Below, in pieces: positions 1 to 64,000 of a stretch of 64,000 nucleotides of DNA. A model generated the notes under the pieces. It saw only the letters and a list, made by a program, of their open reading frames with translations. It was not told where the DNA came from and searched no databases. Made by a program: the position numbers and the translations under genes. Every line of letters begins with the position of its first letter. The stretch's first letter is position 1. The DNA is from Segetibacter aerophilus (GTDB taxonomy: Bacteria > Bacteroidota > Bacteroidia > Chitinophagales > Chitinophagaceae): positions 620,001 to 684,000 of the forward strand of contig NZ_BJYT01000001.1 in NCBI RefSeq assembly GCF_007991655.1, written 5' to 3'.

Positions 1-267
1 GACATGACCAGCGGGATGGAAAGAGATTTTTACACCGTTCATAAAAATCGTTTCACCCCATTCTACGGTTTGATATGGATTGTCGCCTAACCTTAGTTGA
101 AGTATTGGTTTTGTGAAGCTATGGCACAGGTAAGATTGAGATCCCCAGCGAGCATGATCGCTGTGGCCGTGTGTAATTAATGCCTTGTCGACAGGCTTCC
201 ATGGGTCAATGTAAAACTGGCCTTGAGGACAACATAAACCTTTATCTGAAAATTCGATTAATGGCAT
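1..267 (-). CDS. MBL-fold exonuclease, ligase-associated type (N-terminal part, runs off the window)
   Basis: Only the first 89 codons are present; the gene continues beyond position 1. The translation contains the metallo-beta-lactamase metal motif HGHSDHARWG around residue 36, preceded by a segment with FYIDPWKPV. This combination is characteristic of the ligase-associated (YhfI/DEXH-associated) DNA exonuclease family, which in many bacteria sits beside an ATP-dependent DNA ligase and a DEAD/DEAH helicase in a predicted DNA-repair cluster. Those partners would lie outside the window, so they cannot be confirmed. The ATG at 265-267 fits the family start (MPLIEFSDKGL). Confidence 0.8.
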   Translation of the reverse strand, partial: MPLIEFSDKGLCCPQGQFYIDPWKPVDKALITHGHSDHARWGSQSYLCHSFTKPILQLRLGDNPYQTVEWGETIFMNGVKISFHPAGHV

Positions 268-319
268 TAATAGTTCATTAGCAATTGCTCATAACAGAAA
301 AAACTCTGCCATTGTTCGC

Positions 320-358
320 CTCATCCCCGGCCGTTCTCCTCGCGGAGAAGGGGGAAAT
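320..358. repeat. GC-rich palindromic element, REP-like
   Basis: A GC-rich stretch contains the small inverted repeat TTCTCC-TCGC-GGAGAA (334-349) flanked by runs of C on the left and G on the right that extend the stem after one mismatch. It is much more GC-rich than its surroundings and resembles intergenic palindromes dispersed through many bacterial genomes. Only one copy is seen here, so the repeat nature is inference. Confidence 0.35.
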
Positions 359-385
359 ACGATTTGAAAAGGCATATAAATGAAG

Positions 386-410
386 GTGCCACACGGGTGA
401 GGTGTGGCAT
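386..410 (-). terminator. Hairpin downstream of the surE operon
   Basis: TGCCACAC (387-394) pairs with GTGTGGCA (402-409) around a 7-base loop, giving an 8-bp GC-rich stem. On the minus strand it lies after the stop of the small membrane protein gene and is followed by a moderately T-rich stretch rather than a pure T run, so it may be a weak terminator. Confidence 0.4.
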
Positions 411-451
411 TGTTGGTATTGGTATTTTAAAAAGATGAATAGTTACTTGTT

Positions 452-477
452 GTACAAGGGAGTGACACAACGATGTT
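452..477 (+). repeat. Dispersed ACAACGATG repeat, copy 1
   Basis: Best-preserved copy of the intergenic repeat found fourteen times in the window: GTACAAGGGA followed directly by the core GTGACACAACGATGTT (first A/G shared). It lies between the stop of the small membrane protein gene (499) and the exonuclease gene start (267). Confidence 0.75.
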
Positions 478-498
478 AGGTATAGATCCAATTAGTGG

Positions 499-792
499 CT
501 ACAAAAGAAACTTCCAGATTAAAGAAGCTACTCCGTAAATACATGTTGCGATAAAAATTCCTTTGGCTGTTTGATCTAGGCGTTTATTAATATATAAGGT
601 GAAAATTGCTGCGTTGGCTACAAGAGAAACACTTACCAAAGCAGTCAGCAGGGTTCGTTGTACAAGGATAATATGAACAAATTCGCCGAAGGACATTACA
701 CTTTTGAACTGAATGAAGTAGTACAACAGCATGCCAACTATAGGAGCTATAAAGCCCAGGATGATACCTAACTTGAGGTCGTCTTTTAGCAT
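499..792 (-). CDS. Small membrane protein of unknown function
   Basis: The 97-residue product has three hydrophobic stretches (about residues 8-27, 42-65 and 76-96) that look like membrane helices, with a lysine/arginine-containing loop before the last one. I do not recognise a named family. Its ATG overlaps the surE stop codon in the arrangement TAATG, so it is very probably co-transcribed and translationally coupled with surE. Start choice is firm because of this overlap. The function cannot be deduced; the context only suggests a partner of the surE transcript. Confidence 0.7.
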   Translation of the reverse strand: MLKDDLKLGIILGFIAPIVGMLLYYFIQFKSVMSFGEFVHIILVQRTLLTALVSVSLVANAAIFTLYINKRLDQTAKGIFIATCIYGVASLIWKFLL

Positions 793-1733
793 TAAGTAAG
801 ATTGAATGTTTTTTCAAGCTTTTCTTTCAGCTTGTAATTAGTAAGGTCGAACTGCACAGGCACTACGCTTGCGTAATTATGGTTGAGGGCCCACACGTCG
901 GTGTCGCGGCCTTTGTCGAAATTGACAAACTCGCCGGTCAGCCAATAATACTTTTTGCCGGTTGGGTCGGTACGCTCGGCGAAGTCTTCTTCGTACTTCG
1001 CATAAGCCTGGCGACAGATCTTTAGACCCTTCAGTTGTTCGACTGTTACAGCGGGAAAATTTACGTTTAAGCAAAGATGCTTGTCGATCGCTTTAGTGGT
1101 AAGAATTTGCTCTACAATCAAGCGGGCGTACTTTTTAGCACCGGTAAAATCAGCTTCAAGACTGTAGTCAAGTAAAGAGAAACCTACACTTGGAATGCTT
1201 TCAATAGCTGCTTCCAGGGCGGCCGACATTGTCCCTGAGTAAATAACATTAATGGAATGATTGGCGCCATGGTTTACGCCGCTGAGACAAATATCAGGCT
1301 TACGGTGAAGGATTTTATCTACAGCAAGTTTTACACAGTCAACTGGAGTGCCGTTGCACGAGTAAGCTTCTATGTTATCGCCAAACTGGTTGACCTGCAC
1401 CATACGGAGAGGGGTACCGATCGTAATAGCATGACCCATTCCGCTCTGAGCTTTGTCAGGCGCTATAACCACTATTTTGCCCAAATCTTTTACTGCATCA
1501 ACCAGCGCTGCAATACCAGGTGCTGTAACGCCATCATCGTTAGTAATAAGTATAATAGGTTCCTCTTTTGAAGACCGTTGGCGAACTGCCGGTGTACTTT
1601 TCTTTGACTCTTTTGCGGCTTTTACCTTTGTATCCTGCTGGGGCTGTTCTGGTCCTCGGCCGGGTTTTAATTTGGTTGAAGTATTAGCTTGCAGTTCTTC
1701 ATTTTCTACAGTGTCCTTTTTAGCTTTTGCCAT
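792..1733 (-). CDS. surE: 5'/3'-nucleotidase SurE with a charged N-terminal extension
   Basis: SurE is a metal-dependent survival protein that removes phosphate from nucleoside 5'- and 3'-monophosphates. The family signature ILITNDDGVTAPG appears near residue 60-72, followed by the conserved SGMGHAITI, NGTPVDCV, SGVNHGANHS and YSGTMSAALEA blocks. The first ~58 residues are an added Lys/Glu/Gln-rich low-complexity segment that usual SurE proteins (about 250 residues) lack. I prefer the ATG at 1733 (MAKAKKD) over an upstream in-frame ATG at 1763, because family starts are close to the catalytic motif and the upstream leader has no family similarity. The downstream small membrane protein overlaps its stop codon. 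Confidence 0.9.
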   Translation of the reverse strand: MAKAKKDTVENEELQANTSTKLKPGRGPEQPQQDTKVKAAKESKKSTPAVRQRSSKEEPIILITNDDGVTAPGIAALVDAVKDLGKIVVIAPDKAQSGMGHAITIGTPLRMVQVNQFGDNIEAYSCNGTPVDCVKLAVDKILHRKPDICLSGVNHGANHSINVIYSGTMSAALEAAIESIPSVGFSLLDYSLEADFTGAKKYARLIVEQILTTKAIDKHLCLNVNFPAVTVEQLKGLKICRQAYAKYEEDFAERTDPTGKKYYWLTGEFVNFDKGRDTDVWALNHNYASVVPVQFDLTNYKLKEKLEKTFNLT

Positions 1734-1844
1734 ATATTCTTTACTTAACGGTGCAAAAGTCATTATAAATATATTGCTTCCAAAAAAATGTTTTTGCTAA
1801 GCTAATATTATTAGTAATTTGCAGCTAAACAAATTAGCCTTGTT

Positions 1845-2597
1845 ATGTCTCAAGCCGGAAAAAATTTGAAATACCTTAGGAAACTAAGAGGGTGGACCCA
1901 GGAAGAATTTGCCAATAAACTGAAAATTAAACGTTCACTTTTAGGTGCATATGAAGAGGAGCGGGCTGAGCCAAAACTAGAGGTGCTCGAGATTATTAGC
2001 GGCATTTTTAAAATAACATTGGACGAGTTGTTATTGAAAGATGTAGCTAATGCTAAGGGTAGCACTTACATGGAAAAACGAAGGCAATTGAAGATGTCTT
2101 CAAATGTTGCTGAGATACAATTTGTACCTGTTAAAGCTGCGGCCGGATACTTGGCAGGTTATGCCGATCCAGATTTTATTGATGAGTTGAATACGTTTAC
2201 GCTGCCAATGTTAGGTGCAGGTAGCTACCGCGCGTTTGAAATAATTGGAGATAGTATGTTGCCTACTCAAAGCGGATCTGTGATTGTTGGTGAGAAGCTG
2301 GAAAATATCGAGGATGTAAAAACAAGCAATACTTACATCGTGGTTTCGCGAAATGAAGGTATTGTATATAAAAGGGTGTTGAAGAATAACCGCAGCAAAA
2401 CGAAGGTTACGCTGGTGAGCGATAATCCCCTGTACGAGCCTTACCAGGTAAACGCTGATGAAATAGTTGAATTATGGCAAGCGCAGATGATCATTTCAAA
2501 GGCGAACGTGCAGCAGCGCTGGGACGTAAATCAATTGGCTAGCCTGGTTAATAATTTACAGGAACAGGTAAGCAGCATGAAGAAAAAACTGAATTAG
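1845..2597 (+). CDS. XRE-family regulator with C-terminal S24 (LexA/CI-like) peptidase domain
   Basis: The 250-residue protein has an N-terminal helix-turn-helix domain (about residues 8-62; GWTQEEFANKL is the recognition region) and a C-terminal S24 domain. The catalytic Ser is in GDSML (S137) and the Lys in VYKR (K176), spaced as in LexA, CI and UmuD. Ala-Gly pairs at about residues 100-101 and 104-105 (AAAGYLAGY) are candidate self-cleavage sites. This suggests a repressor whose activity may respond to DNA damage or another signal by autocleavage. A coiled-coil-like C-terminal tail (NLQEQVSSMKKKLN) follows. It is divergent from surE. The target genes are unknown; no phage genes are nearby. 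Confidence 0.85.
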   Translation: MSQAGKNLKYLRKLRGWTQEEFANKLKIKRSLLGAYEEERAEPKLEVLEIISGIFKITLDELLLKDVANAKGSTYMEKRRQLKMSSNVAEIQFVPVKAAAGYLAGYADPDFIDELNTFTLPMLGAGSYRAFEIIGDSMLPTQSGSVIVGEKLENIEDVKTSNTYIVVSRNEGIVYKRVLKNNRSKTKVTLVSDNPLYEPYQVNADEIVELWQAQMIISKANVQQRWDVNQLASLVNNLQEQVSSMKKKLN

Positions 2598-2648
2598 GAA
2601 TTGAGTTTTCAGCAATTCGTGGCTTAAGATACCAGTGTTGAAGTTGTT

Positions 2649-3221
2649 TCAACTGATATCGATATTGTACTTATTTAATAATCCTAACACGTCTGGTAAA
2701 GAAAACTTTGCTTTTTTGACTTTATTCTGTTCCGGGTCGAACGCATAGTTTTTAGCTGTTCTTAAATCAGCTTTTTCTAAAATTGTTTGCACAAACACTG
2801 CATCAGCTAGATCACAGTGTTTGAATATTGCAGCGGTTAGGTCTGCTTCTGCGAAATCCACTTGCTTCAAACTGCAATCGCTAAAAACTGCTTTTTTCAT
2901 CTTCTTTTTGTAAAATGAAGAATAGTCGAGTTGACAATTTTCAAAGGTCGCAGAGAATAAAAAGTCGTTGCAAACGCTGAAGTCGAGACCCATCAGCTTA
3001 CAGTTTAGAAACCTGATGTTTTTTATTCCTGTATTTGCTAAAACTGCCAAAGAAAGGTTTGAACCTTTAAACAGGCAATCCATAAAATTAATATTACTTA
3101 GATTAGTTTTAGAGAAGTTGCAGTTGATGAATTCGCACTCCGTGAATTCTTTTACCGTTAATTGCTTTTCTTCATAATTGAGGTTTTCAAATGTTTGATC
3201 TTCTTGAACAGGGCCTTCCAA
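2649..3221 (-). CDS. Pentapeptide-repeat protein
   Basis: The 190-residue product is built of tandem A(D/N)LXX-like repeats (for example NFSKTNLSNINF, CSLKQVDFAEADLTAAIF, CDLADAVF), which fold as a right-handed quadrilateral beta-helix. No signal peptide or membrane segment is visible, so it is probably cytoplasmic. Some pentapeptide proteins (Qnr, McbG) protect gyrase by mimicking DNA, but nothing here proves that role. The first in-frame start is TTG at 3221; the next ATG is 47 codons further in and would cut into the repeats, so TTG is preferred. Confidence 0.8.
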   Translation of the reverse strand: MEGPVQEDQTFENLNYEEKQLTVKEFTECEFINCNFSKTNLSNINFMDCLFKGSNLSLAVLANTGIKNIRFLNCKLMGLDFSVCNDFLFSATFENCQLDYSSFYKKKMKKAVFSDCSLKQVDFAEADLTAAIFKHCDLADAVFVQTILEKADLRTAKNYAFDPEQNKVKKAKFSLPDVLGLLNKYNIDIS

Positions 3222-3301
3222 AATTGTAGTTTTAAAGTTTTAGATATAGAAAAGACAGTTTGAATAAAATCCTTAGCAAGTGATGAAGAATGGACTACAG
3301 C

Positions 3302-3325
3302 AAAAGTGAGTGACACAACGATGTT
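3302..3325 (+). repeat. Dispersed ACAACGATG repeat, copy 2
   Basis: Perfect core GTGACACAACGATGTT preceded by AAAAGTGA; it lies between the pentapeptide gene and the lipoprotein gene. Confidence 0.7.
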
Positions 3326-3357
3326 GAGGTATGGACAAAAGCCGGTAACAAAAAGAT

Positions 3358-3855
3358 TTAATGAAAAGTGGTCCGCTCCATTAGAAAAGAGCCGTTGACT
3401 ACATTAAAGTTTTTACCAGTTACTGTATCAACGGCCTGGAAATTAAAGGTGCCTTCAAGGGTATATAATAACTCCTTCGCTTCGAACGTTCCTTTTTTAA
3501 TGTTAAGCGTTCCTTTGAACTTATCGTTGGTGTAGTATCTTTTCTGGTCAAGGGGATTTGTGTAGTAAGCTTTGTTTGCATTATCGAGCACATAAGTCCC
3601 GTCTTTAATGCTATCGCTTTTGACTATAAAACCGGCTCCTTCGTAAATCTTCGAGACGTTGATGGTCAAAACGGAGTCGCCTTTAAAAGTGCAATCGAAC
3701 ACGTTACTATTAATGCCAACTTCATCATTAATAATGGTTTCCTTGCCATTAATACTGTACTTAAAATAACCGCCCAACAGTTTACGGTTTTGATCTTTTT
3801 CGCAGCTATTTAGAAAAAAAGCAATAATTATTAATGAGGAGAGGAGATATTTCAT
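3358..3855 (-). CDS. Lipoprotein of unknown function
   Basis: Starting at the ATG at 3855 the product begins MKYLLSSLIIIAFF followed by LNSC, a lipoprotein signal peptide with the modified cysteine at about residue 18. An upstream in-frame ATG (3915) would add 20 residues in front of the signal peptide and is rejected. The mature part (about 147 residues) is rich in beta-forming residues, with short K/D/T-rich strands such as GSFLMERT near the end, and resembles small outer-membrane-anchored beta proteins. No known family is recognised. It is followed upstream by the divergent lepA. Confidence 0.65.
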   Translation of the reverse strand: MKYLLSSLIIIAFFLNSCEKDQNRKLLGGYFKYSINGKETIINDEVGINSNVFDCTFKGDSVLTINVSKIYEGAGFIVKSDSIKDGTYVLDNANKAYYTNPLDQKRYYTNDKFKGTLNIKKGTFEAKELLYTLEGTFNFQAVDTVTGKNFNVVNGSFLMERTTFH

Positions 3856-4086
3856 ACTCGTACGATTTCTTGAAAGTAAAGTCATTTCTGCTGTGGAAAA
3901 CATGAAAATATCCACACCTGTTTAATAAGTAATGCAAGTAAAGCATTGAGTCAGGCATCTCAAACAGCATTTGGATCAATAACTTTTAATTAAGAAAGAT
4001 GGTTAATCATAATTTTCAACGATTAAAATAACAAATCGTAACATTCTAAACAGTTTTTACGAAAGGGAAATGTGGGTGCACATCGT

Positions 4087-4094
4087 TATTTTTG
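4087..4094 (+). promoter_or_regulatory. Bacteroidota -7 box TATTTTTG before lepA
   Basis: TATTTTTG matches TAnnTTTG, the -7 element known from Bacteroidota housekeeping promoters. The lepA ATG follows 7 bases after the box, so the transcript would start almost at the start codon. This also rules out the upstream GTG (4072) as the real start. Confidence 0.6.
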
Positions 4095-4101
4095 CGGCAA
4101 T

Positions 4102-5886
4102 ATGAAGAATATCAGGAATTTTTGCATCATCGCCCACATTGATCACGGAAAGAGTACGCTTGCTGACCGGCTTTTAGAATTCACACATACGATCAGCGAC
4201 CGTGACATGCAGGCGCAGGTGCTGGATGATATGGACCTGGAACGTGAGAAGGGAATTACCATTAAAAGTCACGCAATACAAATAACTTATCCCTTTAAAG
4301 GCGAGACGTATACACTCAATCTTATTGATACCCCGGGGCACGTAGATTTTAGTTACGAGGTAAGCCGTGCCCTTGCAGCTTGTGAGGGAGCGCTACTACT
4401 CGTCGATGCATCCCAGGGAATTCAGGCCCAGACCATAAGTAATCTTTACCTGGCTATTGATAACAATTTGGAGATCATTCCCGTAATCAATAAAATTGAT
4501 ATGGACGGGGCTATGATTGAAGAAGTAAAGGATCAGATTGTCGAGCTCATTGGGTGCAAGCCTGAAACTATTTTGCTGGCTAGCGCTAAAAGCGGAATAG
4601 GTATTGAAGGAATTCTTGCTGCTATTATTGAACGCATTCCTGCTCCGTCTGGTAATGTTGATGCTCCCTTGCAGGCACTTATTTTCGACAGCGTTTTCAA
4701 TAGCTTCAGAGGAATTATCATCTACTATCGTATTATGAATGGTAGCCTCAAAAAAGGCGATAAAATACAATTTGCCAGTACAAGAACTGATTACTTTGCC
4801 GACGAAGTGGGTGTACTGAAGCTTACAATGACAGCGAAAGACGAAGTGAAGACGGGCGATGTGGGATATATAATAACGGGCATCAAGAATGCGAAGGAAG
4901 TAAAAGTGGGCGATACCATCACTTTGGCAAATAATCCCGCCGAAATGATTAAAGGGTTTGAGGAAGTAAAACCAATGGTTTTTGCCGGCATCTTCCCGGT
5001 AGAAACAGATGCTTTTGAAGAGTTGCGAGATTGCATGGATAAGCTTCAGCTAAACGATGCTTCTCTCACCTTCGAACTCGAAACATCTCAAGCGCTTGGT
5101 TTCGGTTTCCGCTGCGGCTTTTTAGGTATGTTGCACATGGAAATTATCCAGGAGCGGCTGGAGAGGGAGTTTAACCAGACCGTAATTACTACAGTTCCCA
5201 ACGTTAGCTTTATTGCACATACTTCGAAGGGCGACACCATTACAGTAAATAATCCAACTGAGATGCCTGACCCGACAAAGTTGGAGTCGATTGAGGAGCC
5301 TTTTATCAAAGCGCAAATTGTTACTCACGCCGATTATATTGGCAACATTATGACGCTCTGTCTGGGTAAACGCGGTATTATCATTAACCAAAGCTACCTC
5401 ACCTCAACCCGTGTTGAACTTACGTTTGAATTGCCGCTTACCGAGATCGTTTTTGACTTCTATGATAAATTAAAAAGCTCGACTCGTGGTTACGCCTCGT
5501 TCGATTATCATCCGATTGGCTATCGCGAAAGTGACATTGTGAAAATGGACATTCTGCTCAATTCAGAGAAAGTAGATGCATTGAGTGCTTTGATACACCG
5601 CGGCCGTGCGCAGGATTTTGGAAGAAAGCTTTGCGAAAAGTTGAAAGAGTTGTTGCCGCGCCAGCAGTTTCAAATTGTTATCCAGGCAGCCATCGGAGCT
5701 AAAATTGTTGCTCGCGAAAACATCAGTGCGATGCGTAAAGATGTTACTGCAAAGTGTTACGGAGGTGATATTAGCCGTAAACGGAAATTACTTGAAAAGC
5801 AAAAAGAGGGTAAAAAACGTATGAAGCAGATAGGCAATGTTGAAGTTCCGCAAGAAGCGTTCCTGGCGGTGTTAAAGCTTGACTAA
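4102..5886 (+). CDS. lepA: Elongation factor 4 (LepA), back-translocating GTPase
   Basis: LepA is a ribosome-associated GTPase related to EF-G. From the ATG at 4102 the 594-residue protein shows the G1 loop AHIDHGKST (residues 11-19), G3 DTPGHVD (about 76-82), G4 NKID and G5 SAKSGIG, then the EF-G-like domains II, III and V and the LepA-specific C-terminal domain ending with [21 protein letters not shown]. Length matches the family (~600). A GTG at 4072 would add 10 residues, but the -7 box lies inside that stretch. It is followed by the his leader region, with no obvious terminator in between. Confidence 0.96.
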
Positions 5887-5940
5887 TTAGACATCAACGC
5901 CTAGTTTTTAAAGTAATTTTTTTACTTAGTAATCACAATC

Positions 5941-5948
5941 TATATTTG
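5941..5948 (+). promoter_or_regulatory. -7 box TATATTTG of the his operon
   Basis: Exact match to TAnnTTTG, four bases before the leader-peptide ATG (5953). Transcription would therefore begin at or within a few bases of the ATG, giving a leaderless or nearly leaderless mRNA. Confidence 0.65.
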
Positions 5949-5952
5949 CCGC

Positions 5953-5997
5953 ATGAATTTAAAGGTGCACAAACTTCATCATCATTCCTTGCCTTAG
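5953..5997 (+). CDS. His operon leader peptide (14 residues)
   Basis: The reading frame encodes MNLKVHKLHHHSLP and a TAG stop. Four of fourteen residues are histidine, three of them consecutive CAT codons (5977-5985). It sits directly between a strong promoter and a terminator hairpin upstream of hisG, which is the classical arrangement for transcription attenuation: ribosomes stall at the His codons when charged tRNA-His is scarce. No protein function beyond sensing is expected. Confidence 0.8.
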   Translation: MNLKVHKLHHHSLP

Positions 5998-6066
5998 GGT
6001 AAGCCGTTGTTGTATTGTGCACTCACTATAAAACATTAAAGGGCTTACTTCGGTAAGCCTTTTTTT
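5965..6066 (+). promoter_or_regulatory. His attenuator: alternative RNA pairings
   Basis: The sequence GTAAGCC occurs twice, at 5999-6005 and 6053-6059, and both can pair with GGCTTAC at 6042-6048. Pairing with the second copy gives the terminator; pairing with the first gives an antiterminator. In addition GTGCACAA (5965-5972, inside the leader peptide) can pair with TTGTGCAC (6015-6022). A ribosome stalled on the CAT codons would leave 5999-6005 free (antitermination), while a ribosome reaching the stop codon at 5995-5997 would cover it (termination). The pairings are visible; the mechanism is inferred from known his/trp attenuators. Confidence 0.75.
6042..6066 (+). terminator. Intrinsic terminator of the his attenuator
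   Basis: GGCTTAC (6042-6048), TTCG loop, GTAAGCC (6053-6059), then seven T. A strong, compact intrinsic terminator located 100 bases before hisG, in the leader and not after a gene. Confidence 0.85.
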
Positions 6067-6134
6067 GTACCCATCCCAACCTGTCCTAAAGAGGAAAGAA
6101 GGAAGAACGGGTACTAATAATTAATCATTAAAGT

Positions 6135-6168
6135 TCCTCCGTTACGGAGGATAGGAGGTTAAATCATG
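6135..6168 (+). promoter_or_regulatory. hisG ribosome binding site with competing hairpin
   Basis: A strong Shine-Dalgarno GGAGG (6154-6158) lies 7 bases before the hisG ATG, which is unusual for this phylum. Just upstream, CCTCCG (6136-6141) and CGGAGG (6145-6150) form a hairpin with a 3-base loop. The same CCTCC could instead pair with the Shine-Dalgarno itself, so translation of hisG might also be switchable. The pairing options are visible; regulation is inference. Confidence 0.45.
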
Positions 6169-7020
6169 GTTCTTAGAATCGCTATTCAGAAATCGGGTCG
6201 ATTGAACGAAGACAGTATGAAGCTGTTGAAAGAGTGCGGTATTGATATCGCTAACGGAGTAAACAAGCTAAGAACCGAAGCAAGCAATTTTCCTATAGAG
6301 GTCTATTTTTTAAGAGACGACGACATACCGCAGTACGTAGAAGATGAAGTTGCCGACATAGGTTTTGTGGGAGAAAATGTTGTGTACGAAAAAAATAAGA
6401 AAGTAGAAGTTGTAGAACAATTGGGGTTTGGAAAATGTAGATTAAGTATAGCTGTTAGCAGGAATGAAGTGTACAACGATGTTTCCTATTTGCATGGTAA
6501 AAGGATTGCTACCACTTACCCTGTAATAGTAAGGAAGTTTATGGAGGAACAAGGTGTAGATGCTGAGATCCACGAGATCAGTGGAAGTGTTGAGATAGCT
6601 CCGGGCATTGGTTTGGCCCATGCGATTTGCGACCTTGTCAGCAGCGGTTCTACTCTTTTTATGAACGGTTTGAAAGAAGTAGAAACTGTTTTAAAGTCAC
6701 AGGCAGTTTTAATAAAAAGCAGTCATTTAAACGAAGAGAAGCAGCGCTTGCTTGACAAATTGTTGTTTAGAATAAAGGCGGTAAAAAGGTCAAAAAATAA
6801 TAAGTACATTTTATTAAACGCACCAAACGATAAGCTGTCTGAGATTATTGGTTTGCTTCCCGGAATGAAAAGCCCGACCGTTTTGCCGCTGGCAGAAAGT
6901 GGTTGGAGCAGCGTGCATAGCGTGCTGAAGGAAAGTGATTTTTGGGAAATCATTGAAAAATTAAAGGAAGCAGGCGCGCAGGGAATCTTAGTGGTGCCTA
7001 TCGAGAAGATGATCATTTAG
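6166..7020 (+). CDS. hisG: ATP phosphoribosyltransferase, long form
   Basis: HisG condenses ATP with PRPP in the first step of histidine synthesis. The 284-residue protein starts LRIAIQKSGRLNEDS, contains the catalytic domain with ADIGFVGENV and the PRPP-binding segment EIAPGIGLAHAICDLVSSGSTL (read in two blocks), and ends with a C-terminal regulatory domain (from about residue 210: KYILLNAPNDKL...). That is the long, self-sufficient form that is inhibited by histidine and needs no HisZ. It is the first structural gene after the attenuator and has a clear Shine-Dalgarno. Confidence 0.95.
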   Translation: MVLRIAIQKSGRLNEDSMKLLKECGIDIANGVNKLRTEASNFPIEVYFLRDDDIPQYVEDEVADIGFVGENVVYEKNKKVEVVEQLGFGKCRLSIAVSRNEVYNDVSYLHGKRIATTYPVIVRKFMEEQGVDAEIHEISGSVEIAPGIGLAHAICDLVSSGSTLFMNGLKEVETVLKSQAVLIKSSHLNEEKQRLLDKLLFRIKAVKRSKNNKYILLNAPNDKLSEIIGLLPGMKSPTVLPLAESGWSSVHSVLKESDFWEIIEKLKEAGAQGILVVPIEKMII

Positions 7021-7157
7021 AACGGGATTTACAGCATTTTTTGGATTGGCTGGAAGAATAGAGAGCAAAAGCGGCCTTCCATTTTTTCCGCGACTTCTGC
7101 GCTTTCTGTGAGAGATGGTGCACGCTCAGGAAAGCTTTATAGAAGAAATGATGAACG

Positions 7158-7178
7158 GATTGCGACGCAACGATGATG
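7158..7178 (+). repeat. Dispersed ACAACGATG repeat, copy 3 (CpG-rich variant)
   Basis: Variant TGCGACGCAACGATG in the spacer between hisG and the acetyltransferase gene. It keeps all three CpG sites that most other copies have lost. Its presence supports starting the next gene downstream at 7214. Confidence 0.6.
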
Positions 7179-7213
7179 CTACTGGTATAAAAAGAAGGAT
7201 AATAGAAAACAGA

Positions 7214-7684
7214 ATGGAAGAGTTTAGAATTATAGATTATGATGAAAGTATGCTCGACGAAATGATGCAATTGTTTTATGATACCGTGCATACAGTAAAC
7301 GCGCGCGATTACAGACAGGATCAATTGAACGGATGGGCGCCGGAGAACTCTGACAAGAGATTTTGGCAAGAGCGACTAAAGAAAAATGTGTGTAAGGTTG
7401 CCTTCATAAAAGATAAAATGGTTGGCTTTACAGAGTTGGTAGACGACGGCCACGTCGACACATTATACGTCCACAAAGACTTTCAGCGCCAGAAAATTGC
7501 AGCAAACCTCATAGAAGAAATACTGCACATAGCCGAAGAAAGAAATTACCGGGTGTTGACAACGGAAGCAAGTATAACAGCAAAATCTTTTTTTGAAGCC
7601 TACGGTTTTAGGGTTACCCGCATAAAGAAGAAGCTTTATAATGGTAAGGATTTTACGAATTATAAAATGACTAAAGAGCTGTAA
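7214..7684 (+). CDS. GNAT-family N-acetyltransferase inside the his operon
   Basis: From the ATG at 7214 the product is 156 residues and begins MEEFRIIDYDESMLDEMMQL. The acetyl-CoA-binding motif A is seen at VDTLYVHKDFQRQKIAANL followed by LTTEASITAKSFFEAYGF, typical of GNAT proteins of the YjaB/ElaA-like type. An upstream ATG (7115) would include a copy of the dispersed repeat and is less likely. It ends three bases before hisD, so it is co-transcribed with the his genes. The acceptor substrate is unknown; a link to histidine synthesis is suggested only by position. Confidence 0.8.
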   Translation: MEEFRIIDYDESMLDEMMQLFYDTVHTVNARDYRQDQLNGWAPENSDKRFWQERLKKNVCKVAFIKDKMVGFTELVDDGHVDTLYVHKDFQRQKIAANLIEEILHIAEERNYRVLTTEASITAKSFFEAYGFRVTRIKKKLYNGKDFTNYKMTKEL

Positions 7685-7687
7685 AAT

Positions 7688-8968
7688 ATGTTAGTGTTGT
7701 ATGAGTATCCTGAGAAGAAAGCTTGGAAAAAGCTTCTCTTAAGACCGGTACTGGATAATTCTTCTTTGGAAGCTAGTGTTGCAAACATCGTAAAAGAAGT
7801 AAAGAAAAGCGGCGATGAGGCAGTGCGGCGATTTACATCGATGTTTGATAAGGTAAGCGTGAGCAACTTTAAAGTGAGCGCGGAAGAAATAAGCGAAGCC
7901 TGCGATCTTGTTGACGATAATTTAAAAAACGCGATTCTGCAGGCCAAAGAGAATATCGAAAAATTTCATCGGGCTCAATTGAAGATGGAAGAACGGGTAG
8001 AAACGATGCCCGGCGTACAATGTTGGAGGAAATCAGTACCGATTGAGAAAGTAGGTCTATATATTCCAGGCGGCTCCGCTCCTTTATTCTCTACTATTTT
8101 AATGCTGGGAATTCCTGCTAAAATGGTCGGTTGTAAAGAAATTATCTTATGCTCACCTCCCAATAAAGAAGGCAAATTACATCCCGCCATATTATATGCA
8201 GCACATCTTGTTGGGGTTACTCAAATATTTAAAGCTGGTGGAGCCCAGGGAATTGCTGCGCTAGCTTTCGGAACTGCTACCATTCCCCAGGTGTATAAAA
8301 TTTTTGGTCCAGGAAACCAATATGTTACCTGCGCTAAGCAGTTGGTTCAAAAAGATGGGGTGGCAATTGATATGCCTGCGGGGCCAAGTGAAGTAGCCGT
8401 GCTAGCCGATGACACGGCTAATGCAGCTTTCGTTGCCGCTGATCTCTTATCACAAGCGGAGCACGGTAACGATAGTCAGGCAATTCTAGTTACTACATCG
8501 GCTGCGTTAGCATCTGAGACGAAAGTTGAAGTAGAAAGACAGCTGGCGGTTTTGCCGAGAAAAAACATTGCAACGATAGCTATTCAAAACAGCAAAATAT
8601 TTTTAGTTAAAACAATAAGGGAAGGAATTGAATTGATTAACGAATATGCTCCGGAACACCTTATTATCAGTTGTGCAGATGATGAGAAAATTGGGGACGA
8701 AATTATCAATGCTGGTTCTATTTTTCTTGGAAATTATTCGCCCGAAAGCGTTGGAGATTACGCAAGCGGTACGAATCATACTTTGCCTACCAATGGCTAT
8801 GCAAAAGCTTACAGCGGTGTAAGTGTTGATTCTTTTGTAAAGAAGATAACTTATCAAAAATTGTCCAAAGTAGGACTGGAAGGTATCGGTGGAACGGTAG
8901 AAATTATGGCGGAAGCAGAGGGACTGCAGGCCCATAAAAACGCGGTTTCGATCAGGCTTTGTAACTAG
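7688..8968 (+). CDS. hisD: Histidinol dehydrogenase
   Basis: HisD carries out the last two NAD-dependent oxidations, L-histidinol to L-histidine, using zinc. The 426-residue product has the family blocks IPGGSAPLFSTILM, GAGGIAALAFGT-like segment (AGGAQGIAALAFGT), IFGPGNQYV, MPAGPSEVAVLAD, SQAEHGNDSQAIL and NEYAPEHLI (the catalytic Glu-His), then GTNHTLPT near the end. Length is as in other HisD proteins. It starts three bases after the acetyltransferase stop and is followed by hisC after 65 bases. Confidence 0.96.
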   Translation: MLVLYEYPEKKAWKKLLLRPVLDNSSLEASVANIVKEVKKSGDEAVRRFTSMFDKVSVSNFKVSAEEISEACDLVDDNLKNAILQAKENIEKFHRAQLKMEERVETMPGVQCWRKSVPIEKVGLYIPGGSAPLFSTILMLGIPAKMVGCKEIILCSPPNKEGKLHPAILYAAHLVGVTQIFKAGGAQGIAALAFGTATIPQVYKIFGPGNQYVTCAKQLVQKDGVAIDMPAGPSEVAVLADDTANAAFVAADLLSQAEHGNDSQAILVTTSAALASETKVEVERQLAVLPRKNIATIAIQNSKIFLVKTIREGIELINEYAPEHLIISCADDEKIGDEIINAGSIFLGNYSPESVGDYASGTNHTLPTNGYAKAYSGVSVDSFVKKITYQKLSKVGLEGIGGTVEIMAEAEGLQAHKNAVSIRLCN

Positions 8969-9033
8969 TACTGAAATCGATTTTTACTTTCGATCTTTTT
9001 CACCCCAATATCTAAATACAACAAATACTGTCC

Positions 9034-10104
9034 ATGTTTGATTTAAATAAACTTGTTCGCGAAAACATAAAAAGCCTCACCCCTTATTCCTCAGCAAGAG
9101 ATGAATTTAGCGGTGAAGCAAAAGTATTTTTAGATGCAAATGAAAACGCATTAGGGTCGCCTTTGACGAAATGGTACAACCGATACCCGGATCCTCACCA
9201 GGTGAAGGTTAAAGAAGCCCTTTCAGTGGTAAAGTCAGTTGAAGCATCGAAGATTTTTTTAGGTAATGGAAGTGATGAGTGTGTTGACCTTTTATATCGC
9301 TGTTTTTGTAATCCCGGTAAAGACAATGTAATAATATGTCCTCCCACATACGGTATGTACGAGGTAAGTGCTAACATCAATGACATCGAAATCAAAAAAG
9401 CGCCGTTGCTTGACGATTTCCAACTTGACCTTGTTCATCTTGAAAATTTAGTAAACGAAAACACTAAACTCATCTGGATCTGTTCGCCCAATAATCCGAC
9501 TGCGAATTCTATGAATAGGGAAGACGTCGAAACTATCCTCAATAACTTCAATGGGTTGGTAGTGGTAGATGAAGCCTATATTAATTTTTCAAGGCAAAAA
9601 TCTTTCATACAAGAACTTAAAGACTATCCAAACCTGGTCGTCCTTCAAACTTTTAGTAAAGCCTGGGGACTTGCCGGCCTTCGGCTAGGAATGGCATTTG
9701 CGTCAGAAGAGATTATTGAAATTTTAAACCGCGTTAAGCCGCCCTATAACGTAAACCAGGTAACGCAAGAATTAGCGCTTAAGGCTTTGGAAGAAGTGGG
9801 GCAGGTGAACGATATGATTAAAGAACTTGTGCAAATGCGGGTTGCGCTAAAAGGGGTATTTGAGAAAATTCCGTTTGTGAAAAAAGTCTATCCTTCTGAT
9901 GCAAACTTTCTGCTGGTAAAAGTGGATAATGCAAAAGAAATTTATCATTATTTATTGACCCGCGGAATTGTGGTAAGAGATAGAAGCAATGTTCAGTTAT
10001 GCGAAAATTGCCTGAGAATTACTGTTGGCACCGAAGAAGAAAATACGGAACTAATCGAGGCAATGGCGGACTGGTTTGTTGCAAATAAGCCGGTAAATGC
10101 CTAA
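9034..10104 (+). CDS. hisC: Histidinol-phosphate aminotransferase
   Basis: HisC is a PLP enzyme converting imidazole acetol-phosphate and glutamate to histidinol phosphate. The 356-residue protein shows ANENALGSP and RYPDPHQVKVKEAL at the start, the cofactor region NGSDECVDLL, SPNNPTANS, VVDEAY and the PLP lysine in FSKAWGLAGLRLG. It is the last his gene here: hisB, hisH, hisA, hisF and hisI(E) do not follow, so the pathway is split between loci. Confidence 0.95.
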   Translation: MFDLNKLVRENIKSLTPYSSARDEFSGEAKVFLDANENALGSPLTKWYNRYPDPHQVKVKEALSVVKSVEASKIFLGNGSDECVDLLYRCFCNPGKDNVIICPPTYGMYEVSANINDIEIKKAPLLDDFQLDLVHLENLVNENTKLIWICSPNNPTANSMNREDVETILNNFNGLVVVDEAYINFSRQKSFIQELKDYPNLVVLQTFSKAWGLAGLRLGMAFASEEIIEILNRVKPPYNVNQVTQELALKALEEVGQVNDMIKELVQMRVALKGVFEKIPFVKKVYPSDANFLLVKVDNAKEIYHYLLTRGIVVRDRSNVQLCENCLRITVGTEEENTELIEAMADWFVANKPVNA

Positions 10105-10210
10105 AATGAAAGTTGCCTTTTTGCAGAAGTCTTCACTTAAAATCTAATCCATACTCGATAGTTCGGTGTCTAACTTCGTATACTGCTGAGCAATTTAGTT
10201 GTGTTCGTTC

Positions 10211-10218
10211 TAAATTTG
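10211..10218 (+). promoter_or_regulatory. -7 box TAAATTTG before the SpoU methyltransferase gene
   Basis: Exact TAnnTTTG match with the ATG only four bases after the box, again predicting a (nearly) leaderless transcript. Confidence 0.6.
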
Positions 10219-10222
10219 TTCC

Positions 10223-10750
10223 ATGCGAAAATTAAGTATGGATGAATTGGGGCGTAAGTCAATAGAGGAGTTTAAACAGGCTTCAAAAACTCCTGTAATA
10301 GCAGTGCTTGATAACATAAGAAGCATGCATAATGTGGGAAGTGTTTTTAGAACTGCAGATGCCTTTTTAATCGATGCCATTTTTTTATGTGGATATACTC
10401 CTCAACCTCCTCATAGAGATATCAATAAGACTGCTCTTGGAGCAACAGAGTCTGTCGACTGGATTTATTTTGCAGCCGCTACCGACGCTATACGCGAATT
10501 AAAAAATAGAGGTTATAAAGTATTGGCGGTAGAGCAAACTGAAGGAAGTATGTCTCTTGAAAAATTTTCAGTAAAAACAGATGATAAGATTGCAGTTGTA
10601 TTTGGCAATGAAGTGGAAGGAGTACAAAACGAGGTACTGCAATTAATAGACGGAAGCCTCGAAATTCCTCAGCTGGGCATGAAACATTCCCTCAATATTT
10701 CTGTAGCTGCAGGAATAGTACTTTGGGAAATTGTGAGAACAAGAATTTAG
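10223..10750 (+). CDS. SpoU/TrmH-family RNA 2'-O-methyltransferase
   Basis: The 175-residue protein is a minimal SPOUT methyltransferase without an N-terminal extension. Motif 1 is NIRSMHNVGSVFRTADA (residues ~31-47, with the catalytic Arg), motif 2 is VFGNEVEGV and motif 3 is the knot segment MKHSLNISVAAGIVLWE. Such proteins transfer a methyl group from SAM to a ribose 2'-OH in tRNA or rRNA. The precise target nucleotide cannot be deduced. It has its own promoter and is separated from hisC by about 118 bases. Confidence 0.9.
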   Translation: MRKLSMDELGRKSIEEFKQASKTPVIAVLDNIRSMHNVGSVFRTADAFLIDAIFLCGYTPQPPHRDINKTALGATESVDWIYFAAATDAIRELKNRGYKVLAVEQTEGSMSLEKFSVKTDDKIAVVFGNEVEGVQNEVLQLIDGSLEIPQLGMKHSLNISVAAGIVLWEIVRTRI

Positions 10751-10783
10751 GGCAAAATACATTCAAACTATACGGAGGTAACC

Positions 10784-11653
10784 TTAATCTTCCAGCAGGT
10801 TGCTTAAGCTCATCAGTTCTTTATACTTGTAATCGTATTTTGGATTCTTAAAGCACTTCGCTAATTCTTCAAGTTGTATTTGAATAATACGTTTGTGAGA
10901 AAGTGGTTTGAAATAAAACGGAGTTATAGGAACGGAGATGCGTTTGAAGTAGGCCTCCATGTCTTTGTGTGAAAAGATCTGCCCGTTAATGGCGTCTATA
11001 TAAAAATGAATTTTTTGCTGCGGATTAGGATCGACTAATTGGTCGTAATCATTGTGAAAATAGGCAAGGATAAACTGGCGTGGAATATTGATAGCTTTTA
11101 CGTTTATATCAAGCAATTCGCATAAGAGCAAATATAAAACGCCGTTACTTAGCGCATTTCCTTTTTTACTTTCTATTACTTTATGAATGAAGAAATCGTC
11201 TGGGTTGTTATATCCCATTTCAACCCCTTTTAAATTGTAGTAATTATAGACAATACTCGAAATCACATTGGCCTGTTCCAGCGAAGTAAGAAAGCTGTTC
11301 AGCTCCAGCCAAACGTTTCTGCGAATTCTTTCCAGCTCCTGTAGAACGGGTGCCGTGGCAAGTTCGGGGTATTGAAATTTGGCGACGAGTAGCGACCCAA
11401 AAAGCAGGTCATGATAAGGATTATTTTTCCAGTCGGTGAAGTCTTTATTAAGATCAATAAAATGAAGTTTGTGAATGAGCAGTTCTATGCGCTCTTGTAC
11501 CTCCTCACTTAAAGTGTTTTCCCAGAGATTTTCAAGATTTGGTATAATGCCCCGGCCGTAATGGACAATTCGGTTTGAGACGGTTGAAAAAACCTCTTGG
11601 TCCGGATCGTCGATCAAGGAAAATAAAGCAGAAATTTCCCGGGTTTCATTCAT
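10784..11653 (-). CDS. SirB1-like transglutaminase-fold protein
   Basis: The 289-residue product matches the layout of the SirB1/Transglut_core2 family: an N-terminal helical region, then DDFFIHKVIESKKGNALSNG-type sequence where the family has 'v...r.GnPisLs', followed by LYLLLCELLDINVKAINIPRQFILAY. The typical catalytic Cys of transglutaminases is not obvious, as in much of this family. Function is unknown; in other phyla members sit beside prmC or regulators. It converges on the methyltransferase gene. Confidence 0.75.
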   Translation of the reverse strand: MNETREISALFSLIDDPDQEVFSTVSNRIVHYGRGIIPNLENLWENTLSEEVQERIELLIHKLHFIDLNKDFTDWKNNPYHDLLFGSLLVAKFQYPELATAPVLQELERIRRNVWLELNSFLTSLEQANVISSIVYNYYNLKGVEMGYNNPDDFFIHKVIESKKGNALSNGVLYLLLCELLDINVKAINIPRQFILAYFHNDYDQLVDPNPQQKIHFYIDAINGQIFSHKDMEAYFKRISVPITPFYFKPLSHKRIIQIQLEELAKCFKNPKYDYKYKELMSLSNLLED

Positions 11654-11990
11654 ATTAAATCTTGTAAAAAGCCATTTTAATTTTAATTCATTTGAAACCT
11701 AAATCCTATTCAAACTAAGTTAATTTTTGTGAAACTCTTCGCTACAAGTTATTCAACACATGTTAATTACTCTCGAGTGGTTGCTAACAAAATTGTATAA
11801 AAACCTGTACCTCTAATAAGACCAATAAAAATGAATTAAAGCTGTATAATAGATGCCACATTTTTAAAAAAATTTGAACGGGAATGTTTAAAAAAAAGAT
11901 GCTAAGTATGGAACATGAACAGCACATGGCATCCGTTCAGGTTACAGCTTTCTTATGCTTGAGGACAATTCTTTCGCTCGAGGCGCAAGT
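11654..11990. other. AT-rich intergenic stretch
   Basis: 337 bases between two minus-strand genes, strongly AT-rich in the middle. It presumably carries the promoter of the SirB1-like gene at its left end. No repeat, RNA gene or convincing small gene is seen; a 36-codon frame from 11884 lacks coding character. Confidence 0.5.
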
Positions 11991-12788
11991 CTAGTTGCTT
12001 ATGTACTTTACAAACGAGCGTTTTGCGATTGGCAAAAGGGTTTCCTCGAGAGGATAAGCCAAGTCGGTTTGAATGTTATACACTGCCGGGTTGGGTAGGT
12101 CACGGCGGTTTTTTATCAATTCACCTTTTATATTTTCGGGGGAATTACTCACCGTTCTATCCCACTTATGGATGTAATCTGTGCGGATGCCGCGGTACTT
12201 CTCATCGTGTTTTTCGAAAAAGGTCAGGCGATATTGGTAAACTACAATTGCGTTGTACTTGCCATCTTTCAAAAATAAATATCCCTCATTTACATCTAGG
12301 GGTACAAGGCCAACGGGCTCTATGCTCATCTTGGTTTCAACAAATTCATAAATCTCCGCTCCAGTCTTAATGGTACTTTTTATCTTGTTTGCTGAGTAGT
12401 GAATAATGTCTTCCAGTTCTTTCATCAACTCATCATCTTCAATCATTTGCTCGTAAGCAAATTGAAGTTTTTGAATGTTGATATCTGTGAGTTGTTTGGG
12501 AAAGTGCTCCTGCAGAAATTTCTTATTTTCTCTGAAGGATATGATGTTATTGTAATGAAAGATGACATCGGCAAGTTGCGGGTACAACTTGTTTTCGTTG
12601 AAGTATTTATTGACCTCGTTGAGGTATGCTAGAAGCGTATATTTCTTTAGTTCAAAATCTATATATCCTTCCGTAAACCACGTTTCAGACAAAGTTTTCA
12701 TCTCCGCTAAATTTTGTTTATCAAATATAACGTTTGACGTAGAAATTGAGATAAAGGTTAAAGCTATAACCGACTTTAACATCCACAT
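11991..12788 (-). CDS. Predicted secreted protein of unknown function
   Basis: The 265-residue product begins with MLKSVIALTFISIST, a short hydrophobic segment that could be a signal peptide, followed by a helix-rich, Lys/Glu/Asp-rich body and a C-terminal part with KYNAIVVYQYRLTFF and DYIHKWDRTVSN. No conserved catalytic pattern or family is recognised. ATG codons at 12788 and 12782 are both possible. Neighbours (adenine deaminase upstream) do not help to predict function. Confidence 0.6.
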   Translation of the reverse strand: MWMLKSVIALTFISISTSNVIFDKQNLAEMKTLSETWFTEGYIDFELKKYTLLAYLNEVNKYFNENKLYPQLADVIFHYNNIISFRENKKFLQEHFPKQLTDINIQKLQFAYEQMIEDDELMKELEDIIHYSANKIKSTIKTGAEIYEFVETKMSIEPVGLVPLDVNEGYLFLKDGKYNAIVVYQYRLTFFEKHDEKYRGIRTDYIHKWDRTVSNSPENIKGELIKNRRDLPNPAVYNIQTDLAYPLEETLLPIAKRSFVKYISN

Positions 12789-12827
12789 GCATTAAAATCT
12801 TATGCCATTTGGTTGCTTGTACGATGT

Positions 12828-14492
12828 TTAGTTCTCACTGCTATTTTCGAATGAAAAATTGTCGCCGTTAAATAAACCCTTATCGCTGAGTTTAAGATGC
12901 GGTATTACCAGGAGAGCCATAAAAGAAAGTGTCATGAATGGAGCAGACAATTTCGATCCAAGGCTTTTCGCCACGGTGTCAAGTGCTGTGTACTCACTCG
13001 CAATCTCGTACCCATCTTTATTGCTCATCAACCCCCCAACAGGCAAAGCGATAACCTTAGATGCTGTCTTAGAAACACAACTAACACCACCACGTGCTTC
13101 GATGACTAGATTTGCTGCTTTACTTATGCTTTCGTCATCTACACCGGTTACAATAATGTTATGACTATCGTGCGCTACGGAGGATGCAATTGCCCCCTCT
13201 TTCAAACCGAAATTTTTGATCCATCCTTTCGCTATGACAGCTTTTTGATAACGGTTGATGACTGCAATTTTGAGAATGTCTTCTTTTACATTGCTAGTTA
13301 AACGTCCACCTTCTGTCACTAGGAGAGAGGAGGATACAAGAATTTTGTTTGTGATTAGTTGACCGTCCAGCGCTTCAATCACCGCTACCTTATGCTCATC
13401 AGCAACAGGATCTAAGACTTGAAAATTTTCGGGAATTGTAAAATCACATTCAAAATGATTGATACTACCGAAAGGAACAGATTTGATTTTTGTAACCCCA
13501 TTTTCTGCAACCAGGACACCGCCGATGTAGGTAGCAATTATATCAAAATTTGTTAGGTCTTTTGCAATTATAAAATCTGCAGGATCACCTTCTTTTAGTA
13601 AGCCTACATCTAACTTATAATGTTGGACTGGATTGATGCATGCCGCCCGCAATACCTTAAAAACATCAACTCCTTTAGCTATGGCTCTGGCACACAGTTT
13701 ATTTATATGACCTTCAACCAGGCTATCAGGATGTTTATCATCGCTGCAAAACATTATGTTGGAAGAATGTTCATTTAAAAGATCGACAAGTGCATCGAAA
13801 TTTTTAGCGGCGCTACCTTCTCTTATCAGAATCTTCATTCCAAGCTTGAGCTTATCGAGCGCCTCTTCTGCAGTAAAACACTCGTGATCCGTGCTAATGC
13901 CCGCTTCAATATATTTCTTAGCATCTTCTCCTCTTAAGCCAGGAGCATGTCCATCCACCGGCTTGTTGTGTGTATGTGAAGCAGCTATCTTTTTCATTAC
14001 TTCATCATCTCCAAACAATACCCCTGGAAAGTTCATCATTTCGCTGAGGTATTTTATTTCTTTCCGTTCCAGCAGTTTTTCTACAGCAGTAGAATCTAGT
14101 GCTGCGCCTGCCGTTTCGAAGGTGGTAGCAGGCACACAACTTGGTGCACCGAAATTGAATTTGAATGGAACCTGGTTGCCATTATCTATCATGTATTCTA
14201 CACCTTCAATCCCACAAACATTTGCAATTTCATGAGGGTCGCTGACAGTGGCAACGGTACCATGTACAACTGCAAGTCTTGCAAACTCAGAAGGTATTAA
14301 CATGCTGCTTTCGATATGTACGTGGCTATCTATAAACCCGGGAAGGATAAAGGTCTGAAGCGTGTCATCAGCATCAATTTCTTTAATGTTTTTTATAATT
14401 CCCCCCGCAATCTCAATCTGAGCTGCAAAAATTCTCTTTTTCGGTATATCAACGATTTTGCCTTTTATGAAAAACTGTTCATTATCATCCAT
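12828..14492 (-). CDS. ade: Adenine deaminase
   Basis: Ade deaminates adenine to hypoxanthine in purine salvage and belongs to the amidohydrolase superfamily. The protein (554 residues from ATG 14492) has the metal site [13 protein letters not shown], then [31 protein letters not shown] and [15 protein letters not shown], and the C-terminal family block [17 protein letters not shown] at 14519 would extend it by nine codons, but the -7 box at 14521-14528 puts the transcript start inside that extension, so ATG 14492 is chosen. Confidence 0.94.
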
Positions 14493-14520
14493 ACTTAAAA
14501 GTTGTTTTATGCGAATCAAA

Positions 14521-14528
14521 CAAAACTA
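14521..14528 (-). promoter_or_regulatory. -7 box TAGTTTTG before ade
   Basis: Minus-strand TAGTTTTG fits TAnnTTTG and lies 28 bases before the chosen ade ATG. Confidence 0.5.
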
Positions 14529-14600
14529 CTTCTTTGTGTACAGACTTACTTTTTCAAAACGGTTTGAACAGGTGGGAGAAGATAGGGTGGGGTATAACAA

Positions 14601-14626
14601 AAAAGCTTCCTGGAAAGGAGGCTTTT
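14601..14626 (-). terminator. Terminator after the fucosidase gene
   Basis: AAAAGCTTCCT (14601-14611) pairs over 11 positions (one G-T wobble) with AGGAGGCTTTT (14616-14626) around a GGAA loop. On the minus strand the stem is followed by TTTTTT, so it terminates the fucosidase transcript before ade. The rest of the 309-base gap (14493-14801) shows nothing else notable. Confidence 0.75.
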
Positions 14627-14801
14627 CATTAGGACATTAAAAAACGTCGGGCATTAAATAAATATTGGATGTGGTTACAAGGTTAGAACGGCCACAAAAC
14701 AAATGTCCACCTTTGAAACTGCAACTATTGCCCATATTAGTTTAAGTGATAACCGAAAAAGACAGTAAAATAAATAGAGCAGCAAAAGCAAACAGAAAGC
14801 A

Positions 14802-16268
14802 TCAAAATAGTTCGACATTTGAAATGACTGGACAAGCTTTCGCATTTGCAATATTTATTCGCACTTTATTTGTCTTTACATTATTCAGCTTTAAAATTCT
14901 TTTATAACCAATAGTCGTTGCCGATGCAACCCGTTTCCATTGGTTGTCATCCCACACGTCTACATTGAAAGATTTAACTCTTTGTCCTAACCGGATGTAT
15001 TCCTGCACCAGGATATATTTCAGAGGTTGAATTTTATTTAAGGTGATTTCAAGTGATCCGCTTACTACTTTATCATCGGTTGCCCAATACGTGTCTTTTT
15101 TCCCATCAGTTACTTTTGAAGGCGAGTACGCCACATCATTTCCTCTAAAAGAACTTGCTTCAACTTTCGCATTTTTTGCCACATTGGTTTTGAATTCACT
15201 ATCCAATAACTTCTTAAAACCTTGTAAAGACTTTACATCGTTTTCATGAAATAAGCCACGTTGATCAGGAGGCACATTTAGTAATAAGGTAGAGCCACGA
15301 CCCACTGTTGTAAGATAAATATTGAACAAGGTTTGCGGAGATTTTACAAGCGTATCTTCCTGCGGGTGATAGAACCATCCTTTCCTGATTGATACGTCTA
15401 CTTCAGAGGGCACCCATTTAGTTCCGTTTTCAGAACCTGTGTTTAGTAATCTTTCTATGTTTGGTTTGCCTGCATACAATGTATCATTTGTGATAGTGTT
15501 CCAATTTGTTTCTCCGGCTGTGCCTCTTTCGTTTCCGCACCAACGCAAATCAGGGCCGGCATCGCTAAAAAAAAGTACGTTAGGTTGAATGCTGCAAACG
15601 ATGTCCAGTGTTTTTGGCCAATCATAATAAGTCGCACCATTTATCTTACGCGTTTCGTTAGCTCCACCATAAAAACCATTTCCGCCGTTTGCGCCATCAA
15701 ACCACATTTCGAAGATGGAGCCATAGTTTGTAAACAATTCTTTTAATTGATTGCGGTAGTAATCAACATATGGAGGTCGGCCATATTCAGGGTGATTTCT
15801 GTCCCAGGGAGAAAGATAGACGCCGAACTTCAAACCCGCTTTTTTGCATGCATCAGAGACATCCCTTACCACATCTCCTTTGCCATTTTTCCAGGGACTG
15901 TTTTTTACTGAATGTTCTGTGTGCTTACTTGGCCAAAGACAAAAGCCGTCATGATGTTTACACGTAAGAATAGCCCCTTTAAAGCCTGCCTCTTTCAACG
16001 TTTTTACCCACTGTGTCGCGTCAAGCGAAGAAGGATTGAAGATGGAATTACTTTCATTACCAAAACCCCATTCAAGGCCTGTAAAAGTGTTGGTGGTAAA
16101 ATGAATAAATGCATTCATTTCCATCTCGTGCCATCCCATTTGCTTCTCAGAAGGCAACGGGAATAAAGGTGCAGGCGGAGCGACTTTGTTAACGGGTTTA
16201 AGCGGATTGAAACCAAACAGTAAGACGGCCAATGCGATTATTGCTGAAGCAAGAATTCCTCTTTTCAT
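14802..16268 (-). CDS. Alpha-L-fucosidase, GH29, secreted
   Basis: The enzyme hydrolyses alpha-L-fucosyl residues from glycans. The 488-residue protein has a signal or anchor segment (about residues 3-22), a GH29 barrel with MEMNAFIHFTTNTFTG, LTCKHHDGFCLWPSKHTEHS, GVYLSPWDRNHPEYG and the nucleophile region EMWFDGANGGNG, and a C-terminal discoidin-like (F5/8 type C) domain from about residue 355 (AKVEASSFRGNDVAYSPSKV-like). Export to the periplasm or surface is expected. It stands alone, not next to SusC/SusD genes. Confidence 0.92.
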   Translation of the reverse strand: MKRGILASAIIALAVLLFGFNPLKPVNKVAPPAPLFPLPSEKQMGWHEMEMNAFIHFTTNTFTGLEWGFGNESNSIFNPSSLDATQWVKTLKEAGFKGAILTCKHHDGFCLWPSKHTEHSVKNSPWKNGKGDVVRDVSDACKKAGLKFGVYLSPWDRNHPEYGRPPYVDYYRNQLKELFTNYGSIFEMWFDGANGGNGFYGGANETRKINGATYYDWPKTLDIVCSIQPNVLFFSDAGPDLRWCGNERGTAGETNWNTITNDTLYAGKPNIERLLNTGSENGTKWVPSEVDVSIRKGWFYHPQEDTLVKSPQTLFNIYLTTVGRGSTLLLNVPPDQRGLFHENDVKSLQGFKKLLDSEFKTNVAKNAKVEASSFRGNDVAYSPSKVTDGKKDTYWATDDKVVSGSLEITLNKIQPLKYILVQEYIRLGQRVKSFNVDVWDDNQWKRVASATTIGYKRILKLNNVKTNKVRINIANAKACPVISNVELF

Positions 16269-16353
16269 TAAATTAGTTTCAGATAGATTGAAAGTAAATA
16301 TCTGCTTAATTAATGAATTGAGGAATGCCTAACGCTAGTAATTACCCGTTAAG

Positions 16354-17298
16354 CTAAGCTTCTGTTTTCTCTACTGCCGTAGTTTTTGCCGGCTTCACTG
16401 TTTTTAGATATTTATAGATTGCCTTGAGTTCATCATCTTTCATTCTCTTAAATGTATTCCATGGCATTTCGCTGTGAGGTGTTACTTCTCCCATTCTAAA
16501 TCGCTTTATAAACATATCCTGTGTCCAGCCATAAATGCGACTACTTGGATGGGGCGTAAGATTTGGTGGTGTTAAAGCAGGGTAGCCGTCTTTCTTTATC
16601 GGGCTGCCACCTGCAAAAGGTTCACCGATTGGTTTGCCTTTAATGTCTCTTTTAGTATGGCAGCCGCCGCAATTAGCGAGGTTGTGTACAAGGTATCTTC
16701 CGTAGGCAGCAGTTGTATCAGCTGTAACTTTTTGCGGCACATCTTCACTTGGACCTACCGGCTTGACCATAAATGCATTAACGACTTTGCCAATGGCATT
16801 TAACTCGTGTTTTGGAACTTCATTTCTTACCGGCTTCTGAGTACGCAGAAATGAAATGATAGCTGTCATATCTTCATCACTAATGTTGTGAAAAGGCATA
16901 AAGTCGAAAACAGCCGTGCCATCACGATGCACCCCATAACGTAAGATCCTTGCGATTTCCGCATCTGTAAATTTGCCGATCCCGGTTTCCTTATCGGGAG
17001 TTATGTTTTTTGTATAAATGTTTCCCAGCGGCAAGGCAAATAGTTTGCCGCCACTTAGAGGCACATCCTGGCCAAGTTGCATCAGTGAGTCCACATTTGC
17101 TTTGCTGTGACAGTCGGCACAATGTGCAATATCAAAAACGAGGTGTTTTCCCCGGGCAATTACTGCCATATCGATAGTTGCTTTTATAGCAGGGTAAGGT
17201 GCTGTAAACTTTTTATGTTGGCTCGTTGCTGTTACGATCGCTATTCCACCTACGATAGTTAATATTATCAGCACGGTCCACTTTAATATCTTTTTCAT
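16354..17298 (-). CDS. Membrane-anchored dihaem cytochrome c
   Basis: From ATG 17298 the 314-residue protein has an N-terminal membrane helix (residues ~7-24), then two class I cytochrome c domains with haem motifs CADCH (C60-H64) and CGGCH. Methionines and a DAEIARILRYGVHRDGTAV-type helix are typical of the c-type subunits associated with alcohol or sugar dehydrogenases (DUF/Cytochrom_C of the 'cytochrome c family protein' type). A longer start (17370) would put 24 non-signal residues in front of the anchor. The electron-donor dehydrogenase is not in this window, so its partner is unknown. Confidence 0.88.
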   Translation of the reverse strand: MKKILKWTVLIILTIVGGIAIVTATSQHKKFTAPYPAIKATIDMAVIARGKHLVFDIAHCADCHSKANVDSLMQLGQDVPLSGGKLFALPLGNIYTKNITPDKETGIGKFTDAEIARILRYGVHRDGTAVFDFMPFHNISDEDMTAIISFLRTQKPVRNEVPKHELNAIGKVVNAFMVKPVGPSEDVPQKVTADTTAAYGRYLVHNLANCGGCHTKRDIKGKPIGEPFAGGSPIKKDGYPALTPPNLTPHPSSRIYGWTQDMFIKRFRMGEVTPHSEMPWNTFKRMKDDELKAIYKYLKTVKPAKTTAVEKTEA

Positions 17299-17546
17299 TG
17301 TGATTCCTTTTTTATAAATACCAGTTTCACTGATTTTTATAACTACAAAGCTGTTTCTATCGAGAAACAATGTAAAGTACCAGTTGAGTGAGCGGCTATT
17401 TTTTCAGATGGGTTGCAGATATGATTTAAGAAAGGAATATTGGAGGCCTTCATTCATCTTACTTTCCGGTATTATTTTACACCAAGTATTCTAAACCCGA
17501 CTGCTTCGAAGACTTCATTACATTTGTTTGCAACAGAGTAATAATT

Positions 17547-17972
17547 ATGGTGCAGAAAAAGCAAGGGCTTGATATAATAAATGAGGTGTTGGAGGAGTGC
17601 ATACTTGCATATCCCGTTTCATCATTTGTAATCAGTTTATACAAGCAATACCGCGAACGGGGAAGTCTTAGTAAAAAACAATTACAGGGATTGCACAGCA
17701 AGGCTTCTAAAATAAAGGATATTTCTCCGGGCAAGCTAGCGACTGTAGAGGCGATCATGAATAAAATGCCGACCAGGGAAAAATCTGAACTTCCCGCGCC
17801 AAAACCAATGGTTGAAAAGGAAGAAAGCACAGGACAAATGATTGAAGAGGTTTTGGCAAAGTACCCGCAGCACAAGAGAGTATTGTTCTTTAAGTCGAAG
17901 TATGAAAACAATGAGGTGCTGTCTCCCTTAGAGATTGGAGAATTAAAGAAGTTCAAGCAGCTAATTAAATAA
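17547..17972 (+). CDS. Small soluble protein with an internal duplication, function unknown
   Basis: The 141-residue product contains two similar helical units: residues ~8-55 (IINEVLEE...YPVSSFV...LYKQYRERGSLSKKQLQGL) and ~95-140 (MIEEVLAKYPQHKRVLFFKSKYENNEVLSPLEIGEL in two parts). Both share EVL, YP, a basic-aromatic helix, a turn and LS..L. The linker is proline/lysine-rich. No family is recognised. It is divergent from the cytochrome gene and precedes a small membrane-peptide gene. Confidence 0.7.
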   Translation: MVQKKQGLDIINEVLEECILAYPVSSFVISLYKQYRERGSLSKKQLQGLHSKASKIKDISPGKLATVEAIMNKMPTREKSELPAPKPMVEKEESTGQMIEEVLAKYPQHKRVLFFKSKYENNEVLSPLEIGELKKFKQLIK

Positions 17973-18034
17973 TAGCTGCCTCCGTTTTTCGCTGGTATGC
18001 CAATTGCACTAACTAAACCTTTAAACTAAACAAC

Positions 18035-18202
18035 ATGAAAAATATTTTAATTTTTGCGGGCATTGCCGGCATCGTTTCAGCAATAGCCATCTATTTCGTT
18101 TCCGAAAGTGCTAAATCTTCGTCAGAGGATAGTTACGTAACGAACAACGATATTGAAGCTTACGATTATATCGAGAATACAGGACGACCAACGATAGTGT
18201 AA
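18035..18202 (+). CDS. Small membrane protein (55 residues)
   Basis: The frame starts MKNILIFAGIAGIVSAIAIY, one membrane helix, and continues with a Ser/Asp/Glu-rich acidic tail (SSSEDSYVTNN...EAYDYIENT). It is followed 22 bases later by a strong terminator, and preceded by an AAC-rich leader, which together support a real gene. Function unknown. Confidence 0.65.
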   Translation: MKNILIFAGIAGIVSAIAIYFVSESAKSSSEDSYVTNNDIEAYDYIENTGRPTIV

Positions 18203-18224
18203 GGAGATTACAAAGCAACATTTT

Positions 18225-18252
18225 AACCCGCACTTAGCTGCGGGTTTTTTTT
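18225..18252 (+). terminator. Terminator of the small membrane protein gene
   Basis: AACCCGCA (18225-18232), six-base loop, TGCGGGTT (18239-18246), then a run of T to 18252. Confidence 0.85.
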
Positions 18253-18259
18253 GGCCATT

Positions 18260-19120
18260 TTAAAGTTGAGACTGCCGAAGCGAAAAGATTTTCCTGTATT
18301 TAGAAGGCGTCATTGCTTTCACTTTCAGGAACTGCTTGTTGAAATTGGCGATCGTACTAAATCCACTTTCATAGCTGGCGCCTTCTATAGTAATGCTGGT
18401 ATTATCTGTAAGTAGTTTGCACGCGTATCCAATCCTAACTTCATTAAGAAAATCGATATACCTTTTTCTTGTGCTTTTTTTAAAGTAGTTACAAAATGCC
18501 GGGATACTCATATCTGCTAACCTTGCTATTGTAGACAACTGGATAGGCTCTCTAAAGTTTTCCATTGTGTAATGAAAAATACGATCAATCCGTTCCCTGT
18601 TTTTGTTATTTACCTCTTTGACTTCCTGGGTGGAAAGGGTGTCAAACTCTTCTTTTTTAGCAAGTAAATCCAGGCATTCACACAGCGTAATTATTCTTCT
18701 AAACCCTTTTTCCTTTTCAAGAGTTCCAATAAGGGTATTCATTACTTCTTTACTTTTTCCTTTTATTTTCAATCCATGTAAAGAAGTTTTTAGGAGATGG
18801 AGCACTTCTTTGCTTTCAGGTAAATTCAAAAATTCATTGCCCCAGAAATCTTGCTTAAAGTGTACTACAATAGCGCTTGTAATAACATCGCCACTTTTCT
18901 TAAAAGTATGCGGAAGGTTAGCCCCTAGAAAAAAAACATCACCCACTTCGAATTCACCCACATAGTTCCCGATAAAACTAAGACCCGCACCTTCTGTAAA
19001 AAGGATCAGTTCATACTCGATGTGCTGGTGCCAGTTGACCTCAAAATTGGGTGTACGATGAGTGCGTGCAACAAAAGAAGTATTGTCACTAAGCGGAAGT
19101 TGTTCAACGAGTGGCTTCAT
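18260..19120 (-). CDS. AraC-family regulator with cupin sensor domain
   Basis: The 286-residue protein has an N-terminal cupin fold (about residues 20-110: HWHQHIEYELILFTEG-like, with H..H..E) that would bind a small ligand such as a sugar, and two C-terminal helix-turn-helix units (about 185-285: IARLADMSIPAFCNYFKKST and GASYESGFSTIANFNKQF). It is divergent from xylB and thus the obvious candidate regulator of the pentose locus. Whether it activates or represses, and its ligand, cannot be read from sequence. Confidence 0.88.
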   Translation of the reverse strand: MKPLVEQLPLSDNTSFVARTHRTPNFEVNWHQHIEYELILFTEGAGLSFIGNYVGEFEVGDVFFLGANLPHTFKKSGDVITSAIVVHFKQDFWGNEFLNLPESKEVLHLLKTSLHGLKIKGKSKEVMNTLIGTLEKEKGFRRIITLCECLDLLAKKEEFDTLSTQEVKEVNNKNRERIDRIFHYTMENFREPIQLSTIARLADMSIPAFCNYFKKSTRKRYIDFLNEVRIGYACKLLTDNTSITIEGASYESGFSTIANFNKQFLKVKAMTPSKYRKIFSLRQSQL

Positions 19121-19331
19121 AGTACAATATTAAGTAAGAAGGGTATTTGCAAACTACTTTTCGATTAAAATAGTTTAGGTAATAAATAAAAAAGTAGTAG
19201 AAGAGTATTGTAATTCAATCTAATTTGCAGCCCGTTGCAATACTGTAAAGCTTGCCAGTTCCATAAATCTCCGCTTTCATATATGCAATTAATAAGTAAA
19301 CAACTTTGTTTTATTATTAATCCAGGTAACC

Positions 19332-20813
19332 ATGTTATTATTAGGTATTGACGTTGGTACATCTTCTATTAAAGTTTCAGTGGTCGATTCTCAGACTCAA
19401 CAATGTGTCGCTTCCGCCCAGTTTCCTGATACGGAGACAGAGATAAAATCAGTTCAACCGGGTTGGGCCGAGCAGTCAGCAGAAATGTGGTGGGAACATG
19501 TGCAACAAGCCATTAAACGACTGGGCTCAACTAATGACATAAATCTCATTGATGTAGGCGCGATTGGTATAGCTTACCAGATGCATGGGTTGGTAGTCGT
19601 AGACAAAGACCAGACAGTGCTTCGCGATTCAATCATCTGGTGCGACAGCCGTGCAGTTCCTTTTGGTGAGAAAGCTTTCCAGGCAATCGGCGAACAAAAT
19701 TCCTTATCGCACCTGCTAAACTCACCCGGTAATTTTACAGCAGCTAAATTGGGTTGGGTGAAGGAAAATGAACCTGCAGTTTATAGCTCTATAAATAAGG
19801 TGATGCTCCCCGGCGATTATATAGCCATGAAGCTAACAGGTGAAGTCACCACCAGCTCCTCTGCACTGTCTGAAGGTGTTTTTTGGGATTTTCAAAAAGA
19901 CGGTTTATCTGATGATGTCATGAATCATTTTAAATTCGACTCGTCATTCATCCCACGTGTAAATCCTGTGTTTTCTGAGCACGGTCATCTTCAAAAGGAG
20001 GTGGCAGCATCATTGGGTTTACAGCAGGGGATACCTGTAACATATAAAGCGGGTGACCAGCCCAACAATGCTTTATCGTTAAACGTACTAAATCCCGGTG
20101 AGGTCGCTGCGACTGCCGGCACTTCGGGTGTTATTTATGGTGTAAGCGACCAGTTGGCGTACGATAAACAATCTCGTGTAAACACTTTTGCGCATGTAAA
20201 TCATGCAAGCGATGAGAAGCGTCTGGGCGTGCTGCTGTGTATCAACGGAACGGGTATCTTGAACCGTTGGGTTCGCGACAATATTGCTCCTGACATGTCT
20301 TACAAAAAGATAGATGAGGCTGCTTTAAAAGTAGCGCCGGGAAGTAACAGTTTGTATATTCTTCCTTTTGGAAATGGTGCTGAAAGAATGCTAAACAATA
20401 AAATAATCGGCTGCCACTTTCACGGCATCGACCTGAATATTCATACCCGTGCACACATATTTCGCGCGGCACAGGAAGGCATTGCTTTTGCTTTCAGGTA
20501 TGGTCTGGACATTATGCGTGAAAATGGTATGAACCCTACTATTATCAGGGCGGGACGTTCGAATATGTTTTTAAGTCAATTGTTTACAGAGGCTTTTGTG
20601 AACGCCACGGGTGTGCCTGTTGAGTTGTATGAAAGCGATGGAAGCGTAGGTGCAGCCATCGGCGCAGGAATTGGGGCGAAGGCTTTTGCCAATGAACAGG
20701 AAGCATTTAGTAAAATGAAACCCTTGCAGTTGGTAGAGCCGAACAACCAGGATACTTATAATACCCTGTACCAAGAATGGAAAAAAGTTTTGGAGATGCA
20801 TTTGAATAAGTAG
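19332..20813 (+). CDS. xylB: Xylulokinase
   Basis: XylB phosphorylates D-xylulose to xylulose 5-phosphate. The 493-residue FGGY kinase begins LLLGIDVGTSSIKVSV (ATP phosphate loop), contains IGIAYQMHGLVVVD (substrate site), LPGDYIAMKLTGE, AGDQPNNALSLNV, AATAGTSGVIYGV and the C-terminal GSVGAAIGAGIGA. The product fits the neighbouring xylA. The stop codon TAG forms the first bases of a tandem repeat. It lies at the head of the catabolic cluster with a 211-base divergent promoter region towards the AraC regulator. Confidence 0.94.
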   Translation: MLLLGIDVGTSSIKVSVVDSQTQQCVASAQFPDTETEIKSVQPGWAEQSAEMWWEHVQQAIKRLGSTNDINLIDVGAIGIAYQMHGLVVVDKDQTVLRDSIIWCDSRAVPFGEKAFQAIGEQNSLSHLLNSPGNFTAAKLGWVKENEPAVYSSINKVMLPGDYIAMKLTGEVTTSSSALSEGVFWDFQKDGLSDDVMNHFKFDSSFIPRVNPVFSEHGHLQKEVAASLGLQQGIPVTYKAGDQPNNALSLNVLNPGEVAATAGTSGVIYGVSDQLAYDKQSRVNTFAHVNHASDEKRLGVLLCINGTGILNRWVRDNIAPDMSYKKIDEAALKVAPGSNSLYILPFGNGAERMLNNKIIGCHFHGIDLNIHTRAHIFRAAQEGIAFAFRYGLDIMRENGMNPTIIRAGRSNMFLSQLFTEAFVNATGVPVELYESDGSVGAAIGAGIGAKAFANEQEAFSKMKPLQLVEPNNQDTYNTLYQEWKKVLEMHLNK

Positions 20814-20859
20814 GGTTTAAGGTGTAGGGTTTAGGGTGTAAAGTGTAGGGTTTAGGGCG
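20811..20859 (+). repeat. Three-unit 14-bp tandem repeat at the xylB stop codon
   Basis: Units TAGGGTTTAAGGTG (20811), TAGGGTTTAGGGTG (20825) and TAGGGTTTAGGGCG (20846), with a half unit TAAAGTG between the last two. The first unit begins exactly on the TAG stop of xylB. The unit contains the telomere-like string TTTAGGG, presumably by coincidence. Confidence 0.8.
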
Positions 20860-20926
20860 TGTAGTATGTAGCAGGCAGCTTTAAGCTCTTAGCGATCAGC
20901 TTGCACCGGTCTTGAGTTCTTTATTC

Positions 20927-20951
20927 AATATCGTTGTGTCACTCACTGCGA
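20927..20951 (-). repeat. Dispersed ACAACGATG repeat, copy 4
   Basis: Reverse-oriented copy: AGTGAGTGACACAACGATATT on the minus strand, one substitution in the core (GATA for GATG). Confidence 0.7.
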
Positions 20952-21152
20952 CAGTTTGTTCTTTTTTGAGGTTTTAATTCAAAAAGCGTAAAAGGCAGTA
21001 GGTCTAAAAATAATGGTAAAGGTGCGGGGCGAATTTAGGACGCAGAGGGAGATTGAAGTAAGGTAATGGGGGTTACCAAAACGGAAGAATCTGACTTGAT
21101 CTAATTTTGCCCTGACCTTACCAGGTTATAGGTGAAAGGCCGGAAAAAAGTT

Positions 21153-21175
21153 GAAGAGTGCGACGCAAGAGAGTT
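21153..21175 (+). repeat. Dispersed ACAACGATG repeat, copy 5 (degenerate)
   Basis: GAGTGCGACGCAAGAGAGTT: the CpG-rich variant with its right part mutated. Accepted because the first 12 bases match the CpG-rich variant of copies 3 and 6. Confidence 0.4.
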
Positions 21176-21339
21176 TAATAGCATTGTAAAAGCTGGCTAC
21201 GTAACTCCTTTTCAACTTGTTAAAGAACCGGTCAACATTAAATAACGGAAACAGAAATTCGACATTGTAAAAGCTCACAGCCTGCAAGGTTTAAACCTTT
21301 TTCAATAACATTCTTTCAATAAAACAAAAACAGATAGCT

Positions 21340-22668
21340 ATGTCAGTCTTAATTGGTCAAAAAGAGTTTTTTCCCGGTATTCAACAGATTAAATACGAAG
21401 GACCTGAAAGCGATAATCCAATGGCTTTTCGCTGGTACGATGAAAACAAAATGATCGCAGGCAAAACAATGAAAGAGTACCTGAAGTTTTCTTGTGCGTA
21501 CTGGCATTCGTTCTGCTACGATGGCGCCGATCCCTTTGGCGGTGCTACGTTCGTTCATCCTTGGAATGAAAAAGGGGATGCAGTTGAAAGGGCAAAAGAC
21601 AAAATGGATGCAGCCTTTGAATTTATGACCAAGTTAGGCCTCGACTATTATTGTTTTCACGATCTTGATGTAGTAGACTATACAAACGATGTTGTAGAAT
21701 ACGAGCGTCGCTTGCAGGCGATGGTGGAGTATGCAAAAGAAAAGCAGTCAAAGACAGGTATCAAATTGTTGTGGGGCACAGCTAATGTATTCTCTCATCG
21801 CCGTTATATGAACGGAGCATCGACCAATCCTGATTTCCATGTGCTTGCACATGCAGCCACGCAAGTGAAAGGTGCCCTTGATGCAACCATTGCGCTTGGA
21901 GGCGAAAACTATGTTTTTTGGGGAGGTAGAGAAGGTTATATGAGCCTGCTTAACACTAACATGAAGAGAGAGCAGGAACACTTAGCCAGGTTTTTACATA
22001 CTGCAAAAGACTACGCTAGGAAACAAGGTTTTAAAGGCACTTTTTTCATAGAGCCTAAACCAATGGAGCCAACAAAACACCAATACGATTACGATGCTGC
22101 AACTGTTGTTGGCTTTTTGCGCCAACATGGTTTAGCCGATGATTTTAAAATTAACCTCGAGGTAAACCACGCTACTTTGGCCGGTCATACTTTTGCTCAC
22201 GAGGTGCAGGTAGCGGCTGATGCAGGTATGTTAGGTTCAATGGATGCTAACCGTGGGGACTATCAAAATGGATGGGACACGGACCAGTTTCCAAACAGTG
22301 TAGAAGAGTTGACTGAGGCAATGTTGATCGTATTGGAAGCAGGTGGATTGCAAGGTGGCGGTGTAAATTTCGACGCCCGCATTCGCAGAAATTCAACTGA
22401 TCCCGCAGATCTTTTTTATGGTCACATTGGCGGTATGGATGTATTTGCAAAAGCACTCATCAGTGCTGAAACAATTCTAAATAAATCAGAGTATAAGAAA
22501 ATCCGTGCAGACCGTTACGCTTCCTTTGACAGCGGTAAAGGCGCCGAGTTCGAAAACGGTCAATTGTCCTTGGAAGATTTAAGACAATATGCCATCGAAA
22601 ACGGCGAGCCTGAAGTAAGAAGTGGAAGACAAGAGTATCTTGAAAATTTAGTAAACAGGTATATTTAA
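21340..22668 (+). CDS. xylA: Xylose isomerase
   Basis: XylA interconverts D-xylose and D-xylulose with two divalent metals. The 442-residue protein is the class II (long) form, with FHDLDVV (catalytic His), [30 protein letters not shown] (metal-binding Glu and Lys), [23 protein letters not shown] and [13 protein letters not shown], all family signatures. It ends just before a strong terminator. Its product feeds xylB, the preceding gene. Confidence 0.97.
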
Positions 22669-22677
22669 CTGCAGCAT

Positions 22678-22723
22678 AATAAGAGCAAGATAGGAGCTTA
22701 AGGCTTTCTGTCTTGCTCTTATT
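22678..22723 (+). terminator. Terminator after xylA
   Basis: AATAAGAGCAAGA (22678-22690) is perfectly complementary to TCTTGCTCTTATT (22711-22723), with a 20-base loop. The T content after the stem is modest. Confidence 0.65.
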
Positions 22724-22847
22724 TACTTCTTCGCATGAAGATTTTTCTCCGGTATTGCAGCCTCTTTGTGTTAGCAACTTATATCTTGGCAGAACCACTT
22801 ATTTAATGACTGAAACAATAAGACAGGTAAATAAAAACTTTCAATTC

Positions 22848-23834
22848 ATGAAATGCTTTGCAGGTCTTCTGGTACTACTTTTTTGTTCGTCTGGTTTAAG
22901 TGCTCAACAAGTTGATATTAAAATTCCTGCTCATGATCCTGTCATGATTAAGCAAGACAATACCTATTATATGTTTTGCACCGGTTTGGGAATTTCGGTG
23001 TATTCATCAACAGATATGAAGAGCTGGAAGCGAAGAAATTCCGTTTTTTCTAAACCTCCTGAATGGGCTGTCAGAGCTGTTCCTGGTTTTAAAGGACATG
23101 TGTGGGCGCCTGATATCAGCTACCGCAACGGTAAGTACTATTTGTATTATGCCGTTTCTGCTTTTGGAAAAAACACTTCCTGTATCGGTGTAGCTGTCAA
23201 CGCTACGCTTGATAGCACTTCTGCAAATTTTGAATGGAAAGACCTTGGAAAAGTTATACAGTCAGTTCCGGGGAGAGATATGTGGAACGCAATTGACCCA
23301 AATCTCTTGGTAGATGAAAACAATACACCCTGGTTAGCTTTCGGTTCCTTCTGGGAAGGAATGAAAATGGTTAAGCTGAACGCTGAAATGACTGCTTTAG
23401 CACAACCCGAAGAATGGTACACAATTGCGAGAAGACCAAGAGATTTTTCAGCTAGAGACTCCTCGCCGGGCAACGCAGCAATTGAAGCTCCCTTCATTTT
23501 TAAAAAAGATAAATATTACTACCTTTTTGTTTCGTGGGATTACTGTTGTCGTGCTGAGAAAAGCGATTATAAAGTGGTAGTAGGTCGTAGTGAAAATGCG
23601 ACGGGTCCTTTCCTCGATAAAACCGGCAAAAGTATGTTTATGGGCGGCGGCTCTTTAGTACTTGAAGGTGATAACAAACTATGGTACGGCGCTGGCCACA
23701 ACTCAGCATATACATTTGATGAGAAAGATTACATTATATACCATGGTTATGATGCACAAGACAAAGGCCGTTCAAAGCTAATGATCCGGAATCTAAAGTG
23801 GAGCGACGGCTGGCCGGAAGTGCAAGCGGACTAG
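22848..23834 (+). CDS. GH43 arabinanase-like glycoside hydrolase, secreted
   Basis: From ATG 22848 the product (328 residues) starts with a clear signal peptide MKCFAGLLVLLFCSSGLSAQ. The five-bladed GH43 propeller shows the catalytic Asp in PAHDPVMIK, APDISYRNGKYYLYY, the second Asp in NAIDPNLLVDENNTPWLAFGSFW and the acid Glu in AAIEAPFIFKK. Sequence style fits arabinan endo-1,5-alpha-L-arabinosidases, which release arabinose oligomers, matching the araBAD genes downstream. ATG 22806 is an alternative start with a longer basic n-region. It could also act on arabinoxylan. Confidence 0.87.
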   Translation: MKCFAGLLVLLFCSSGLSAQQVDIKIPAHDPVMIKQDNTYYMFCTGLGISVYSSTDMKSWKRRNSVFSKPPEWAVRAVPGFKGHVWAPDISYRNGKYYLYYAVSAFGKNTSCIGVAVNATLDSTSANFEWKDLGKVIQSVPGRDMWNAIDPNLLVDENNTPWLAFGSFWEGMKMVKLNAEMTALAQPEEWYTIARRPRDFSARDSSPGNAAIEAPFIFKKDKYYYLFVSWDYCCRAEKSDYKVVVGRSENATGPFLDKTGKSMFMGGGSLVLEGDNKLWYGAGHNSAYTFDEKDYIIYHGYDAQDKGRSKLMIRNLKWSDGWPEVQAD

Positions 23835-24005
23835 GACTTTTTCATGGACTTATTGGCTTTAGACAAAAATGAGTGTTTTTTTATTCAAAGCTTGAAGGAA
23901 CTTCGGCGACGATGAAGGATTTGTAGAGCATCTAAACTTATTTGTATTATTGTAACCTTTTAAAAACGATTAACTGCTTTCATTAATAAAGAAACAAATC
24001 ACGCT

Positions 24006-24656
24006 ATGAAATTTTTTATCGACACTGCTAATCTTGCCCAAATCAAAGAGGCCAACGAGCTTGGAATACTTGATGGGGTTACCACGAATCCATCCTTAAT
24101 GGCCAAAGAAGGAATACGCGGCCAGGAAGCAATTAACCAGCATTACAAAACCATTTGTGAAATGGTTGATGGAGACATCAGTGCCGAAGTGCTGACAACT
24201 GAATTTGCAACGATCGTTGAAGAAGGTAAAAAGTTAGCGGCGCTGCATCCAAACATTGTGGTGAAAGTGCCAATGATCAAAGAAGGAGTAAAAGCAATTA
24301 AGTGGTTTACCGATAATGGAATAAGAACCAACTGCACATTAATATTCTCTGCCGGCCAGGCTATCCTTGCTGCCAAAGCAGGAGCCACCTACATTTCTCC
24401 ATTTCTCGGTCGGATAGATGACAGTGGCTGGGATGGTATGCAACTGATAGAACAGATAGCCCAAATCTTCGCAATTCAACAATATAAAACTGAAATCTTA
24501 GCGGCTTCCATCAGGTCTCCAAATCATATTATACAAGCTGCCCAAGCCGGAGCGCATGTTTGTACCTGCCCGCTTGAACCCATTCTTGGTTTATTAAAGC
24601 ACCCGCTTACTGATATTGGACTTGCTAAATTTTTAGAAGACGCTAAAAAAATGTAA
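24006..24656 (+). CDS. Transaldolase, TalC/fructose-6-phosphate aldolase subfamily
   Basis: The 216-residue protein starts [16 protein letters not shown] and has [19 protein letters not shown] (Schiff-base Lys) and [15 protein letters not shown]. The Phe in SPFLGR resembles true TalC transaldolases, whereas FSA aldolases usually have Tyr there, and it sits before transketolase genes, so transaldolase (sedoheptulose 7-P + GAP to erythrose 4-P + fructose 6-P) is the likelier activity. It overlaps nothing and is eight bases from the next gene. Confidence 0.88.
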
Positions 24657-24664
24657 TTAAACTT

Positions 24665-25531
24665 ATGGAAATACAAGATTTAAAAAACGTAGGCGCGCAG
24701 GTAAGAAGAGATATCGTACGCCAAGTGCATTCATCTCAATCCGGTCATCCCGGTGGATCATTAGGATGTACTGATATGGTCGTTGCTCTTTATTTCAGGG
24801 AGATGAAGATTAACGAAAATAAAAATGCCGAAGGATTTCTTCAGTTTGTAAGAGAAGGAATTGGCGAAGATCTTTTCTTCCTTTCAAACGGTCATATTTC
24901 TCCCTTGTTTTATTCGGTACTTGCGAGGAGGGGATATTTTCCTGTTAGCGAGATGAGTACTTTTAGAAAGATTAACTCTCGTCTGCAGGGCCATCCTGCT
25001 ACGCATGAACATCTTCCCGGTATTCGTGTAGCCTCCGGTTCTTTAGGACAAGGTTTGTCTGTAGCATGTGGAGCAGCTTATGCGAAAAGATTAAGAAAAG
25101 ACGACCGCTTTGTATATGTGATGATGGGCGACGGCGAGCAACAGGAAGGACAGGTTTGGGAAGCAGTGCAATTTGCGCCCCATCATAAACTAGATAATCT
25201 GATCGCCATTATTGACTGGAACGGACAACAAATTGACGGACCTACAGAAGTGGTAATGAACAACCTGGATTTGAAAGCTAAATACGAGGCCTTTGGTTGG
25301 GATACCGTTGACCTGGATAATGGTAACAACATGGAGCACGTGGTTGAGTCTTTAAAACAAGCGAAAGCAAAAACGGGAAAGGGTAAGCCCGTTGTTATTC
25401 TGATGAGAACAGGAATGGGTTATGGGGTAGATTATATGATGGGAACTCACAAATGGCATGGCGCCGCACCTAATGATGATCAACTTCTTGTTGCATTAAA
25501 TCAACTGCCCGTGACGTTGGGAGACTATTAA
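24665..25531 (+). CDS. Transketolase, N-terminal subunit
   Basis: Transketolase moves two-carbon units between pentose phosphates with thiamine diphosphate. This 288-residue polypeptide is the PP domain: SQSGHPGGSLGCTDMV, FFLSNGHISPLFYSVL, ASGSLGQGLSVACGAA and the ThDP motif GDGEQQEGQVWEA...NLIAIIDWNG. The Pyr and C-terminal domains are on the next gene, so the enzyme is split as in archaea and many pentose clusters. It starts eight bases after the transaldolase gene. Confidence 0.94.
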   Translation: MEIQDLKNVGAQVRRDIVRQVHSSQSGHPGGSLGCTDMVVALYFREMKINENKNAEGFLQFVREGIGEDLFFLSNGHISPLFYSVLARRGYFPVSEMSTFRKINSRLQGHPATHEHLPGIRVASGSLGQGLSVACGAAYAKRLRKDDRFVYVMMGDGEQQEGQVWEAVQFAPHHKLDNLIAIIDWNGQQIDGPTEVVMNNLDLKAKYEAFGWDTVDLDNGNNMEHVVESLKQAKAKTGKGKPVVILMRTGMGYGVDYMMGTHKWHGAAPNDDQLLVALNQLPVTLGDY

Positions 25532-25612
25532 GGAAGTAAAAATTAATAAGGAAAAAGGAAAAATTCCGCCACTTTTTTTACTTTTTACTTTTGACTTTTT
25601 CCTGCTCATTTC
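25532..25612 (+). repeat. Imperfect A/T-rich inverted repeat between the transketolase genes
   Basis: A stretch of GGAAAAAGGAAAAA (left) and several TTTTTACTTTT units (right) can fold imperfectly as GGAAAAAG...CTTTTTCC. It could be a weak attenuator or processing site between two subunit genes, or simple low-complexity drift. Confidence 0.35.
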
Positions 25613-25636
25613 ATTAAAACCGTTACACTTCAACAA

Positions 25637-26590
25637 ATGAAAAAATACACATTTACAGATAAGAAAGATACCCGTTCAGGTTTTGGGGCAGGCATTGCAG
25701 AACTAGGAAGATCAAATCCTAAAGTGATTGCGCTGTGTGCTGACCTGGTCGCATCTTTAAAATTGGATACGTTTATTAAAGAAAATCCTGAGCGTTTTAT
25801 ACAAGTTGGTATTGCCGAAGCTAATATGATTGGTGTTTCTGCCGGTCTTGCCCTCAGTGGATACATTCCTTACGCAACTACGTTTGCAAATTTCGGTTCC
25901 GGTCGTGTTTATGACCAGATTAGGCAGAGCGTTGCTTATTCAGGTACTAATGTGAAAATTTGCGTGTCTCATGCAGGTCTTACTTTAGGCGAAGATGGGG
26001 CAACTCACCAAATTCTTGAAGACCTAGCTATGATGCGTGCAATGCCCGAGATGACTGTTATCAATCCCTGCGATTATAACCAGACCAAAGCAGCAACCAT
26101 CGCTATCGCTGATTATAACGGTCCCGTCTATCTTCGTTTTGGCCGACCAGTTATGCCCATTTTTACTGCTGATGATCAGAAGTTTGAAATTGGAAAAGCA
26201 TGGACAGTAAATGAAGGAAAGGATGTGAGCATCTTTGCTACAGGTCATCTTGTTTGGGAAGCCATTCTCGCAGGAGAAATTCTTGAGCAGGAAGGGATCG
26301 ATGCGGAGATCATAAACATACATACGATAAAGCCACTAGACAACGAAGCTATCCTTAAGTCAGCGTCTAAAACAAGATGCGTTGTAACTGCCGAAGAACA
26401 TCAACTCAACGGCGGACTGGGAGATGCAGTTTGCCAATTACTAAGCAGAAATATGCCGACACCGGTTGAAATGATTGGCGTAAACAATTCTTTTGGCGAA
26501 AGCGGTACTCCTGCTCAGTTGATGGAAAAGTACGGCTTGAATGCAAAAAGCATTGTGGAGTCTGTTCGTAAAGTGATAGCGAGAAAATAA
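25637..26590 (+). CDS. Transketolase, C-terminal subunit
   Basis: The 317-residue partner of the preceding gene contains the Pyr domain (DTRSGFGAGIAELG, FIQVGIAEANMIGVSAGLA with the catalytic Glu, and GEDGATHQILEDLAMMRA) and the C-terminal domain (LYLRFGRP-type, TAEEHQLNGGLGDAV). Together the two subunits link xylulose 5-phosphate to glycolytic intermediates. The 105-base spacer with an A/T-rich imperfect hairpin separates them. Confidence 0.94.
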   Translation: MKKYTFTDKKDTRSGFGAGIAELGRSNPKVIALCADLVASLKLDTFIKENPERFIQVGIAEANMIGVSAGLALSGYIPYATTFANFGSGRVYDQIRQSVAYSGTNVKICVSHAGLTLGEDGATHQILEDLAMMRAMPEMTVINPCDYNQTKAATIAIADYNGPVYLRFGRPVMPIFTADDQKFEIGKAWTVNEGKDVSIFATGHLVWEAILAGEILEQEGIDAEIINIHTIKPLDNEAILKSASKTRCVVTAEEHQLNGGLGDAVCQLLSRNMPTPVEMIGVNNSFGESGTPAQLMEKYGLNAKSIVESVRKVIARK

Positions 26591-26664
26591 GGGCGGGGAG
26601 TTGCTGACTTCACAACTTTAAACTCAATACCACCAATGTTGCCGCTCAGCTTAAATTTATTCTT

Positions 26665-28386
26665 ATGATTGCTTCAGAACAATATGTAATTGGTGTTGAC
26701 TATGGTTCAGACTCAGTAAGAACCATTATCGTTGATGCAGCTAACGGCAATGAAGTCGCTGCTTCTGTTTATTACTATCCGCGTTGGAAACAACAACTCT
26801 ATTGCAATGCTTCCCTCAACAGGTTTCGTCAGCATCCTTTGGACTATGTCGAAGGGTTGGAAGAAACAGTCAAGCGATGCATTGTTCAGGCAGGAGCAGA
26901 GGTAGCTGCAAAAGTGAAAGCAATTTCCGTCGATACGACTGGTTCAACGCCTGTGGCTGTTGATAAAACCGGAACACCACTTGCCTTAATTCCAGGTTTC
27001 GAAGAAAATCCAAACGCCATGTTCGTACTATGGAAAGATCATACTTCTGTAAACGAGGCAGCCGAGATCAACGCCCATGCGACAAGGTTTGAAACAAATT
27101 ACCTGCAATTTGTAGGAGGCATTTATTCTTCAGAATGGTTCTGGGCAAAACTCTTGCACATTCTTCGGGAGGACGAAGCTGTGAGAAACAACATATATTC
27201 TTTCGTAGAACACTGCGATTGGATTCCTTTTTTATTAACGGGCGGAAACGATATCCATCAGATGAAGAGGGGAGTTTGCTCGGCGGGCCACAAAATATTG
27301 TGGGCAAAAGAGTGGAATGGACTTCCGCCGAATGAATGGTTCTCCGCCTTAGATCCTTTATTAGATGGTTTTACTGCAAAGCTTTTCAAAGATACTTACA
27401 CCTCCGACAAAGCTGCCGGAACGATAAGCAAAGAATGGGCTGAACGTTTAGGTTTACCTGCTGATGTAGTTATAGGCGTAGGCGCTTTTGATGCACACAT
27501 GGGAGCGGTAGGCGGACAAATTGAACCCTACCATTTAAGCAAGGTCATGGGAACATCCACCTGCGATATGTTAGTTGCACCAACCAACGAAGTAGAGGGC
27601 AAATTAATTAAAGGCATTTGTGGCCAGGTACCGGGATCTATTATTCCAGACATGATGGGAATGGAGGCAGGACAATCAGCTTTTGGTGATGCTTATGCCT
27701 GGTTTAAAAATGTGCTCATGTGGCCTTTACAGAATATTCTCTCAAAATCCTCCATAGTAAGCGCAGACGTGGTAAAGCAATTGGTAGATGAAACTGCGGA
27801 AAAGATTATTCCTGAACTGAGCAGGCAGGCAGCAAATTTACCTCTTCTTGAAGATGATGAGTTGGCCATCGATTGGTTCAATGGAAGACGTACACCTGAT
27901 GCTAACCAGGCACTAAAAGGTGCCATTTCAGGACTGGCGTTGGGAAGCGATGCTGCAAAAATTTTTCGTGCAATTGTTGAAGCAACGTGTTTTGGCGCTA
28001 AAGCCATTGTAGATCGCTTTAATGATCAAGGCGTTCCTGTAAAAGGTTTGATCGGGATGGGAGGTGTAGCGAAGAAGTCACCTTTTATCATGCAAATGAT
28101 GGCAGATGTAATGAACATGCCAATTAGAATACATAAGTCAGAACAAACGTGTGCTCTTGGCGCCGCCATGTTTGCAGCAACTGCAGCAGGTCTTTTCGCC
28201 AAAGTAGAAGACGCTATGGATGCTATGGGGCAGGGTTTCGACGCGGAATATCATCCTGATCAGGCTAACGTTGCCATTTATAAGAAGCGTTACGAGAAGT
28301 ATAAGCAGCTTGGCGGATTCCTGGAACAGCAACCGAATATGCGTGAAAGCAAAGCAGAATATCAAGATATAGTCGCTACAGCATAA
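26665..28386 (+). CDS. araB: Ribulokinase
   Basis: AraB phosphorylates L-ribulose. The 573-residue FGGY kinase starts VIGVDYGSDSVRTIIVDA and has the family blocks ISVDTTGSTPVAVD, LWKDHTS, GIYSSEWFWAKLLHIL, GAFDAHMGAVGG, VMGTSTCDML, GMEAGQSAFGDAYAWF and the C-terminal LGAAMFAATAAGLF. Length and blocks match AraB rather than xylulokinase. It is followed by a remnant micro-gene and araD. Confidence 0.95.
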   Translation: MIASEQYVIGVDYGSDSVRTIIVDAANGNEVAASVYYYPRWKQQLYCNASLNRFRQHPLDYVEGLEETVKRCIVQAGAEVAAKVKAISVDTTGSTPVAVDKTGTPLALIPGFEENPNAMFVLWKDHTSVNEAAEINAHATRFETNYLQFVGGIYSSEWFWAKLLHILREDEAVRNNIYSFVEHCDWIPFLLTGGNDIHQMKRGVCSAGHKILWAKEWNGLPPNEWFSALDPLLDGFTAKLFKDTYTSDKAAGTISKEWAERLGLPADVVIGVGAFDAHMGAVGGQIEPYHLSKVMGTSTCDMLVAPTNEVEGKLIKGICGQVPGSIIPDMMGMEAGQSAFGDAYAWFKNVLMWPLQNILSKSSIVSADVVKQLVDETAEKIIPELSRQAANLPLLEDDELAIDWFNGRRTPDANQALKGAISGLALGSDAAKIFRAIVEATCFGAKAIVDRFNDQGVPVKGLIGMGGVAKKSPFIMQMMADVMNMPIRIHKSEQTCALGAAMFAATAAGLFAKVEDAMDAMGQGFDAEYHPDQANVAIYKKRYEKYKQLGGFLEQQPNMRESKAEYQDIVATA

Positions 28387-28402
28387 CTAGTAATTACGGA
28401 CA

Positions 28403-28529
28403 ATGACGAAAAGATACTCTTGAGCAGTTAGAAGATTTAATTGATACAATCATTTCAGAAGCTAGAAAAGGCGATGAAAAAATTACTGTTAAGTTGGAAA
28501 GGCAATTGAAAATGGAAGGCCGGTTGTAA
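28403..28529 (+). pseudogene. Possible 41-residue micro-gene with a one-base shift
   Basis: Starting at ATG 28403 the frame stops after six codons (MTKRYS). If one A of the AAAA run at 28409-28412 is removed, the frame runs as MTKDTLEQLEDLIDTI, then ISEARKGDEKITVKLERQL, to KMEGRL and a TAA at 28527. That is a well-formed, highly charged amphipathic 41-residue peptide. It could be a decayed small gene, a programmed +1 frameshift or a sequencing error. It lies between araB and araD. Confidence 0.35.
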
Positions 28530-28585
28530 CTTATCTAGCTTTCATGGAAGGATAACTACAAAGACAGGTTTGTCAATACAATAGC

Positions 28586-29284
28586 ATGAGCAAATACAAG
28601 CAAATACGGGAAGAAGCATACGAGGCAAACATGCAGCTTCCAAAGTTGGGGTTAGTACTTTTTACATTCGGAAATGTTAGTGCTGCTGATCGTGAGCTAG
28701 GGGTGTTCGCTATTAAGCCAAGTGGTGTTCCTTACGAAGAATTGTCTCCCAAAAAAATGGTGATCGTAGACTTTGAAGGAGTAACAGTAGAAGGCAAACT
28801 CCGTCCATCTTCTGATACACTGACCCATGCTGTTTTGTACAAGCATTGGGAAAAAGTTGGAGGCATTGTTCATACACACTCAACGTATGCTACAGCCTGG
28901 GCACAAACACTGCGAAGCATACCCAATTACGGAACTACACATGCTGATCATACCACCGTAGATATTCCCTGCGCTCCACCCATGAGCGACGAAATGATAC
29001 AAGGCAATTATGAGTATGAAACCGGTTTTCAAATAATGAATTGTCTCGCCGAAAAAGGTTTTAGCTACGAAGAGGTCGAAATGATTTTGGTGGGAAACCA
29101 TGCGCCCTTTACCTGGGGTAAAACTCCAGCTAAGGCAGTTTACAACAGCGCAGTTCTCGAGAATATTGCTCACATGGCCTATCTGAGCGAACAGATAAGA
29201 CCTCACAATCCAAAAATGAAAGATGCACTTATTAAGAAACATTTTGAGAGAAAGCACGGCCCTGATTCTTATTATGGACAATAA
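28586..29284 (+). CDS. araD: L-ribulose-5-phosphate 4-epimerase
   Basis: AraD converts L-ribulose 5-phosphate to D-xylulose 5-phosphate. The 232-residue class II aldolase family protein has GNVSAADRELGVFAIKPSGV (phosphate site), the zinc ligands in GGIVHTHSTYATAW and AHMAYL, and VGNHAPFTWG. Length matches family members of 231 residues. It is followed by araA after a 191-base spacer with a palindrome and a repeat. Confidence 0.96.
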   Translation: MSKYKQIREEAYEANMQLPKLGLVLFTFGNVSAADRELGVFAIKPSGVPYEELSPKKMVIVDFEGVTVEGKLRPSSDTLTHAVLYKHWEKVGGIVHTHSTYATAWAQTLRSIPNYGTTHADHTTVDIPCAPPMSDEMIQGNYEYETGFQIMNCLAEKGFSYEEVEMILVGNHAPFTWGKTPAKAVYNSAVLENIAHMAYLSEQIRPHNPKMKDALIKKHFERKHGPDSYYGQ

Positions 29285-29297
29285 AAGTATTCGTTAT

Positions 29298-29378
29298 TGC
29301 AAGGAGGAACGACGAAGCAATCTGCTTTAAAAATGGAAGTAGTTCTGGCTCAGATGTCGGATTGCTTTGTTCCTCGCA
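29298..29378. repeat. Long palindromic REP-like element between araD and araA
   Basis: GAGGAAC-GA-CGAAGCAATC (left arm, ~29303-29321) is complementary, apart from a small bulge and one mismatch, to GATTGCTTTGTTCCTC (right arm, ~29360-29375), with a ~38-base loop. Motifs of the form GAGGAACGAAGCAATC are common dispersed palindromes in bacterial genomes. Confidence 0.55.
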
Positions 29379-29391
29379 TTGACAGACGACA

Positions 29392-29415
29392 GTACAAGTG
29401 TGCGACGCAACAATG
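29392..29415 (+). repeat. Dispersed ACAACGATG repeat, copy 6 (CpG-rich variant)
   Basis: GTACAAGTG followed by TGCGACGCAACAATG, immediately downstream of the palindromic element. It keeps two of the three CpG sites of the family. Confidence 0.65.
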
Positions 29416-29475
29416 ACACTATGAAAAACTAAAGCAGTGAAACAAAAAGAATTTACTAACGACAACTAAGTATTA

Positions 29476-30978
29476 ATGATAGATTTAAAACAACTGGAAA
29501 TTTGGTTCGTAACTGGCAGCCAACATCTTTACGGAGAAGAAACACTTAGGCAGGTTGCTGAACATTCTCAAACCATCGCTACCTCTCTAAATAGTGCTAC
29601 TCAAATTCCTGTCACGGTTGTTTTTAAACCGACTGTAAAAACAACAGAAGAAATCTACGGTATCTGCCAGGAAGCTGACGTGGCTACAAATTGTATCGGC
29701 ATCGTGGCCTGGATGCATACTTTCTCTCCTGCTAAAATGTGGATCGGAGGTTTGAAGATTTTGAAGAAGCCTTTACTACATCTGCATACCCAGTTCAATA
29801 GAGATATTCCCTGGGGCGAGATTGATATGGACTTTATGAACCTGAACCAAAGTGCTCATGGAGATCGTGAGTTTGGCTTTATCATGACGCGTATGCGCAT
29901 CAATCGTAAAGTGGTTGTTGGTCATTGGGAAGATGAGCAGGCCCGTGAACAAATAGGTGCATGGGCAAGAGCAGCTGCTGGTTGGAACGATTGGCAGGGT
30001 GCAAAGTTTGTTCGCTTCGGAGACAACATGCGGTATGTAGCGGTGACCGAAGGGGATAAAGTTGAAGCAGAAATGAAGTTCGGGTTTTCAGTAAATACAC
30101 ATGGGATTGGAGACTTGGTAAAAGTGATTGATGAAGTAAGCGACGCAGATGTACAGACCCTTATTGAAGAATATAACGACCGGTACAAACTTGCGGCTAA
30201 CTTAAGAAAAGGAGCCGAAGGCCATCAGTCTTTGATAGAAGCGGCAAAGATAGAAATCGGCCTACGAACGTTTTTGCAGCAGGGTGACTTTAAAGGTTTT
30301 TCGGACACTTTTGAAGATCTACACGGAATGGTTCAACTACCCGGAATAGCTGCACAACGCTTAATGGCGCAAGGTTATGGATTTGCCGGCGAAGGCGATT
30401 GGAAGACTGCAGCTTTGGTTCGGGCAATGAAAGTGATGGGAGCGGGGCTTCCGGGAGCAAATTCTTTTATGGAAGATTACACTTATCATTTCGATCCGGC
30501 TAACCCGATGGTGTTAGGTTCTCATATGCTTGAAGTGGACGAGTCGTTGGCGGAAGGTGAAATATCTATTGAAGTACATCCTTTAGGAATTGGTGGAAAA
30601 GCAGACCCTGTTCGGATGGTATTCAACTCAGGTGCTGGTCCGGCATTAAACGCCTCCATTGTTGATATGGGAAATCGTTTTAGATTGATCGTCAACGAAG
30701 TGGAAGCTGTGAAAGCGCCGCATGATTTACCTAAGCTTCCTGTAGCTCGTGTACTTTGGAAACCACTTCCGGATATGAAGACGGGATGTGCTGCCTGGAT
30801 TTATGCGGGCGGTGCTCATCATACCGGTTACAGCCAAAATCTTACAGCTGAGCATATGGAAGACTTTGCTTCTTTTGCGGGCATCGAATATGTGCTGATT
30901 GGAAAAGATACTAACCTCCTTCAACTCAAGAATGAGCTCCGCTGGAGTGAAGTTTATTACCAGATAAATAAATCTTAG
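29476..30978 (+). CDS. araA: L-arabinose isomerase
   Basis: AraA isomerises L-arabinose to L-ribulose with Mn2+. The 500-residue protein (same length as the E. coli enzyme) has [62 protein letters not shown] (catalytic Glu), [10 protein letters not shown] and metal-site His in [11 protein letters not shown] and GAHHTGYS. It precedes the symporter by about 70 bases. Confidence 0.97.
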
Positions 30979-31047
30979 AAATAATTGACAACGTAGTAAT
31001 TTAACGTTTTTTAAAAAATAAATAAGTTTTAACCCCGCAGTCTGCTT

Positions 31048-32736
31048 ATGAAAAATGGCTTAACTAACCTGGACATTGCCGTATTTGTTATTTACTTTAT
31101 AATCGTTTCGGCTTATGGCTACAGCATTTACAGAAAACGTAAAAAAGATGAACATGATGCCAAAGCTTACTTTCTTGCTGAAGGCACATTAACGTGGTGG
31201 GCGATCGGTGCTTCACTGATTGCATCAAATATTTCTGCAGAACAATTTATTGGAATGAGCGGCGAAGGCTTTTTCCTTGGTATTGCGGTAGCTGCCTACG
31301 AATGGCTTGCAGCTGTAGCACTTATTATCGTGGCTGTATGGTTTATCCCGGTTTACCTCAAGAACCATATCTATACGATGCCTCAATTCCTAAAAACGAG
31401 GTATAATGAATCCGTGGCTTTGATCATGGCAATTTTTTGGCTGTTCCTTTATGTGTTTGTTAACCTGACATCTATCTTATACCTCGGGGCTGTAGCCATT
31501 AACGGACTTGCCGGAGGTGAATACCTCCATGTGATCATGCTTGGGCTAGCCATTTTTGCCTTGTTAATCTCCCTCGGAGGTATGAAGGTTGTTGCCTATA
31601 CAGACGTTATCCAGGTAGCGGTTTTGATCGTCGGAGGATTAGTCACTTCTTATATTGCTTTGTCTGTAGTTGGTGATACTTATAATGGTCCCGGAAGCGG
31701 CGCGATTGCTGGTTTTAAAACCCTCCTTAACAATGCTCCTGAGCATTTTAAAATGATCATTCCAAAACCTAACGCTGCTTCCAATCAAAACGACATCAAT
31801 AAATATCTGACGTTTCCTGGCCTTGCATCTTATGCTGCCGGTATCTGGATCATCAACCTGAACTACTGGGGTTGTAACCAGTACATCACGCAAAGAGCAT
31901 TGGGAGCCGATTTGCAAACAGCAAGAAACGGAATTTTATTTGCGGGTTTTTTAAAGCTAATGATGCCGCTAATTGTAATGCTACCTGGTATTGCTGCTTT
32001 CGTGTTGTATAAAGACGGGCACTTACCTCAATTGGTCGGCGGAAAAGATGGAGCTTATTCTGCGGTACTTACTTTTCTTCCAACAGGCTTAAAGGGTTTG
32101 TCTGTTGCGGCTTTAACGGCTGCTATCGTTGCCTCGCTTGCCGGTAAAGTAAATAGTATCTCTACCATTTATACTTTGGACATACACAAGAAATATTTTG
32201 GTAAAGAATCCGATGAAAGGAAGCTGGTTTATATAGGAAGAGCGGCAGTGTTTATAGCAATGATCGTAGCTGTAATATTTACATGGGGAGACGTATTAGG
32301 CATTGGTGGTACTGGTGGATTTACGTTTATCCAGAAGTATACTGGCTTCTTTAGTCCGGGCGTGTTTGCCATGTTTTTCTTAGGTATGTTTTGGAAAAGG
32401 ACAACAGGAGCAGCAGCGGTGGTAGGTGTAATACTAGGCTTTTTGCTCTCCGTCTTTTTCAACGAATTAGCTCCCGGAATTACTGGTCACGATACATTCT
32501 TATATACTGCATATCCAAACGGTAAGGGCGGATGGGAAATTCCTTTCCACATTTGCATGGGTCTATCATTCTTTTTTACAATGATAGTAATGATTGCTAT
32601 TAGCCTGACTGGTCCAAAAATTAATCCTAAAGCGTTTGAGTTAGACACTACTATGTTCAAACTCAAACCCCAAACACTTGCAATAATTGTTGTTATATTG
32701 CTGTTGATCGCGGCATTGTACATCCGGTTCTGGTAA
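31048..32736 (+). CDS. Sodium/sugar symporter, SSS family
   Basis: The 562-residue integral membrane protein has about 14 hydrophobic helices and the SSS-family blocks AIGASLIASNISAEQFIGMSG (Na+ site region), NLNYWGCNQYITQRALGA and LTAAIVASLAGKVNSISTIYTLDI, as in vSGLT-type sodium/galactose and xylose transporters. It is the only transporter in the pentose locus, so arabinose and/or xylose import is the best guess. It is last in the cluster and followed by a terminator. Confidence 0.9.
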   Translation: MKNGLTNLDIAVFVIYFIIVSAYGYSIYRKRKKDEHDAKAYFLAEGTLTWWAIGASLIASNISAEQFIGMSGEGFFLGIAVAAYEWLAAVALIIVAVWFIPVYLKNHIYTMPQFLKTRYNESVALIMAIFWLFLYVFVNLTSILYLGAVAINGLAGGEYLHVIMLGLAIFALLISLGGMKVVAYTDVIQVAVLIVGGLVTSYIALSVVGDTYNGPGSGAIAGFKTLLNNAPEHFKMIIPKPNAASNQNDINKYLTFPGLASYAAGIWIINLNYWGCNQYITQRALGADLQTARNGILFAGFLKLMMPLIVMLPGIAAFVLYKDGHLPQLVGGKDGAYSAVLTFLPTGLKGLSVAALTAAIVASLAGKVNSISTIYTLDIHKKYFGKESDERKLVYIGRAAVFIAMIVAVIFTWGDVLGIGGTGGFTFIQKYTGFFSPGVFAMFFLGMFWKRTTGAAAVVGVILGFLLSVFFNELAPGITGHDTFLYTAYPNGKGGWEIPFHICMGLSFFFTMIVMIAISLTGPKINPKAFELDTTMFKLKPQTLAIIVVILLLIAALYIRFW

Positions 32737-32758
32737 TAGATAATTATTTGAATACACT

Positions 32759-32790
32759 AAAGAGGTCGGCATTTGCCGGCCTCTTTTATT
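32759..32790 (+). terminator. Terminator of the pentose cluster
   Basis: AAAGAGGTCGGC (32759-32770), ATTT loop, GCCGGCCTCTTT (32775-32786), then T-rich sequence. Twelve pairs with one wobble. Confidence 0.85.
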
Positions 32791-33135
32791 TGTATCAACC
32801 GTCAAATTTGTTTTGCTGCTGAAGGAATTTTATGGGTTCAACTAATAGCAACTTTCAGCTTCGGTTGTGTCGCACACTGGTACATTTCGACAACTAGCAG
32901 CTTTTGCTTTCATAGCTATCCTATCTATTTCTGCAATTAAAAAAAAGCTCATTTTTCCTTCAAACTAAAAATCATCGCTGTCTTTGGGTTCTAATAGTTT
33001 GTATCTTTTGGGTATAAAATTGCAAAAACAGCAACAATAGCTCCACAGGTAAAAGAGTCTAGCCGAGGATATAATTAAGGGCACTCCGCTGGCACAATAT
33101 GTGAAACCCGTAACAATAAATTAAAAATATTAGTT
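32791..33135. other. Intergenic stretch before the SDR gene
   Basis: Contains one reverse copy of the dispersed repeat (32862) and AT-rich sequence. A GTATCTTTTGGG stretch near 33000 could be part of an SDR promoter. Nothing else is seen. Confidence 0.45.
32862..32883 (-). repeat. Dispersed ACAACGATG repeat, copy 7
   Basis: Minus strand reads GTACCAGTG then TGCGACACAACCG: left and middle parts conserved, right end altered. Confidence 0.55.
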
Positions 33136-34029
33136 ATGAGTGCAGCAGAAAATACAAATATGCAAAACCCGGTTGATCAGTTTGATAAGCCACCTTTTCC
33201 TGACCAAAAGCAACAGCCACCTGGTACAGAAAGCGAGATGACGCCACAGGCAGATCATGGTGAAAATTCTTACAAAGGCTCAGGTAAATTGACGGGAAGG
33301 AAAGCAATCATCACAGGTGGAGACTCAGGTATTGGCCGTGCAGTAGCCATTGCCTTTGCTCGTGAAGGAGCAGACGTCCTGATATCTTACTTGAATGAGC
33401 ATGAAGACGCAAAAGAGACAGCAAGGCACATCGAGGAAGCAGGCAGGAAAGCCGTTCTGGTACCCGGTGATATACAAAGCGAGGAGCATTGCAAAAACAT
33501 CGTAAACAAGGCTTTGGAAGAATTTGGGCAATTAGACATTTTAGTAAATAATGCTGCTTACCAAATGTCACATGAATCATTGCAAGAGATTACAAGCGAG
33601 GAGATAGACCGAACATTTAGAACAAACATTTTTGCCATGTATTATTTGTGCAAAGCAGCGGAGCCACATCTGAAACCAGGAAGTACGGTGGTGAATACTA
33701 CTTCGGTAAACGCATACAAACCTTCGCCCGGTTTACTTGCTTATGCACCTACAAAAGGAGCCATTCAAAACTTTACCGCAGCTTTGGGTCAATTGTGGGC
33801 AGAAAAGGGAATTCGCGTAAACTGCGTTGCTCCCGGCCCAATTTGGACTCCTTTAATACCTTCTACAATGCCTGCCGAAAAGGTTAAAAGCTTCGGACAG
33901 GACGTTCCTTTAGGACGCGCAGGTCAACCGGCAGAACTTGCTCCGGCTTATGTTCTACTAGCTTCGCAAGACTCAAGCTACATGACAAGTTCAACAATCC
34001 AGGTTACCGGCGGTACTCCAACAATTTAG
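33136..34029 (+). CDS. SDR-family oxidoreductase (YghA/GSP39-like)
   Basis: The 297-residue short-chain dehydrogenase has an unusual Pro/Gln-rich N-terminal segment (FDKPPFPDQKQQPPG), then the NAD(P) motif TGGDSGIGRAVA, NNAAYQMSH, active-site Ser, and YAPTKGA (Tyr-x3-Lys) and VAPGPIWTPLI. The Pro-rich lead is typical of the YghA/general stress protein 39 group, often linked to oxidative or osmotic stress. The substrate is unknown. It stands alone with a perfect terminator behind it. Confidence 0.88.
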   Translation: MSAAENTNMQNPVDQFDKPPFPDQKQQPPGTESEMTPQADHGENSYKGSGKLTGRKAIITGGDSGIGRAVAIAFAREGADVLISYLNEHEDAKETARHIEEAGRKAVLVPGDIQSEEHCKNIVNKALEEFGQLDILVNNAAYQMSHESLQEITSEEIDRTFRTNIFAMYYLCKAAEPHLKPGSTVVNTTSVNAYKPSPGLLAYAPTKGAIQNFTAALGQLWAEKGIRVNCVAPGPIWTPLIPSTMPAEKVKSFGQDVPLGRAGQPAELAPAYVLLASQDSSYMTSSTIQVTGGTPTI

Positions 34030-34046
34030 TCTGGCTTAATAAACGA

Positions 34047-34079
34047 AAAAGCTCTTGTAAGAAGATTACAAGAGCTTTT
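34047..34079. terminator. Bidirectional terminator between SDR and M1 peptidase genes
   Basis: Perfect 14-bp stem AAAAGCTCTTGTAA / TTACAAGAGCTTTT with a five-base loop. With A and T tracts on both sides it can serve both converging genes. Confidence 0.9.
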
Positions 34080-34104
34080 CTATTATCATCCTATCTCAGA
34101 TTAT

Positions 34105-36480
34105 TTACAACGACTTATTTTCCCTTGCTTTTTGCATAGGAGTTATTCCTGAAGATTGTCCACGTCCCGCGCCTTGTTTTAGTTTAAACAGTTCAAAACG
34201 GGTAGGAGGTGTAGCAGTCGCACCCCACCTGTTGTTTGTCTCATCGATATCTGCAGTCTCCTTTAGTGGATCAAGAAGAATAGAGGCCACTTCTTTATCT
34301 TTCATAAAGGACTTCCCCACCTGTTTTTCATTCAGCCTCCATATCTGTGCAGGTATGCGCTCAATTTCTTTAGTGCCGTCTTTATAAGTCCATTCTACTA
34401 TTATTGGCATTACCAAACCACCTTTGTTCGTGAACGTAAGCTGGTAAAAATATTTGCTTCCAAACTTTGCTTTTGCTGCTTCATCCAACGGCTCAAACCG
34501 ACCAGGAACAGGTACTGCGTATTTTGCTGAGTCGTATGTTTTCATCCCACGGCCATAACTCCAATAAAAATCACGCAAAGATGTATCTACGTCCGTATAG
34601 TAATGAATGCTTGTATCCTGGCGATTCCTGATTTTAGAGATGTCTTCAAATTCATTTAGAATTGGTTTTGCCAACGCTACCATTGCTGTCGAATCTCCAC
34701 TTTTTGGTACTGCGTTCAGGTTAGGCCGCATGTACTTCACACTGTCAAGCGAGATGTCTGTCACATCGGTACTGTAAAACCATCCACGCCAAAACCAGTC
34801 AAGGTCTTCACCGCTCGCATCTTCCATAGTCCTGAAGAAATCAGCAGGCGTAGGATGTTTGAACGCCCAACGGCGGGCGTATTGCTGGAAAGCATAATCA
34901 AACAATTTTCGTCCCATGATAGTCTCACGCAAAATGTTTAAACCTGTGGCAGGTTTTGCATAGGCGTTTGGTCCAAAGCCAATAATATTTTCTGAGTTGG
35001 TCATGATTGGCTCCAACTGGTCTTTCGGCAATTTCATATAATCTGTAATAGCCCAGGCTGGCCCGCGGCGACTTGGAAACTTATTATCGAACATTTCTTC
35101 AGTCAGGTATTGAACAAAAGTATTCAGCCCTTCATCCATCCAGGTCCACTGACGCTCGTCGCTGTTGACGATCATTGGAAAAAAATTATGACCAACCTCA
35201 TGGATGATTACACCGATCATTCCGTTTTTGGTTTGTTCAGAATAGTTGCCGTCTTTATCAGTTCTGCCATTATTAAAACAAATCATTGGGTATTCCATAC
35301 CATTACTAGCCTCCACGCTTTGTGCGACAGGATATGTGTATGGTATACTAAAATGAGAATAAGTCTTTACCGTATGAGCTACCACTTTTGTTGAATACCT
35401 GCGCCATAAAGCGTAAGCCTCTTTACCATAAAAGCTCATGCACATAATTTTCTTTCCTTCTACTGTAGTCGGCATTCCATCCCACACAAACTTGCGGGAA
35501 GATGTCCACGCGAAGTCACGTACATCTTTGGCTGCAAATAACCACGTCTTGGTTGCGCTAGATTTTTTTATTTCTCTTTCTTTTGCTTCCGCCAGCGTTA
35601 CAATTTCTACGGGTTCTTTGGCAGTCTGCGCTTTTTGCCACCTTGCAAGTTGAGCGGCTGATAACACCTGTGCGTAATTCTGGCACTCACCCGTAGCACC
35701 TACTACGTGGTCAGCAGGAACAGTCATCTGAACTTTATAATTGCCGAAGGTTAATGCAAACTCACCACGTCCTGCAAACTGGTGGTTTTGCCATCCTTGG
35801 AAATCACTGTAAACGCAAAGGCGCGGAAACCACTGAGACATCGTAAATAAGTAATCTTTGGTATCGGGGAAAAACTCGTAACCTCCACGTCCTCCCTGTA
35901 CCATCCGATCACTGATGTTGTAGTTCCAATCGATGGAGAAAACGAATTTTTGCCCAGCTTTTAATGGTGTTGGTAATTCAACCCGCATCATCGTTTTGTT
36001 GACTAAGTAGGTCAGCGGCTTTCCGGCTACGTCTGTAATTTTTGTGATGTTTATTCCAAATCCGTTGTCTTTATTAGGATCTTCTAAAGCAGCCAGGGCC
36101 TGGGTAGTTACCTGCGATGAAAGACGATTGCTGCTTTGATAGCCCGCGTTTTTAATTGAGCTGTGCTCATTTTCATCCAACTGAAGCCACAGATAAGATA
36201 AAACATCAGGCGAGTTGTTGTAATAGGTGAGCGTTTCGCTTCCGGTAAGTCGAAGGCTCTTTTCATTCAGCGTCGCTTTTATATCATAGTCACAGCGCTG
36301 TTGCCAGTAACGATTTCCAGGCGCACCACTTGCGGTTCTATATTCATTTGGAGTGGGAAGAACGGTACCTAATTGCTCAAATTTATTAGCGTGATTAGAT
36401 CCGGGATTGTTTTCGGTGTTTTGTGCGTGAGCCGAATGAAATAGTCCCCCGGCAAAAAGTAATAAAAAAAATCTTTTCAT
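34105..36480 (-). CDS. M1-family zinc metallopeptidase, secreted
   Basis: The 791-residue protein begins with a signal peptide (MKRFFLLLFAGGLFHSAHAQ), has the N-terminal beta domain of M1 peptidases (YDIKATLNEKSLRLTGSETLTYYN region), the zinc site HEVGHNFFP with the downstream Glu ligand in WTWMDEGLNTF, and the exopeptidase-like segment SNGMEYPM in place of GAMEN. Such Bacteroidota proteins are predicted periplasmic aminopeptidase-like enzymes. It is upstream-adjacent to a HupE-like gene and a divergent DUF6702 gene. A second, shorter homologue is at 44053-45648. Confidence 0.9.
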   Translation of the reverse strand: MKRFFLLLFAGGLFHSAHAQNTENNPGSNHANKFEQLGTVLPTPNEYRTASGAPGNRYWQQRCDYDIKATLNEKSLRLTGSETLTYYNNSPDVLSYLWLQLDENEHSSIKNAGYQSSNRLSSQVTTQALAALEDPNKDNGFGINITKITDVAGKPLTYLVNKTMMRVELPTPLKAGQKFVFSIDWNYNISDRMVQGGRGGYEFFPDTKDYLFTMSQWFPRLCVYSDFQGWQNHQFAGRGEFALTFGNYKVQMTVPADHVVGATGECQNYAQVLSAAQLARWQKAQTAKEPVEIVTLAEAKEREIKKSSATKTWLFAAKDVRDFAWTSSRKFVWDGMPTTVEGKKIMCMSFYGKEAYALWRRYSTKVVAHTVKTYSHFSIPYTYPVAQSVEASNGMEYPMICFNNGRTDKDGNYSEQTKNGMIGVIIHEVGHNFFPMIVNSDERQWTWMDEGLNTFVQYLTEEMFDNKFPSRRGPAWAITDYMKLPKDQLEPIMTNSENIIGFGPNAYAKPATGLNILRETIMGRKLFDYAFQQYARRWAFKHPTPADFFRTMEDASGEDLDWFWRGWFYSTDVTDISLDSVKYMRPNLNAVPKSGDSTAMVALAKPILNEFEDISKIRNRQDTSIHYYTDVDTSLRDFYWSYGRGMKTYDSAKYAVPVPGRFEPLDEAAKAKFGSKYFYQLTFTNKGGLVMPIIVEWTYKDGTKEIERIPAQIWRLNEKQVGKSFMKDKEVASILLDPLKETADIDETNNRWGATATPPTRFELFKLKQGAGRGQSSGITPMQKARENKSL

Positions 36481-36499
36481 CTGTTATTGTTAAGGTGTT

Positions 36500-37078
36500 T
36501 TATGACGGAAATCTATCTACAGCCATTTTCAATGATACAAGTAAAATCGCCGCTGATATTGAAAGGATCCAATATTTGCGATTGACTTTTAGATTAAAAA
36601 TAAAAACATAGGCAAGCAAGAGAAGGGCCACTACTACTATAATCTGACCTGCTTCTAAACCCAGGTTAAATGACAGTAGCGACCATCCTAAACTCTGGTC
36701 TTTGGCAAGCATAAATTTTAGGGCGTTTGCAAAACCCAACCCGTGAATTAGCCCAAAAAACATGGCAAAAATATAATTTACTTGTAAGCTTTTTAAGGTA
36801 GTTGTTGGTTTAATAATATTTGCAGCCGCCGTAATAAAAATTGTACAAGGTATCAAGAATTCAACTATGTCAGACGGGATCGTAAGAATATTTAGCGTGC
36901 TCAAGGCGAGGGTGATAGAGTGACCGATGGTGAATGCAGTGACCAAAATCAGTACACGCTTCCATTCCTGCAAAGTGTACACAACAGTTAGTGCTAAAAT
37001 AAAGAGTTGATGATCCAGGGCGTCGAGACTGATAACGTGTTCCCACCCAATCGTAAAATAAAAACCAAAATTACTCAT
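36500..37078 (-). CDS. HupE/UreJ-like membrane protein
   Basis: The 192-residue protein begins FTIGWEHVISLDALDHQLFILAL, the His/Asp motif of the HupE/UreJ family, and has about six membrane helices with FGLIHGLGFANALKF in the middle. HupE and UreJ are secondary nickel or metal transporters; Bacteroidota homologues typically occur next to a DUF6702 protein and an M1 peptidase as here, so a metal role is likely but unproved. It lies 19 bases upstream of the peptidase gene, on the same strand. Confidence 0.82.
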   Translation of the reverse strand: MSNFGFYFTIGWEHVISLDALDHQLFILALTVVYTLQEWKRVLILVTAFTIGHSITLALSTLNILTIPSDIVEFLIPCTIFITAAANIIKPTTTLKSLQVNYIFAMFFGLIHGLGFANALKFMLAKDQSLGWSLLSFNLGLEAGQIIVVVALLLLAYVFIFNLKVNRKYWILSISAAILLVSLKMAVDRFPS

Positions 37079-37152
37079 TCGTTAAAAAATATCTTTTACG
37101 ATAAAGGGTTCAAAATAAAACAGAGTTTTGTAAACCATTAAAGATTTTTACG

Positions 37153-37674
37153 ATGCCCTCGATCTTTTATAAGTTCCTTTTTATCTCTTTAACTAGTAGC
37201 CTGCTTTTTAGTAATCCGACAAATGCCTTCAAATTTCATCCATTCTATGTAAGTGTTACTGAAATGAACTACAATGAAAAGTCGAAGTCTTTTGAGGTAA
37301 GCTGTAAAATGTTTGCCGAAGATATTGAAGAGGTGTTGAAACAAAATTATAAAACCGCGGTCGATTTGGGCAACGATAAGTTGCAGTCTCAAAACAACAA
37401 TCTGATGAATGATTATCTGGCAAAGCACATTTCATTCAACATCAACTCCAAAGCTTTGAACTTTAAATTCGTTGGATTTGAAAAAGAAAAAGAATCGGTT
37501 TATTGTTACCTCGAAGTTGTGAACGTGCCTGCCATTAAAAAACTTTCTGTAACAAATTCAATCCTATACGATTTTAAAAAAGAGCAGATAAACATCATCC
37601 ATGTTCTTGTTAATGGTAAGCGGGAAAGTACCAAAATTGATTACCCTCAAAACCAGGCTAATTTTAATTTCTAG
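37153..37674 (+). CDS. DUF6702-family secreted protein
   Basis: The 173-residue protein has an N-terminal hydrophobic segment and then HPFYVSVTEMNYNEKSKSFEVSCKMFAEDIEEVL (in two blocks), the typical start of the DUF6702 family, followed by CYLEVVNV and a short C-terminal tail. Function unknown. It is divergent from hupE-like and M1 peptidase genes, an association repeated in other Bacteroidota. Confidence 0.78.
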   Translation: MPSIFYKFLFISLTSSLLFSNPTNAFKFHPFYVSVTEMNYNEKSKSFEVSCKMFAEDIEEVLKQNYKTAVDLGNDKLQSQNNNLMNDYLAKHISFNINSKALNFKFVGFEKEKESVYCYLEVVNVPAIKKLSVTNSILYDFKKEQINIIHVLVNGKRESTKIDYPQNQANFNF

Positions 37675-37742
37675 TTACAAAAGCGCCACTTGCTATTCTT
37701 TTTTGAAGGAATGTTATATTGTCTGCCTTAGAATCTCTTCCT

Positions 37743-37768
37743 AACATCGTTGTGTCACACCCTTATAC
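37743..37768 (-). repeat. Dispersed ACAACGATG repeat, copy 8
   Basis: Minus strand GTATAAGGGTGTGACACAAC then GATGTT; well conserved, in the 245-base spacer after the DUF6702 gene. Confidence 0.75.
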
Positions 37769-37919
37769 AGCCAATCTTTATTGAACTCCGTTAGTGGACA
37801 GAATCAATCTTTTTGAGGCAAAATTTCAAGAATTCGAAATCCATATAATATGGTGGAGTCAACATGGTAATGCAGGTCACTAAGCCTTAGTACAGATGAC
37901 TCAAAAGATTTCTAACAGT

Positions 37920-39320
37920 TTATGCAACAGCTCTTGCTGTCAAACGCATGGGCTGCATTTTCCAGTAAGTGAGAGAACGCCACAACCATTCAAATGGGCC
38001 AAAGCGGTAATATCGCATCCAGATATAGGAGAAGATCATTTGAAAGATCCACACTGCGCCTACAATATAATATAGCTGGTGAAACTTAAGTTGGTTATAG
38101 TATCCCAGCCCGTAGCCGTGGAATATTAATGTGCAGATAATGCTTTGCATGAGGTAATTAGTAAAAGCCATTTGACCAACATTGGCTAGTACTTTCATCA
38201 ACCGGGGAAGAATCTGGCTCCTGTATATTAACATTAAAAGACTTGCATGTCCTAGTGATAAAAGAAGCCGCCGTAAATCGTACAGTGCGCCATGCGGAAC
38301 GCGGTGAGCATCTAAATACCGGCCTATATCTGTAACTGCGACTCCTTTGCTAAAAAATATCCAGCCAATCGGTATTCCAATTCCGTACCCCACTAATAAT
38401 AGCAGGCCGTAAGAAGAGGTAGTAAGTTTGTTGGAGAAAAATCCTAATCTAAATAGTGCCATCCCAATGAACATCATACCGAGCATATCAGGCCAAAAGT
38501 GATAGGTGATCATTGTTTCCAAACTACCGTTTCTATCTGCGAAATGTGTAAAAACGGTTGCGTATCCACCACGCCTTTCTGATACGTTTTCAGCCGTCCT
38601 CTCCATGTCCGGCTTCCTGTTCTTCTCAATTTCCTCCCATGCTGCTTTGGCCGATTTTTGCTTTTCTGTTAGCTTTTGATGAGATTTTTCAGCGGCGATT
38701 GCTTTAACATATTCAAGTCTCTTTTCTCTGAATTCGGCGTAACCCATCTGTTGTTTAAAATGGCCTGTTGCAAAACAAGCGAGTCCTATTAGAAACAACC
38801 ATTTAGGCGCTGTTTTTCTAAAAGGGTATAATAACATTCCGAACAAGCCGTAATAAAACAGGATGTCTCCTTCCCATAGTAACACATACGCATTTAATAC
38901 ACCAAATAATACCAGCCATAACAGGCGGCGGTAATAATATTCCGCCACACTTGCACCGCCTTCTACTTCTTTTTTGCTCAGGGTAAAAAGCACCATTCCC
39001 GCTCCAAACAACATAGAGAACAAGCCGCGCATGGTACCATCAAAAAAGGAAGTAACGATGGCCAGCGTATAATAATCGGCAGTGTTGTGAGGACCATTTA
39101 TGATATTATAAAAAGCACTTCCGTCAATACCAAACCCCGGAATATTCATTAAAAGAATACCTAATAATGCAAAACCCCTGACCATGTCTATCGTTTGTAT
39201 CCGCTCACTTGCTCCAACCGGTCGAGGCTTTAGTTTTGGTAAGGCGACAGTCTCATCCGGGCTAATGGAAGCGTCGAGAGGTAGAGTAGTTGTTGCGCTA
39301 TAGCCGGTAGTGGTAATCAT
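37920..39320 (-). CDS. DUF418 membrane protein, copy B
   Basis: The 466-residue protein has the DUF418 layout: an N-terminal cytoplasmic stretch, IDMVRGFALLGILLMNI, multiple membrane helices, the conserved C-terminal block GQMAFTNYLMQSIICTLIFHGYGLG in two parts, and RYYRFGPFEWLWRSLTYWK. Between helices is a charged Lys/Glu-rich insert (about residues 200-250). DUF418 proteins are related to acyltransferase/OpgC-type membrane proteins of unknown role. It is a tandem paralogue of the next gene. Confidence 0.87.
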   Translation of the reverse strand: MITTTGYSATTTLPLDASISPDETVALPKLKPRPVGASERIQTIDMVRGFALLGILLMNIPGFGIDGSAFYNIINGPHNTADYYTLAIVTSFFDGTMRGLFSMLFGAGMVLFTLSKKEVEGGASVAEYYYRRLLWLVLFGVLNAYVLLWEGDILFYYGLFGMLLYPFRKTAPKWLFLIGLACFATGHFKQQMGYAEFREKRLEYVKAIAAEKSHQKLTEKQKSAKAAWEEIEKNRKPDMERTAENVSERRGGYATVFTHFADRNGSLETMITYHFWPDMLGMMFIGMALFRLGFFSNKLTTSSYGLLLLVGYGIGIPIGWIFFSKGVAVTDIGRYLDAHRVPHGALYDLRRLLLSLGHASLLMLIYRSQILPRLMKVLANVGQMAFTNYLMQSIICTLIFHGYGLGYYNQLKFHQLYYIVGAVWIFQMIFSYIWMRYYRFGPFEWLWRSLTYWKMQPMRLTARAVA

Positions 39321-39339
39321 AAAAAGAGTTTATATGATA

Positions 39340-40821
39340 TTAAGTAAGAGCAGGAATAATAACTTCGGTATTAGTCGAAGTGTTCTTCCTTATAGGTAGC
39401 CATTTGCCATAAGTCATACAACGCCAGAGCCATTCCGCAGGACCCAATTCAAATCTCTGTAACCAGAAGATGCTAAATACAATCTGTACAATCCAGATTT
39501 CACCTGCTAAAAAGTACAATTCGTGTTGCTCTAGCTTGCCGTAGTAGCCCATACCGTAGCCGGTAAAAAATACGCTGCAAATAATGCTTTGCAATAAATA
39601 GTTAGTGAGCGCAAGCCGGCCAACGGAAGCGACGGCTTTCAAAAAAGAGGATAACCTTGTTATAACAGCAAGAAACATTACAAGAGCGGCGTAGCCAACG
39701 GTCATTAGTAACTTTTCAAGTGGAAAGAGGATGTTATAGGGGAATAGATTTTTGACGACGTACTTGGTATAATCTGCAATAGAGACACTGTAGTAATGCA
39801 GTCGAAACCACCCTAAAAGTATTCCCACTGCGAAACCTGCAAGTGCGATGAGCAAGTACTGCTTCCGGGATAGTTTATTTTCGAAAAACCCAAACTTGAG
39901 AAGAGCCATTCCAAACAGCATCATACTTGCTACTTCCCACACGCCCGTCTGAAACATCCATTGCGATTCGCGGTTTTGGGTTGCGGGTAAAACGTGGCTC
40001 CAGAGGTCTGCAAAGGAAGTGGTTTGCATCTCCTTGTTTTCGCCTTCATCTTTTTTGGGGTCATACTTCGTGTTCTTCAACAATCCTTCCCACGCCTGTT
40101 TGTCGGCCTTTTGTTTTTTTGATAAACTATCCTTTTTTACCTGTGCAATCGCTTTATTATCTCCCTTTATTGCAGTGATTGCACGTGCCCTCGCAGATGA
40201 GTCGCGGCTTAGTTTCTTTTCAAAAGCTATAACTGCGGTGTACTTGTTATAAGCCTTTTTATCATCCGAATACTTCCAGTAATTTTTGCCGCAAAAGATA
40301 ACCGTGGTGATCATGGCCGCAATAAGAAGTCCTTTGGAAGACAGTCTAACAAAGGGAAATAGTAATATTCCAACGATGGCTAAATGATAAAGTATGTCTC
40401 CCGACCACAAGAACAACAGGGCATTCAACAAGCCAAAGCCTAAAAGCCACATCTGTCTTCTAATAAAAAGGTCTGGTACTGATAGCTTATTTTGTTGATT
40501 GGGTCTAGATAAATACAGCACTACTCCCGCTCCGAAAACCAGGGAGATAAGGGCAATCATCTTGCCTTCAATTAACAATTTAACGAGGGAAAATAAACGA
40601 TAATTATCGCTGTTGGGATGCTCTAGTATTTGGAGTTGACGGTTGTTACCTAACCCACCAAAGATCCAAATGCTAACAAGTAAACCACCTAATAGCGCTA
40701 TCGCCCTAAGTACATCTAAAGGTTGAATTCGTTCCGGCTTTCGTGGAGTTCCCTCTGCATTTATTGCGATATCAGGAGTTTCCTGATCCGGGGTAGCCAA
40801 ATTGAGATTAGGTGTGGACAT
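39340..40821 (-). CDS. DUF418 membrane protein, copy A
   Basis: From ATG 40821 the 493-residue protein begins MSTPNLNLATPDQETPD and shares the architecture of the neighbouring DUF418 protein: IQPLDVLRAIALLGGLLVSI, about ten membrane helices, a long charged insert (EKKLSRDSS to QTTSFADLW), VGRLALTNYLLQSIICSVFF and FELGPAEWLWRCMTY. Upstream ATG 40872 would add 17 residues and overlap the TAnnTTTG-like region, so 40821 is chosen. The gap to copy B is 19 bases, so the two form an operon. Confidence 0.86.
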   Translation of the reverse strand: MSTPNLNLATPDQETPDIAINAEGTPRKPERIQPLDVLRAIALLGGLLVSIWIFGGLGNNRQLQILEHPNSDNYRLFSLVKLLIEGKMIALISLVFGAGVVLYLSRPNQQNKLSVPDLFIRRQMWLLGFGLLNALLFLWSGDILYHLAIVGILLFPFVRLSSKGLLIAAMITTVIFCGKNYWKYSDDKKAYNKYTAVIAFEKKLSRDSSARARAITAIKGDNKAIAQVKKDSLSKKQKADKQAWEGLLKNTKYDPKKDEGENKEMQTTSFADLWSHVLPATQNRESQWMFQTGVWEVASMMLFGMALLKFGFFENKLSRKQYLLIALAGFAVGILLGWFRLHYYSVSIADYTKYVVKNLFPYNILFPLEKLLMTVGYAALVMFLAVITRLSSFLKAVASVGRLALTNYLLQSIICSVFFTGYGMGYYGKLEQHELYFLAGEIWIVQIVFSIFWLQRFELGPAEWLWRCMTYGKWLPIRKNTSTNTEVIIPALT

Positions 40822-41021
40822 ACCGTTCGTTTTAGGGTGGCAGAAGTATACATAAGAAAAATACAATAACATTTTTTCATATGCAACTGGCGGAAGTACC
40901 CAAGGTTGTTATACTCTGCGTGAATACCCTATAAATACTCAAGGGGAAGCGGCAAGAAAAATAGAAAAGCTGGGGCACCAAAACAACGCTGCCTTGGTTT
41001 GTTGGGGAACTAAGATTGACT

Positions 41022-41047
41022 GTACAAGAGTGTGACACAACGATGTC
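41022..41047 (+). repeat. Dispersed ACAACGATG repeat, copy 9
   Basis: GTACAAGAG then TGTGACACAACGATGTC, well conserved, followed after three bases by a degenerate second half copy. Confidence 0.72.
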
Positions 41048-41050
41048 GAT

Positions 41051-41067
41051 GAGTGATACAACATTGG
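41051..41067 (+). repeat. Half copy of the dispersed repeat next to copy 9
   Basis: GAGTGATACAACATTGG: resembles GAGTGACACAACGATG with a few changes, directly behind copy 9. Confidence 0.4.
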
Positions 41068-41163
41068 CTAACACAATTTCTTTTGGAACCTCATTTAGAC
41101 AATCATCTTAACTAAGTATTTCGGCGACAGGTTTCAATGATTTTTAAACCTTTTCCTTAAATA

Positions 41164-41973
41164 TCAATAGACATTGAAAAAGTTGTATTCTAACCGAATG
41201 AATAATCCGTTTGGCGCTGTACGTAGATATGTGCTGCTTAGTTGTTGCCGGTATCCTACGTCTATTCTTGCTACGCTATTAAATATCAGCTGTACAGATG
41301 GAGTCACGTCCATATAATATTTCCCTGATCCTATATTGTATTGATTAAGGAGTTCAAGCATCAGGTTCACGTTGGTTTGTTTGTAATCGGTATACTCTTT
41401 CGGCAACAATAACTTACCAGCAGACAAGGTATAGTTGACCGCTTTGCTGTTGTTACTACCATAGGGGTATTTGTTGTGGCTACCGTTATCCGCTGCCTTT
41501 AAAAACGACACGGCGGATGATAGGGCTACCTTATGTAGTAATTGGGTTGCGACTATTCCTGTTTCAAACCCGGTGTTGCGGCCGTATAAATTAATTTCTT
41601 CCTGGTCGATATGGCTGTTATTAAAGCTGTACCGACCAAAAACTGCCATCCGAAAATGCTTCTGAATATCGTCATTACTCAAAAATCTATACTTCATATA
41701 AATGCTGCCGCCCTCCGTTGCCAGTCCACCGTTTCGATTACTCAGAAAGGCGTCTCCATGTACCATTATCTTCTTTGAAACACCTACCATTATTTCAGGC
41801 ACCAGATTATAATTTGTACTGGAACGGGCCTGTTGCTTCATGATGAAATTATTCATTCTTAAGCCTATGCTTTTTGCTGCCATATTACTTGCAGGCTCGG
41901 TAAAAACATAAAGCTCCTGTGTCATGACCGTCATAGAAAATAACAGCATCGCTATTAATAGTTTCGCCCTCAT
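41164..41973 (-). CDS. Outer-membrane beta-barrel-like protein, metal-associated operon
   Basis: The 269-residue protein has a signal peptide (MRAKLLIAMLLFSMTVMTQ) and then alternating-hydrophobicity beta strands, a family of short strands such as GSIYMKYRFL and GYRQQLSSTYL, ending in an aromatic-terminated strand (RLEYNFFNVY), typical of outer-membrane barrels. It is 49 bases downstream of the HMA protein gene on the same strand. In other Bacteroidota the corresponding position holds a TonB-dependent receptor; that is missing here. Function unknown. Confidence 0.65.
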   Translation of the reverse strand: MRAKLLIAMLLFSMTVMTQELYVFTEPASNMAAKSIGLRMNNFIMKQQARSSTNYNLVPEIMVGVSKKIMVHGDAFLSNRNGGLATEGGSIYMKYRFLSNDDIQKHFRMAVFGRYSFNNSHIDQEEINLYGRNTGFETGIVATQLLHKVALSSAVSFLKAADNGSHNKYPYGSNNSKAVNYTLSAGKLLLPKEYTDYKQTNVNLMLELLNQYNIGSGKYYMDVTPSVQLIFNSVARIDVGYRQQLSSTYLRTAPNGLFIRLEYNFFNVY

Positions 41974-42022
41974 TTGAGAAAAAATTAAAAGGGTTTTATG
42001 TATGGTAAAACCCTTTGAAAAA

Positions 42023-42511
42023 TTAGATAGTTACGTTGTAAACGCCCCTTGCAGGAGACGTTGTGGCTAAGGTAATCTTCTTCGATTCTTTTCCGGAGAC
42101 GAAGCCTTTGTTAACTATTCTAACTTCGGTGTTGCCGTTTAAGTTTTGGTCCCTGGCGTTAAGGATATAAAACGTTTTATCGCCCACCTTTACCGGCTGG
42201 CTTGTTTTTGCCTGGATGTTATTGAAGTTAATGGCGGCAACAAAGTTTGCGACTGTAAAGCCTGCGTCTTCTACCTTTTTTTTCAATTGATCGAAATCTA
42301 CTTTAGCACTTGGCTTAAAGGTTATTTCAAAAGTGGAAGTTTTAATGTTTGGTTTTACGTTGTCAACAAAGTCAATTGATTTTAAAGACTTGTTGATTGA
42401 ATTACTGCACATACTACAGGTCAGGCCGCTTGCCTGGATAGATACCTTCGTTACTTGTGCGGTTGCTGAAAATGAAATTATAGTAGCTATTAAAAAGAAG
42501 AACGTTTTCAT
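42023..42511 (-). CDS. Secreted heavy-metal-associated (HMA) domain protein
   Basis: The 162-residue protein has a signal peptide (MKTFFFLIATIISFSATAQ) and an HMA fold with the metal motif GLTCSMCSNSI (CxxC), followed by DNVKPNIKTSTFEITFKPSAKVD-type ferredoxin-like strands and a C-terminal extension with no recognised domain. It probably binds copper in the periplasm. It shares the strand with the HYC_CC_PP gene upstream and the barrel gene downstream. Confidence 0.83.
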   Translation of the reverse strand: MKTFFFLIATIISFSATAQVTKVSIQASGLTCSMCSNSINKSLKSIDFVDNVKPNIKTSTFEITFKPSAKVDFDQLKKKVEDAGFTVANFVAAINFNNIQAKTSQPVKVGDKTFYILNARDQNLNGNTEVRIVNKGFVSGKESKKITLATTSPARGVYNVTI

Positions 42512-42588
42512 GATTAGTGTTTAAATGATTAATGAGAATAGAACATAGCAATGGGAAACCACTTGCTAAACGTTTGATCATTTCAAAT

Positions 42589-42966
42589 CTATATTCTGAA
42601 AACGCAGTAAAGTACACAAAGAGAAGTGCCGGAAGAATTAGGTGGAGAATTATTATAAATTGCCGATGCAAGTGTCGTACTAGAAAGAGTGTCAGCAGCT
42701 ATTGTATACTGCTTCTCCACGATGGCAAAAGCAGGAGCGGAGCTTATTTCATTAATAGCCTGCTGATGGTTATCGTTAACCTTGATCACCTTAAGCTCGT
42801 CTTTGCAGCAGTCTTCGCTTGTCTGCATGCCACATTTAGTACAGCCATCTTTTTTTACAAAGTCAACAGAAAAAACTTTTCCCATGCAATAATGCGTATG
42901 GAGAGTAGCGCCTGTCGTGGTGACTAAGTAAATGAAGGTTAATATGGTAACAAAAAACTTTTTCAC
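42589..42966 (-). CDS. HYC_CC_PP-family protein
   Basis: The 125-residue protein has a signal-like N-terminus and the name-giving motifs: THYCMGK, CTKCG, EDCCKDE and SPPNSSG near the C-terminus. The family is found near copper-handling genes in Bacteroidota and is Cys/His-rich, so copper binding is inferred. The start is GTG at 42966, since no ATG upstream precedes the signal peptide. It is the first gene of a three-gene metal cluster. Confidence 0.85.
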   Translation of the reverse strand: MKKFFVTILTFIYLVTTTGATLHTHYCMGKVFSVDFVKKDGCTKCGMQTSEDCCKDELKVIKVNDNHQQAINEISSAPAFAIVEKQYTIAADTLSSTTLASAIYNNSPPNSSGTSLCVLYCVFRI

Positions 42967-43217
42967 GTTCGTGTTCTATTTTATAGAACCATTTTTTCTT
43001 CCAAATATTGCTTAAATAAAGCTTCAAAGGAAAGAACAAAGTTAGTATTTATAAGGCGAAAAGAAATTCCTGCCGGCTTTATAACATTTCCTTTTTTTGC
43101 CATTATTTCCTTTAAAGTTAGCGGCGTGGGTATTATTTAAATTGCCTACCAACAAGACTTTACTTTGATTATTTTTATTTGCCTTTCGATTTTAAAACAA
43201 GAACTATAAAGGCACTT

Positions 43218-43964
43218 CTACTTCCCTAATTTCAAATTCAAAATACCAGCAAATGACATACTCGTCGCGTACAAAGAGGCAAGCAAAAAACACATCAGCG
43301 CGAGTTTTAAACCCAGCTTCACTCCTGAAATTTCTTTGTACATAAGACCACTAAAGGTCAGCGCATAATAGGTCATAAAACCAGTCATGAATAAAATAAG
43401 CGAGTAGTCTGTTGAATCAGTAATTAGAAATTTTAGAAGGGAAAACAGGTGAATTAATACGAGCAAAACATTTAGTTGGGCTGCGAGATATGTATTAACC
43501 AAAACATTCTCCCAAAAATTAAAACGAGTCTTTTTAAAGACCAGCCATGTACAAAGGCTAACTATAGGGATCATCAAAAAAATAAAGACACTTTGATAAT
43601 GTGAGAAAAACGAGGAATGTTCTGCCACAACCTCACCTGTTCTTTTAAAATGGATCTGCTTAATTAGTGTCCTTATTTGATTAATTAACAAAGAACTTAT
43701 TGCAGACATTAAGACTACATAGGCCAGAGGGCGAAAGAAGTTGGCGCGTTTACCGTCAAGGTATTCCTGGAGAGCTTTTGAAGGCCTCGTAATTAATTGG
43801 GAAAAAGTGTAAGGAAAGCCTTTGTCAAAATGGAGGATTGAATGGGGGATGTCGTGCAAAAAATATTGTGCATCTATCCTATGTACTTTTGCCGGTTGCC
43901 CACAGTTTGAACAAAAGTTGCCGTCAACAGGATGATCACAATTCTTACAGAGAGTAGTTGGCAT
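43218..43964 (-). CDS. DUF3667 protein with N-terminal zinc ribbon
   Basis: The protein (248 residues from ATG 43964; a TTG lies two codons upstream) has CKNCDHPVDGNFCSNCGQP, a zinc-ribbon, followed by HDIPHSILHFDKGFPYTFSQL and PSKALQEYLDGKRANFFRPL, the hallmark of DUF3667, and then four or five membrane helices. The function of DUF3667 is unknown; the ribbon probably faces the cytoplasm. It stands alone between the copper-type cluster and the second M1 peptidase. Confidence 0.85.
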   Translation of the reverse strand: MPTTLCKNCDHPVDGNFCSNCGQPAKVHRIDAQYFLHDIPHSILHFDKGFPYTFSQLITRPSKALQEYLDGKRANFFRPLAYVVLMSAISSLLINQIRTLIKQIHFKRTGEVVAEHSSFFSHYQSVFIFLMIPIVSLCTWLVFKKTRFNFWENVLVNTYLAAQLNVLLVLIHLFSLLKFLITDSTDYSLILFMTGFMTYYALTFSGLMYKEISGVKLGLKLALMCFLLASLYATSMSFAGILNLKLGK

Positions 43965-44052
43965 CTTCAAATGTAAATTCCCTTTAGGAAAAGATGAAAT
44001 TTCTTTACCGCTGGAAACTGCAATATGCTTCGATAGAAACTAAGGTTTCAAT

Positions 44053-45648
44053 CTATTCAATAAGCTTTCCTTCTTTATTCAAAAGTGTAAAAAATTTGTC
44101 TAAACTTGCTCCTGTTGCCTGCTCAAAAGCAGCTTTCATATCTGCCGGTTGAGGGTGTTTAAACTTCCAAAGCGAGAAGTAATGCCTGAAGGCTGAGTCC
44201 ACTTTTTCACGACCAATCGAAGACTCTAGCAGGTGCATCCATTCAGCAGCTTTTACGTAGGCCGTTAATCCGTAGTCTTCACTACTCGAGTAGCTAGCAG
44301 ACGGAGTTTCTACAGGAGATTGAATTGGTATCGTCATCATCACGCGGTACACTGACGCCTGGAAAGTTCCTTCATCAAGTTTTTTAAGGGCCGCTGGTAT
44401 CCTGTCTCCAAAAATTGCATTAGATCTATACTTCTCAGCTTCGTACCTGAACTGGTAATAGCTATTCATTCCTTCATCCATCCATGGGTGTATTCTCTCA
44501 TTAGAACCAAGCATGCTCATGAACCAATTATGTCCTACCTCATGTGCAATAACGGCGTCCAAAGTTTGGGGCTTAGCATCGGGACTGGTAATAAGTGTTA
44601 CCGTAGGGTATTCCATACCACCACTTGAATTGTTTTTCGGTCCTTCTACAGCCTGTACTGTTGGATAAGCGTATTCACCAATCCAGGCACTATAATGCTT
44701 CACCGCATCTTTTACATAATCGATACTGTTTGCCCATTGGGTGTTGCTGTTGTTATGATGGAAGGTATATGCGTCTATCACTTTCCCTGACTGCAAACTC
44801 AAAGTATCATATTCAATAATAAAACCCTTATCTGCAAACCATGCAAAGTCCGGAACACTATCAGCATAATAATTCAATGTTTTAGTTTCTGCAGCAGATG
44901 TAGGCACATAAAGTTTTGGCTCTTTGCCCGCCTTATTTGCAGTATTGAAAGCGCCGATCGTTTTATATAAAGCTGCCTCGGAGGGGGTTTGCAAAATACC
45001 GGTAGCGCTAACGATATACTGTGAGGGTAAAGTAATGTTTACATTGTAAGAGGCATATTCACTGTAAAACTCGCCCATGTCGAGATAGGGCATCTCGTGC
45101 CAACCGTCTTTATCAAATACAGCTGGTTTAGGGTACCATTGACACACCATAAATTCTCCGTCTGCAAAACCTGATCGCGAAAAATAGGAGGGAAGCTGTA
45201 CTTTAAATGGAGTAGCTATGGTAGCAGAGTCACCAGGTTGCAAAGGCTTTGGTAATACAACTTTAATAACGTCGATATACTGAGCATTTGGATGAGGCTC
45301 AATCATAGCTTTAGAACCGTTGACCGTAAATGCAAGATTGCTGATATAGCCTGTAGTTGGCTGTTTTAGTTTTTCCTTTCGTTGAGCGTCGCTTTTAATT
45401 TGTTGAAAAAGCGCAGTCGACTGGTTTTTGTATGCATTGGGGTAAATATGAAACCAGATATAAGAAAGGGATTGAGGCGAATTGTTTTTGTAGACAATCG
45501 TTTCAGAGCCTGTGACAGAATTCTCTTTGTCGTTTAATTGTGCTTTTATGTTGTACCGAAGATATTGCTGCCAATAATTACTTTGAACGTTTTGAGCAGA
45601 TGAATGAAAATATACAAATAGGATAAAACCGAAGACTAATTTTTGCAT
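44053..45648 (-). CDS. M1-family zinc metallopeptidase, secreted, second copy
   Basis: From ATG 45648 the protein (531 residues) starts with a signal peptide MQKLVFGFILFVYFHSSAQ, has the M1 N-terminal domain beginning RYNIKAQLNDKENSVTGSE, and the zinc site HEVGHNWFM with the Glu ligand in HPWMDEGMNSYY. It is shorter than the 791-residue homologue at 34105 and lacks its C-terminal part. The two share the same opening phrase (Y.IKA.LN.K...TGSET). Upstream ATG 45735 would give a 29-residue non-signal lead and is rejected. Confidence 0.88.
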   Translation of the reverse strand: MQKLVFGFILFVYFHSSAQNVQSNYWQQYLRYNIKAQLNDKENSVTGSETIVYKNNSPQSLSYIWFHIYPNAYKNQSTALFQQIKSDAQRKEKLKQPTTGYISNLAFTVNGSKAMIEPHPNAQYIDVIKVVLPKPLQPGDSATIATPFKVQLPSYFSRSGFADGEFMVCQWYPKPAVFDKDGWHEMPYLDMGEFYSEYASYNVNITLPSQYIVSATGILQTPSEAALYKTIGAFNTANKAGKEPKLYVPTSAAETKTLNYYADSVPDFAWFADKGFIIEYDTLSLQSGKVIDAYTFHHNNSNTQWANSIDYVKDAVKHYSAWIGEYAYPTVQAVEGPKNNSSGGMEYPTVTLITSPDAKPQTLDAVIAHEVGHNWFMSMLGSNERIHPWMDEGMNSYYQFRYEAEKYRSNAIFGDRIPAALKKLDEGTFQASVYRVMMTIPIQSPVETPSASYSSSEDYGLTAYVKAAEWMHLLESSIGREKVDSAFRHYFSLWKFKHPQPADMKAAFEQATGASLDKFFTLLNKEGKLIE

Positions 45649-45787
45649 CTGCGAAAATAAAGCAATTACTGCAAGCTGCAGGATTGCGCGGGCTGTTAAA
45701 GGCATGTCAATTAAGAAAGCGTTTAAACTAAACAACCTGCTTTCGCACCCTATTACGCACTCACTTGACTTGAGAAAGATTGGACCT

Positions 45788-46747
45788 TTAAGCTCCTTTC
45801 AATTTCTTTACTTCTTCGGTTAGTTTAGGCAAGATTTCGAATACATCGCCGACAACCCCATAATCTGCGGCTTTAAAAAACGGTGCTTCGGCGTCCTTAT
45901 TTATAACCACAATTACTTTGCTTCTATTTACACCAGCGAGGTGCTGAATGGCTCCTGAAATACCCGCCGCTACATACAAGTTTGGAGCAATCGCAATACC
46001 TGTTTGTCCAACGTGCTCGTGATGCGGACGCCAGTTTGCGTCAGCAACAGGACGGCTACAAGCGAGGGCGGCGTCTAAGGCATGAGCGAGGTCTTCAACA
46101 ATTCCCCAGTTTTCAGGGCCCTTTAGTCCACGTCCGCCGCTTACTACGCGGGTAGCTTCGGTTAATGGAATTTCACCTGTTACTTTATCTGTTGATGTTA
46201 CTTTTACTTTCGGTGCATCTACTGCCACGTTAACTGAAACCACCTCTGCAGTTCCTTCGCCGGCTACTGCTTTAAAAGCATTCATATTTAGTGAGATGAT
46301 CTTGATGTCTGTATTTAAAGACACGTTAGCGAACGCTTTTCCGCTGAACACGACTTTTTTAACCACAAACCCATTTGTTGTGTCGGGTAAGCTTACAGCT
46401 GCAGGAACCATAGCTGCTTTTAGGCGTGCAGATAATCTTCCCGCTATTGCACGTCCGGTGTTGTTATGAGCTAACACCAACACTGTTGCACCCGTTGACT
46501 GTACAACTTCGGTAATTACTTTAGTATACACTTGTGCATCAAAAACATTCAAAGCTTCGGTAGCAACCTGGTGCACTTTTTTTACGCCATATTTTCCCAA
46601 CGCGGCAAGGTCGCTTGTTGGTGTTCCAAGTACCAAAGCTTCTGCGGTTGTTCCCAACTGCTCTGCCAGTTTAGCTCCGTATGAAAGTGCTTCAAAAGCT
46701 GTTTTCTTAAACTGGCCATCGGTTTGATCTGCAAATATTAAAACCAT
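45788..46747 (-). CDS. etfA: Electron transfer flavoprotein, alpha subunit
   Basis: EtfA carries FAD and passes electrons from acyl-CoA dehydrogenases to the ETF:quinone oxidoreductase. From ATG 46747 the 319-residue protein begins MVLIFADQTDGQFKK and the FAD domain has GGRGLKGPENWG, ALACSRPVAD, HVGQTGIAIAPNLYVAAGISG and INKDAEAPFFKAADYG, all family marks. It is downstream of etfB by ~146 bases on the same strand, with a dispersed repeat between them. Confidence 0.95.
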   Translation of the reverse strand: MVLIFADQTDGQFKKTAFEALSYGAKLAEQLGTTAEALVLGTPTSDLAALGKYGVKKVHQVATEALNVFDAQVYTKVITEVVQSTGATVLVLAHNNTGRAIAGRLSARLKAAMVPAAVSLPDTTNGFVVKKVVFSGKAFANVSLNTDIKIISLNMNAFKAVAGEGTAEVVSVNVAVDAPKVKVTSTDKVTGEIPLTEATRVVSGGRGLKGPENWGIVEDLAHALDAALACSRPVADANWRPHHEHVGQTGIAIAPNLYVAAGISGAIQHLAGVNRSKVIVVINKDAEAPFFKAADYGVVGDVFEILPKLTEEVKKLKGA

Positions 46748-46825
46748 ATGTACGCCTCCATCTCCCAAACGGGAAGAGTTATTTAGAAATGTTTTCAAAA
46801 AATGTTTATAAAAGAACTTCCGGTT

Positions 46826-46848
46826 GAAGTGTGGGACGCAACAATGTT
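46826..46848 (+). repeat. Dispersed ACAACGATG repeat, copy 10
   Basis: GAAGTG TGGGACGCAACAATGTT, in the spacer between etfB and etfA, i.e. inside an operon. It keeps the middle CpG; one base (GG for GC/GT) differs. Confidence 0.6.
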
Positions 46849-46893
46849 TAAGTTAGGCTAAGTGCTGGTCACATAGACTTCTTATTCCGACGG

Positions 46894-47640
46894 CTATATG
46901 ACCTTAGCTTCTTCATGTAGCAGCCTTACGAGCTCAGCCATATTATCGGGGCTAATCATTTTAACGCCCGCTTTTGGCGGCGGCAATTCGAAGCTACTGA
47001 TGCTCGTTAATTCATCCGCTTCGACCGGTTCAACCACTTTCAACGGCTTCGTTCTGGCAGACATGATCCCGCGCATATTTGGAATTCGCGCTTCAGCCAT
47101 TCCTTTTTGGCAGCTTACAACAAGCGGAACAGGTACCTCGTTTACTTCTTCGCCGCCTTCTATCTCGCGTGTAACCGTTGCCGTGTTGCCGTTGATTTCA
47201 AATTTAGTAGCCAGCGAAATGTAAGGAAGATCGAGCAGCTCAGCTACCATAGCACCAATCGAAGAACCATTGTAATCGATCGTTTCTTTACCTGTAAAAA
47301 TAAGGTCGTAGCCTCCCGTTTTTGCAACTGCGGCAATTTGCGACGCTACATAAAAACTGTCCTGCAGTTTAGTCGCATTTACCCGGATCGCTTCGTCGCC
47401 TCCAAGTGCCAGCGCTTTGCGAATAATAGGGTCTGCATCGGCTCCGCCAGCCATAACAAGGTGCAGCGTAGTTGATGCGTCTTTTTCTTTTAATTCGATT
47501 GCCCTTACTAAAGCATACCACTCATCGTAGGGATTGAGGATCCATTGAACGCCGCTTTCTTCAAACTGAGTATTACCATTTTTGAAAGCTATTTTTGCGG
47601 TGGTGTCAGGCGTCTTGCTAATACAGACCAGGATTTTCAT
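46894..47640 (-). CDS. etfB: Electron transfer flavoprotein, beta subunit
   Basis: EtfB is the AMP-binding partner of EtfA. The 248-residue protein starts MKILVCISKTPDTTAKIAF and contains NPYDEWYALVRAIELKE, GGADADPIIRKALALGGDEA, FTGKETIDYNGSSIGAMVAELLDLPY and REIEGGEEVNEVPVPLV, the ETF beta signature region. A minus-strand -7 box lies 47-54 bases upstream. etfA follows. Confidence 0.96.
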   Translation of the reverse strand: MKILVCISKTPDTTAKIAFKNGNTQFEESGVQWILNPYDEWYALVRAIELKEKDASTTLHLVMAGGADADPIIRKALALGGDEAIRVNATKLQDSFYVASQIAAVAKTGGYDLIFTGKETIDYNGSSIGAMVAELLDLPYISLATKFEINGNTATVTREIEGGEEVNEVPVPLVVSCQKGMAEARIPNMRGIMSARTKPLKVVEPVEADELTSISSFELPPPKAGVKMISPDNMAELVRLLHEEAKVI

Positions 47641-47686
47641 GCAAACACGTTTAAGTAATTAAAGTTGTTTATGCAACTAATTACTA

Positions 47687-47694
47687 CAAATATA
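47687..47694 (-). promoter_or_regulatory. -7 box TATATTTG before etfB
   Basis: Minus-strand TATATTTG, exact TAnnTTTG match, about 46 bases before the etfB ATG. Confidence 0.55.
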
Positions 47695-47745
47695 AGTGAC
47701 CTTTATTTTCAATGAAGCTTTTAAAACAAATTATTTATAAAAATT

Positions 47746-48057
47746 ATGGATCGGATAAATAAATTAAAAGAATACCTGAAATCTACTCCGAACGACAACT
47801 TTTTGCAGCACGCACTGGCGCTTGAATACGTGAAGATTGGCGACGATTGGGAGGCAAGAAAGTTGTTTGAAAATATTCTAAACAACGATCCGAAATATGT
47901 TGGTTCATACTATCATCTGGCTAAACTTCTCGAGCGAAATTTTGAAACCAAGCTGGCAATAGAATGGTATGAAAAAGGTATGGCTGCAACTAAAGAAGCA
48001 GGCGATCAGCATAGCTACAACGAGTTGCAGGGAGCTTACGAGGATTTGGTGTATTAA
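47746..48057 (+). CDS. Small TPR-like protein
   Basis: The 103-residue product has a helical-repeat pattern with ALAYV/ALEYVKIGDDWEARKLFENIL-like helices, NNDPKYVGSYYHLAKLLER and AIEWYEKGMAATKEAGD, typical of tetratricopeptide repeats (about two and a half units). It probably mediates protein contacts. It is divergent from etfB. Function otherwise unknown. Confidence 0.75.
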   Translation: MDRINKLKEYLKSTPNDNFLQHALALEYVKIGDDWEARKLFENILNNDPKYVGSYYHLAKLLERNFETKLAIEWYEKGMAATKEAGDQHSYNELQGAYEDLVY

Positions 48058-48484
48058 GTTCAGATCCGTCGACAATCCTGTGAGGTCTTGGGGTATAAGG
48101 TTTACAGGTTGTCAACATTAAAATTGTGATCGACATCCTTGTGTCACTCCCTTGTACTTTAAACCTTTTTTGAACTAGTTTGCCATTCCCACAACAATAG
48201 CTTCAATTGTTGAAAAGAGTCTTAGGTGACGACTTACTATAAAACTTGTTTTTTCTTTTATCTCCAAAACTATGGCTGTCGTTGCCCATAGCCTTGTTAT
48301 GATTGTTTTCATTTTTTTATCGTTTTCATGCAAAAAAATAGCACAGAGATTTGCAGAAAAAGGCGAAAGTGAAGAGCGGATAACAAGTATGTGATGAGGC
48401 CTCACATATTCAATCTGAATTGTAACTTTTTGTTTTTGTTGAATGGAAAGTCAAATTCGTAAATTCGCAGCCAATACAGTATCA
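48058..48484. other. Intergenic region before glnS
   Basis: 427 bases containing a reverse copy of the dispersed repeat (48132), an AT-rich stretch and, at the right end, a -7-like box TAAATTCG (48460-48467). An open frame on the minus strand (48175-48405) has poor coding character and no known similarity. Confidence 0.5.
48132..48157 (-). repeat. Dispersed ACAACGATG repeat, copy 11
   Basis: Minus strand: GTACAAGGGAGTGACACAAG then GATGTC; same left half as copy 1, with a single change in the core (AAGGATG). Confidence 0.75.
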
Positions 48485-50170
48485 ATGAGTGTAGAAAAAA
48501 TTAAGACTGAAGAGAAGAGCCTGAACTTTCTGGAAGAGATTGTTGAAGAAGATTTAGCGAGCGGAAAATATAAGAGCATTGTTACGCGCTTTCCTCCTGA
48601 ACCAAACGGTTACCTGCACATAGGTCATGCAAAAAGTATCTGCCTCAATTTCGGTCTTGCCTTAAAATATGGCGGCAAAACTAACCTCCGCTTTGATGAT
48701 ACCAACCCGGTAAAAGAAGATGTTGAATATGTAGACAGTATTAAGGAAGACGTAAAATGGTTGGGTTTCGAATGGTCGCAGGAATTATATGCCTCTGATT
48801 ATTTTGATCAACTGTATGCATTTGCTGTAGACCTTATTAAAAAAGGACTTGCTTATGTTGATGATAGTACTCCCGAAGAAATAGCTGCGCAAAAAGGAAC
48901 ACCTACAGAACCTGGAAAAGGAAATGAATTTCGTAACAGAAGCATAGAGGAGAATTTAGATCTTTTTGCAAAAATGAAAGCCGGTGAGTTTCCTGATGGT
49001 GCAAAGGTGCTTAGGGCTAAGATAGATTTAGCGAGCCCAAACATGCACATGCGGGATCCGTTGATGTATCGTATAAAACATGCGCATCATCATAGAACGG
49101 GCGATGCTTGGTGCATTTACCCGATGTACGATTTTGCTCATGGACAAAGCGATAGTATCGAGCATGTGACTCATTCGATTTGTACGTTAGAATTTATTCC
49201 ACACCGCGAGTTGTATGATTGGTTTATAGATAAGCTGGAAATCTTCCCAAGTCATCAATACGAATTTTCGAGGTTGAATATGACTTACACTGTCATGAGC
49301 AAGCGCAAGTTGCTACAACTGGTGGAAGAAAAGATGGTCGATGGCTGGAACGACCCAAGAATGCCGACAATAGCCGGTTTTAGAAGACGTGGTTACACGC
49401 CTGAAAGCATTCGCCTGTTTTGCGATAAGATTGGTGTGCAAAAAAGGGAGAACCTAATCGATCTCAGCCTCCTTGAATTTTGCGTGCGCGAAGATTTGAA
49501 CCGGAACGCTGTACGTCGAATGGCGGTACTTGACCCGGTAAAGCTTGTTATCACAAATTATCCCGAAGGGCAGGTTGAGGAGTTGATCGGCGAGAATAAC
49601 CCTGAAGCAGAGGATGGCGGAGGAACCCGGTCGATTCCTTTCTCAAAAGAGCTGTGGATAGAACGCGAAGACTTTATGGAAGAGCCTCCTAAAAAGTTTT
49701 TTCGCTTAGGAGTCGGGCTAACTGTTAGATTAAAATATGCTTACATCGTTAAATGCACCGGTTTCAAAAAGGACGATGCAGGTGACGTTACAGAAGTATA
49801 CGCCGAATACATTCCTGAAAGCAGGAGTGGGCACGATACCAGCGGAATAAACGTAAAAGGAACTATCCACTGGGTAAGTGTTCAAAATGCATTGACTGCA
49901 GAAGTTAGATTATACGATCGGTTATTTAAGGTCGAAAATCCTTCAAATGAAGAAGGTGATTTTAAAGAATATATTAACCCTGATAGTCTGCAAGTGTTAC
50001 CAATTGTGTTTATCGAGCCAGCTTTAGCTGAAGCTGTTCCCGGAGCGCCGTACCAGTTCTTAAGGAAGGGGTATTTTTGTTTAGATGAAAACAGTAGTTC
50101 GGATAAGTTGATTTTTAATAGAACTGTGGGCTTGAAAGACACCTGGGCCAAAGAAGTGAAAAAAGGATAA
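48485..50170 (+). CDS. glnS: Glutaminyl-tRNA synthetase
   Basis: GlnRS attaches glutamine to tRNA-Gln. The 561-residue protein (ATG 48485) has the HIGH motif in [33 protein letters not shown], the KMSKS counterpart VMSKRKLL, and the two C-terminal anticodon-binding beta-barrels ([23 protein letters not shown]). A GTR upstream ATG (48443) would add 14 residues across the -7-like box at 48460, so 48485 is chosen. A strong terminator follows. Confidence 0.95.
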
Positions 50171-50206
50171 TTGTTGATTCATTAAACTATTTAATTACTA
50201 CAATCA

Positions 50207-50235
50207 GAAAAGCCGGCCTGTTAAGCCGGCTTTTC
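50207..50235 (+). terminator. Terminator after glnS
   Basis: GAAAAGCCGGC (50207-50217) pairs perfectly with GCCGGCTTTTC (50225-50235), 7-base loop. Confidence 0.85.
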
Positions 50236-50251
50236 ATTTATTTTACCATCT

Positions 50252-51682
50252 ATGAATTTGTTAGAGAGTTTTGTTCAGCACCTTAAGCAATTCCCATTTA
50301 TTCAGCCCAAGCAAAAACAATTACTCGCTGTTAGTGGGGGAGTAGACAGTGTTGTTCTGTGTGAATTGATGTACAAGGCAGGATATGACTTTCTAATAGC
50401 CCACTGCAATTTTCAGTTAAGAGGAGCGGAAAGTGAACGAGATGAACAATTTGTAAGAAGCCTTGGCGAAAAATATGGTAAAGGAGTTTTGGTTCAAAAA
50501 TTTGAAACCGAAAGGTATGCAGCAGACAATAAAGCCTCCATTCAAGTTGCAGCAAGAAAACTAAGGTATGATTGGTTTAGGTCAATACTACATGGAGAAG
50601 AAGATGCAGCTCAGGAAAACTTCAACGCTCAATCAATCGAACAACCAGAACTCACTCCTCACAACTCAACACTCACTCCGTATAAGGCGCAACATAAGCC
50701 TCACTACATCGTAACAGCTCATCATGCAAACGACAACATCGAAACAATATTGATGAACTTTTTTAAAGGAACAGGTATCGCGGGTTTGCATGGCATATTA
50801 CCTGTACAAGGAAAGATTTTCAGACCACTACTATTTGCAAAAAAGGAGGAACTTTTAGACTATGCTGATCAAAATCAATTAACGTATGTTGAAGACAGTT
50901 CAAACCTCACTGACAAATACACCAGGAACTTTTTCCGCCAGCATCTTTTTCCATTGCTAAAAGAAATTTACCCGGAAGTTGAAGACAACCTGCTGAAGAA
51001 TATCGAGCGTTTTAGTGAGGCTGAAGAGTTGTACAAACAGGCAGTGGAACAGCACAAGAAGAAGCTACTTGAAGTAAAAGCAAATGAAATTCATATTCCT
51101 GTTTTGAAGCTGCAAAAAACTCCCGCGGTTTCAACTATAGTTTATGAGATTGTAAAGGATTTTGGTTTTAAGGCTATCCAGGTTTCCGAAGTTGTACGGC
51201 TTCTCGAAAGCGAAACAGGCAAATATGTTTTATCATCTTCTCACAGGGTAATTAAAAACCGTAAATGGCTTATCATTTCTCCCGTAGCAACAACGGAAGC
51301 ATCCAACATTTTAATCGAAGAAAAGGATAAACAAGTAATTTTTAATGGGGGAGAATTGCTGCTAAAAACAATTAAACTAAGTAGCAGTTTTCAAATTCCA
51401 TCAGACAAAACCGTTGCTGGTGTTGACCAGGGTTTAATTGTTTTTCCCCTGCTTTTGCGAAAATGGAAACAAGGTGATTATTTCTACCCCCTAGGTATGA
51501 AGAAAAAGAAAAAGTTGAGCCGCTTTTTCGGTGATCAAAAACTTTCAAAGACCGAGAAGGAAAATGTATGGGTGGTAGAGATGGATAAGAAAATCGTTTG
51601 GATTGTTGGTCACAGGATAGATGATCGATTTAAAATAACTCCATCAACAAAAGAAGTACTTGAACTGAAACTTCAACAATAA
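50252..51682 (+). CDS. tilS: tRNA(Ile)-lysidine synthase with a low-complexity insertion
   Basis: TilS converts C34 of tRNA-Ile (CAU) to lysidine. The 476-residue protein has the PP-loop SGGVDSVVLCEL (residues ~28-40), CNFQLRGAES, and AHHANDNIETILMNFFKGTGI. Between DWFRSIL and HYIVTAHHAND (about residues 115-152) is an extra segment, encoded at 50599-50700, including LTPHNSTLTPY; other TilS proteins have only a few residues there. The C-terminal TilS domain (LRKWKQGDYFYPLGMKKKKKL) is present, so the protein is probably active. Confidence 0.92.
   Translation: MNLLESFVQHLKQFPFIQPKQKQLLAVSGGVDSVVLCELMYKAGYDFLIAHCNFQLRGAESERDEQFVRSLGEKYGKGVLVQKFETERYAADNKASIQVAARKLRYDWFRSILHGEEDAAQENFNAQSIEQPELTPHNSTLTPYKAQHKPHYIVTAHHANDNIETILMNFFKGTGIAGLHGILPVQGKIFRPLLFAKKEELLDYADQNQLTYVEDSSNLTDKYTRNFFRQHLFPLLKEIYPEVEDNLLKNIERFSEAEELYKQAVEQHKKKLLEVKANEIHIPVLKLQKTPAVSTIVYEIVKDFGFKAIQVSEVVRLLESETGKYVLSSSHRVIKNRKWLIISPVATTEASNILIEEKDKQVIFNGGELLLKTIKLSSSFQIPSDKTVAGVDQGLIVFPLLLRKWKQGDYFYPLGMKKKKKLSRFFGDQKLSKTEKENVWVVEMDKKIVWIVGHRIDDRFKITPSTKEVLELKLQQ
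50620..50700 (+). repeat. Low-complexity ACTCACTCC stretch inside tilS
   Basis: ACTCACTCC occurs at 50649 and 50669 with CTCAC/ACTCAAC in between. It encodes the extra segment of TilS and resembles spacer-type sequence rather than coding sequence. Confidence 0.5.
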
Positions 51683-51849
51683 GTTGCCTTACATATCAAA
51701 GCTCCCAACTACAGCATTCCTTTCGTTATTCCATGGTCCACCTAACGCCTACCTCTGTTGTAGAACGAGTGATTTAAATTGTTGTGGTACAATTTTTTAT
51801 AATACAATGAAAAGTATTTACACATCAAATTTTAAACTTTTTCTTGCTT

Positions 51850-53529
51850 ATGAGCGCACCTTCTATCCTGGGGATTAACAGGACACAAGATGGAACTATA
51901 TCAATATTTGAAGGCGGTAAACACGTTATGTCAATTCATAAAGAACGATTGACAAAACGCAAGCATCACTGGGGCAGACTAGGGGATATGAAGTTGTATA
52001 AAGATCGTATTCCTGCAGTTGACCGACCCTACGACCTTGTGGTAGAATGTTGGAGCGCTGATACCGAGATTGAAAAAAAAGAACAATACCACGAAGAGCT
52101 TAGAACGGTTCTCAACCTAAAACCCGATGCTCGTATCATCGAGATTTCTCATCACCTTTCACACTTATATAGTTGTTACGCTCCAAGCGGTTTTGATAAG
52201 TGTGCAGTTATGATTATTGACAGTGTTGGAAGCCCGGTTGAACATATTAAGTACGATTATCCCGGCAAAGAAGGCAAGGCAAATTTGTTTGAGGTCGCCT
52301 CTTATTACTATTGTGAGAATGGTGAAATCAAATGTATCAAAAAGCAACTGCACGACCGCAACCCTGAAGCTCCTCATGGATTAGGAAACTTTTACTATAA
52401 GCTAACCAATTGTTTGTTCGAAGGAGAGGGCAGCGAAGGCAAGGTAATGGGGCTGGCGGCATATGGCAACCTCGATGCACTGCACTTGCCCAACCTGGTT
52501 GTAAAGGAAGGCGAAGTGTTTATTCCTGATGAATGGCAGGAGATGTTTAAGAGCAAAGAATACGCGTATAAAGAAGAGATAAAAACTTTCCAGGAGAAAG
52601 CTGATTTTGCAGCAAAAGGCCAGGACGTTTTTGAGAAGGCTTTGATTGAAATTGCAAACTGGTTAAGCGAAGTAACAGGCACAAAGAATATTGCTTATGC
52701 AGGAGGTTGCGCTCTTAACTGTGTAGCCAATACCAAGGTATTAGAGCAAGGTTACGACTTGTTTATTCCACCCGCGCCACATGATGGGGGTTCCTCTGTT
52801 GGCTGTGCTTTATATGGCGCCATTGAGTGCTATAAAATTAAGAACGAATATAACTGGCGGCTGGATTACCTGGGTCCTGATGTGGATATTCACGAAGTAA
52901 CAAAACTGCTTGAAAATTATCCAGACCTCACCATAGAAAAGCCCGAAAATCTAATAGAAGTTTGCGCCAACCATTTGTACTGGGGTAAAATTTTGTGTGT
53001 GTTTCAAAGCAATAGCGAATTCGGACCGAGAGCGTTAGGCAATCGGAGTATCGTTGCCGATACGAGGTATGCAGTAAATAAATTTTGGATCAATGCATTT
53101 ATAAAAGGCCGTGAGTGGTTTCGCCCGATTGCGCCTTTTGTTTTGGAGGAAGATGTAAGCGAATATTTTAAGTTTAAAGGAAGAACGCCTTTTATGCTTT
53201 TTACTGCCTTTTTACAGGATAAGTATAAAGATAAGTTCCCCACAATCGAGCACGTCGACCATAGCGCCAGGATACAAACAGTAAGTAAGGAAGACAACGA
53301 GTTTATCTACAACCTCATGAAAAACTTCAAGGAAAAAACGGGCGTTGGTATTATCGCAAATACTTCCTTCAACGGAAAAAATGAAACGATGGTTGAGACG
53401 TTAACTGATGCAATCAACTGCTATGTTAACAATGCAATTCATTACCTGGTGGTTCCTCCATACATCATTTCAAAAAAGAATGAAGTTGCTAATCCAATGA
53501 AACTGATGAACGCAAAGGTTGCCCAATAA
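51850..53529 (+). CDS. Carbamoyltransferase, NodU/CmcH family
   Basis: These enzymes transfer the carbamoyl group from carbamoyl phosphate to hydroxyl groups of sugars or antibiotics. The 559-residue protein (ATG 51850; TTG two codons upstream) has the N-terminal Kae1-like domain with IGINRTQDG-type start (GINRTQDGTISI), the metal motif ISHHLSHLYSCY, EGEGSEGKVMGLAAYG, AGGCALNCVANTK, and the C-terminal carbamoyl domain with FGPRALGNRSIVAD and NTSFN. It pairs with a PIG-L deacetylase gene; a sugar-tailoring role is suggested, but no biosynthetic cluster is present. Confidence 0.9.
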   Translation: MSAPSILGINRTQDGTISIFEGGKHVMSIHKERLTKRKHHWGRLGDMKLYKDRIPAVDRPYDLVVECWSADTEIEKKEQYHEELRTVLNLKPDARIIEISHHLSHLYSCYAPSGFDKCAVMIIDSVGSPVEHIKYDYPGKEGKANLFEVASYYYCENGEIKCIKKQLHDRNPEAPHGLGNFYYKLTNCLFEGEGSEGKVMGLAAYGNLDALHLPNLVVKEGEVFIPDEWQEMFKSKEYAYKEEIKTFQEKADFAAKGQDVFEKALIEIANWLSEVTGTKNIAYAGGCALNCVANTKVLEQGYDLFIPPAPHDGGSSVGCALYGAIECYKIKNEYNWRLDYLGPDVDIHEVTKLLENYPDLTIEKPENLIEVCANHLYWGKILCVFQSNSEFGPRALGNRSIVADTRYAVNKFWINAFIKGREWFRPIAPFVLEEDVSEYFKFKGRTPFMLFTAFLQDKYKDKFPTIEHVDHSARIQTVSKEDNEFIYNLMKNFKEKTGVGIIANTSFNGKNETMVETLTDAINCYVNNAIHYLVVPPYIISKKNEVANPMKLMNAKVAQ

Positions 53530-53565
53530 GTTTTGTTATGTAAGCAGGCAGTTGAGCTATAGTTG

Positions 53566-53591
53566 AACATTGTTGTGTCACTCACTTGTGC
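53566..53591 (-). repeat. Dispersed ACAACGATG repeat, copy 12
   Basis: Minus strand GGCACAAGTGAGTGACACAA then CAATGTT; lies between the carbamoyltransferase and deacetylase genes. Confidence 0.7.
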
Positions 53592-53696
53592 CGGTATTAA
53601 TTCTATTCAACATGGTTGCTGCCTGCTTCTCTTCCTTTAAACAATTATCGTTATGTTTTTCCTTTAATTAAATATTTAGAAAGGTGACCATAACAA

Positions 53697-54434
53697 ATGA
53701 ATGAGCCATTGAAACTCTATATTCTTTCTCCTCATATCGATGACGCAGCGTTTGGTTTAGCGCTTACAATTTCAAAGTGCGCTAACAATAATATTCCTGT
53801 CACAATTATTAATTGTTTTACGGTTACCAAATGGACTGCAATACCGGTAGAAAATAAAGAGACAATTGCTGTAAGCCTTTTAAGAAAGTCTGAAGATGCA
53901 GCGTTTTATAAAACATTAAACGAAAACATCAAGATCGTTAATCTTGATCTTCTTGATGCTCCCCTAAGAAACGGCTATATTTTTCAAGAGCAACCTTTCC
54001 AGCAAAATGAGCTCGATTTAATAGAAGAGTTGAAAAATTTGCTTGAACAAATGGTAGACGGATTACTGCTTTGTCCCTTAGGCATAGGCAGTCATATAGA
54101 TCATGCAATTTGTCGCGCTGCAGCCGTGAAGTTATATGATAAAACAGACGTTCTTTTCTATGAAGATTTGCCATACGCTAAAAGAATTTCGCATCAACAA
54201 TTAGAACTTCATGTAAAAAAACTTGAAGAGGACTTAGGGGTCAGCCTGGTAAACAATACAGATGGTTTACTCAATTGCAATATAGATAAAGAGCAAGCCA
54301 TAAGATTATACAAGAGCCAGATGAACGAGGAAATTTCATCCGAAATAATTGCCCATTTGAACGATCTGAAAGGAGAGAGAATCTGGAGTGAAGAAACGCT
54401 TTTAAATAAATTAAGAACGGCTTTGCAGAAATAA
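53697..54434 (+). CDS. PIG-L family deacetylase
   Basis: PIG-L/LmbE enzymes remove N-acetyl groups from amino sugars with zinc. The 245-residue protein starts with ILSPHIDDAAFGLAL, where H13, D15 and D16 keep the zinc and base positions; the usual Glu after DD is Ala here. The third ligand is in GIGSHIDHAICRAA. No signal peptide is seen. It is on the same strand as the carbamoyltransferase, 167 bases later with a repeat in between, so the two may modify the same sugar. Confidence 0.85.
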   Translation: MNEPLKLYILSPHIDDAAFGLALTISKCANNNIPVTIINCFTVTKWTAIPVENKETIAVSLLRKSEDAAFYKTLNENIKIVNLDLLDAPLRNGYIFQEQPFQQNELDLIEELKNLLEQMVDGLLLCPLGIGSHIDHAICRAAAVKLYDKTDVLFYEDLPYAKRISHQQLELHVKKLEEDLGVSLVNNTDGLLNCNIDKEQAIRLYKSQMNEEISSEIIAHLNDLKGERIWSEETLLNKLRTALQK

Positions 54435-54463
54435 GAGCCAGATGATGGAGATAACTAGAAAGG

Positions 54464-54504
54464 AAAAGCTCACTTGCTTCAGTTTTTAGAGCAAGTGAGC
54501 TTTT
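54464..54504. terminator. Bidirectional terminator
   Basis: Perfect 15-bp stem: AAAAGCTCACTTGCT (54464-54478) and AGCAAGTGAGCTTTT (54490-54504), 11-base loop; it serves the deacetylase gene and the convergent barrel gene. Confidence 0.9.
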
Positions 54505-54513
54505 TAAATGATA

Positions 54514-55179
54514 CTATAACCCCATCCCTATACCAACTTTAAAGGATTGATTATAAGAGTTAAGATTTCTGTTTGCATCAGCTTTTGAAAGACCGTAATC
54601 ATAAGATGCCATTATATTAATACCGCGACTTATTTGATATCCAATTCCACCGGTGAGGCCTAAGTCTACCTTATTAAACTGGTTTGTTGCATCCATTTTA
54701 TCGTTCAACAAATTAAAGCCTAACACGCCTGCAGTAGTTGCAAGGTTTGCATTAACAAGATAAGATAGTTGTGGGCCTGCAAATATTTGAAACCCGTTGA
54801 AATTTCCTTTTACCACTACAGGAATATCTATGTACTGAGAATTAAGTTTTGCCTTTGCATTGGCGCCTAAAAACTCAACACCTTTCAAGCCTAACGCGCC
54901 TTTCATTTCGTATCCTTTTTGAGAATAATAGATGGCAGGTTCCACAGAAACTGTAGCACTAACAGGTATAGAGGCATACCCGCCAGCAAAGAAACCTTGC
55001 CTGTTGCTAGTTGTTATCATGCCATTAGTAAAGTCAAGCATGTCCTTAAGATTATTAACCGCGTCACCGCGCATACTGGAAGAAGTGACACCTGCTCTGA
55101 TCCCGAAAGAAGGCTTTACCTGGGCGAGTGCAAATGTTGAAATAAGGATGGTTGTAAAAAGTAAAATTTGCTTTTTCAT
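54514..55179 (-). CDS. Outer-membrane beta-barrel protein (porin-like)
   Basis: The 221-residue protein has a signal peptide MKKQILLFTTILISTFALAQ and a barrel of alternating strands: VKPSFGIRAGVTSSS, FFAGGYASIPV, VSVEPAIYYSQKGYEMKG, NSQYIDIPVVVKGNF and a final VGIGMGL. It resembles the small outer_membrane_beta-barrel/PorT-like proteins common in Bacteroidota (function unknown). The promoter should be just right of 55179. Confidence 0.82.
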   Translation of the reverse strand: MKKQILLFTTILISTFALAQVKPSFGIRAGVTSSSMRGDAVNNLKDMLDFTNGMITTSNRQGFFAGGYASIPVSATVSVEPAIYYSQKGYEMKGALGLKGVEFLGANAKAKLNSQYIDIPVVVKGNFNGFQIFAGPQLSYLVNANLATTAGVLGFNLLNDKMDATNQFNKVDLGLTGGIGYQISRGINIMASYDYGLSKADANRNLNSYNQSFKVGIGMGL

Positions 55180-55363
55180 TTTATAGGGTGAACGTAGTTT
55201 TTCAGTCGTTCAGTTCCTGCAAAAGCAAATAGTCACCCAGATTTTATTGCAGCTAGATAAGTTTTTGTTAAAGCAAAAAGTTCATTTTCTGGAGAGGTTT
55301 GATAGCTGTCTTCCACGTAAGTAGCATTGAACAAGCCATATCAAGGTTACTATTCTTAAAACT

Positions 55364-55906
55364 TTATTTTTTTACCACATTGAACTGGAGCCCCGTTTCA
55401 TTCAATTGCTCATGAATGTATTTTTCCCAATCCTTTTGTCTTTCCTTGTTCAGTGAATGATTGGTTTCTTCGTCGTATTGTTTTTGCATTAAATGATATT
55501 CTATTTTCTTTTCGTTGAATATCTGCTGGATTTCGTTCTTATAATTATTGGAGTACTGATAATTGTCAAACGCTGCCTTTAATCTTTTTGAGTATAGTCC
55601 TGCTATATCAAAATGTAGCTGTTCATGTTTTAATAAAGCTTCGGACTGGTATTCTTTTTTATACCACGAAAGATTTTTGTGAAAGTTTGCGAAGACATCA
55701 AAATAAAAGTCGGTCGGGCTTTTGAAGGTGTAAGTGAATTTTACTTCAGCAAAACTTTCTGCGTCAAAAACGCTGGTGTCATTAACAGGACCAGCAAAAT
55801 CAAACCACTGAAGTGGTTGTTTATCATTCCAAATTATCCTGCTGTCTTGGGCAAATGAATGTGTTACAAAAGTGCTTATGCAAGCCACAATGAAAAAAGC
55901 CTTCAT
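55364..55906 (-). CDS. DUF922-family predicted secreted Zn-protease
   Basis: The 180-residue protein has a short signal peptide (MKAFFIVACISTFVTHSFA) and the DUF922 pattern IIWNDKQPLQWFDF, then LLKHEQLHFDIAGLYSKRL, where HExxH-like HEQLHFD suggests a zinc site. The family is annotated as predicted secreted zinc protease; activity is unproved. It is isolated. Confidence 0.78.
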   Translation of the reverse strand: MKAFFIVACISTFVTHSFAQDSRIIWNDKQPLQWFDFAGPVNDTSVFDAESFAEVKFTYTFKSPTDFYFDVFANFHKNLSWYKKEYQSEALLKHEQLHFDIAGLYSKRLKAAFDNYQYSNNYKNEIQQIFNEKKIEYHLMQKQYDEETNHSLNKERQKDWEKYIHEQLNETGLQFNVVKK

Positions 55907-56287
55907 CTAACTTCTATTGAAATAACGTTCGTAATATTTCTATTTAAACGATAATTCAACCTGGAAAAGTATAAATGAATAACTCAAAAAGAGCGAAGTT
56001 TTACAACTTTGTCCTCCTGAGCTTCGCCATAAAAATTTGAAATTGGTTATTAAGCTAGCTGGAATGACAAGGGGTAAAAGCATTCTCTAAATGCAATTCC
56101 ACCTCATTTTAACAAATTATTTTAACAAAAAACAGGAATATTAAAAAAGTGATTTAACTTTATTGCGGAAATTAACTGTCTTTATCTCGAAGGGCTGCTT
56201 CAAATAAGTAACCTTACCTGCTCCATACTATGAAAAGCCACCTGAAGGCTTTGTAATTTATTAATCACTGTTATAATTATTTCGACT
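55907..56287. other. Intergenic region with a GC-rich motif
   Basis: 381 bases. Near 56000-56030 CCTCCTGAGCTTCGCC and, 50 bases later, GCTGGAATGACAAGG recall dispersed Bacteroidota intergenic motifs, but no clean inverted repeat is seen. AT-rich stretch follows and carries the putative promoter of the peptide gene. Confidence 0.4.
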
Positions 56288-56401
56288 ATGGACAAATCTA
56301 CACACAATCATGATTTAACTGAAAAGGTAACTCTGGCTATTATTGTAGCAGGAGTAATAGGCTACTGGGCCTATATTTTACTAGGACAAGGTCTCGGATA
56401 A
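56288..56401 (+). CDS. 37-residue membrane peptide
   Basis: MDKSTHNHDLTEKVTLAIIV then AGVIGYWAYILLGQGLG: one membrane helix with a short hydrophilic N-terminus containing two His. It is followed 45 bases later by a strong terminator and preceded by an AT-rich promoter region, so a real small gene is plausible. Function unknown. Confidence 0.55.
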   Translation: MDKSTHNHDLTEKVTLAIIVAGVIGYWAYILLGQGLG

Positions 56402-56446
56402 CCCGGCTAATTGCTTAGGCTCTTTTCAGTTCCAAAACCTAACCAG

Positions 56447-56479
56447 GCCGCAATGTTTAAAACACGTTGCGGCTTTTTT
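56447..56479 (+). terminator. Terminator after the 37-residue peptide gene
   Basis: GCCGCAATGT (56447-56456) and ACGTTGCGGC (56464-56473) form a stem with one wobble, followed by TTTTTT. Confidence 0.85.
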
Positions 56480-56536
56480 AATTCACACATACTCCGAGTT
56501 TGTTTCCAGCTAAAACAAAGGAACTTGCTGAATCTT

Positions 56537-57187
56537 CTACAGCTCATTCTTAAAGTTCTCTATGTTAAGTAGTTCAAAGAACTCGTTTTCTTCCAGTTCT
56601 TGAATGCATCCCGGCTGTAAATTTTTCAAAGTCAAATCTTCTATAGCAACTCTTATTAATCTTTTACACGGATGTCTTACAGCTGCAACCATTTTTCTCA
56701 CCTGCCTGAACTTGCCTTCTGTAAGCTTCAGCTGTAGCCATGTATATGCTTTATATTCCGAAAACTTATAACCACCTTCGAAAAGGTTTTCAGGCTTTTC
56801 TACCAGGTCAACTTCGCAAGGAGTAGTTGTATAATCTCCACCACCCTTTACTCTTATAGTTACCCCGTTTCTTAAATTATCGAGCGTTTCTTCACTCACC
56901 TTGTTTTCTACAAGTACCAGGTAAGTTCTTGTATGTTTTATGTCACCTTCAAATAATAACCGGGTTACTTTCTTGTTTGTTGTTAATATTAATAAGCCTT
57001 CAGAGTTAATGTCTAATCTTCCAACAGCATGAGTTCCTTCTGGAAAGTCAAACTCAAGGTCTCCAAGCAATTTTACCTTGTGCGAGCTGATAAATTGAGA
57101 AACCATATTGTATGGCTTGTTCAGGATAAAATAGCGGAAGGGTGTAAGATTTTCTGTTGGGTTTTGTTCCATTCTGCTCCAATTCAA
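56537..57187 (-). CDS. rRNA pseudouridine synthase, RsuA/RluE-like
   Basis: The enzyme isomerises uridine to pseudouridine in rRNA. The 216-residue protein has the catalytic signature VGRLDINSEGLLILT (Asp), LNKPYNMVSQF near the N-terminus, and the C-terminal LTEGKFRQVRKMVAAVRHPCKRLIRVAI typical of RluE. No S4 domain is present. ATG 57172 (MEQNP) is an alternative start. It overlaps nothing and is 27 bases downstream of the heptose gene. Confidence 0.9.
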   Translation of the reverse strand: MNWSRMEQNPTENLTPFRYFILNKPYNMVSQFISSHKVKLLGDLEFDFPEGTHAVGRLDINSEGLLILTTNKKVTRLLFEGDIKHTRTYLVLVENKVSEETLDNLRNGVTIRVKGGGDYTTTPCEVDLVEKPENLFEGGYKFSEYKAYTWLQLKLTEGKFRQVRKMVAAVRHPCKRLIRVAIEDLTLKNLQPGCIQELEENEFFELLNIENFKNEL

Positions 57188-57214
57188 AAAATTGCCCTTA
57201 AAGGTTTAAAGCAA

Positions 57215-57709
57215 TTATCCTAGTTTTCTTATTTTTTCTATAATGCCTGTAGTGGAGTAGCCTTCTACTATGGGATTGATCACGACTCGCCCGCCATTTG
57301 CAATCACTTCTTTTGCGCCTATCATTTGATCTAATGTGTAGTCGCCACCTTTTACAATTACATCGGGCATTAAGGCTATAATTAGTTCATAAGGTGTGTC
57401 CTCATCAAAAAGGGTAACTGCATCGACAATAGCGAGGCTTGCTAGCAATAAAGCCCTGCTTGACTCCTTATTTACTGGCCGCTCATCACCTTTTAACCTT
57501 TTGGTGCTTGCATCCGTATTCACTCCAACAATTAAAATATCTCCTTCCCTGGCAGCTTCGCTTAAAGAGGAAATATGACCTGCATGTAAAATATCAAAGC
57601 ACCCATTTGTAAATGAAATTGATTTACCTAAAAACCGCCACCTGGCAACTTGTTTTACGAGTTCTTCGCGTGTGTATATTTTAGTTGGAATTACTTCCGG
57701 CTTCTTCAT
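57215..57709 (-). CDS. D-glycero-beta-D-manno-heptose 1-phosphate adenylyltransferase
   Basis: This half of HldE (RfaE2) attaches AMP to heptose 1-phosphate, a step in ADP-heptose synthesis for lipopolysaccharide. From ATG 57709 the 164-residue protein has FTNGCFDILHAGHISSL (HxGH), GVNTDASTKRLKGDERPVN, FDEDTPYELI and VKGGDYT. Unlike HldE of enterobacteria it stands alone without the kinase domain. It overlaps the next gene by 29 bases. Confidence 0.92.
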   Translation of the reverse strand: MKKPEVIPTKIYTREELVKQVARWRFLGKSISFTNGCFDILHAGHISSLSEAAREGDILIVGVNTDASTKRLKGDERPVNKESSRALLLASLAIVDAVTLFDEDTPYELIIALMPDVIVKGGDYTLDQMIGAKEVIANGGRVVINPIVEGYSTTGIIEKIRKLG

Positions 57710-58712
57710 ATTTAATTGTTTTTTTATTGAAGTAGGGCAGAAGACCAAGGGATATAAAGCCTACCAAAATAATTATCAGAAACTGTGCAAACCATTGTAG
57801 CGTTCCGTTGGCAAATCCTATCGCAAAAGGAATTTCATGTTGTTGTAAGATTTTCGCAAGGAAGAAAGCATAGGCACCAATACCTCCAGGAGTGATAATC
57901 ATTCCGATGCTTGCAAATGCCAGCGCAGATACTGCGGTTTCTAGCGATAAACCTGCTGTTCCGGCTGTAGCTGAAAAGCCTATCCATGTACCGGCCAAGT
58001 ACATTGCCCAGATACCGAGGCTTGAAAATATAAAGGCCCATTTTTGCTTCAAGTCTTTTATGCTAATAATTCCCTGCCAGACACCTTTTACAATTTTTTT
58101 TGCTGTAATTATCAAAGGGAGGTTTGGATATTTTTTGAACGATAATCTAATAATAAGAATTGCAGCAATAATAATAGATACTGCAATGACAAGTTTTGAA
58201 GTATTGAAACTTCCGCTTTTGCTTATAAATAATTTTTTTAGGAGATTGGTTCCAAAGTCACCAATTACCTGAAATTGCAATGCAAAGGCCAATAAAAATA
58301 CCAACACAAGACATACGAGATCAAACGCCCTTTCCGCTACAATGGTGCCAACCAGCTTTTCAGCTGGAACATGCTCGTATTTCGCAAGAATGGTGCATTT
58401 CAAAACTTCTCCCAGCCGTGGAACGGCTAAGTTTGCCAGATACCCAATCATTACGGCAAAAAAGGTGTTAGCTAACGAAGGTGTGTAGCCCATAGGCAGA
58501 ATCAACATCTTCCAGCGTACAGCTCGTAGAATATGGCTTCCCAACAAAATGAAAAAAACAGGAACCATAAGCCAGTAATTAGCTGTAGAAAAAGCGGACT
58601 GGAAATCCTTCCATTTTTCAGGCGGTATTTGATGTAGACTCCACCATACAAGAAAAACCCCGAGACCAAGGAACGAGAGGTACTTTAGTATGTTGAAAAG
58701 TTTTTTTTTCAT
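57681..58712 (-). CDS. Flippase-like membrane protein (LPG synthase TM domain family)
   Basis: The 343-residue protein (ATG 58712) has about eight membrane helices with ILGSHILRAVRWKMLILPMG, VMIGYLANLAVPRLGEVLKC and SIGMIITPGGIGAYAFFLAKIL. This is the YbhN/lysylphosphatidylglycerol synthase transmembrane family (DUF/UPF0104), some members of which flip or modify lipids. The end overlaps the heptose gene, so they are coupled. In many Bacteroidota panD lies between panC and this gene; it does not here. Confidence 0.85.
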   Translation of the reverse strand: MKKKLFNILKYLSFLGLGVFLVWWSLHQIPPEKWKDFQSAFSTANYWLMVPVFFILLGSHILRAVRWKMLILPMGYTPSLANTFFAVMIGYLANLAVPRLGEVLKCTILAKYEHVPAEKLVGTIVAERAFDLVCLVLVFLLAFALQFQVIGDFGTNLLKKLFISKSGSFNTSKLVIAVSIIIAAILIIRLSFKKYPNLPLIITAKKIVKGVWQGIISIKDLKQKWAFIFSSLGIWAMYLAGTWIGFSATAGTAGLSLETAVSALAFASIGMIITPGGIGAYAFFLAKILQQHEIPFAIGFANGTLQWFAQFLIIILVGFISLGLLPYFNKKTIKYEEAGSNSN

Positions 58713-58777
58713 GGCGGCTAGGTGTGCAATATAGGGCAAACATCAAGAATGAAAATACCGGGGATATTCAAAAAAGT

Positions 58778-59629
58778 TTACTCATCTAATACCATGTTAT
58801 CTATTAATCTAACATCTCCAATAGATGCGGCAATCAATGCCACCGGCTTAATCTCTTCGCTGATTGATTTTATAGGTTGTAACGTTTTTTTATCCGCAAT
58901 TGATACATAATCTACTTTTGTAAACCCTGATTTTAATAAATGATTAGCCGCATAATTTTCAAGCTCAGCAAGATTGCCAATCCTATAATGCTCCTTGATA
59001 TATAGCAGCATTTTTGAGATTTCTGCAGCCTGCAGTTTTTCGGTCTCATTCAGTCTAAGGTTGCGACTACTCATTGCAAGCCCTGTCGGTTCACGGTAAG
59101 TAGGTGCTGTTATAACTTCCACAGGCACATTTAATATTTCAACCAACCGTTTTATAACAATGCATTGCTGATAATCTTTCTGACCGACAATCAGTTTTTC
59201 CGGCTTCACTATATCCAGTAAGCGATGAACTACCTGGCAAACTCCCTGGAAGTGACCACGTCTAAACTTGCCTTCAAGCTGAAACTCTATCGCTCCTAAT
59301 TCGTACTGCGTTGCTGTGGGAATATCGCCTGGATATATTTCTGTAACAGAGGGTAAAAATAAAATGTCGCACCCTACACTTTCAAGCAATAATATATCGC
59401 TATTAGTTGTTACAGGGTACTTACTAAAGTCTTTGAGATCGTTGAATTGGGTAGGGTTAACGAAAATGCTGCTTACTGTTACATCGCAAAGCTTCTTAGA
59501 CTTTTCCATCAATGAGGTATGACCCAAATGAAGTGCGCCCATAGTCGGAACAAAACCAATCGACCGCCCCTCGTCTCTAAGTTTATTTAAGTAACCCGAT
59601 AATACAGCCGCTTCTTTAAATAAGATCAT
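58778..59629 (-). CDS. panC: Pantothenate synthetase
   Basis: PanC joins pantoate and beta-alanine with ATP. The 283-residue protein has GFVPTMGALHLGHTSLMEKSK (HxGH), VSSIFVNPTQFNDLKDFSKYP, FRRGHFQGVCQVVHRL, VGQKDYQQCIVIKR and the C-terminal MSSRNLRLNE. All family positions are present. It diverges from the short GlgA-like gene with about 100 bases of shared promoter region. Confidence 0.96.
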   Translation of the reverse strand: MILFKEAAVLSGYLNKLRDEGRSIGFVPTMGALHLGHTSLMEKSKKLCDVTVSSIFVNPTQFNDLKDFSKYPVTTNSDILLLESVGCDILFLPSVTEIYPGDIPTATQYELGAIEFQLEGKFRRGHFQGVCQVVHRLLDIVKPEKLIVGQKDYQQCIVIKRLVEILNVPVEVITAPTYREPTGLAMSSRNLRLNETEKLQAAEISKMLLYIKEHYRIGNLAELENYAANHLLKSGFTKVDYVSIADKKTLQPIKSISEEIKPVALIAASIGDVRLIDNMVLDE

Positions 59630-59685
59630 TTACTCGTTTTTCGATCGCAGTAAACCTCTGTTCAGGCGATTCAGATAAAATTGAT

Positions 59686-59693
59686 TAGTTTTG
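59686..59693 (+). promoter_or_regulatory. -7 box TAGTTTTG before the GlgA-like gene
   Basis: Exact TAnnTTTG match, 42 bases before the ATG at 59736, in the divergent region with panC. Confidence 0.55.
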
Positions 59694-59735
59694 CACACTC
59701 TTTTTTAAAGGGTAAGAGTAAACCAAATTGGAATA

Positions 59736-60554
59736 ATGTCAACAAAGAAAAGAATTTTATTTATTGCCAACGAAATGTCGCCATATTTAGAGCTGACGGA
59801 ATTTGCGGAGATAGTTAACAAACTGGCAATTAAAAGTAATGACGCAGGTTTAGAGGTTCGATGCATTATGCCACGATTTGGAACAATCAATGAAAGAAGA
59901 CATCGTCTTCATGAAGTTGTTCGGTTGTCGGGAATAAATGTAAGTGTAGATAACGACGATTATCCTTTACAAATTAAAGTGGCCTCTTTGCCTAACGCGC
60001 GTTTACAAGTTTACTTCCTTGATAATGAGGATTTTTTTAAGAGGAAATTTGTTTTTAATGATGAGGAAGAAAAATGGTACGATGATAATGATTTAAGAAC
60101 AATTTTCTTTTGTAAAGGGGCTCTTGAAACGGTAAAGAAGTTTGGATGGCCACCGGACGTTATTCATTGTAGCGGTTGGATGACTGCCCTGGTTCCGTTA
60201 TATCTGAAAACAGTCTATAAAAAAGAACCTGTCTTTGCTCACAGTAAGGTTATCTACACCCTTGGCAGTGACACGTTTGATGAAAAGCTAAGTGCAGATT
60301 TTGCTAAAAAAGCGCTTATCCATGTCAGTCTTAAAGAAAAAGACCTTGATAATTATAAAGACGGTACTAACTACGCTTTGCAAAAAGGAGCAGCCTCTTA
60401 TGCTGATGCGATCTCTTTCGGAGCTGAAAATATCGACAAAAAACTAGTCGATGAATTTTCAAAAGTTAAGGGTAAAAAGGTAATCCCGTTCAAAGGGTGG
60501 GATACTGATTTAACAGAGTATTTAGAATTGTATAACGACCTTGCGTCGAAGTAA
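59736..60554 (+). CDS. Short glycogen/starch-synthase-like protein
   Basis: The 272-residue product starts KKRILFIANEMSPYLELTEFAEIVNKL, which resembles the GT5 N-terminal domain of GlgA (KxGGLAD replaced by LTEFAEI), with DVIHCSGWMTALVPLYLK and VIYTLGSDTFDEKL. The C-terminal GT-B half is missing and the ADP-glucose site KxGG is changed, so catalysis is doubtful. In Bacteroidota this short protein always lies between panC and DUF4270, suggesting a lineage-specific role. Function unknown. Confidence 0.8.
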   Translation: MSTKKRILFIANEMSPYLELTEFAEIVNKLAIKSNDAGLEVRCIMPRFGTINERRHRLHEVVRLSGINVSVDNDDYPLQIKVASLPNARLQVYFLDNEDFFKRKFVFNDEEEKWYDDNDLRTIFFCKGALETVKKFGWPPDVIHCSGWMTALVPLYLKTVYKKEPVFAHSKVIYTLGSDTFDEKLSADFAKKALIHVSLKEKDLDNYKDGTNYALQKGAASYADAISFGAENIDKKLVDEFSKVKGKKVIPFKGWDTDLTEYLELYNDLASK

Positions 60555-60586
60555 AATTAACCCTTAATATAATCTATTTCAATTAG

Positions 60587-62059
60587 ATGCGTAAGCTTTC
60601 CAGCATAGCTATTGCTATTTTTTTCTTCATTTCAGCATGTACTAAAATTGAATCTACAACCATAGGAAGCGGGTTAATTCCACCAGTAGATGGCGTCACT
60701 ACTTTAGATACTACTCTTGATGTTTTTACCAATAATTATCTTGATCCATTAGGAGACTCGGCAAAGGTTTATAAGACCGATGATCATGTAATTGGTATTA
60801 TAAACACCGATCCATTATTTGGAACAACAAAGGCTTCGGCTTTTTTTGAGCTGAAACCTACGACCTACCCATTCTCGTTCCCAAATGCATCCACTTTAAC
60901 TGCTGATTCGGCTGTATTGATTTTAAGTTATAAAGGTGTTTTTGGTGATACTACTATACCTCAAAACTGGGAGGTTCGTGAACTTACTGAGTCTTTAAGA
61001 GGTGATACAGTATTTAATGTTAGTAAGTCAGTTGCTACCGGCAACATACTTGGTACTAAAACAATAAATATACCGCGGCTAAAGGACTCTGTGAACTACG
61101 GTTTTGAAAATGCAAATAATCAAATACGTATTAAGCTTTCACAGACTTTGGCTAGCAGGTTAATAAGGCAGTTTGACTCGACAGCTAACACGGGAGCATA
61201 CTCAAAAGATACTGTTTTTAGAGAAAATTTTAAAGGTTTTGCGGTTATGCCTGCTGCCGGTAGCGGTGGTAATGCTCTTATCCGTGTAAATTTATCTGAT
61301 ACCAATACTAAACTTGCGCTGTTTTACACCTTCCAGAATACTAGTGCTGCCAAAAAAGATACAGCAGTAAGTTATTTTAGGTTTAGCGACGGTACTGCAA
61401 TACCTGTTTCAGGTAATGCAAATTACATCAAAAGAGATCGGACCGGTTCTCAATCTGCCCTGTTTACTACAGGCCCAACAACCAGAAACGACAGTCTTGT
61501 TTTTATTCAAACAATGCCCGGTACTTTTGCAACAATTAAAATCCCAAGGCTCCGGGAATTTCCAAACGTGCTTGTGCATAGAGCAGAGTTATTAGCTTTC
61601 CAAGCACCTGATGCAACAAGCTTAGCCTTAGTATTGACACCGCCTCGCTACTTGCTTTTAAGTAGTTATGATAGCACTAAAAAAGTTCAGATTAATATAC
61701 CGAACGATTTTAGTGTTTTGTCTGGAACACCCAACATTTCTACTTTCGGTGGTTTTATAATGGAAAGAGAAGTGCCTGGCTATGGGATTGTTAAGGCATA
61801 TAATTTTGACATTAGCAGGTATGTGCAAGGAATTGTATCTCGAAAAGATAGCAGCCTTACTCTTCGTTTATCTGCACCTAGCAACGACTCACTTCAATAT
61901 ACTCCACCTTATCCTCAGCCCAATGCTGTTTCTACTTTTTACATCACACCATCTGTAGCAAATAATCTTGCAGAAGGAAGGGTGCGCCTCGGAGGCGGAG
62001 GAATGACTAGACAAAATCAGTTGAGAATGCGTGTAAGGATAGTTTACTCCAGGATATAA
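60587..62059 (+). CDS. DUF4270 lipoprotein
   Basis: The 490-residue protein has a lipoprotein signal (MRKLSSIAIAIFFFISAC, with C18) followed by IESTTIGSGLIPPVDGVTT, the typical opening of DUF4270, and a long beta-rich secreted body ending NQLRMRVRIVYSRI. The domain is found across Bacteroidota as a surface or periplasmic lipoprotein of unknown role, usually right after the short GlgA-like gene. It starts 33 bases after it. Confidence 0.85.
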   Translation: MRKLSSIAIAIFFFISACTKIESTTIGSGLIPPVDGVTTLDTTLDVFTNNYLDPLGDSAKVYKTDDHVIGIINTDPLFGTTKASAFFELKPTTYPFSFPNASTLTADSAVLILSYKGVFGDTTIPQNWEVRELTESLRGDTVFNVSKSVATGNILGTKTINIPRLKDSVNYGFENANNQIRIKLSQTLASRLIRQFDSTANTGAYSKDTVFRENFKGFAVMPAAGSGGNALIRVNLSDTNTKLALFYTFQNTSAAKKDTAVSYFRFSDGTAIPVSGNANYIKRDRTGSQSALFTTGPTTRNDSLVFIQTMPGTFATIKIPRLREFPNVLVHRAELLAFQAPDATSLALVLTPPRYLLLSSYDSTKKVQINIPNDFSVLSGTPNISTFGGFIMEREVPGYGIVKAYNFDISRYVQGIVSRKDSSLTLRLSAPSNDSLQYTPPYPQPNAVSTFYITPSVANNLAEGRVRLGGGGMTRQNQLRMRVRIVYSRI

Positions 62060-62077
62060 GTGAAAGGTTTCAAACCT

Positions 62078-62085
62078 TATCTTTG
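62078..62085 (+). promoter_or_regulatory. -7 box TATCTTTG before metK
   Basis: Exact TAnnTTTG match, 29 bases before the metK ATG at 62114. Confidence 0.55.
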
Positions 62086-62113
62086 CCAGCATTTTAAAAA
62101 TACTAAACCAACT

Positions 62114-63367
62114 ATGCCTTATTTATTTACCTCGGAAAGTGTTTCTGAAGGACATCCTGATAAAGTGGCTGACCAGATCAGTGATGCATTAATTGATAAT
62201 TTTTTGGCTTTCGATCCGCAAAGTAAAGTTGCTTGTGAAACCTTAGTTACTACTGGCCAGGTCATTCTTGCCGGTGAAGTAAAAAGTAAAGCTTACCTCG
62301 ATGTGCAGGAAATTGCACGAGGTGTAATCCGTAAGATAGGCTATACTAAGAGCGAATACATGTTTGAGGCTAATAGCTGCGGCGTTCTATCAGCCATTCA
62401 CGAGCAGTCTTCAGATATTAATCAGGGGGTTGACAAGCAGGTAAAAGAGGAGCAAGGGGCTGGTGACCAGGGGATGATGTTTGGCTATGCGACTAATGAG
62501 ACCGAGTCTTATATGCCTTTGGCCCTTGATCTAGCTCACAAACTTTTACTCGAATTAGCCGTATTGCGAAGAGAAAATGGCATCATCAGTTATCTTAGAC
62601 CCGACGCTAAAAGCCAGGTTACGCTAGAGTACGACGACAATAATCAACCGGTAAGAATCGATGCAATTGTTATTTCCACTCAACATGATGATTTCGGTCC
62701 TGAGGAAACAATGCTTGCAAAGATTAAAAGTGATATTATTAATATTCTGATCCCGAGGGTAAAAAGTAAATACCAAAAATATAATCACCTTTTCACCAAC
62801 GATATTAAATATCACATTAATCCAACGGGCAAGTTTGTTATTGGCGGACCTCATGGAGATACAGGCTTAACCGGGCGTAAAATTATTGTTGATACTTACG
62901 GCGGGAAAGGTGCTCATGGAGGCGGTGCTTTCAGTGGTAAAGATCCTTCTAAAGTTGACCGTAGTGCAGCATATGCAACTCGTCACATTGCTAAAAACCT
63001 TGTTTCTGCCGGCCTTTGTAGTGAAGTGCTGGTTCAGGTGTCTTACGCGATTGGAGTTGCTCAACCAACCAGCATCTATGTAAATACTTATGGCACTGCA
63101 AAAGTTAGTATGACGGATGGTGAAATTGCAAAGCTGGTTGAAGGAATTTTTGACATGCGTCCTTACTTTATTGAGCAGCGTTTAAAACTAAGATCACCTA
63201 TTTATAGTGAAACCGCAGCTTATGGTCATATGGGTCGTGAGCCGGAAGTTAAGACTAAGCAATTTGTAACACCCGCTGGTGAAATAAAAACGATAGAAGT
63301 TGAACTGTTCACATGGGAAAAACTAGATCATGTTGAAAAGGTAAAACAAGCATTTAAGCTATCTTAA
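62114..63367 (+). CDS. metK: S-adenosylmethionine synthetase
   Basis: MetK makes SAM from methionine and ATP. From ATG 62114 the 417-residue protein begins [21 protein letters not shown] and has [16 protein letters not shown], the P-loop-like [21 protein letters not shown] (two blocks) and [19 protein letters not shown]. An upstream in-frame codon at 62060 would cross the -7 box, so the ATG at 62114 is preferred. It is followed by a strong terminator. Confidence 0.97.
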
Positions 63368-63387
63368 AAAAGCTAATAAAATACTTC

Positions 63388-63419
63388 AAACCTCTGTTCT
63401 AAAAAACAGAGGTTTTTTT
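63388..63419 (+). terminator. Terminator after metK
   Basis: AAACCTCTGTT (63388-63398) pairs perfectly with AACAGAGGTTT (63405-63415), followed by TTTT. Confidence 0.85.
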
Positions 63420-63444
63420 GTTTCCAGCAGAAGAGCCGCGATTA

Positions 63445-63470
63445 AACATCGTTGCGACGCTCCGTTCTAC
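63445..63470 (-). repeat. Dispersed ACAACGATG repeat, copy 13 (CpG-rich variant)
   Basis: Minus strand GTAGAACGGAGCGTCGCAAC then GATGTT; aligns base for base with copy 1 over 26 positions and keeps all CpG sites. Confidence 0.65.
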
Positions 63471-63565
63471 ATTTATATTACTATTGATCATTTGATGCCA
63501 TTTTTTGCAATACCAAATACTTGATTTTGAGTAGCTAGTTTTCCTGGTTGAACAATGGACAATCA

Positions 63566-63591
63566 GTTAAAGGGAGTGACACAACGATGCT
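63566..63591 (+). repeat. Dispersed ACAACGATG repeat, copy 14
   Basis: GTTAAAGGGAGTGACACAAC then GATGCT; conserved core, one change at the end. Confidence 0.75.
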
Positions 63592-63722
63592 GATTTGGGT
63601 TGTAAAGATCACCCAAAAAATCTTTCTTCTTTACTGAAAACGCTTGCTGTTTGGTTCAAACTATCATTGTCTTCCTTTTCTATTTTTCAGGCCATATTTA
63701 ATTTAGTCTTTACTTTGCCGTT

Positions 63723-64000
63723 ATGAATTTTCGAAACCAGCCCCAGAAGGCAAGACCAAAAAAGAATACATTAATTGTAGGCAGAAGTAAAGTAATTGAA
63801 GCAATACAGCAAGGCAAACAATTGGAAAGAATTTACCTGGTTAGCACTATTCATGGTGAGGTTATAGATGAAATTAAAAGGCTCGCAACCGACAAGCAAA
63901 TTCCCATTAATAAAGTACCTGTTGAAAAGTTAAATGGTTTTAATGTAAGCAATCACGAAGGCTGCATCGCTGTCATTTCGAAAGTGCAATACCAGGATTT
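63723..64000 (+). CDS. 23S rRNA (guanosine-2'-O-)-methyltransferase RlmB-like, N-terminal part
   Basis: The first 92 codons start MNFRNQPQKARPKKNTLIVG and contain RSKVIEAIQQGKQLERIYL, KLNGFNVSNHEGCIAVISK, the N-terminal substrate-binding domain of the SpoU/TrmH RlmB type. The methyltransferase (SPOUT) domain lies beyond the window. RlmB methylates G2251 in 23S rRNA of E. coli; for this protein, the exact target is inferred. Confidence 0.8.
   Translation, partial: MNFRNQPQKARPKKNTLIVGRSKVIEAIQQGKQLERIYLVSTIHGEVIDEIKRLATDKQIPINKVPVEKLNGFNVSNHEGCIAVISKVQYQD

What the first reader, a model, noticed from the sequence alone, without database searches (positions are those of the whole stretch)
451..63592. 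A previously unrecognised short dispersed repeat family (14 copies) confined to intergenic DNA
A 26-base element, left part GTACAAGGGA, right part GTGACACAACGATGTT, occurs at 452, 3302, 7158, 20927, 21153, 29392, 32862, 37743, 41022, 46826, 48132, 53566, 63445 and 63566. Both orientations occur. All copies lie between genes, including spacers inside the ara, his and etf operons. The element has no internal palindrome, so it is not a typical REP hairpin, promoter or terminator. A density of about one per 4.6 kb suggests hundreds in the genome. It could be a protein-binding site, a remnant of a small mobile element or a chromosome-organising motif.
Basis: seen in the sequence. Interest (0 to 1): 0.7.

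Follow-up and report, generated by a model that had tools for sequence, protein, structure and literature searches.

The report
Directional intergenic repeats with spacing rule
Hundreds of copies of a short DNA element sit between the genes of this bacterium and many of its relatives, are conserved in place, and rarely lie close to another copy pointing the same way, which suggests a directional chromosome site recognised by an unknown protein.

Summary
All 14 copies exist. The genome holds 395 core matches against 21 for the reversed pattern. On one contig 1 of 123 copies lies in a called gene, although 86.5% is coding. The 26 bases are the core of a ~75-base directional element found in many Chitinophagaceae, with 0 to 1,897 matches per genome. 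It has no stable fold, but its centre GYG-W-CRC co-varies: 344 of 352 copies are T..A or C..G. The core is conserved in place between species (90% identity against 68-75% in flanks). The surprise is a spacing rule: in own, G005 and G006 stretches, same-direction pairs under 3.5 kb number 21 against 137 inverted, and 397 against 388 beyond. Other genomes show the rule over 1-2 kb, sometimes weakly. It fails the REP tests, and homology-driven deletion, uptake-sequence and terminator readings fit poorly. Best reading: a mobile-derived, host-maintained protein site whose close same-strand copies are removed or disturbed in cis. The protein was not found; that mechanism is inferred.

The parts
448..505 (+). 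copy 1, T-type core GTGACACAAC at 462
   Evidence: profile 33.9 bits
3296..3353 (+). copy 2, T-type core at 3310; same direction as copy 1 at 2.8 kb, one of the 21 exceptions to the spacing rule
   Evidence: profile 37.2 bits
7161..7181 (+). copy 3, C-type core GCGACGCAAC at 7162 (weak profile match, core intact)
   Evidence: profile 15.5 bits; orthologous copy in G006
20904..20956 (-). copy 4, T-type core
   Evidence: profile 27.2 bits
21146..21199 (+). copy 5, C-type core at 21160; inverted partner of copy 4 in the same spacer
   Evidence: profile 28.8 bits
29389..29441 (+). copy 6, C-type core at 29402
   Evidence: profile 32.6 bits
32848..32886 (-). copy 7, mixed core GCGACAC
   Evidence: profile 24.2 bits; orthologue in G006 is C-type
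37723..37773 (-). copy 8, T-type core
   Evidence: profile 31.8 bits
41016..41073 (+). copy 9, T-type core at 41032
   Evidence: profile 38.0 bits
46818..46873 (+). copy 10, core GGGACGC
   Evidence: profile 28.1 bits; C-type in G006, T-type in G009 at the same place
48113..48162 (-). copy 11, T-type core
   Evidence: profile 31.8 bits
53541..53595 (-). copy 12, T-type core
   Evidence: profile 31.7 bits
63416..63475 (-). copy 13, core GCGTCGC
   Evidence: profile 35.9 bits
63562..63618 (+). copy 14, T-type core at 63576; inverted partner of copy 13 in the same spacer
   Evidence: profile 32.0 bits

Best explanation
The repeats are a family of ~75-base, directional, non-palindromic protein-recognition sites. 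They spread as small units without a gene, and their ~20-base core is now maintained by selection. A protein not yet identified binds the core dyad (GTGACAC or GCGACGC) and its A-rich flanks. When two sites lie on the same strand within about 1-3.5 kb, the protein can bring them together and remove or disturb the DNA between, as enzymes that act on directly repeated sites do (serine resolvases, single-strand HUH transposases, relaxases; recalled). Inverted sites are not substrates, so close same-direction pairs are lost and inverted neighbours remain. Shown: the element, its limits, its conservation in place, presence/absence differences between species, and the orientation rule. Inferred: the protein, mobility as the way of spread, and deletion or damage as the cause of the rule.
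For: Same-direction pairs below 3.5 kb 21 against 137 inverted, 397 against 388 from 3.5 to 15 kb; depletion against random placement is complete at short range and fades by 3.5 kb, while inverted pairs stay near expectation; 12 direct against 119 inverted below 3 kb, where unrelated intergenic words give 921 against 999 (the p of 2.6e-23 treats pairs as independent). Repeated in G001 (6 against 70 below 2 kb) and in another genus, G164 (3 against 26 below 2 kb). Not homology: copies average ~47% identity over 74 bases and ~65% over 28, and close direct pairs are not more divergent. Few decayed copies remain (38 intergenic sites of score 7 or more outside known copies, 8 in the reversed control), which fits whole-unit loss. 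Element spacers are not inversion breakpoints (0 of 60), as expected if only direct pairs react. Core conserved in place (90.3% against 68-75%); dyad positions co-vary (344 of 352) and switch together at five loci.
Against: No protein found. A site that endangers its neighbourhood should not be conserved in place without some other benefit, which I cannot name. The reach differs: ~1 kb in G172 (1 direct to 11 inverted below 1 kb, 6 to 6 at 1-2 kb) and weak beyond 1 kb in public contigs (5 to 9 and 4 to 8 at 1-2 kb). No deletion product was seen. Spacers longer or shorter by 79-163 bases also occur without a copy (6 of 87 shorter, against 10 of 52 with a copy), so gain and loss as a unit rests on few cases.
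Confidence: 0.35

Rival explanations
1. A chromosome-architecture or boundary site. A host nucleoid protein binds each copy and acts in one direction over a few kilobases, so a second same-direction copy nearby is useless and is lost.
For: Core conserved in place; regular spread on both strands; the reach tends to be shorter in the denser genomes G001 and G164 than in own, G005, G006; few copies in viral contigs (29 stretches).
Against: Redundant copies should leave decayed remnants in the same direction; few are seen. Copy number falls to about 0 in other species of the same genus, odd for a core function. G172 is dense, yet its reach is only ~1 kb.
Confidence: 0.25
2. A selfish miniature element moved by a transposase in trans, with orientation-specific target immunity: insertion near an existing copy in the same direction is blocked.
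For: Present/absent copies between species; in three of the cleaner cases the gap starts at -26 to -32, where conservation begins; large copy-number differences within genera.
Against: No terminal inverted repeats, no clear target duplication, no transposon found carrying the element at its ends; selfish copies should not keep the core in place nor switch dyad positions together.
Confidence: 0.2
3. A DNA-uptake sequence spread by biased transformation.
For: Abundance, both strands, a strong core with A-rich flanks, few copies in viral contigs.
Against: Uptake by known USS is reported to be independent of orientation (PMC1939737 and PMC7811141, passages), so a direction rule is not expected. 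PF00437 (pilus/secretion ATPase) gave only partial matches (~45-85 of 370 positions) in 18 of 18 genomes of both high and low copy number, 3 of them over the cut-off. ComEC is present in all 18, so it does not track copy number.
Confidence: 0.07
4. A transcription terminator or RNA element at transcript ends.
For: Densest in convergent spacers (2.35 per kb against 0.75 in divergent); the 3' side faces a gene end in 212 of 370.
Against: 158 of 370 face a gene start; between co-directional genes both directions are common (44 anti, 37 same); no stable fold as DNA and no Rfam match to it. Tandem genes each with a terminator should make direct pairs at 1-1.5 kb common; 0 against 21 inverted neighbours were seen.
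Confidence: 0.05

Closest known systems
REP/BIME elements of RAYT transposases (GTAG-tagged) and CGTC-tagged REPs
   Same: Short, intergenic, hundreds of copies; inverted doublets, direct dimers absent or rare in many families, mixed doublets common (PMC3733652 passages; PMC2817692 passages).
   Different: Those are 20-40 base palindromes; this folds no better than shuffles, is ~75 bases and lacks the GTAG tag followed by a stem. The genome with most matches, G164, has no PF01797 match. BIME modules are described as joined head to tail, whereas here direct neighbours are depleted out to 1-3.5 kb. The window genome's own RAYT (L053) has different, hairpin repeats.
DNA uptake sequences (USS/DUS) of Pasteurellaceae and Neisseriaceae
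   Same: Very abundant directional core, both strands, even spread.
   Different: USS/DUS also lie in genes (65% and 35%) and act regardless of orientation; here nearly all copies are intergenic and direction matters.
Small gene-less intergenic repeats in general (MITEs, ERIC, BOX; recalled, the MITE papers seen as listing only)
   Same: Short gene-less intergenic repeats, present or absent at orthologous spacers.
   Different: No terminal inverted repeats, core conserved in place, orientation-dependent spacing.

Membership tests
REP (RAYT-associated) | 20-40 base palindrome forming a hairpin | tested here: not met
   three typed composite strands fold at z 0.92, -0.12 and 0.79 against shuffles; only one co-varying column pair
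REP (RAYT-associated) | GTAG (or CGTC) tag next to the stem | tested here: not met
   conserved start of the core is GTACAAG and no stem follows; the dyad variant GCGTCGC contains CGTC but inside the dyad
REP (RAYT-associated) | a Y1 (PF01797) transposase in the genome, flanked by the repeat | tested here: not met
   no match at E<=0.001 in G164, nor in G007 and G145, 3 of 33 genomes; of three own loci, two have no copy with <=2 mismatches within ~1.5 kb, the third has one copy nearby and its own hairpin repeats
REP (RAYT-associated) | intergenic, more than 100 copies, inverted doublets | tested here: met
DNA uptake sequence | over-represented directional word on both strands | tested here: met
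DNA uptake sequence | promotes uptake in competent cells | not testable with these tools
   needs an experiment
DNA uptake sequence | type IV pilus uptake machinery | tested here: inconclusive
   only partial PF00437 matches in 18 of 18 genomes; other uptake routes not tested
MITE | terminal inverted repeats | tested here: not met
   no matching ends at -28 and +46 in the column profile, by inspection; no excess of flanking stems, 63 of 123 against 258 of 611 re-paired
MITE | target-site duplication and empty sites | tested here: inconclusive
   present/absent pairs exist; one clean case, no clear duplication
Rfam RNA families | match to an Rfam family | tested here: not met
   0 at gathering in the window; at E<=1 in 60 kb of G164 only a tRNA and five sub-threshold matches to unrelated families

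The most novel reading that the evidence does not exclude
The family marks out a directional chromosome system in Chitinophagaceae: a site every 2-7 kb, read by an unknown host protein that senses the relative direction of neighbouring sites and tolerates only opposed neighbours within a range that differs by lineage. The site has two interchangeable core words, each internally symmetric.
Probability: 0.25. Interest if true: 0.82.

Novelty: new variant of a known kind. Interest (0 to 1): 0.6.

Why it matters
It is the dominant intergenic repeat of this genome: the only intergenic 10-mers with 60 or more copies in 1.23 Mb belong to it (5 of 5). It is shared by many members of a large environmental family and follows an arrangement rule that I did not find described. 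A rule that depends on the direction of sites kilobases apart, but not on their similarity, points to a protein that acts on pairs of sites. That makes the question of what orders REP-like repeats in bacterial chromosomes testable with one pull-down and one reporter experiment.

Tried and rejected
Homologous deletion between direct repeats: rejected as the main cause, because copies average ~47% identity over 74 bases and ~65% over 28, and close direct pairs are not more divergent than others. RAYT/Y1 dependence: rejected, G164 has no match. Two-way site-specific recombination of inverted pairs: not supported, 0 of 60 element spacer comparisons inverted (the one inverted case was among 100 without an element). 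A variable stem around the element, suggested by the copy at 53566: no clear excess over re-paired flanks (63 of 123 against 258 of 611). Terminator and uptake readings: see rivals. Strict alternation along the chromosome in every genome: rejected; in own, G005 and G006, neighbours more than ~6 kb apart are about random. A fixed orientation towards gene ends, my first impression in the window, did not hold on C1. Ends of one larger transposon: same-spacer pairs are mostly 5'-to-5' but their spacing varies from 58 to ~290 bases and most copies are alone.

Limits: genes were called by a script of mine (ORF plus hexamer score), so start codons are rough. Pair counts come from 376 copies in 16 contig stretches (own 183, G006 88, G005 99, G007 3, G009 3). 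Searches ended with errors; the parts printed before the error are used, and the control was redone with other words. In one search two of 20 own-to-G006 rows were dropped from the identity count (own_C1|640928, decayed, core identity 0.54; own_C2|282386, a gap). In one search one switched pair (G1_C121|11020) has gaps in the core and is not counted among the five loci. In one search I used the 80 loci whose titles were shown, of 112; its <=3-mismatch scan has 4 and 9 hits in the reversed control, so a few of its pairs are noise. Neighbour orientation in G164 was counted by hand from the list.

Full report
Observation. The core GTGACACAACGATGTT (<=3 mismatches) occurs 11 times in the window against 0.53 in shuffles. 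In the genome (5.89 Mb, 79 contigs) GTGACACAACGATG with <=2 mismatches occurs 395 times against 21 for the reversed control, and a longer pattern 597 times against 1. A profile finds 123 copies in the 835 kb contig that holds the window and 0 in its reverse. One of 123 midpoints is in a called gene, where 86.5% of bases are coding. In own, G005, G006, G007 and G009 stretches 3 of 376 lie inside genes; in 100 kb of G164, 1 of 49. In public contigs of other genera 6 of 70 lie inside some open frame of 200 codons or more in any of six frames, a cruder test.

Anatomy. Anchored on the core, conservation runs from about -28 to +46 and is near background outside: an A-rich block (roughly GxTGAATAAAGA), GTACAAGWGW, GYGACRCAAC, a looser RATGTTGA, then GCYGG and ACAAAAA. 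The same profile appears in G001 and, in another genus, in G164. Two core words coexist in own, G005, G006, G001 and G164...GTGAGTGACACAAC (T-type) and ...GWGTGCGACGCAAC (C-type). Positions 1 and 5 pair as T-A in 177 and C-G in 167 of 352 full copies, other in 8. No other column pair that is apart in sequence shows pairing of this strength. Typed composites of both types fold no better than shuffles. So the symmetry is a 7-base dyad, more like a pair of protein half-sites than a hairpin.

Range. Two contig lengths (50,028 and 26,419) identify G001 with Segetibacter sp. RYN_294, so the window's genus is probably Segetibacter (inference). In 294 genomes of the family 213 have at least one match (single matches can be chance: the reversed control has 0-4), and counts run to 1,897 in G164, often very different within a genus. 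Viral contigs hold the exact 20-base core in only 29 stretches.

Evolution. In 18 of 20 own-to-G006 orthologous copies (two rows dropped, see Tried and rejected) the core (-10..+9) is 90.3% identical, the rest of the element 69.8%, the flanks 68.4% and 74.5%. The core is therefore held in place by selection or a similar force. At five loci the type differs between species at the same place and direction, with positions -1, 1 and 5 changed together; mixed cores occur too. Some copies are present in one species and absent in another: 17 comparisons show gaps over more than 60% of the element, and 10 of 52 collinear element spacers are 79-163 bases shorter in a relative, against 6 of 87 spacers without a copy. 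The cleanest case is a 121-base gap starting at -27. Most gaps are too diverged to give exact ends, and I could not tell insertion from deletion.

Arrangement. In own, G005 and G006 stretches (plus 6 copies from G007 and G009), pairs below 3.5 kb are 21 direct and 137 inverted; from 3.5 to 15 kb, 397 and 388. Against random placement in the observed spacers, direct pairs are depleted (ratios 0, 0.09, 0, 0.20, 0.23, 0.38, 0.52, 0.99 in 500-base steps) while inverted ones run from 0.53 to 1.55. Unrelated intergenic words show no such effect (921 direct, 999 inverted below 3 kb). In G001 there are 6 direct and 70 inverted pairs below 2 kb and about equal numbers beyond. In G164 there are 3 and 26 below 2 kb, and 43 of 48 neighbours are inverted; among 50 listed plus-strand copies 2 pairs lie below 2 kb against 14.6 expected. 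In G172, from 99 of 829 exact copies, the reach is ~1 kb only (1 to 11 below 1 kb, 6 to 6 at 1-2 kb). In public contigs direct to inverted is 4 to 19 (Segetibacter) and 0 to 12 (other genera) below 1 kb, and 5 to 9 and 4 to 8 at 1-2 kb. So the rule is clear at short range in every set, and its reach differs between lineages. Within one spacer most pairs have their 5' ends facing: below 100 bases apart 10 against 4, at 100-250 bases 12 against 0. In the own genome 12 of 15 such pairs combine the two types, but in G001 only 14 of 32.

Relation to genes. Convergent spacers are densest (2.35 per kb) and divergent ones poorest (0.75). The 3' side is the nearer to a gene in 270 of 370, and faces gene ends in 212 and starts in 158. 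This fits survival where there is room better than one fixed regulatory role.

Mechanism. The rule depends on relative direction and distance and not on similarity; both core types obey it. A process that acts on two sites in cis and only in direct orientation fits best; serine resolvases, relaxases and single-strand HUH transposases behave so (recalled). Y1 HUH enzymes are excluded as a requirement by G164. Inverted pairs leave no inversions, which speaks against ordinary two-way recombinases. That something is removed is inference. The conserved core says that the site is also useful, which a pure hazard does not explain; hence the modest confidence.

Known kinds. REPs share the intergenic position, the copy number, inverted doublets and mixed doublets (PMC3733652 and PMC2817692, passages; PMC6006769, passages). 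The hairpin and transposase tests fail, so this is not filed as a REP. USS/DUS share abundance and a directional core, but uptake is reported to be independent of orientation (PMC1939737 and PMC7811141, passages), and no full pilus ATPase match was found. No paper describing the family turned up, which cover open-licence PMC papers and were in part seen only as the first titles.

Noticed in passing
L053 (G000:C4) 1105-1683 (-) and 1780-2090: A RAYT-like Y1 transposase gene followed by several direct copies of its own hairpin repeat (CCGTAGTCGTCCTTCGGAACACTACGG), a second repeat family unrelated to the element; one copy of the element lies at 2093 beside it.
   Followed up: partly
window 53530-53630: The copy at 53566 sits inside an inverted repeat (AAGCAGGCAG ... 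CTGCCTGCTT) that is also present in G006; no such stem is general in the family.
   Followed up: partly
window 63380-63420: A terminator-like hairpin with a T run (AACCTCTGTTCTAAAAAACAGAGGTTTTTTT) directly abuts the 3' end of copy 13, also in G006.
   Followed up: no
window 12762-14592 and 56402-57215: Synteny breakpoints against G006: a one-gene block (12839-14551) lies beside the block 57215-67548 in G006 contig C101, while the 43 kb between them maps to other contigs. No copy of the element was found at these breakpoints.
   Followed up: no
window 37920-40872 (-): Two neighbouring DUF418 membrane-protein genes, perhaps a tandem duplication.
   Followed up: no
L303 (about 2590-2690) and L307 (about 18360-18450): In G164 the DNA between some paired copies is made of simple variable repeats (AGCTCAAAGCTCGC-like), as if these gather between the two 5' ends.
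   Followed up: no
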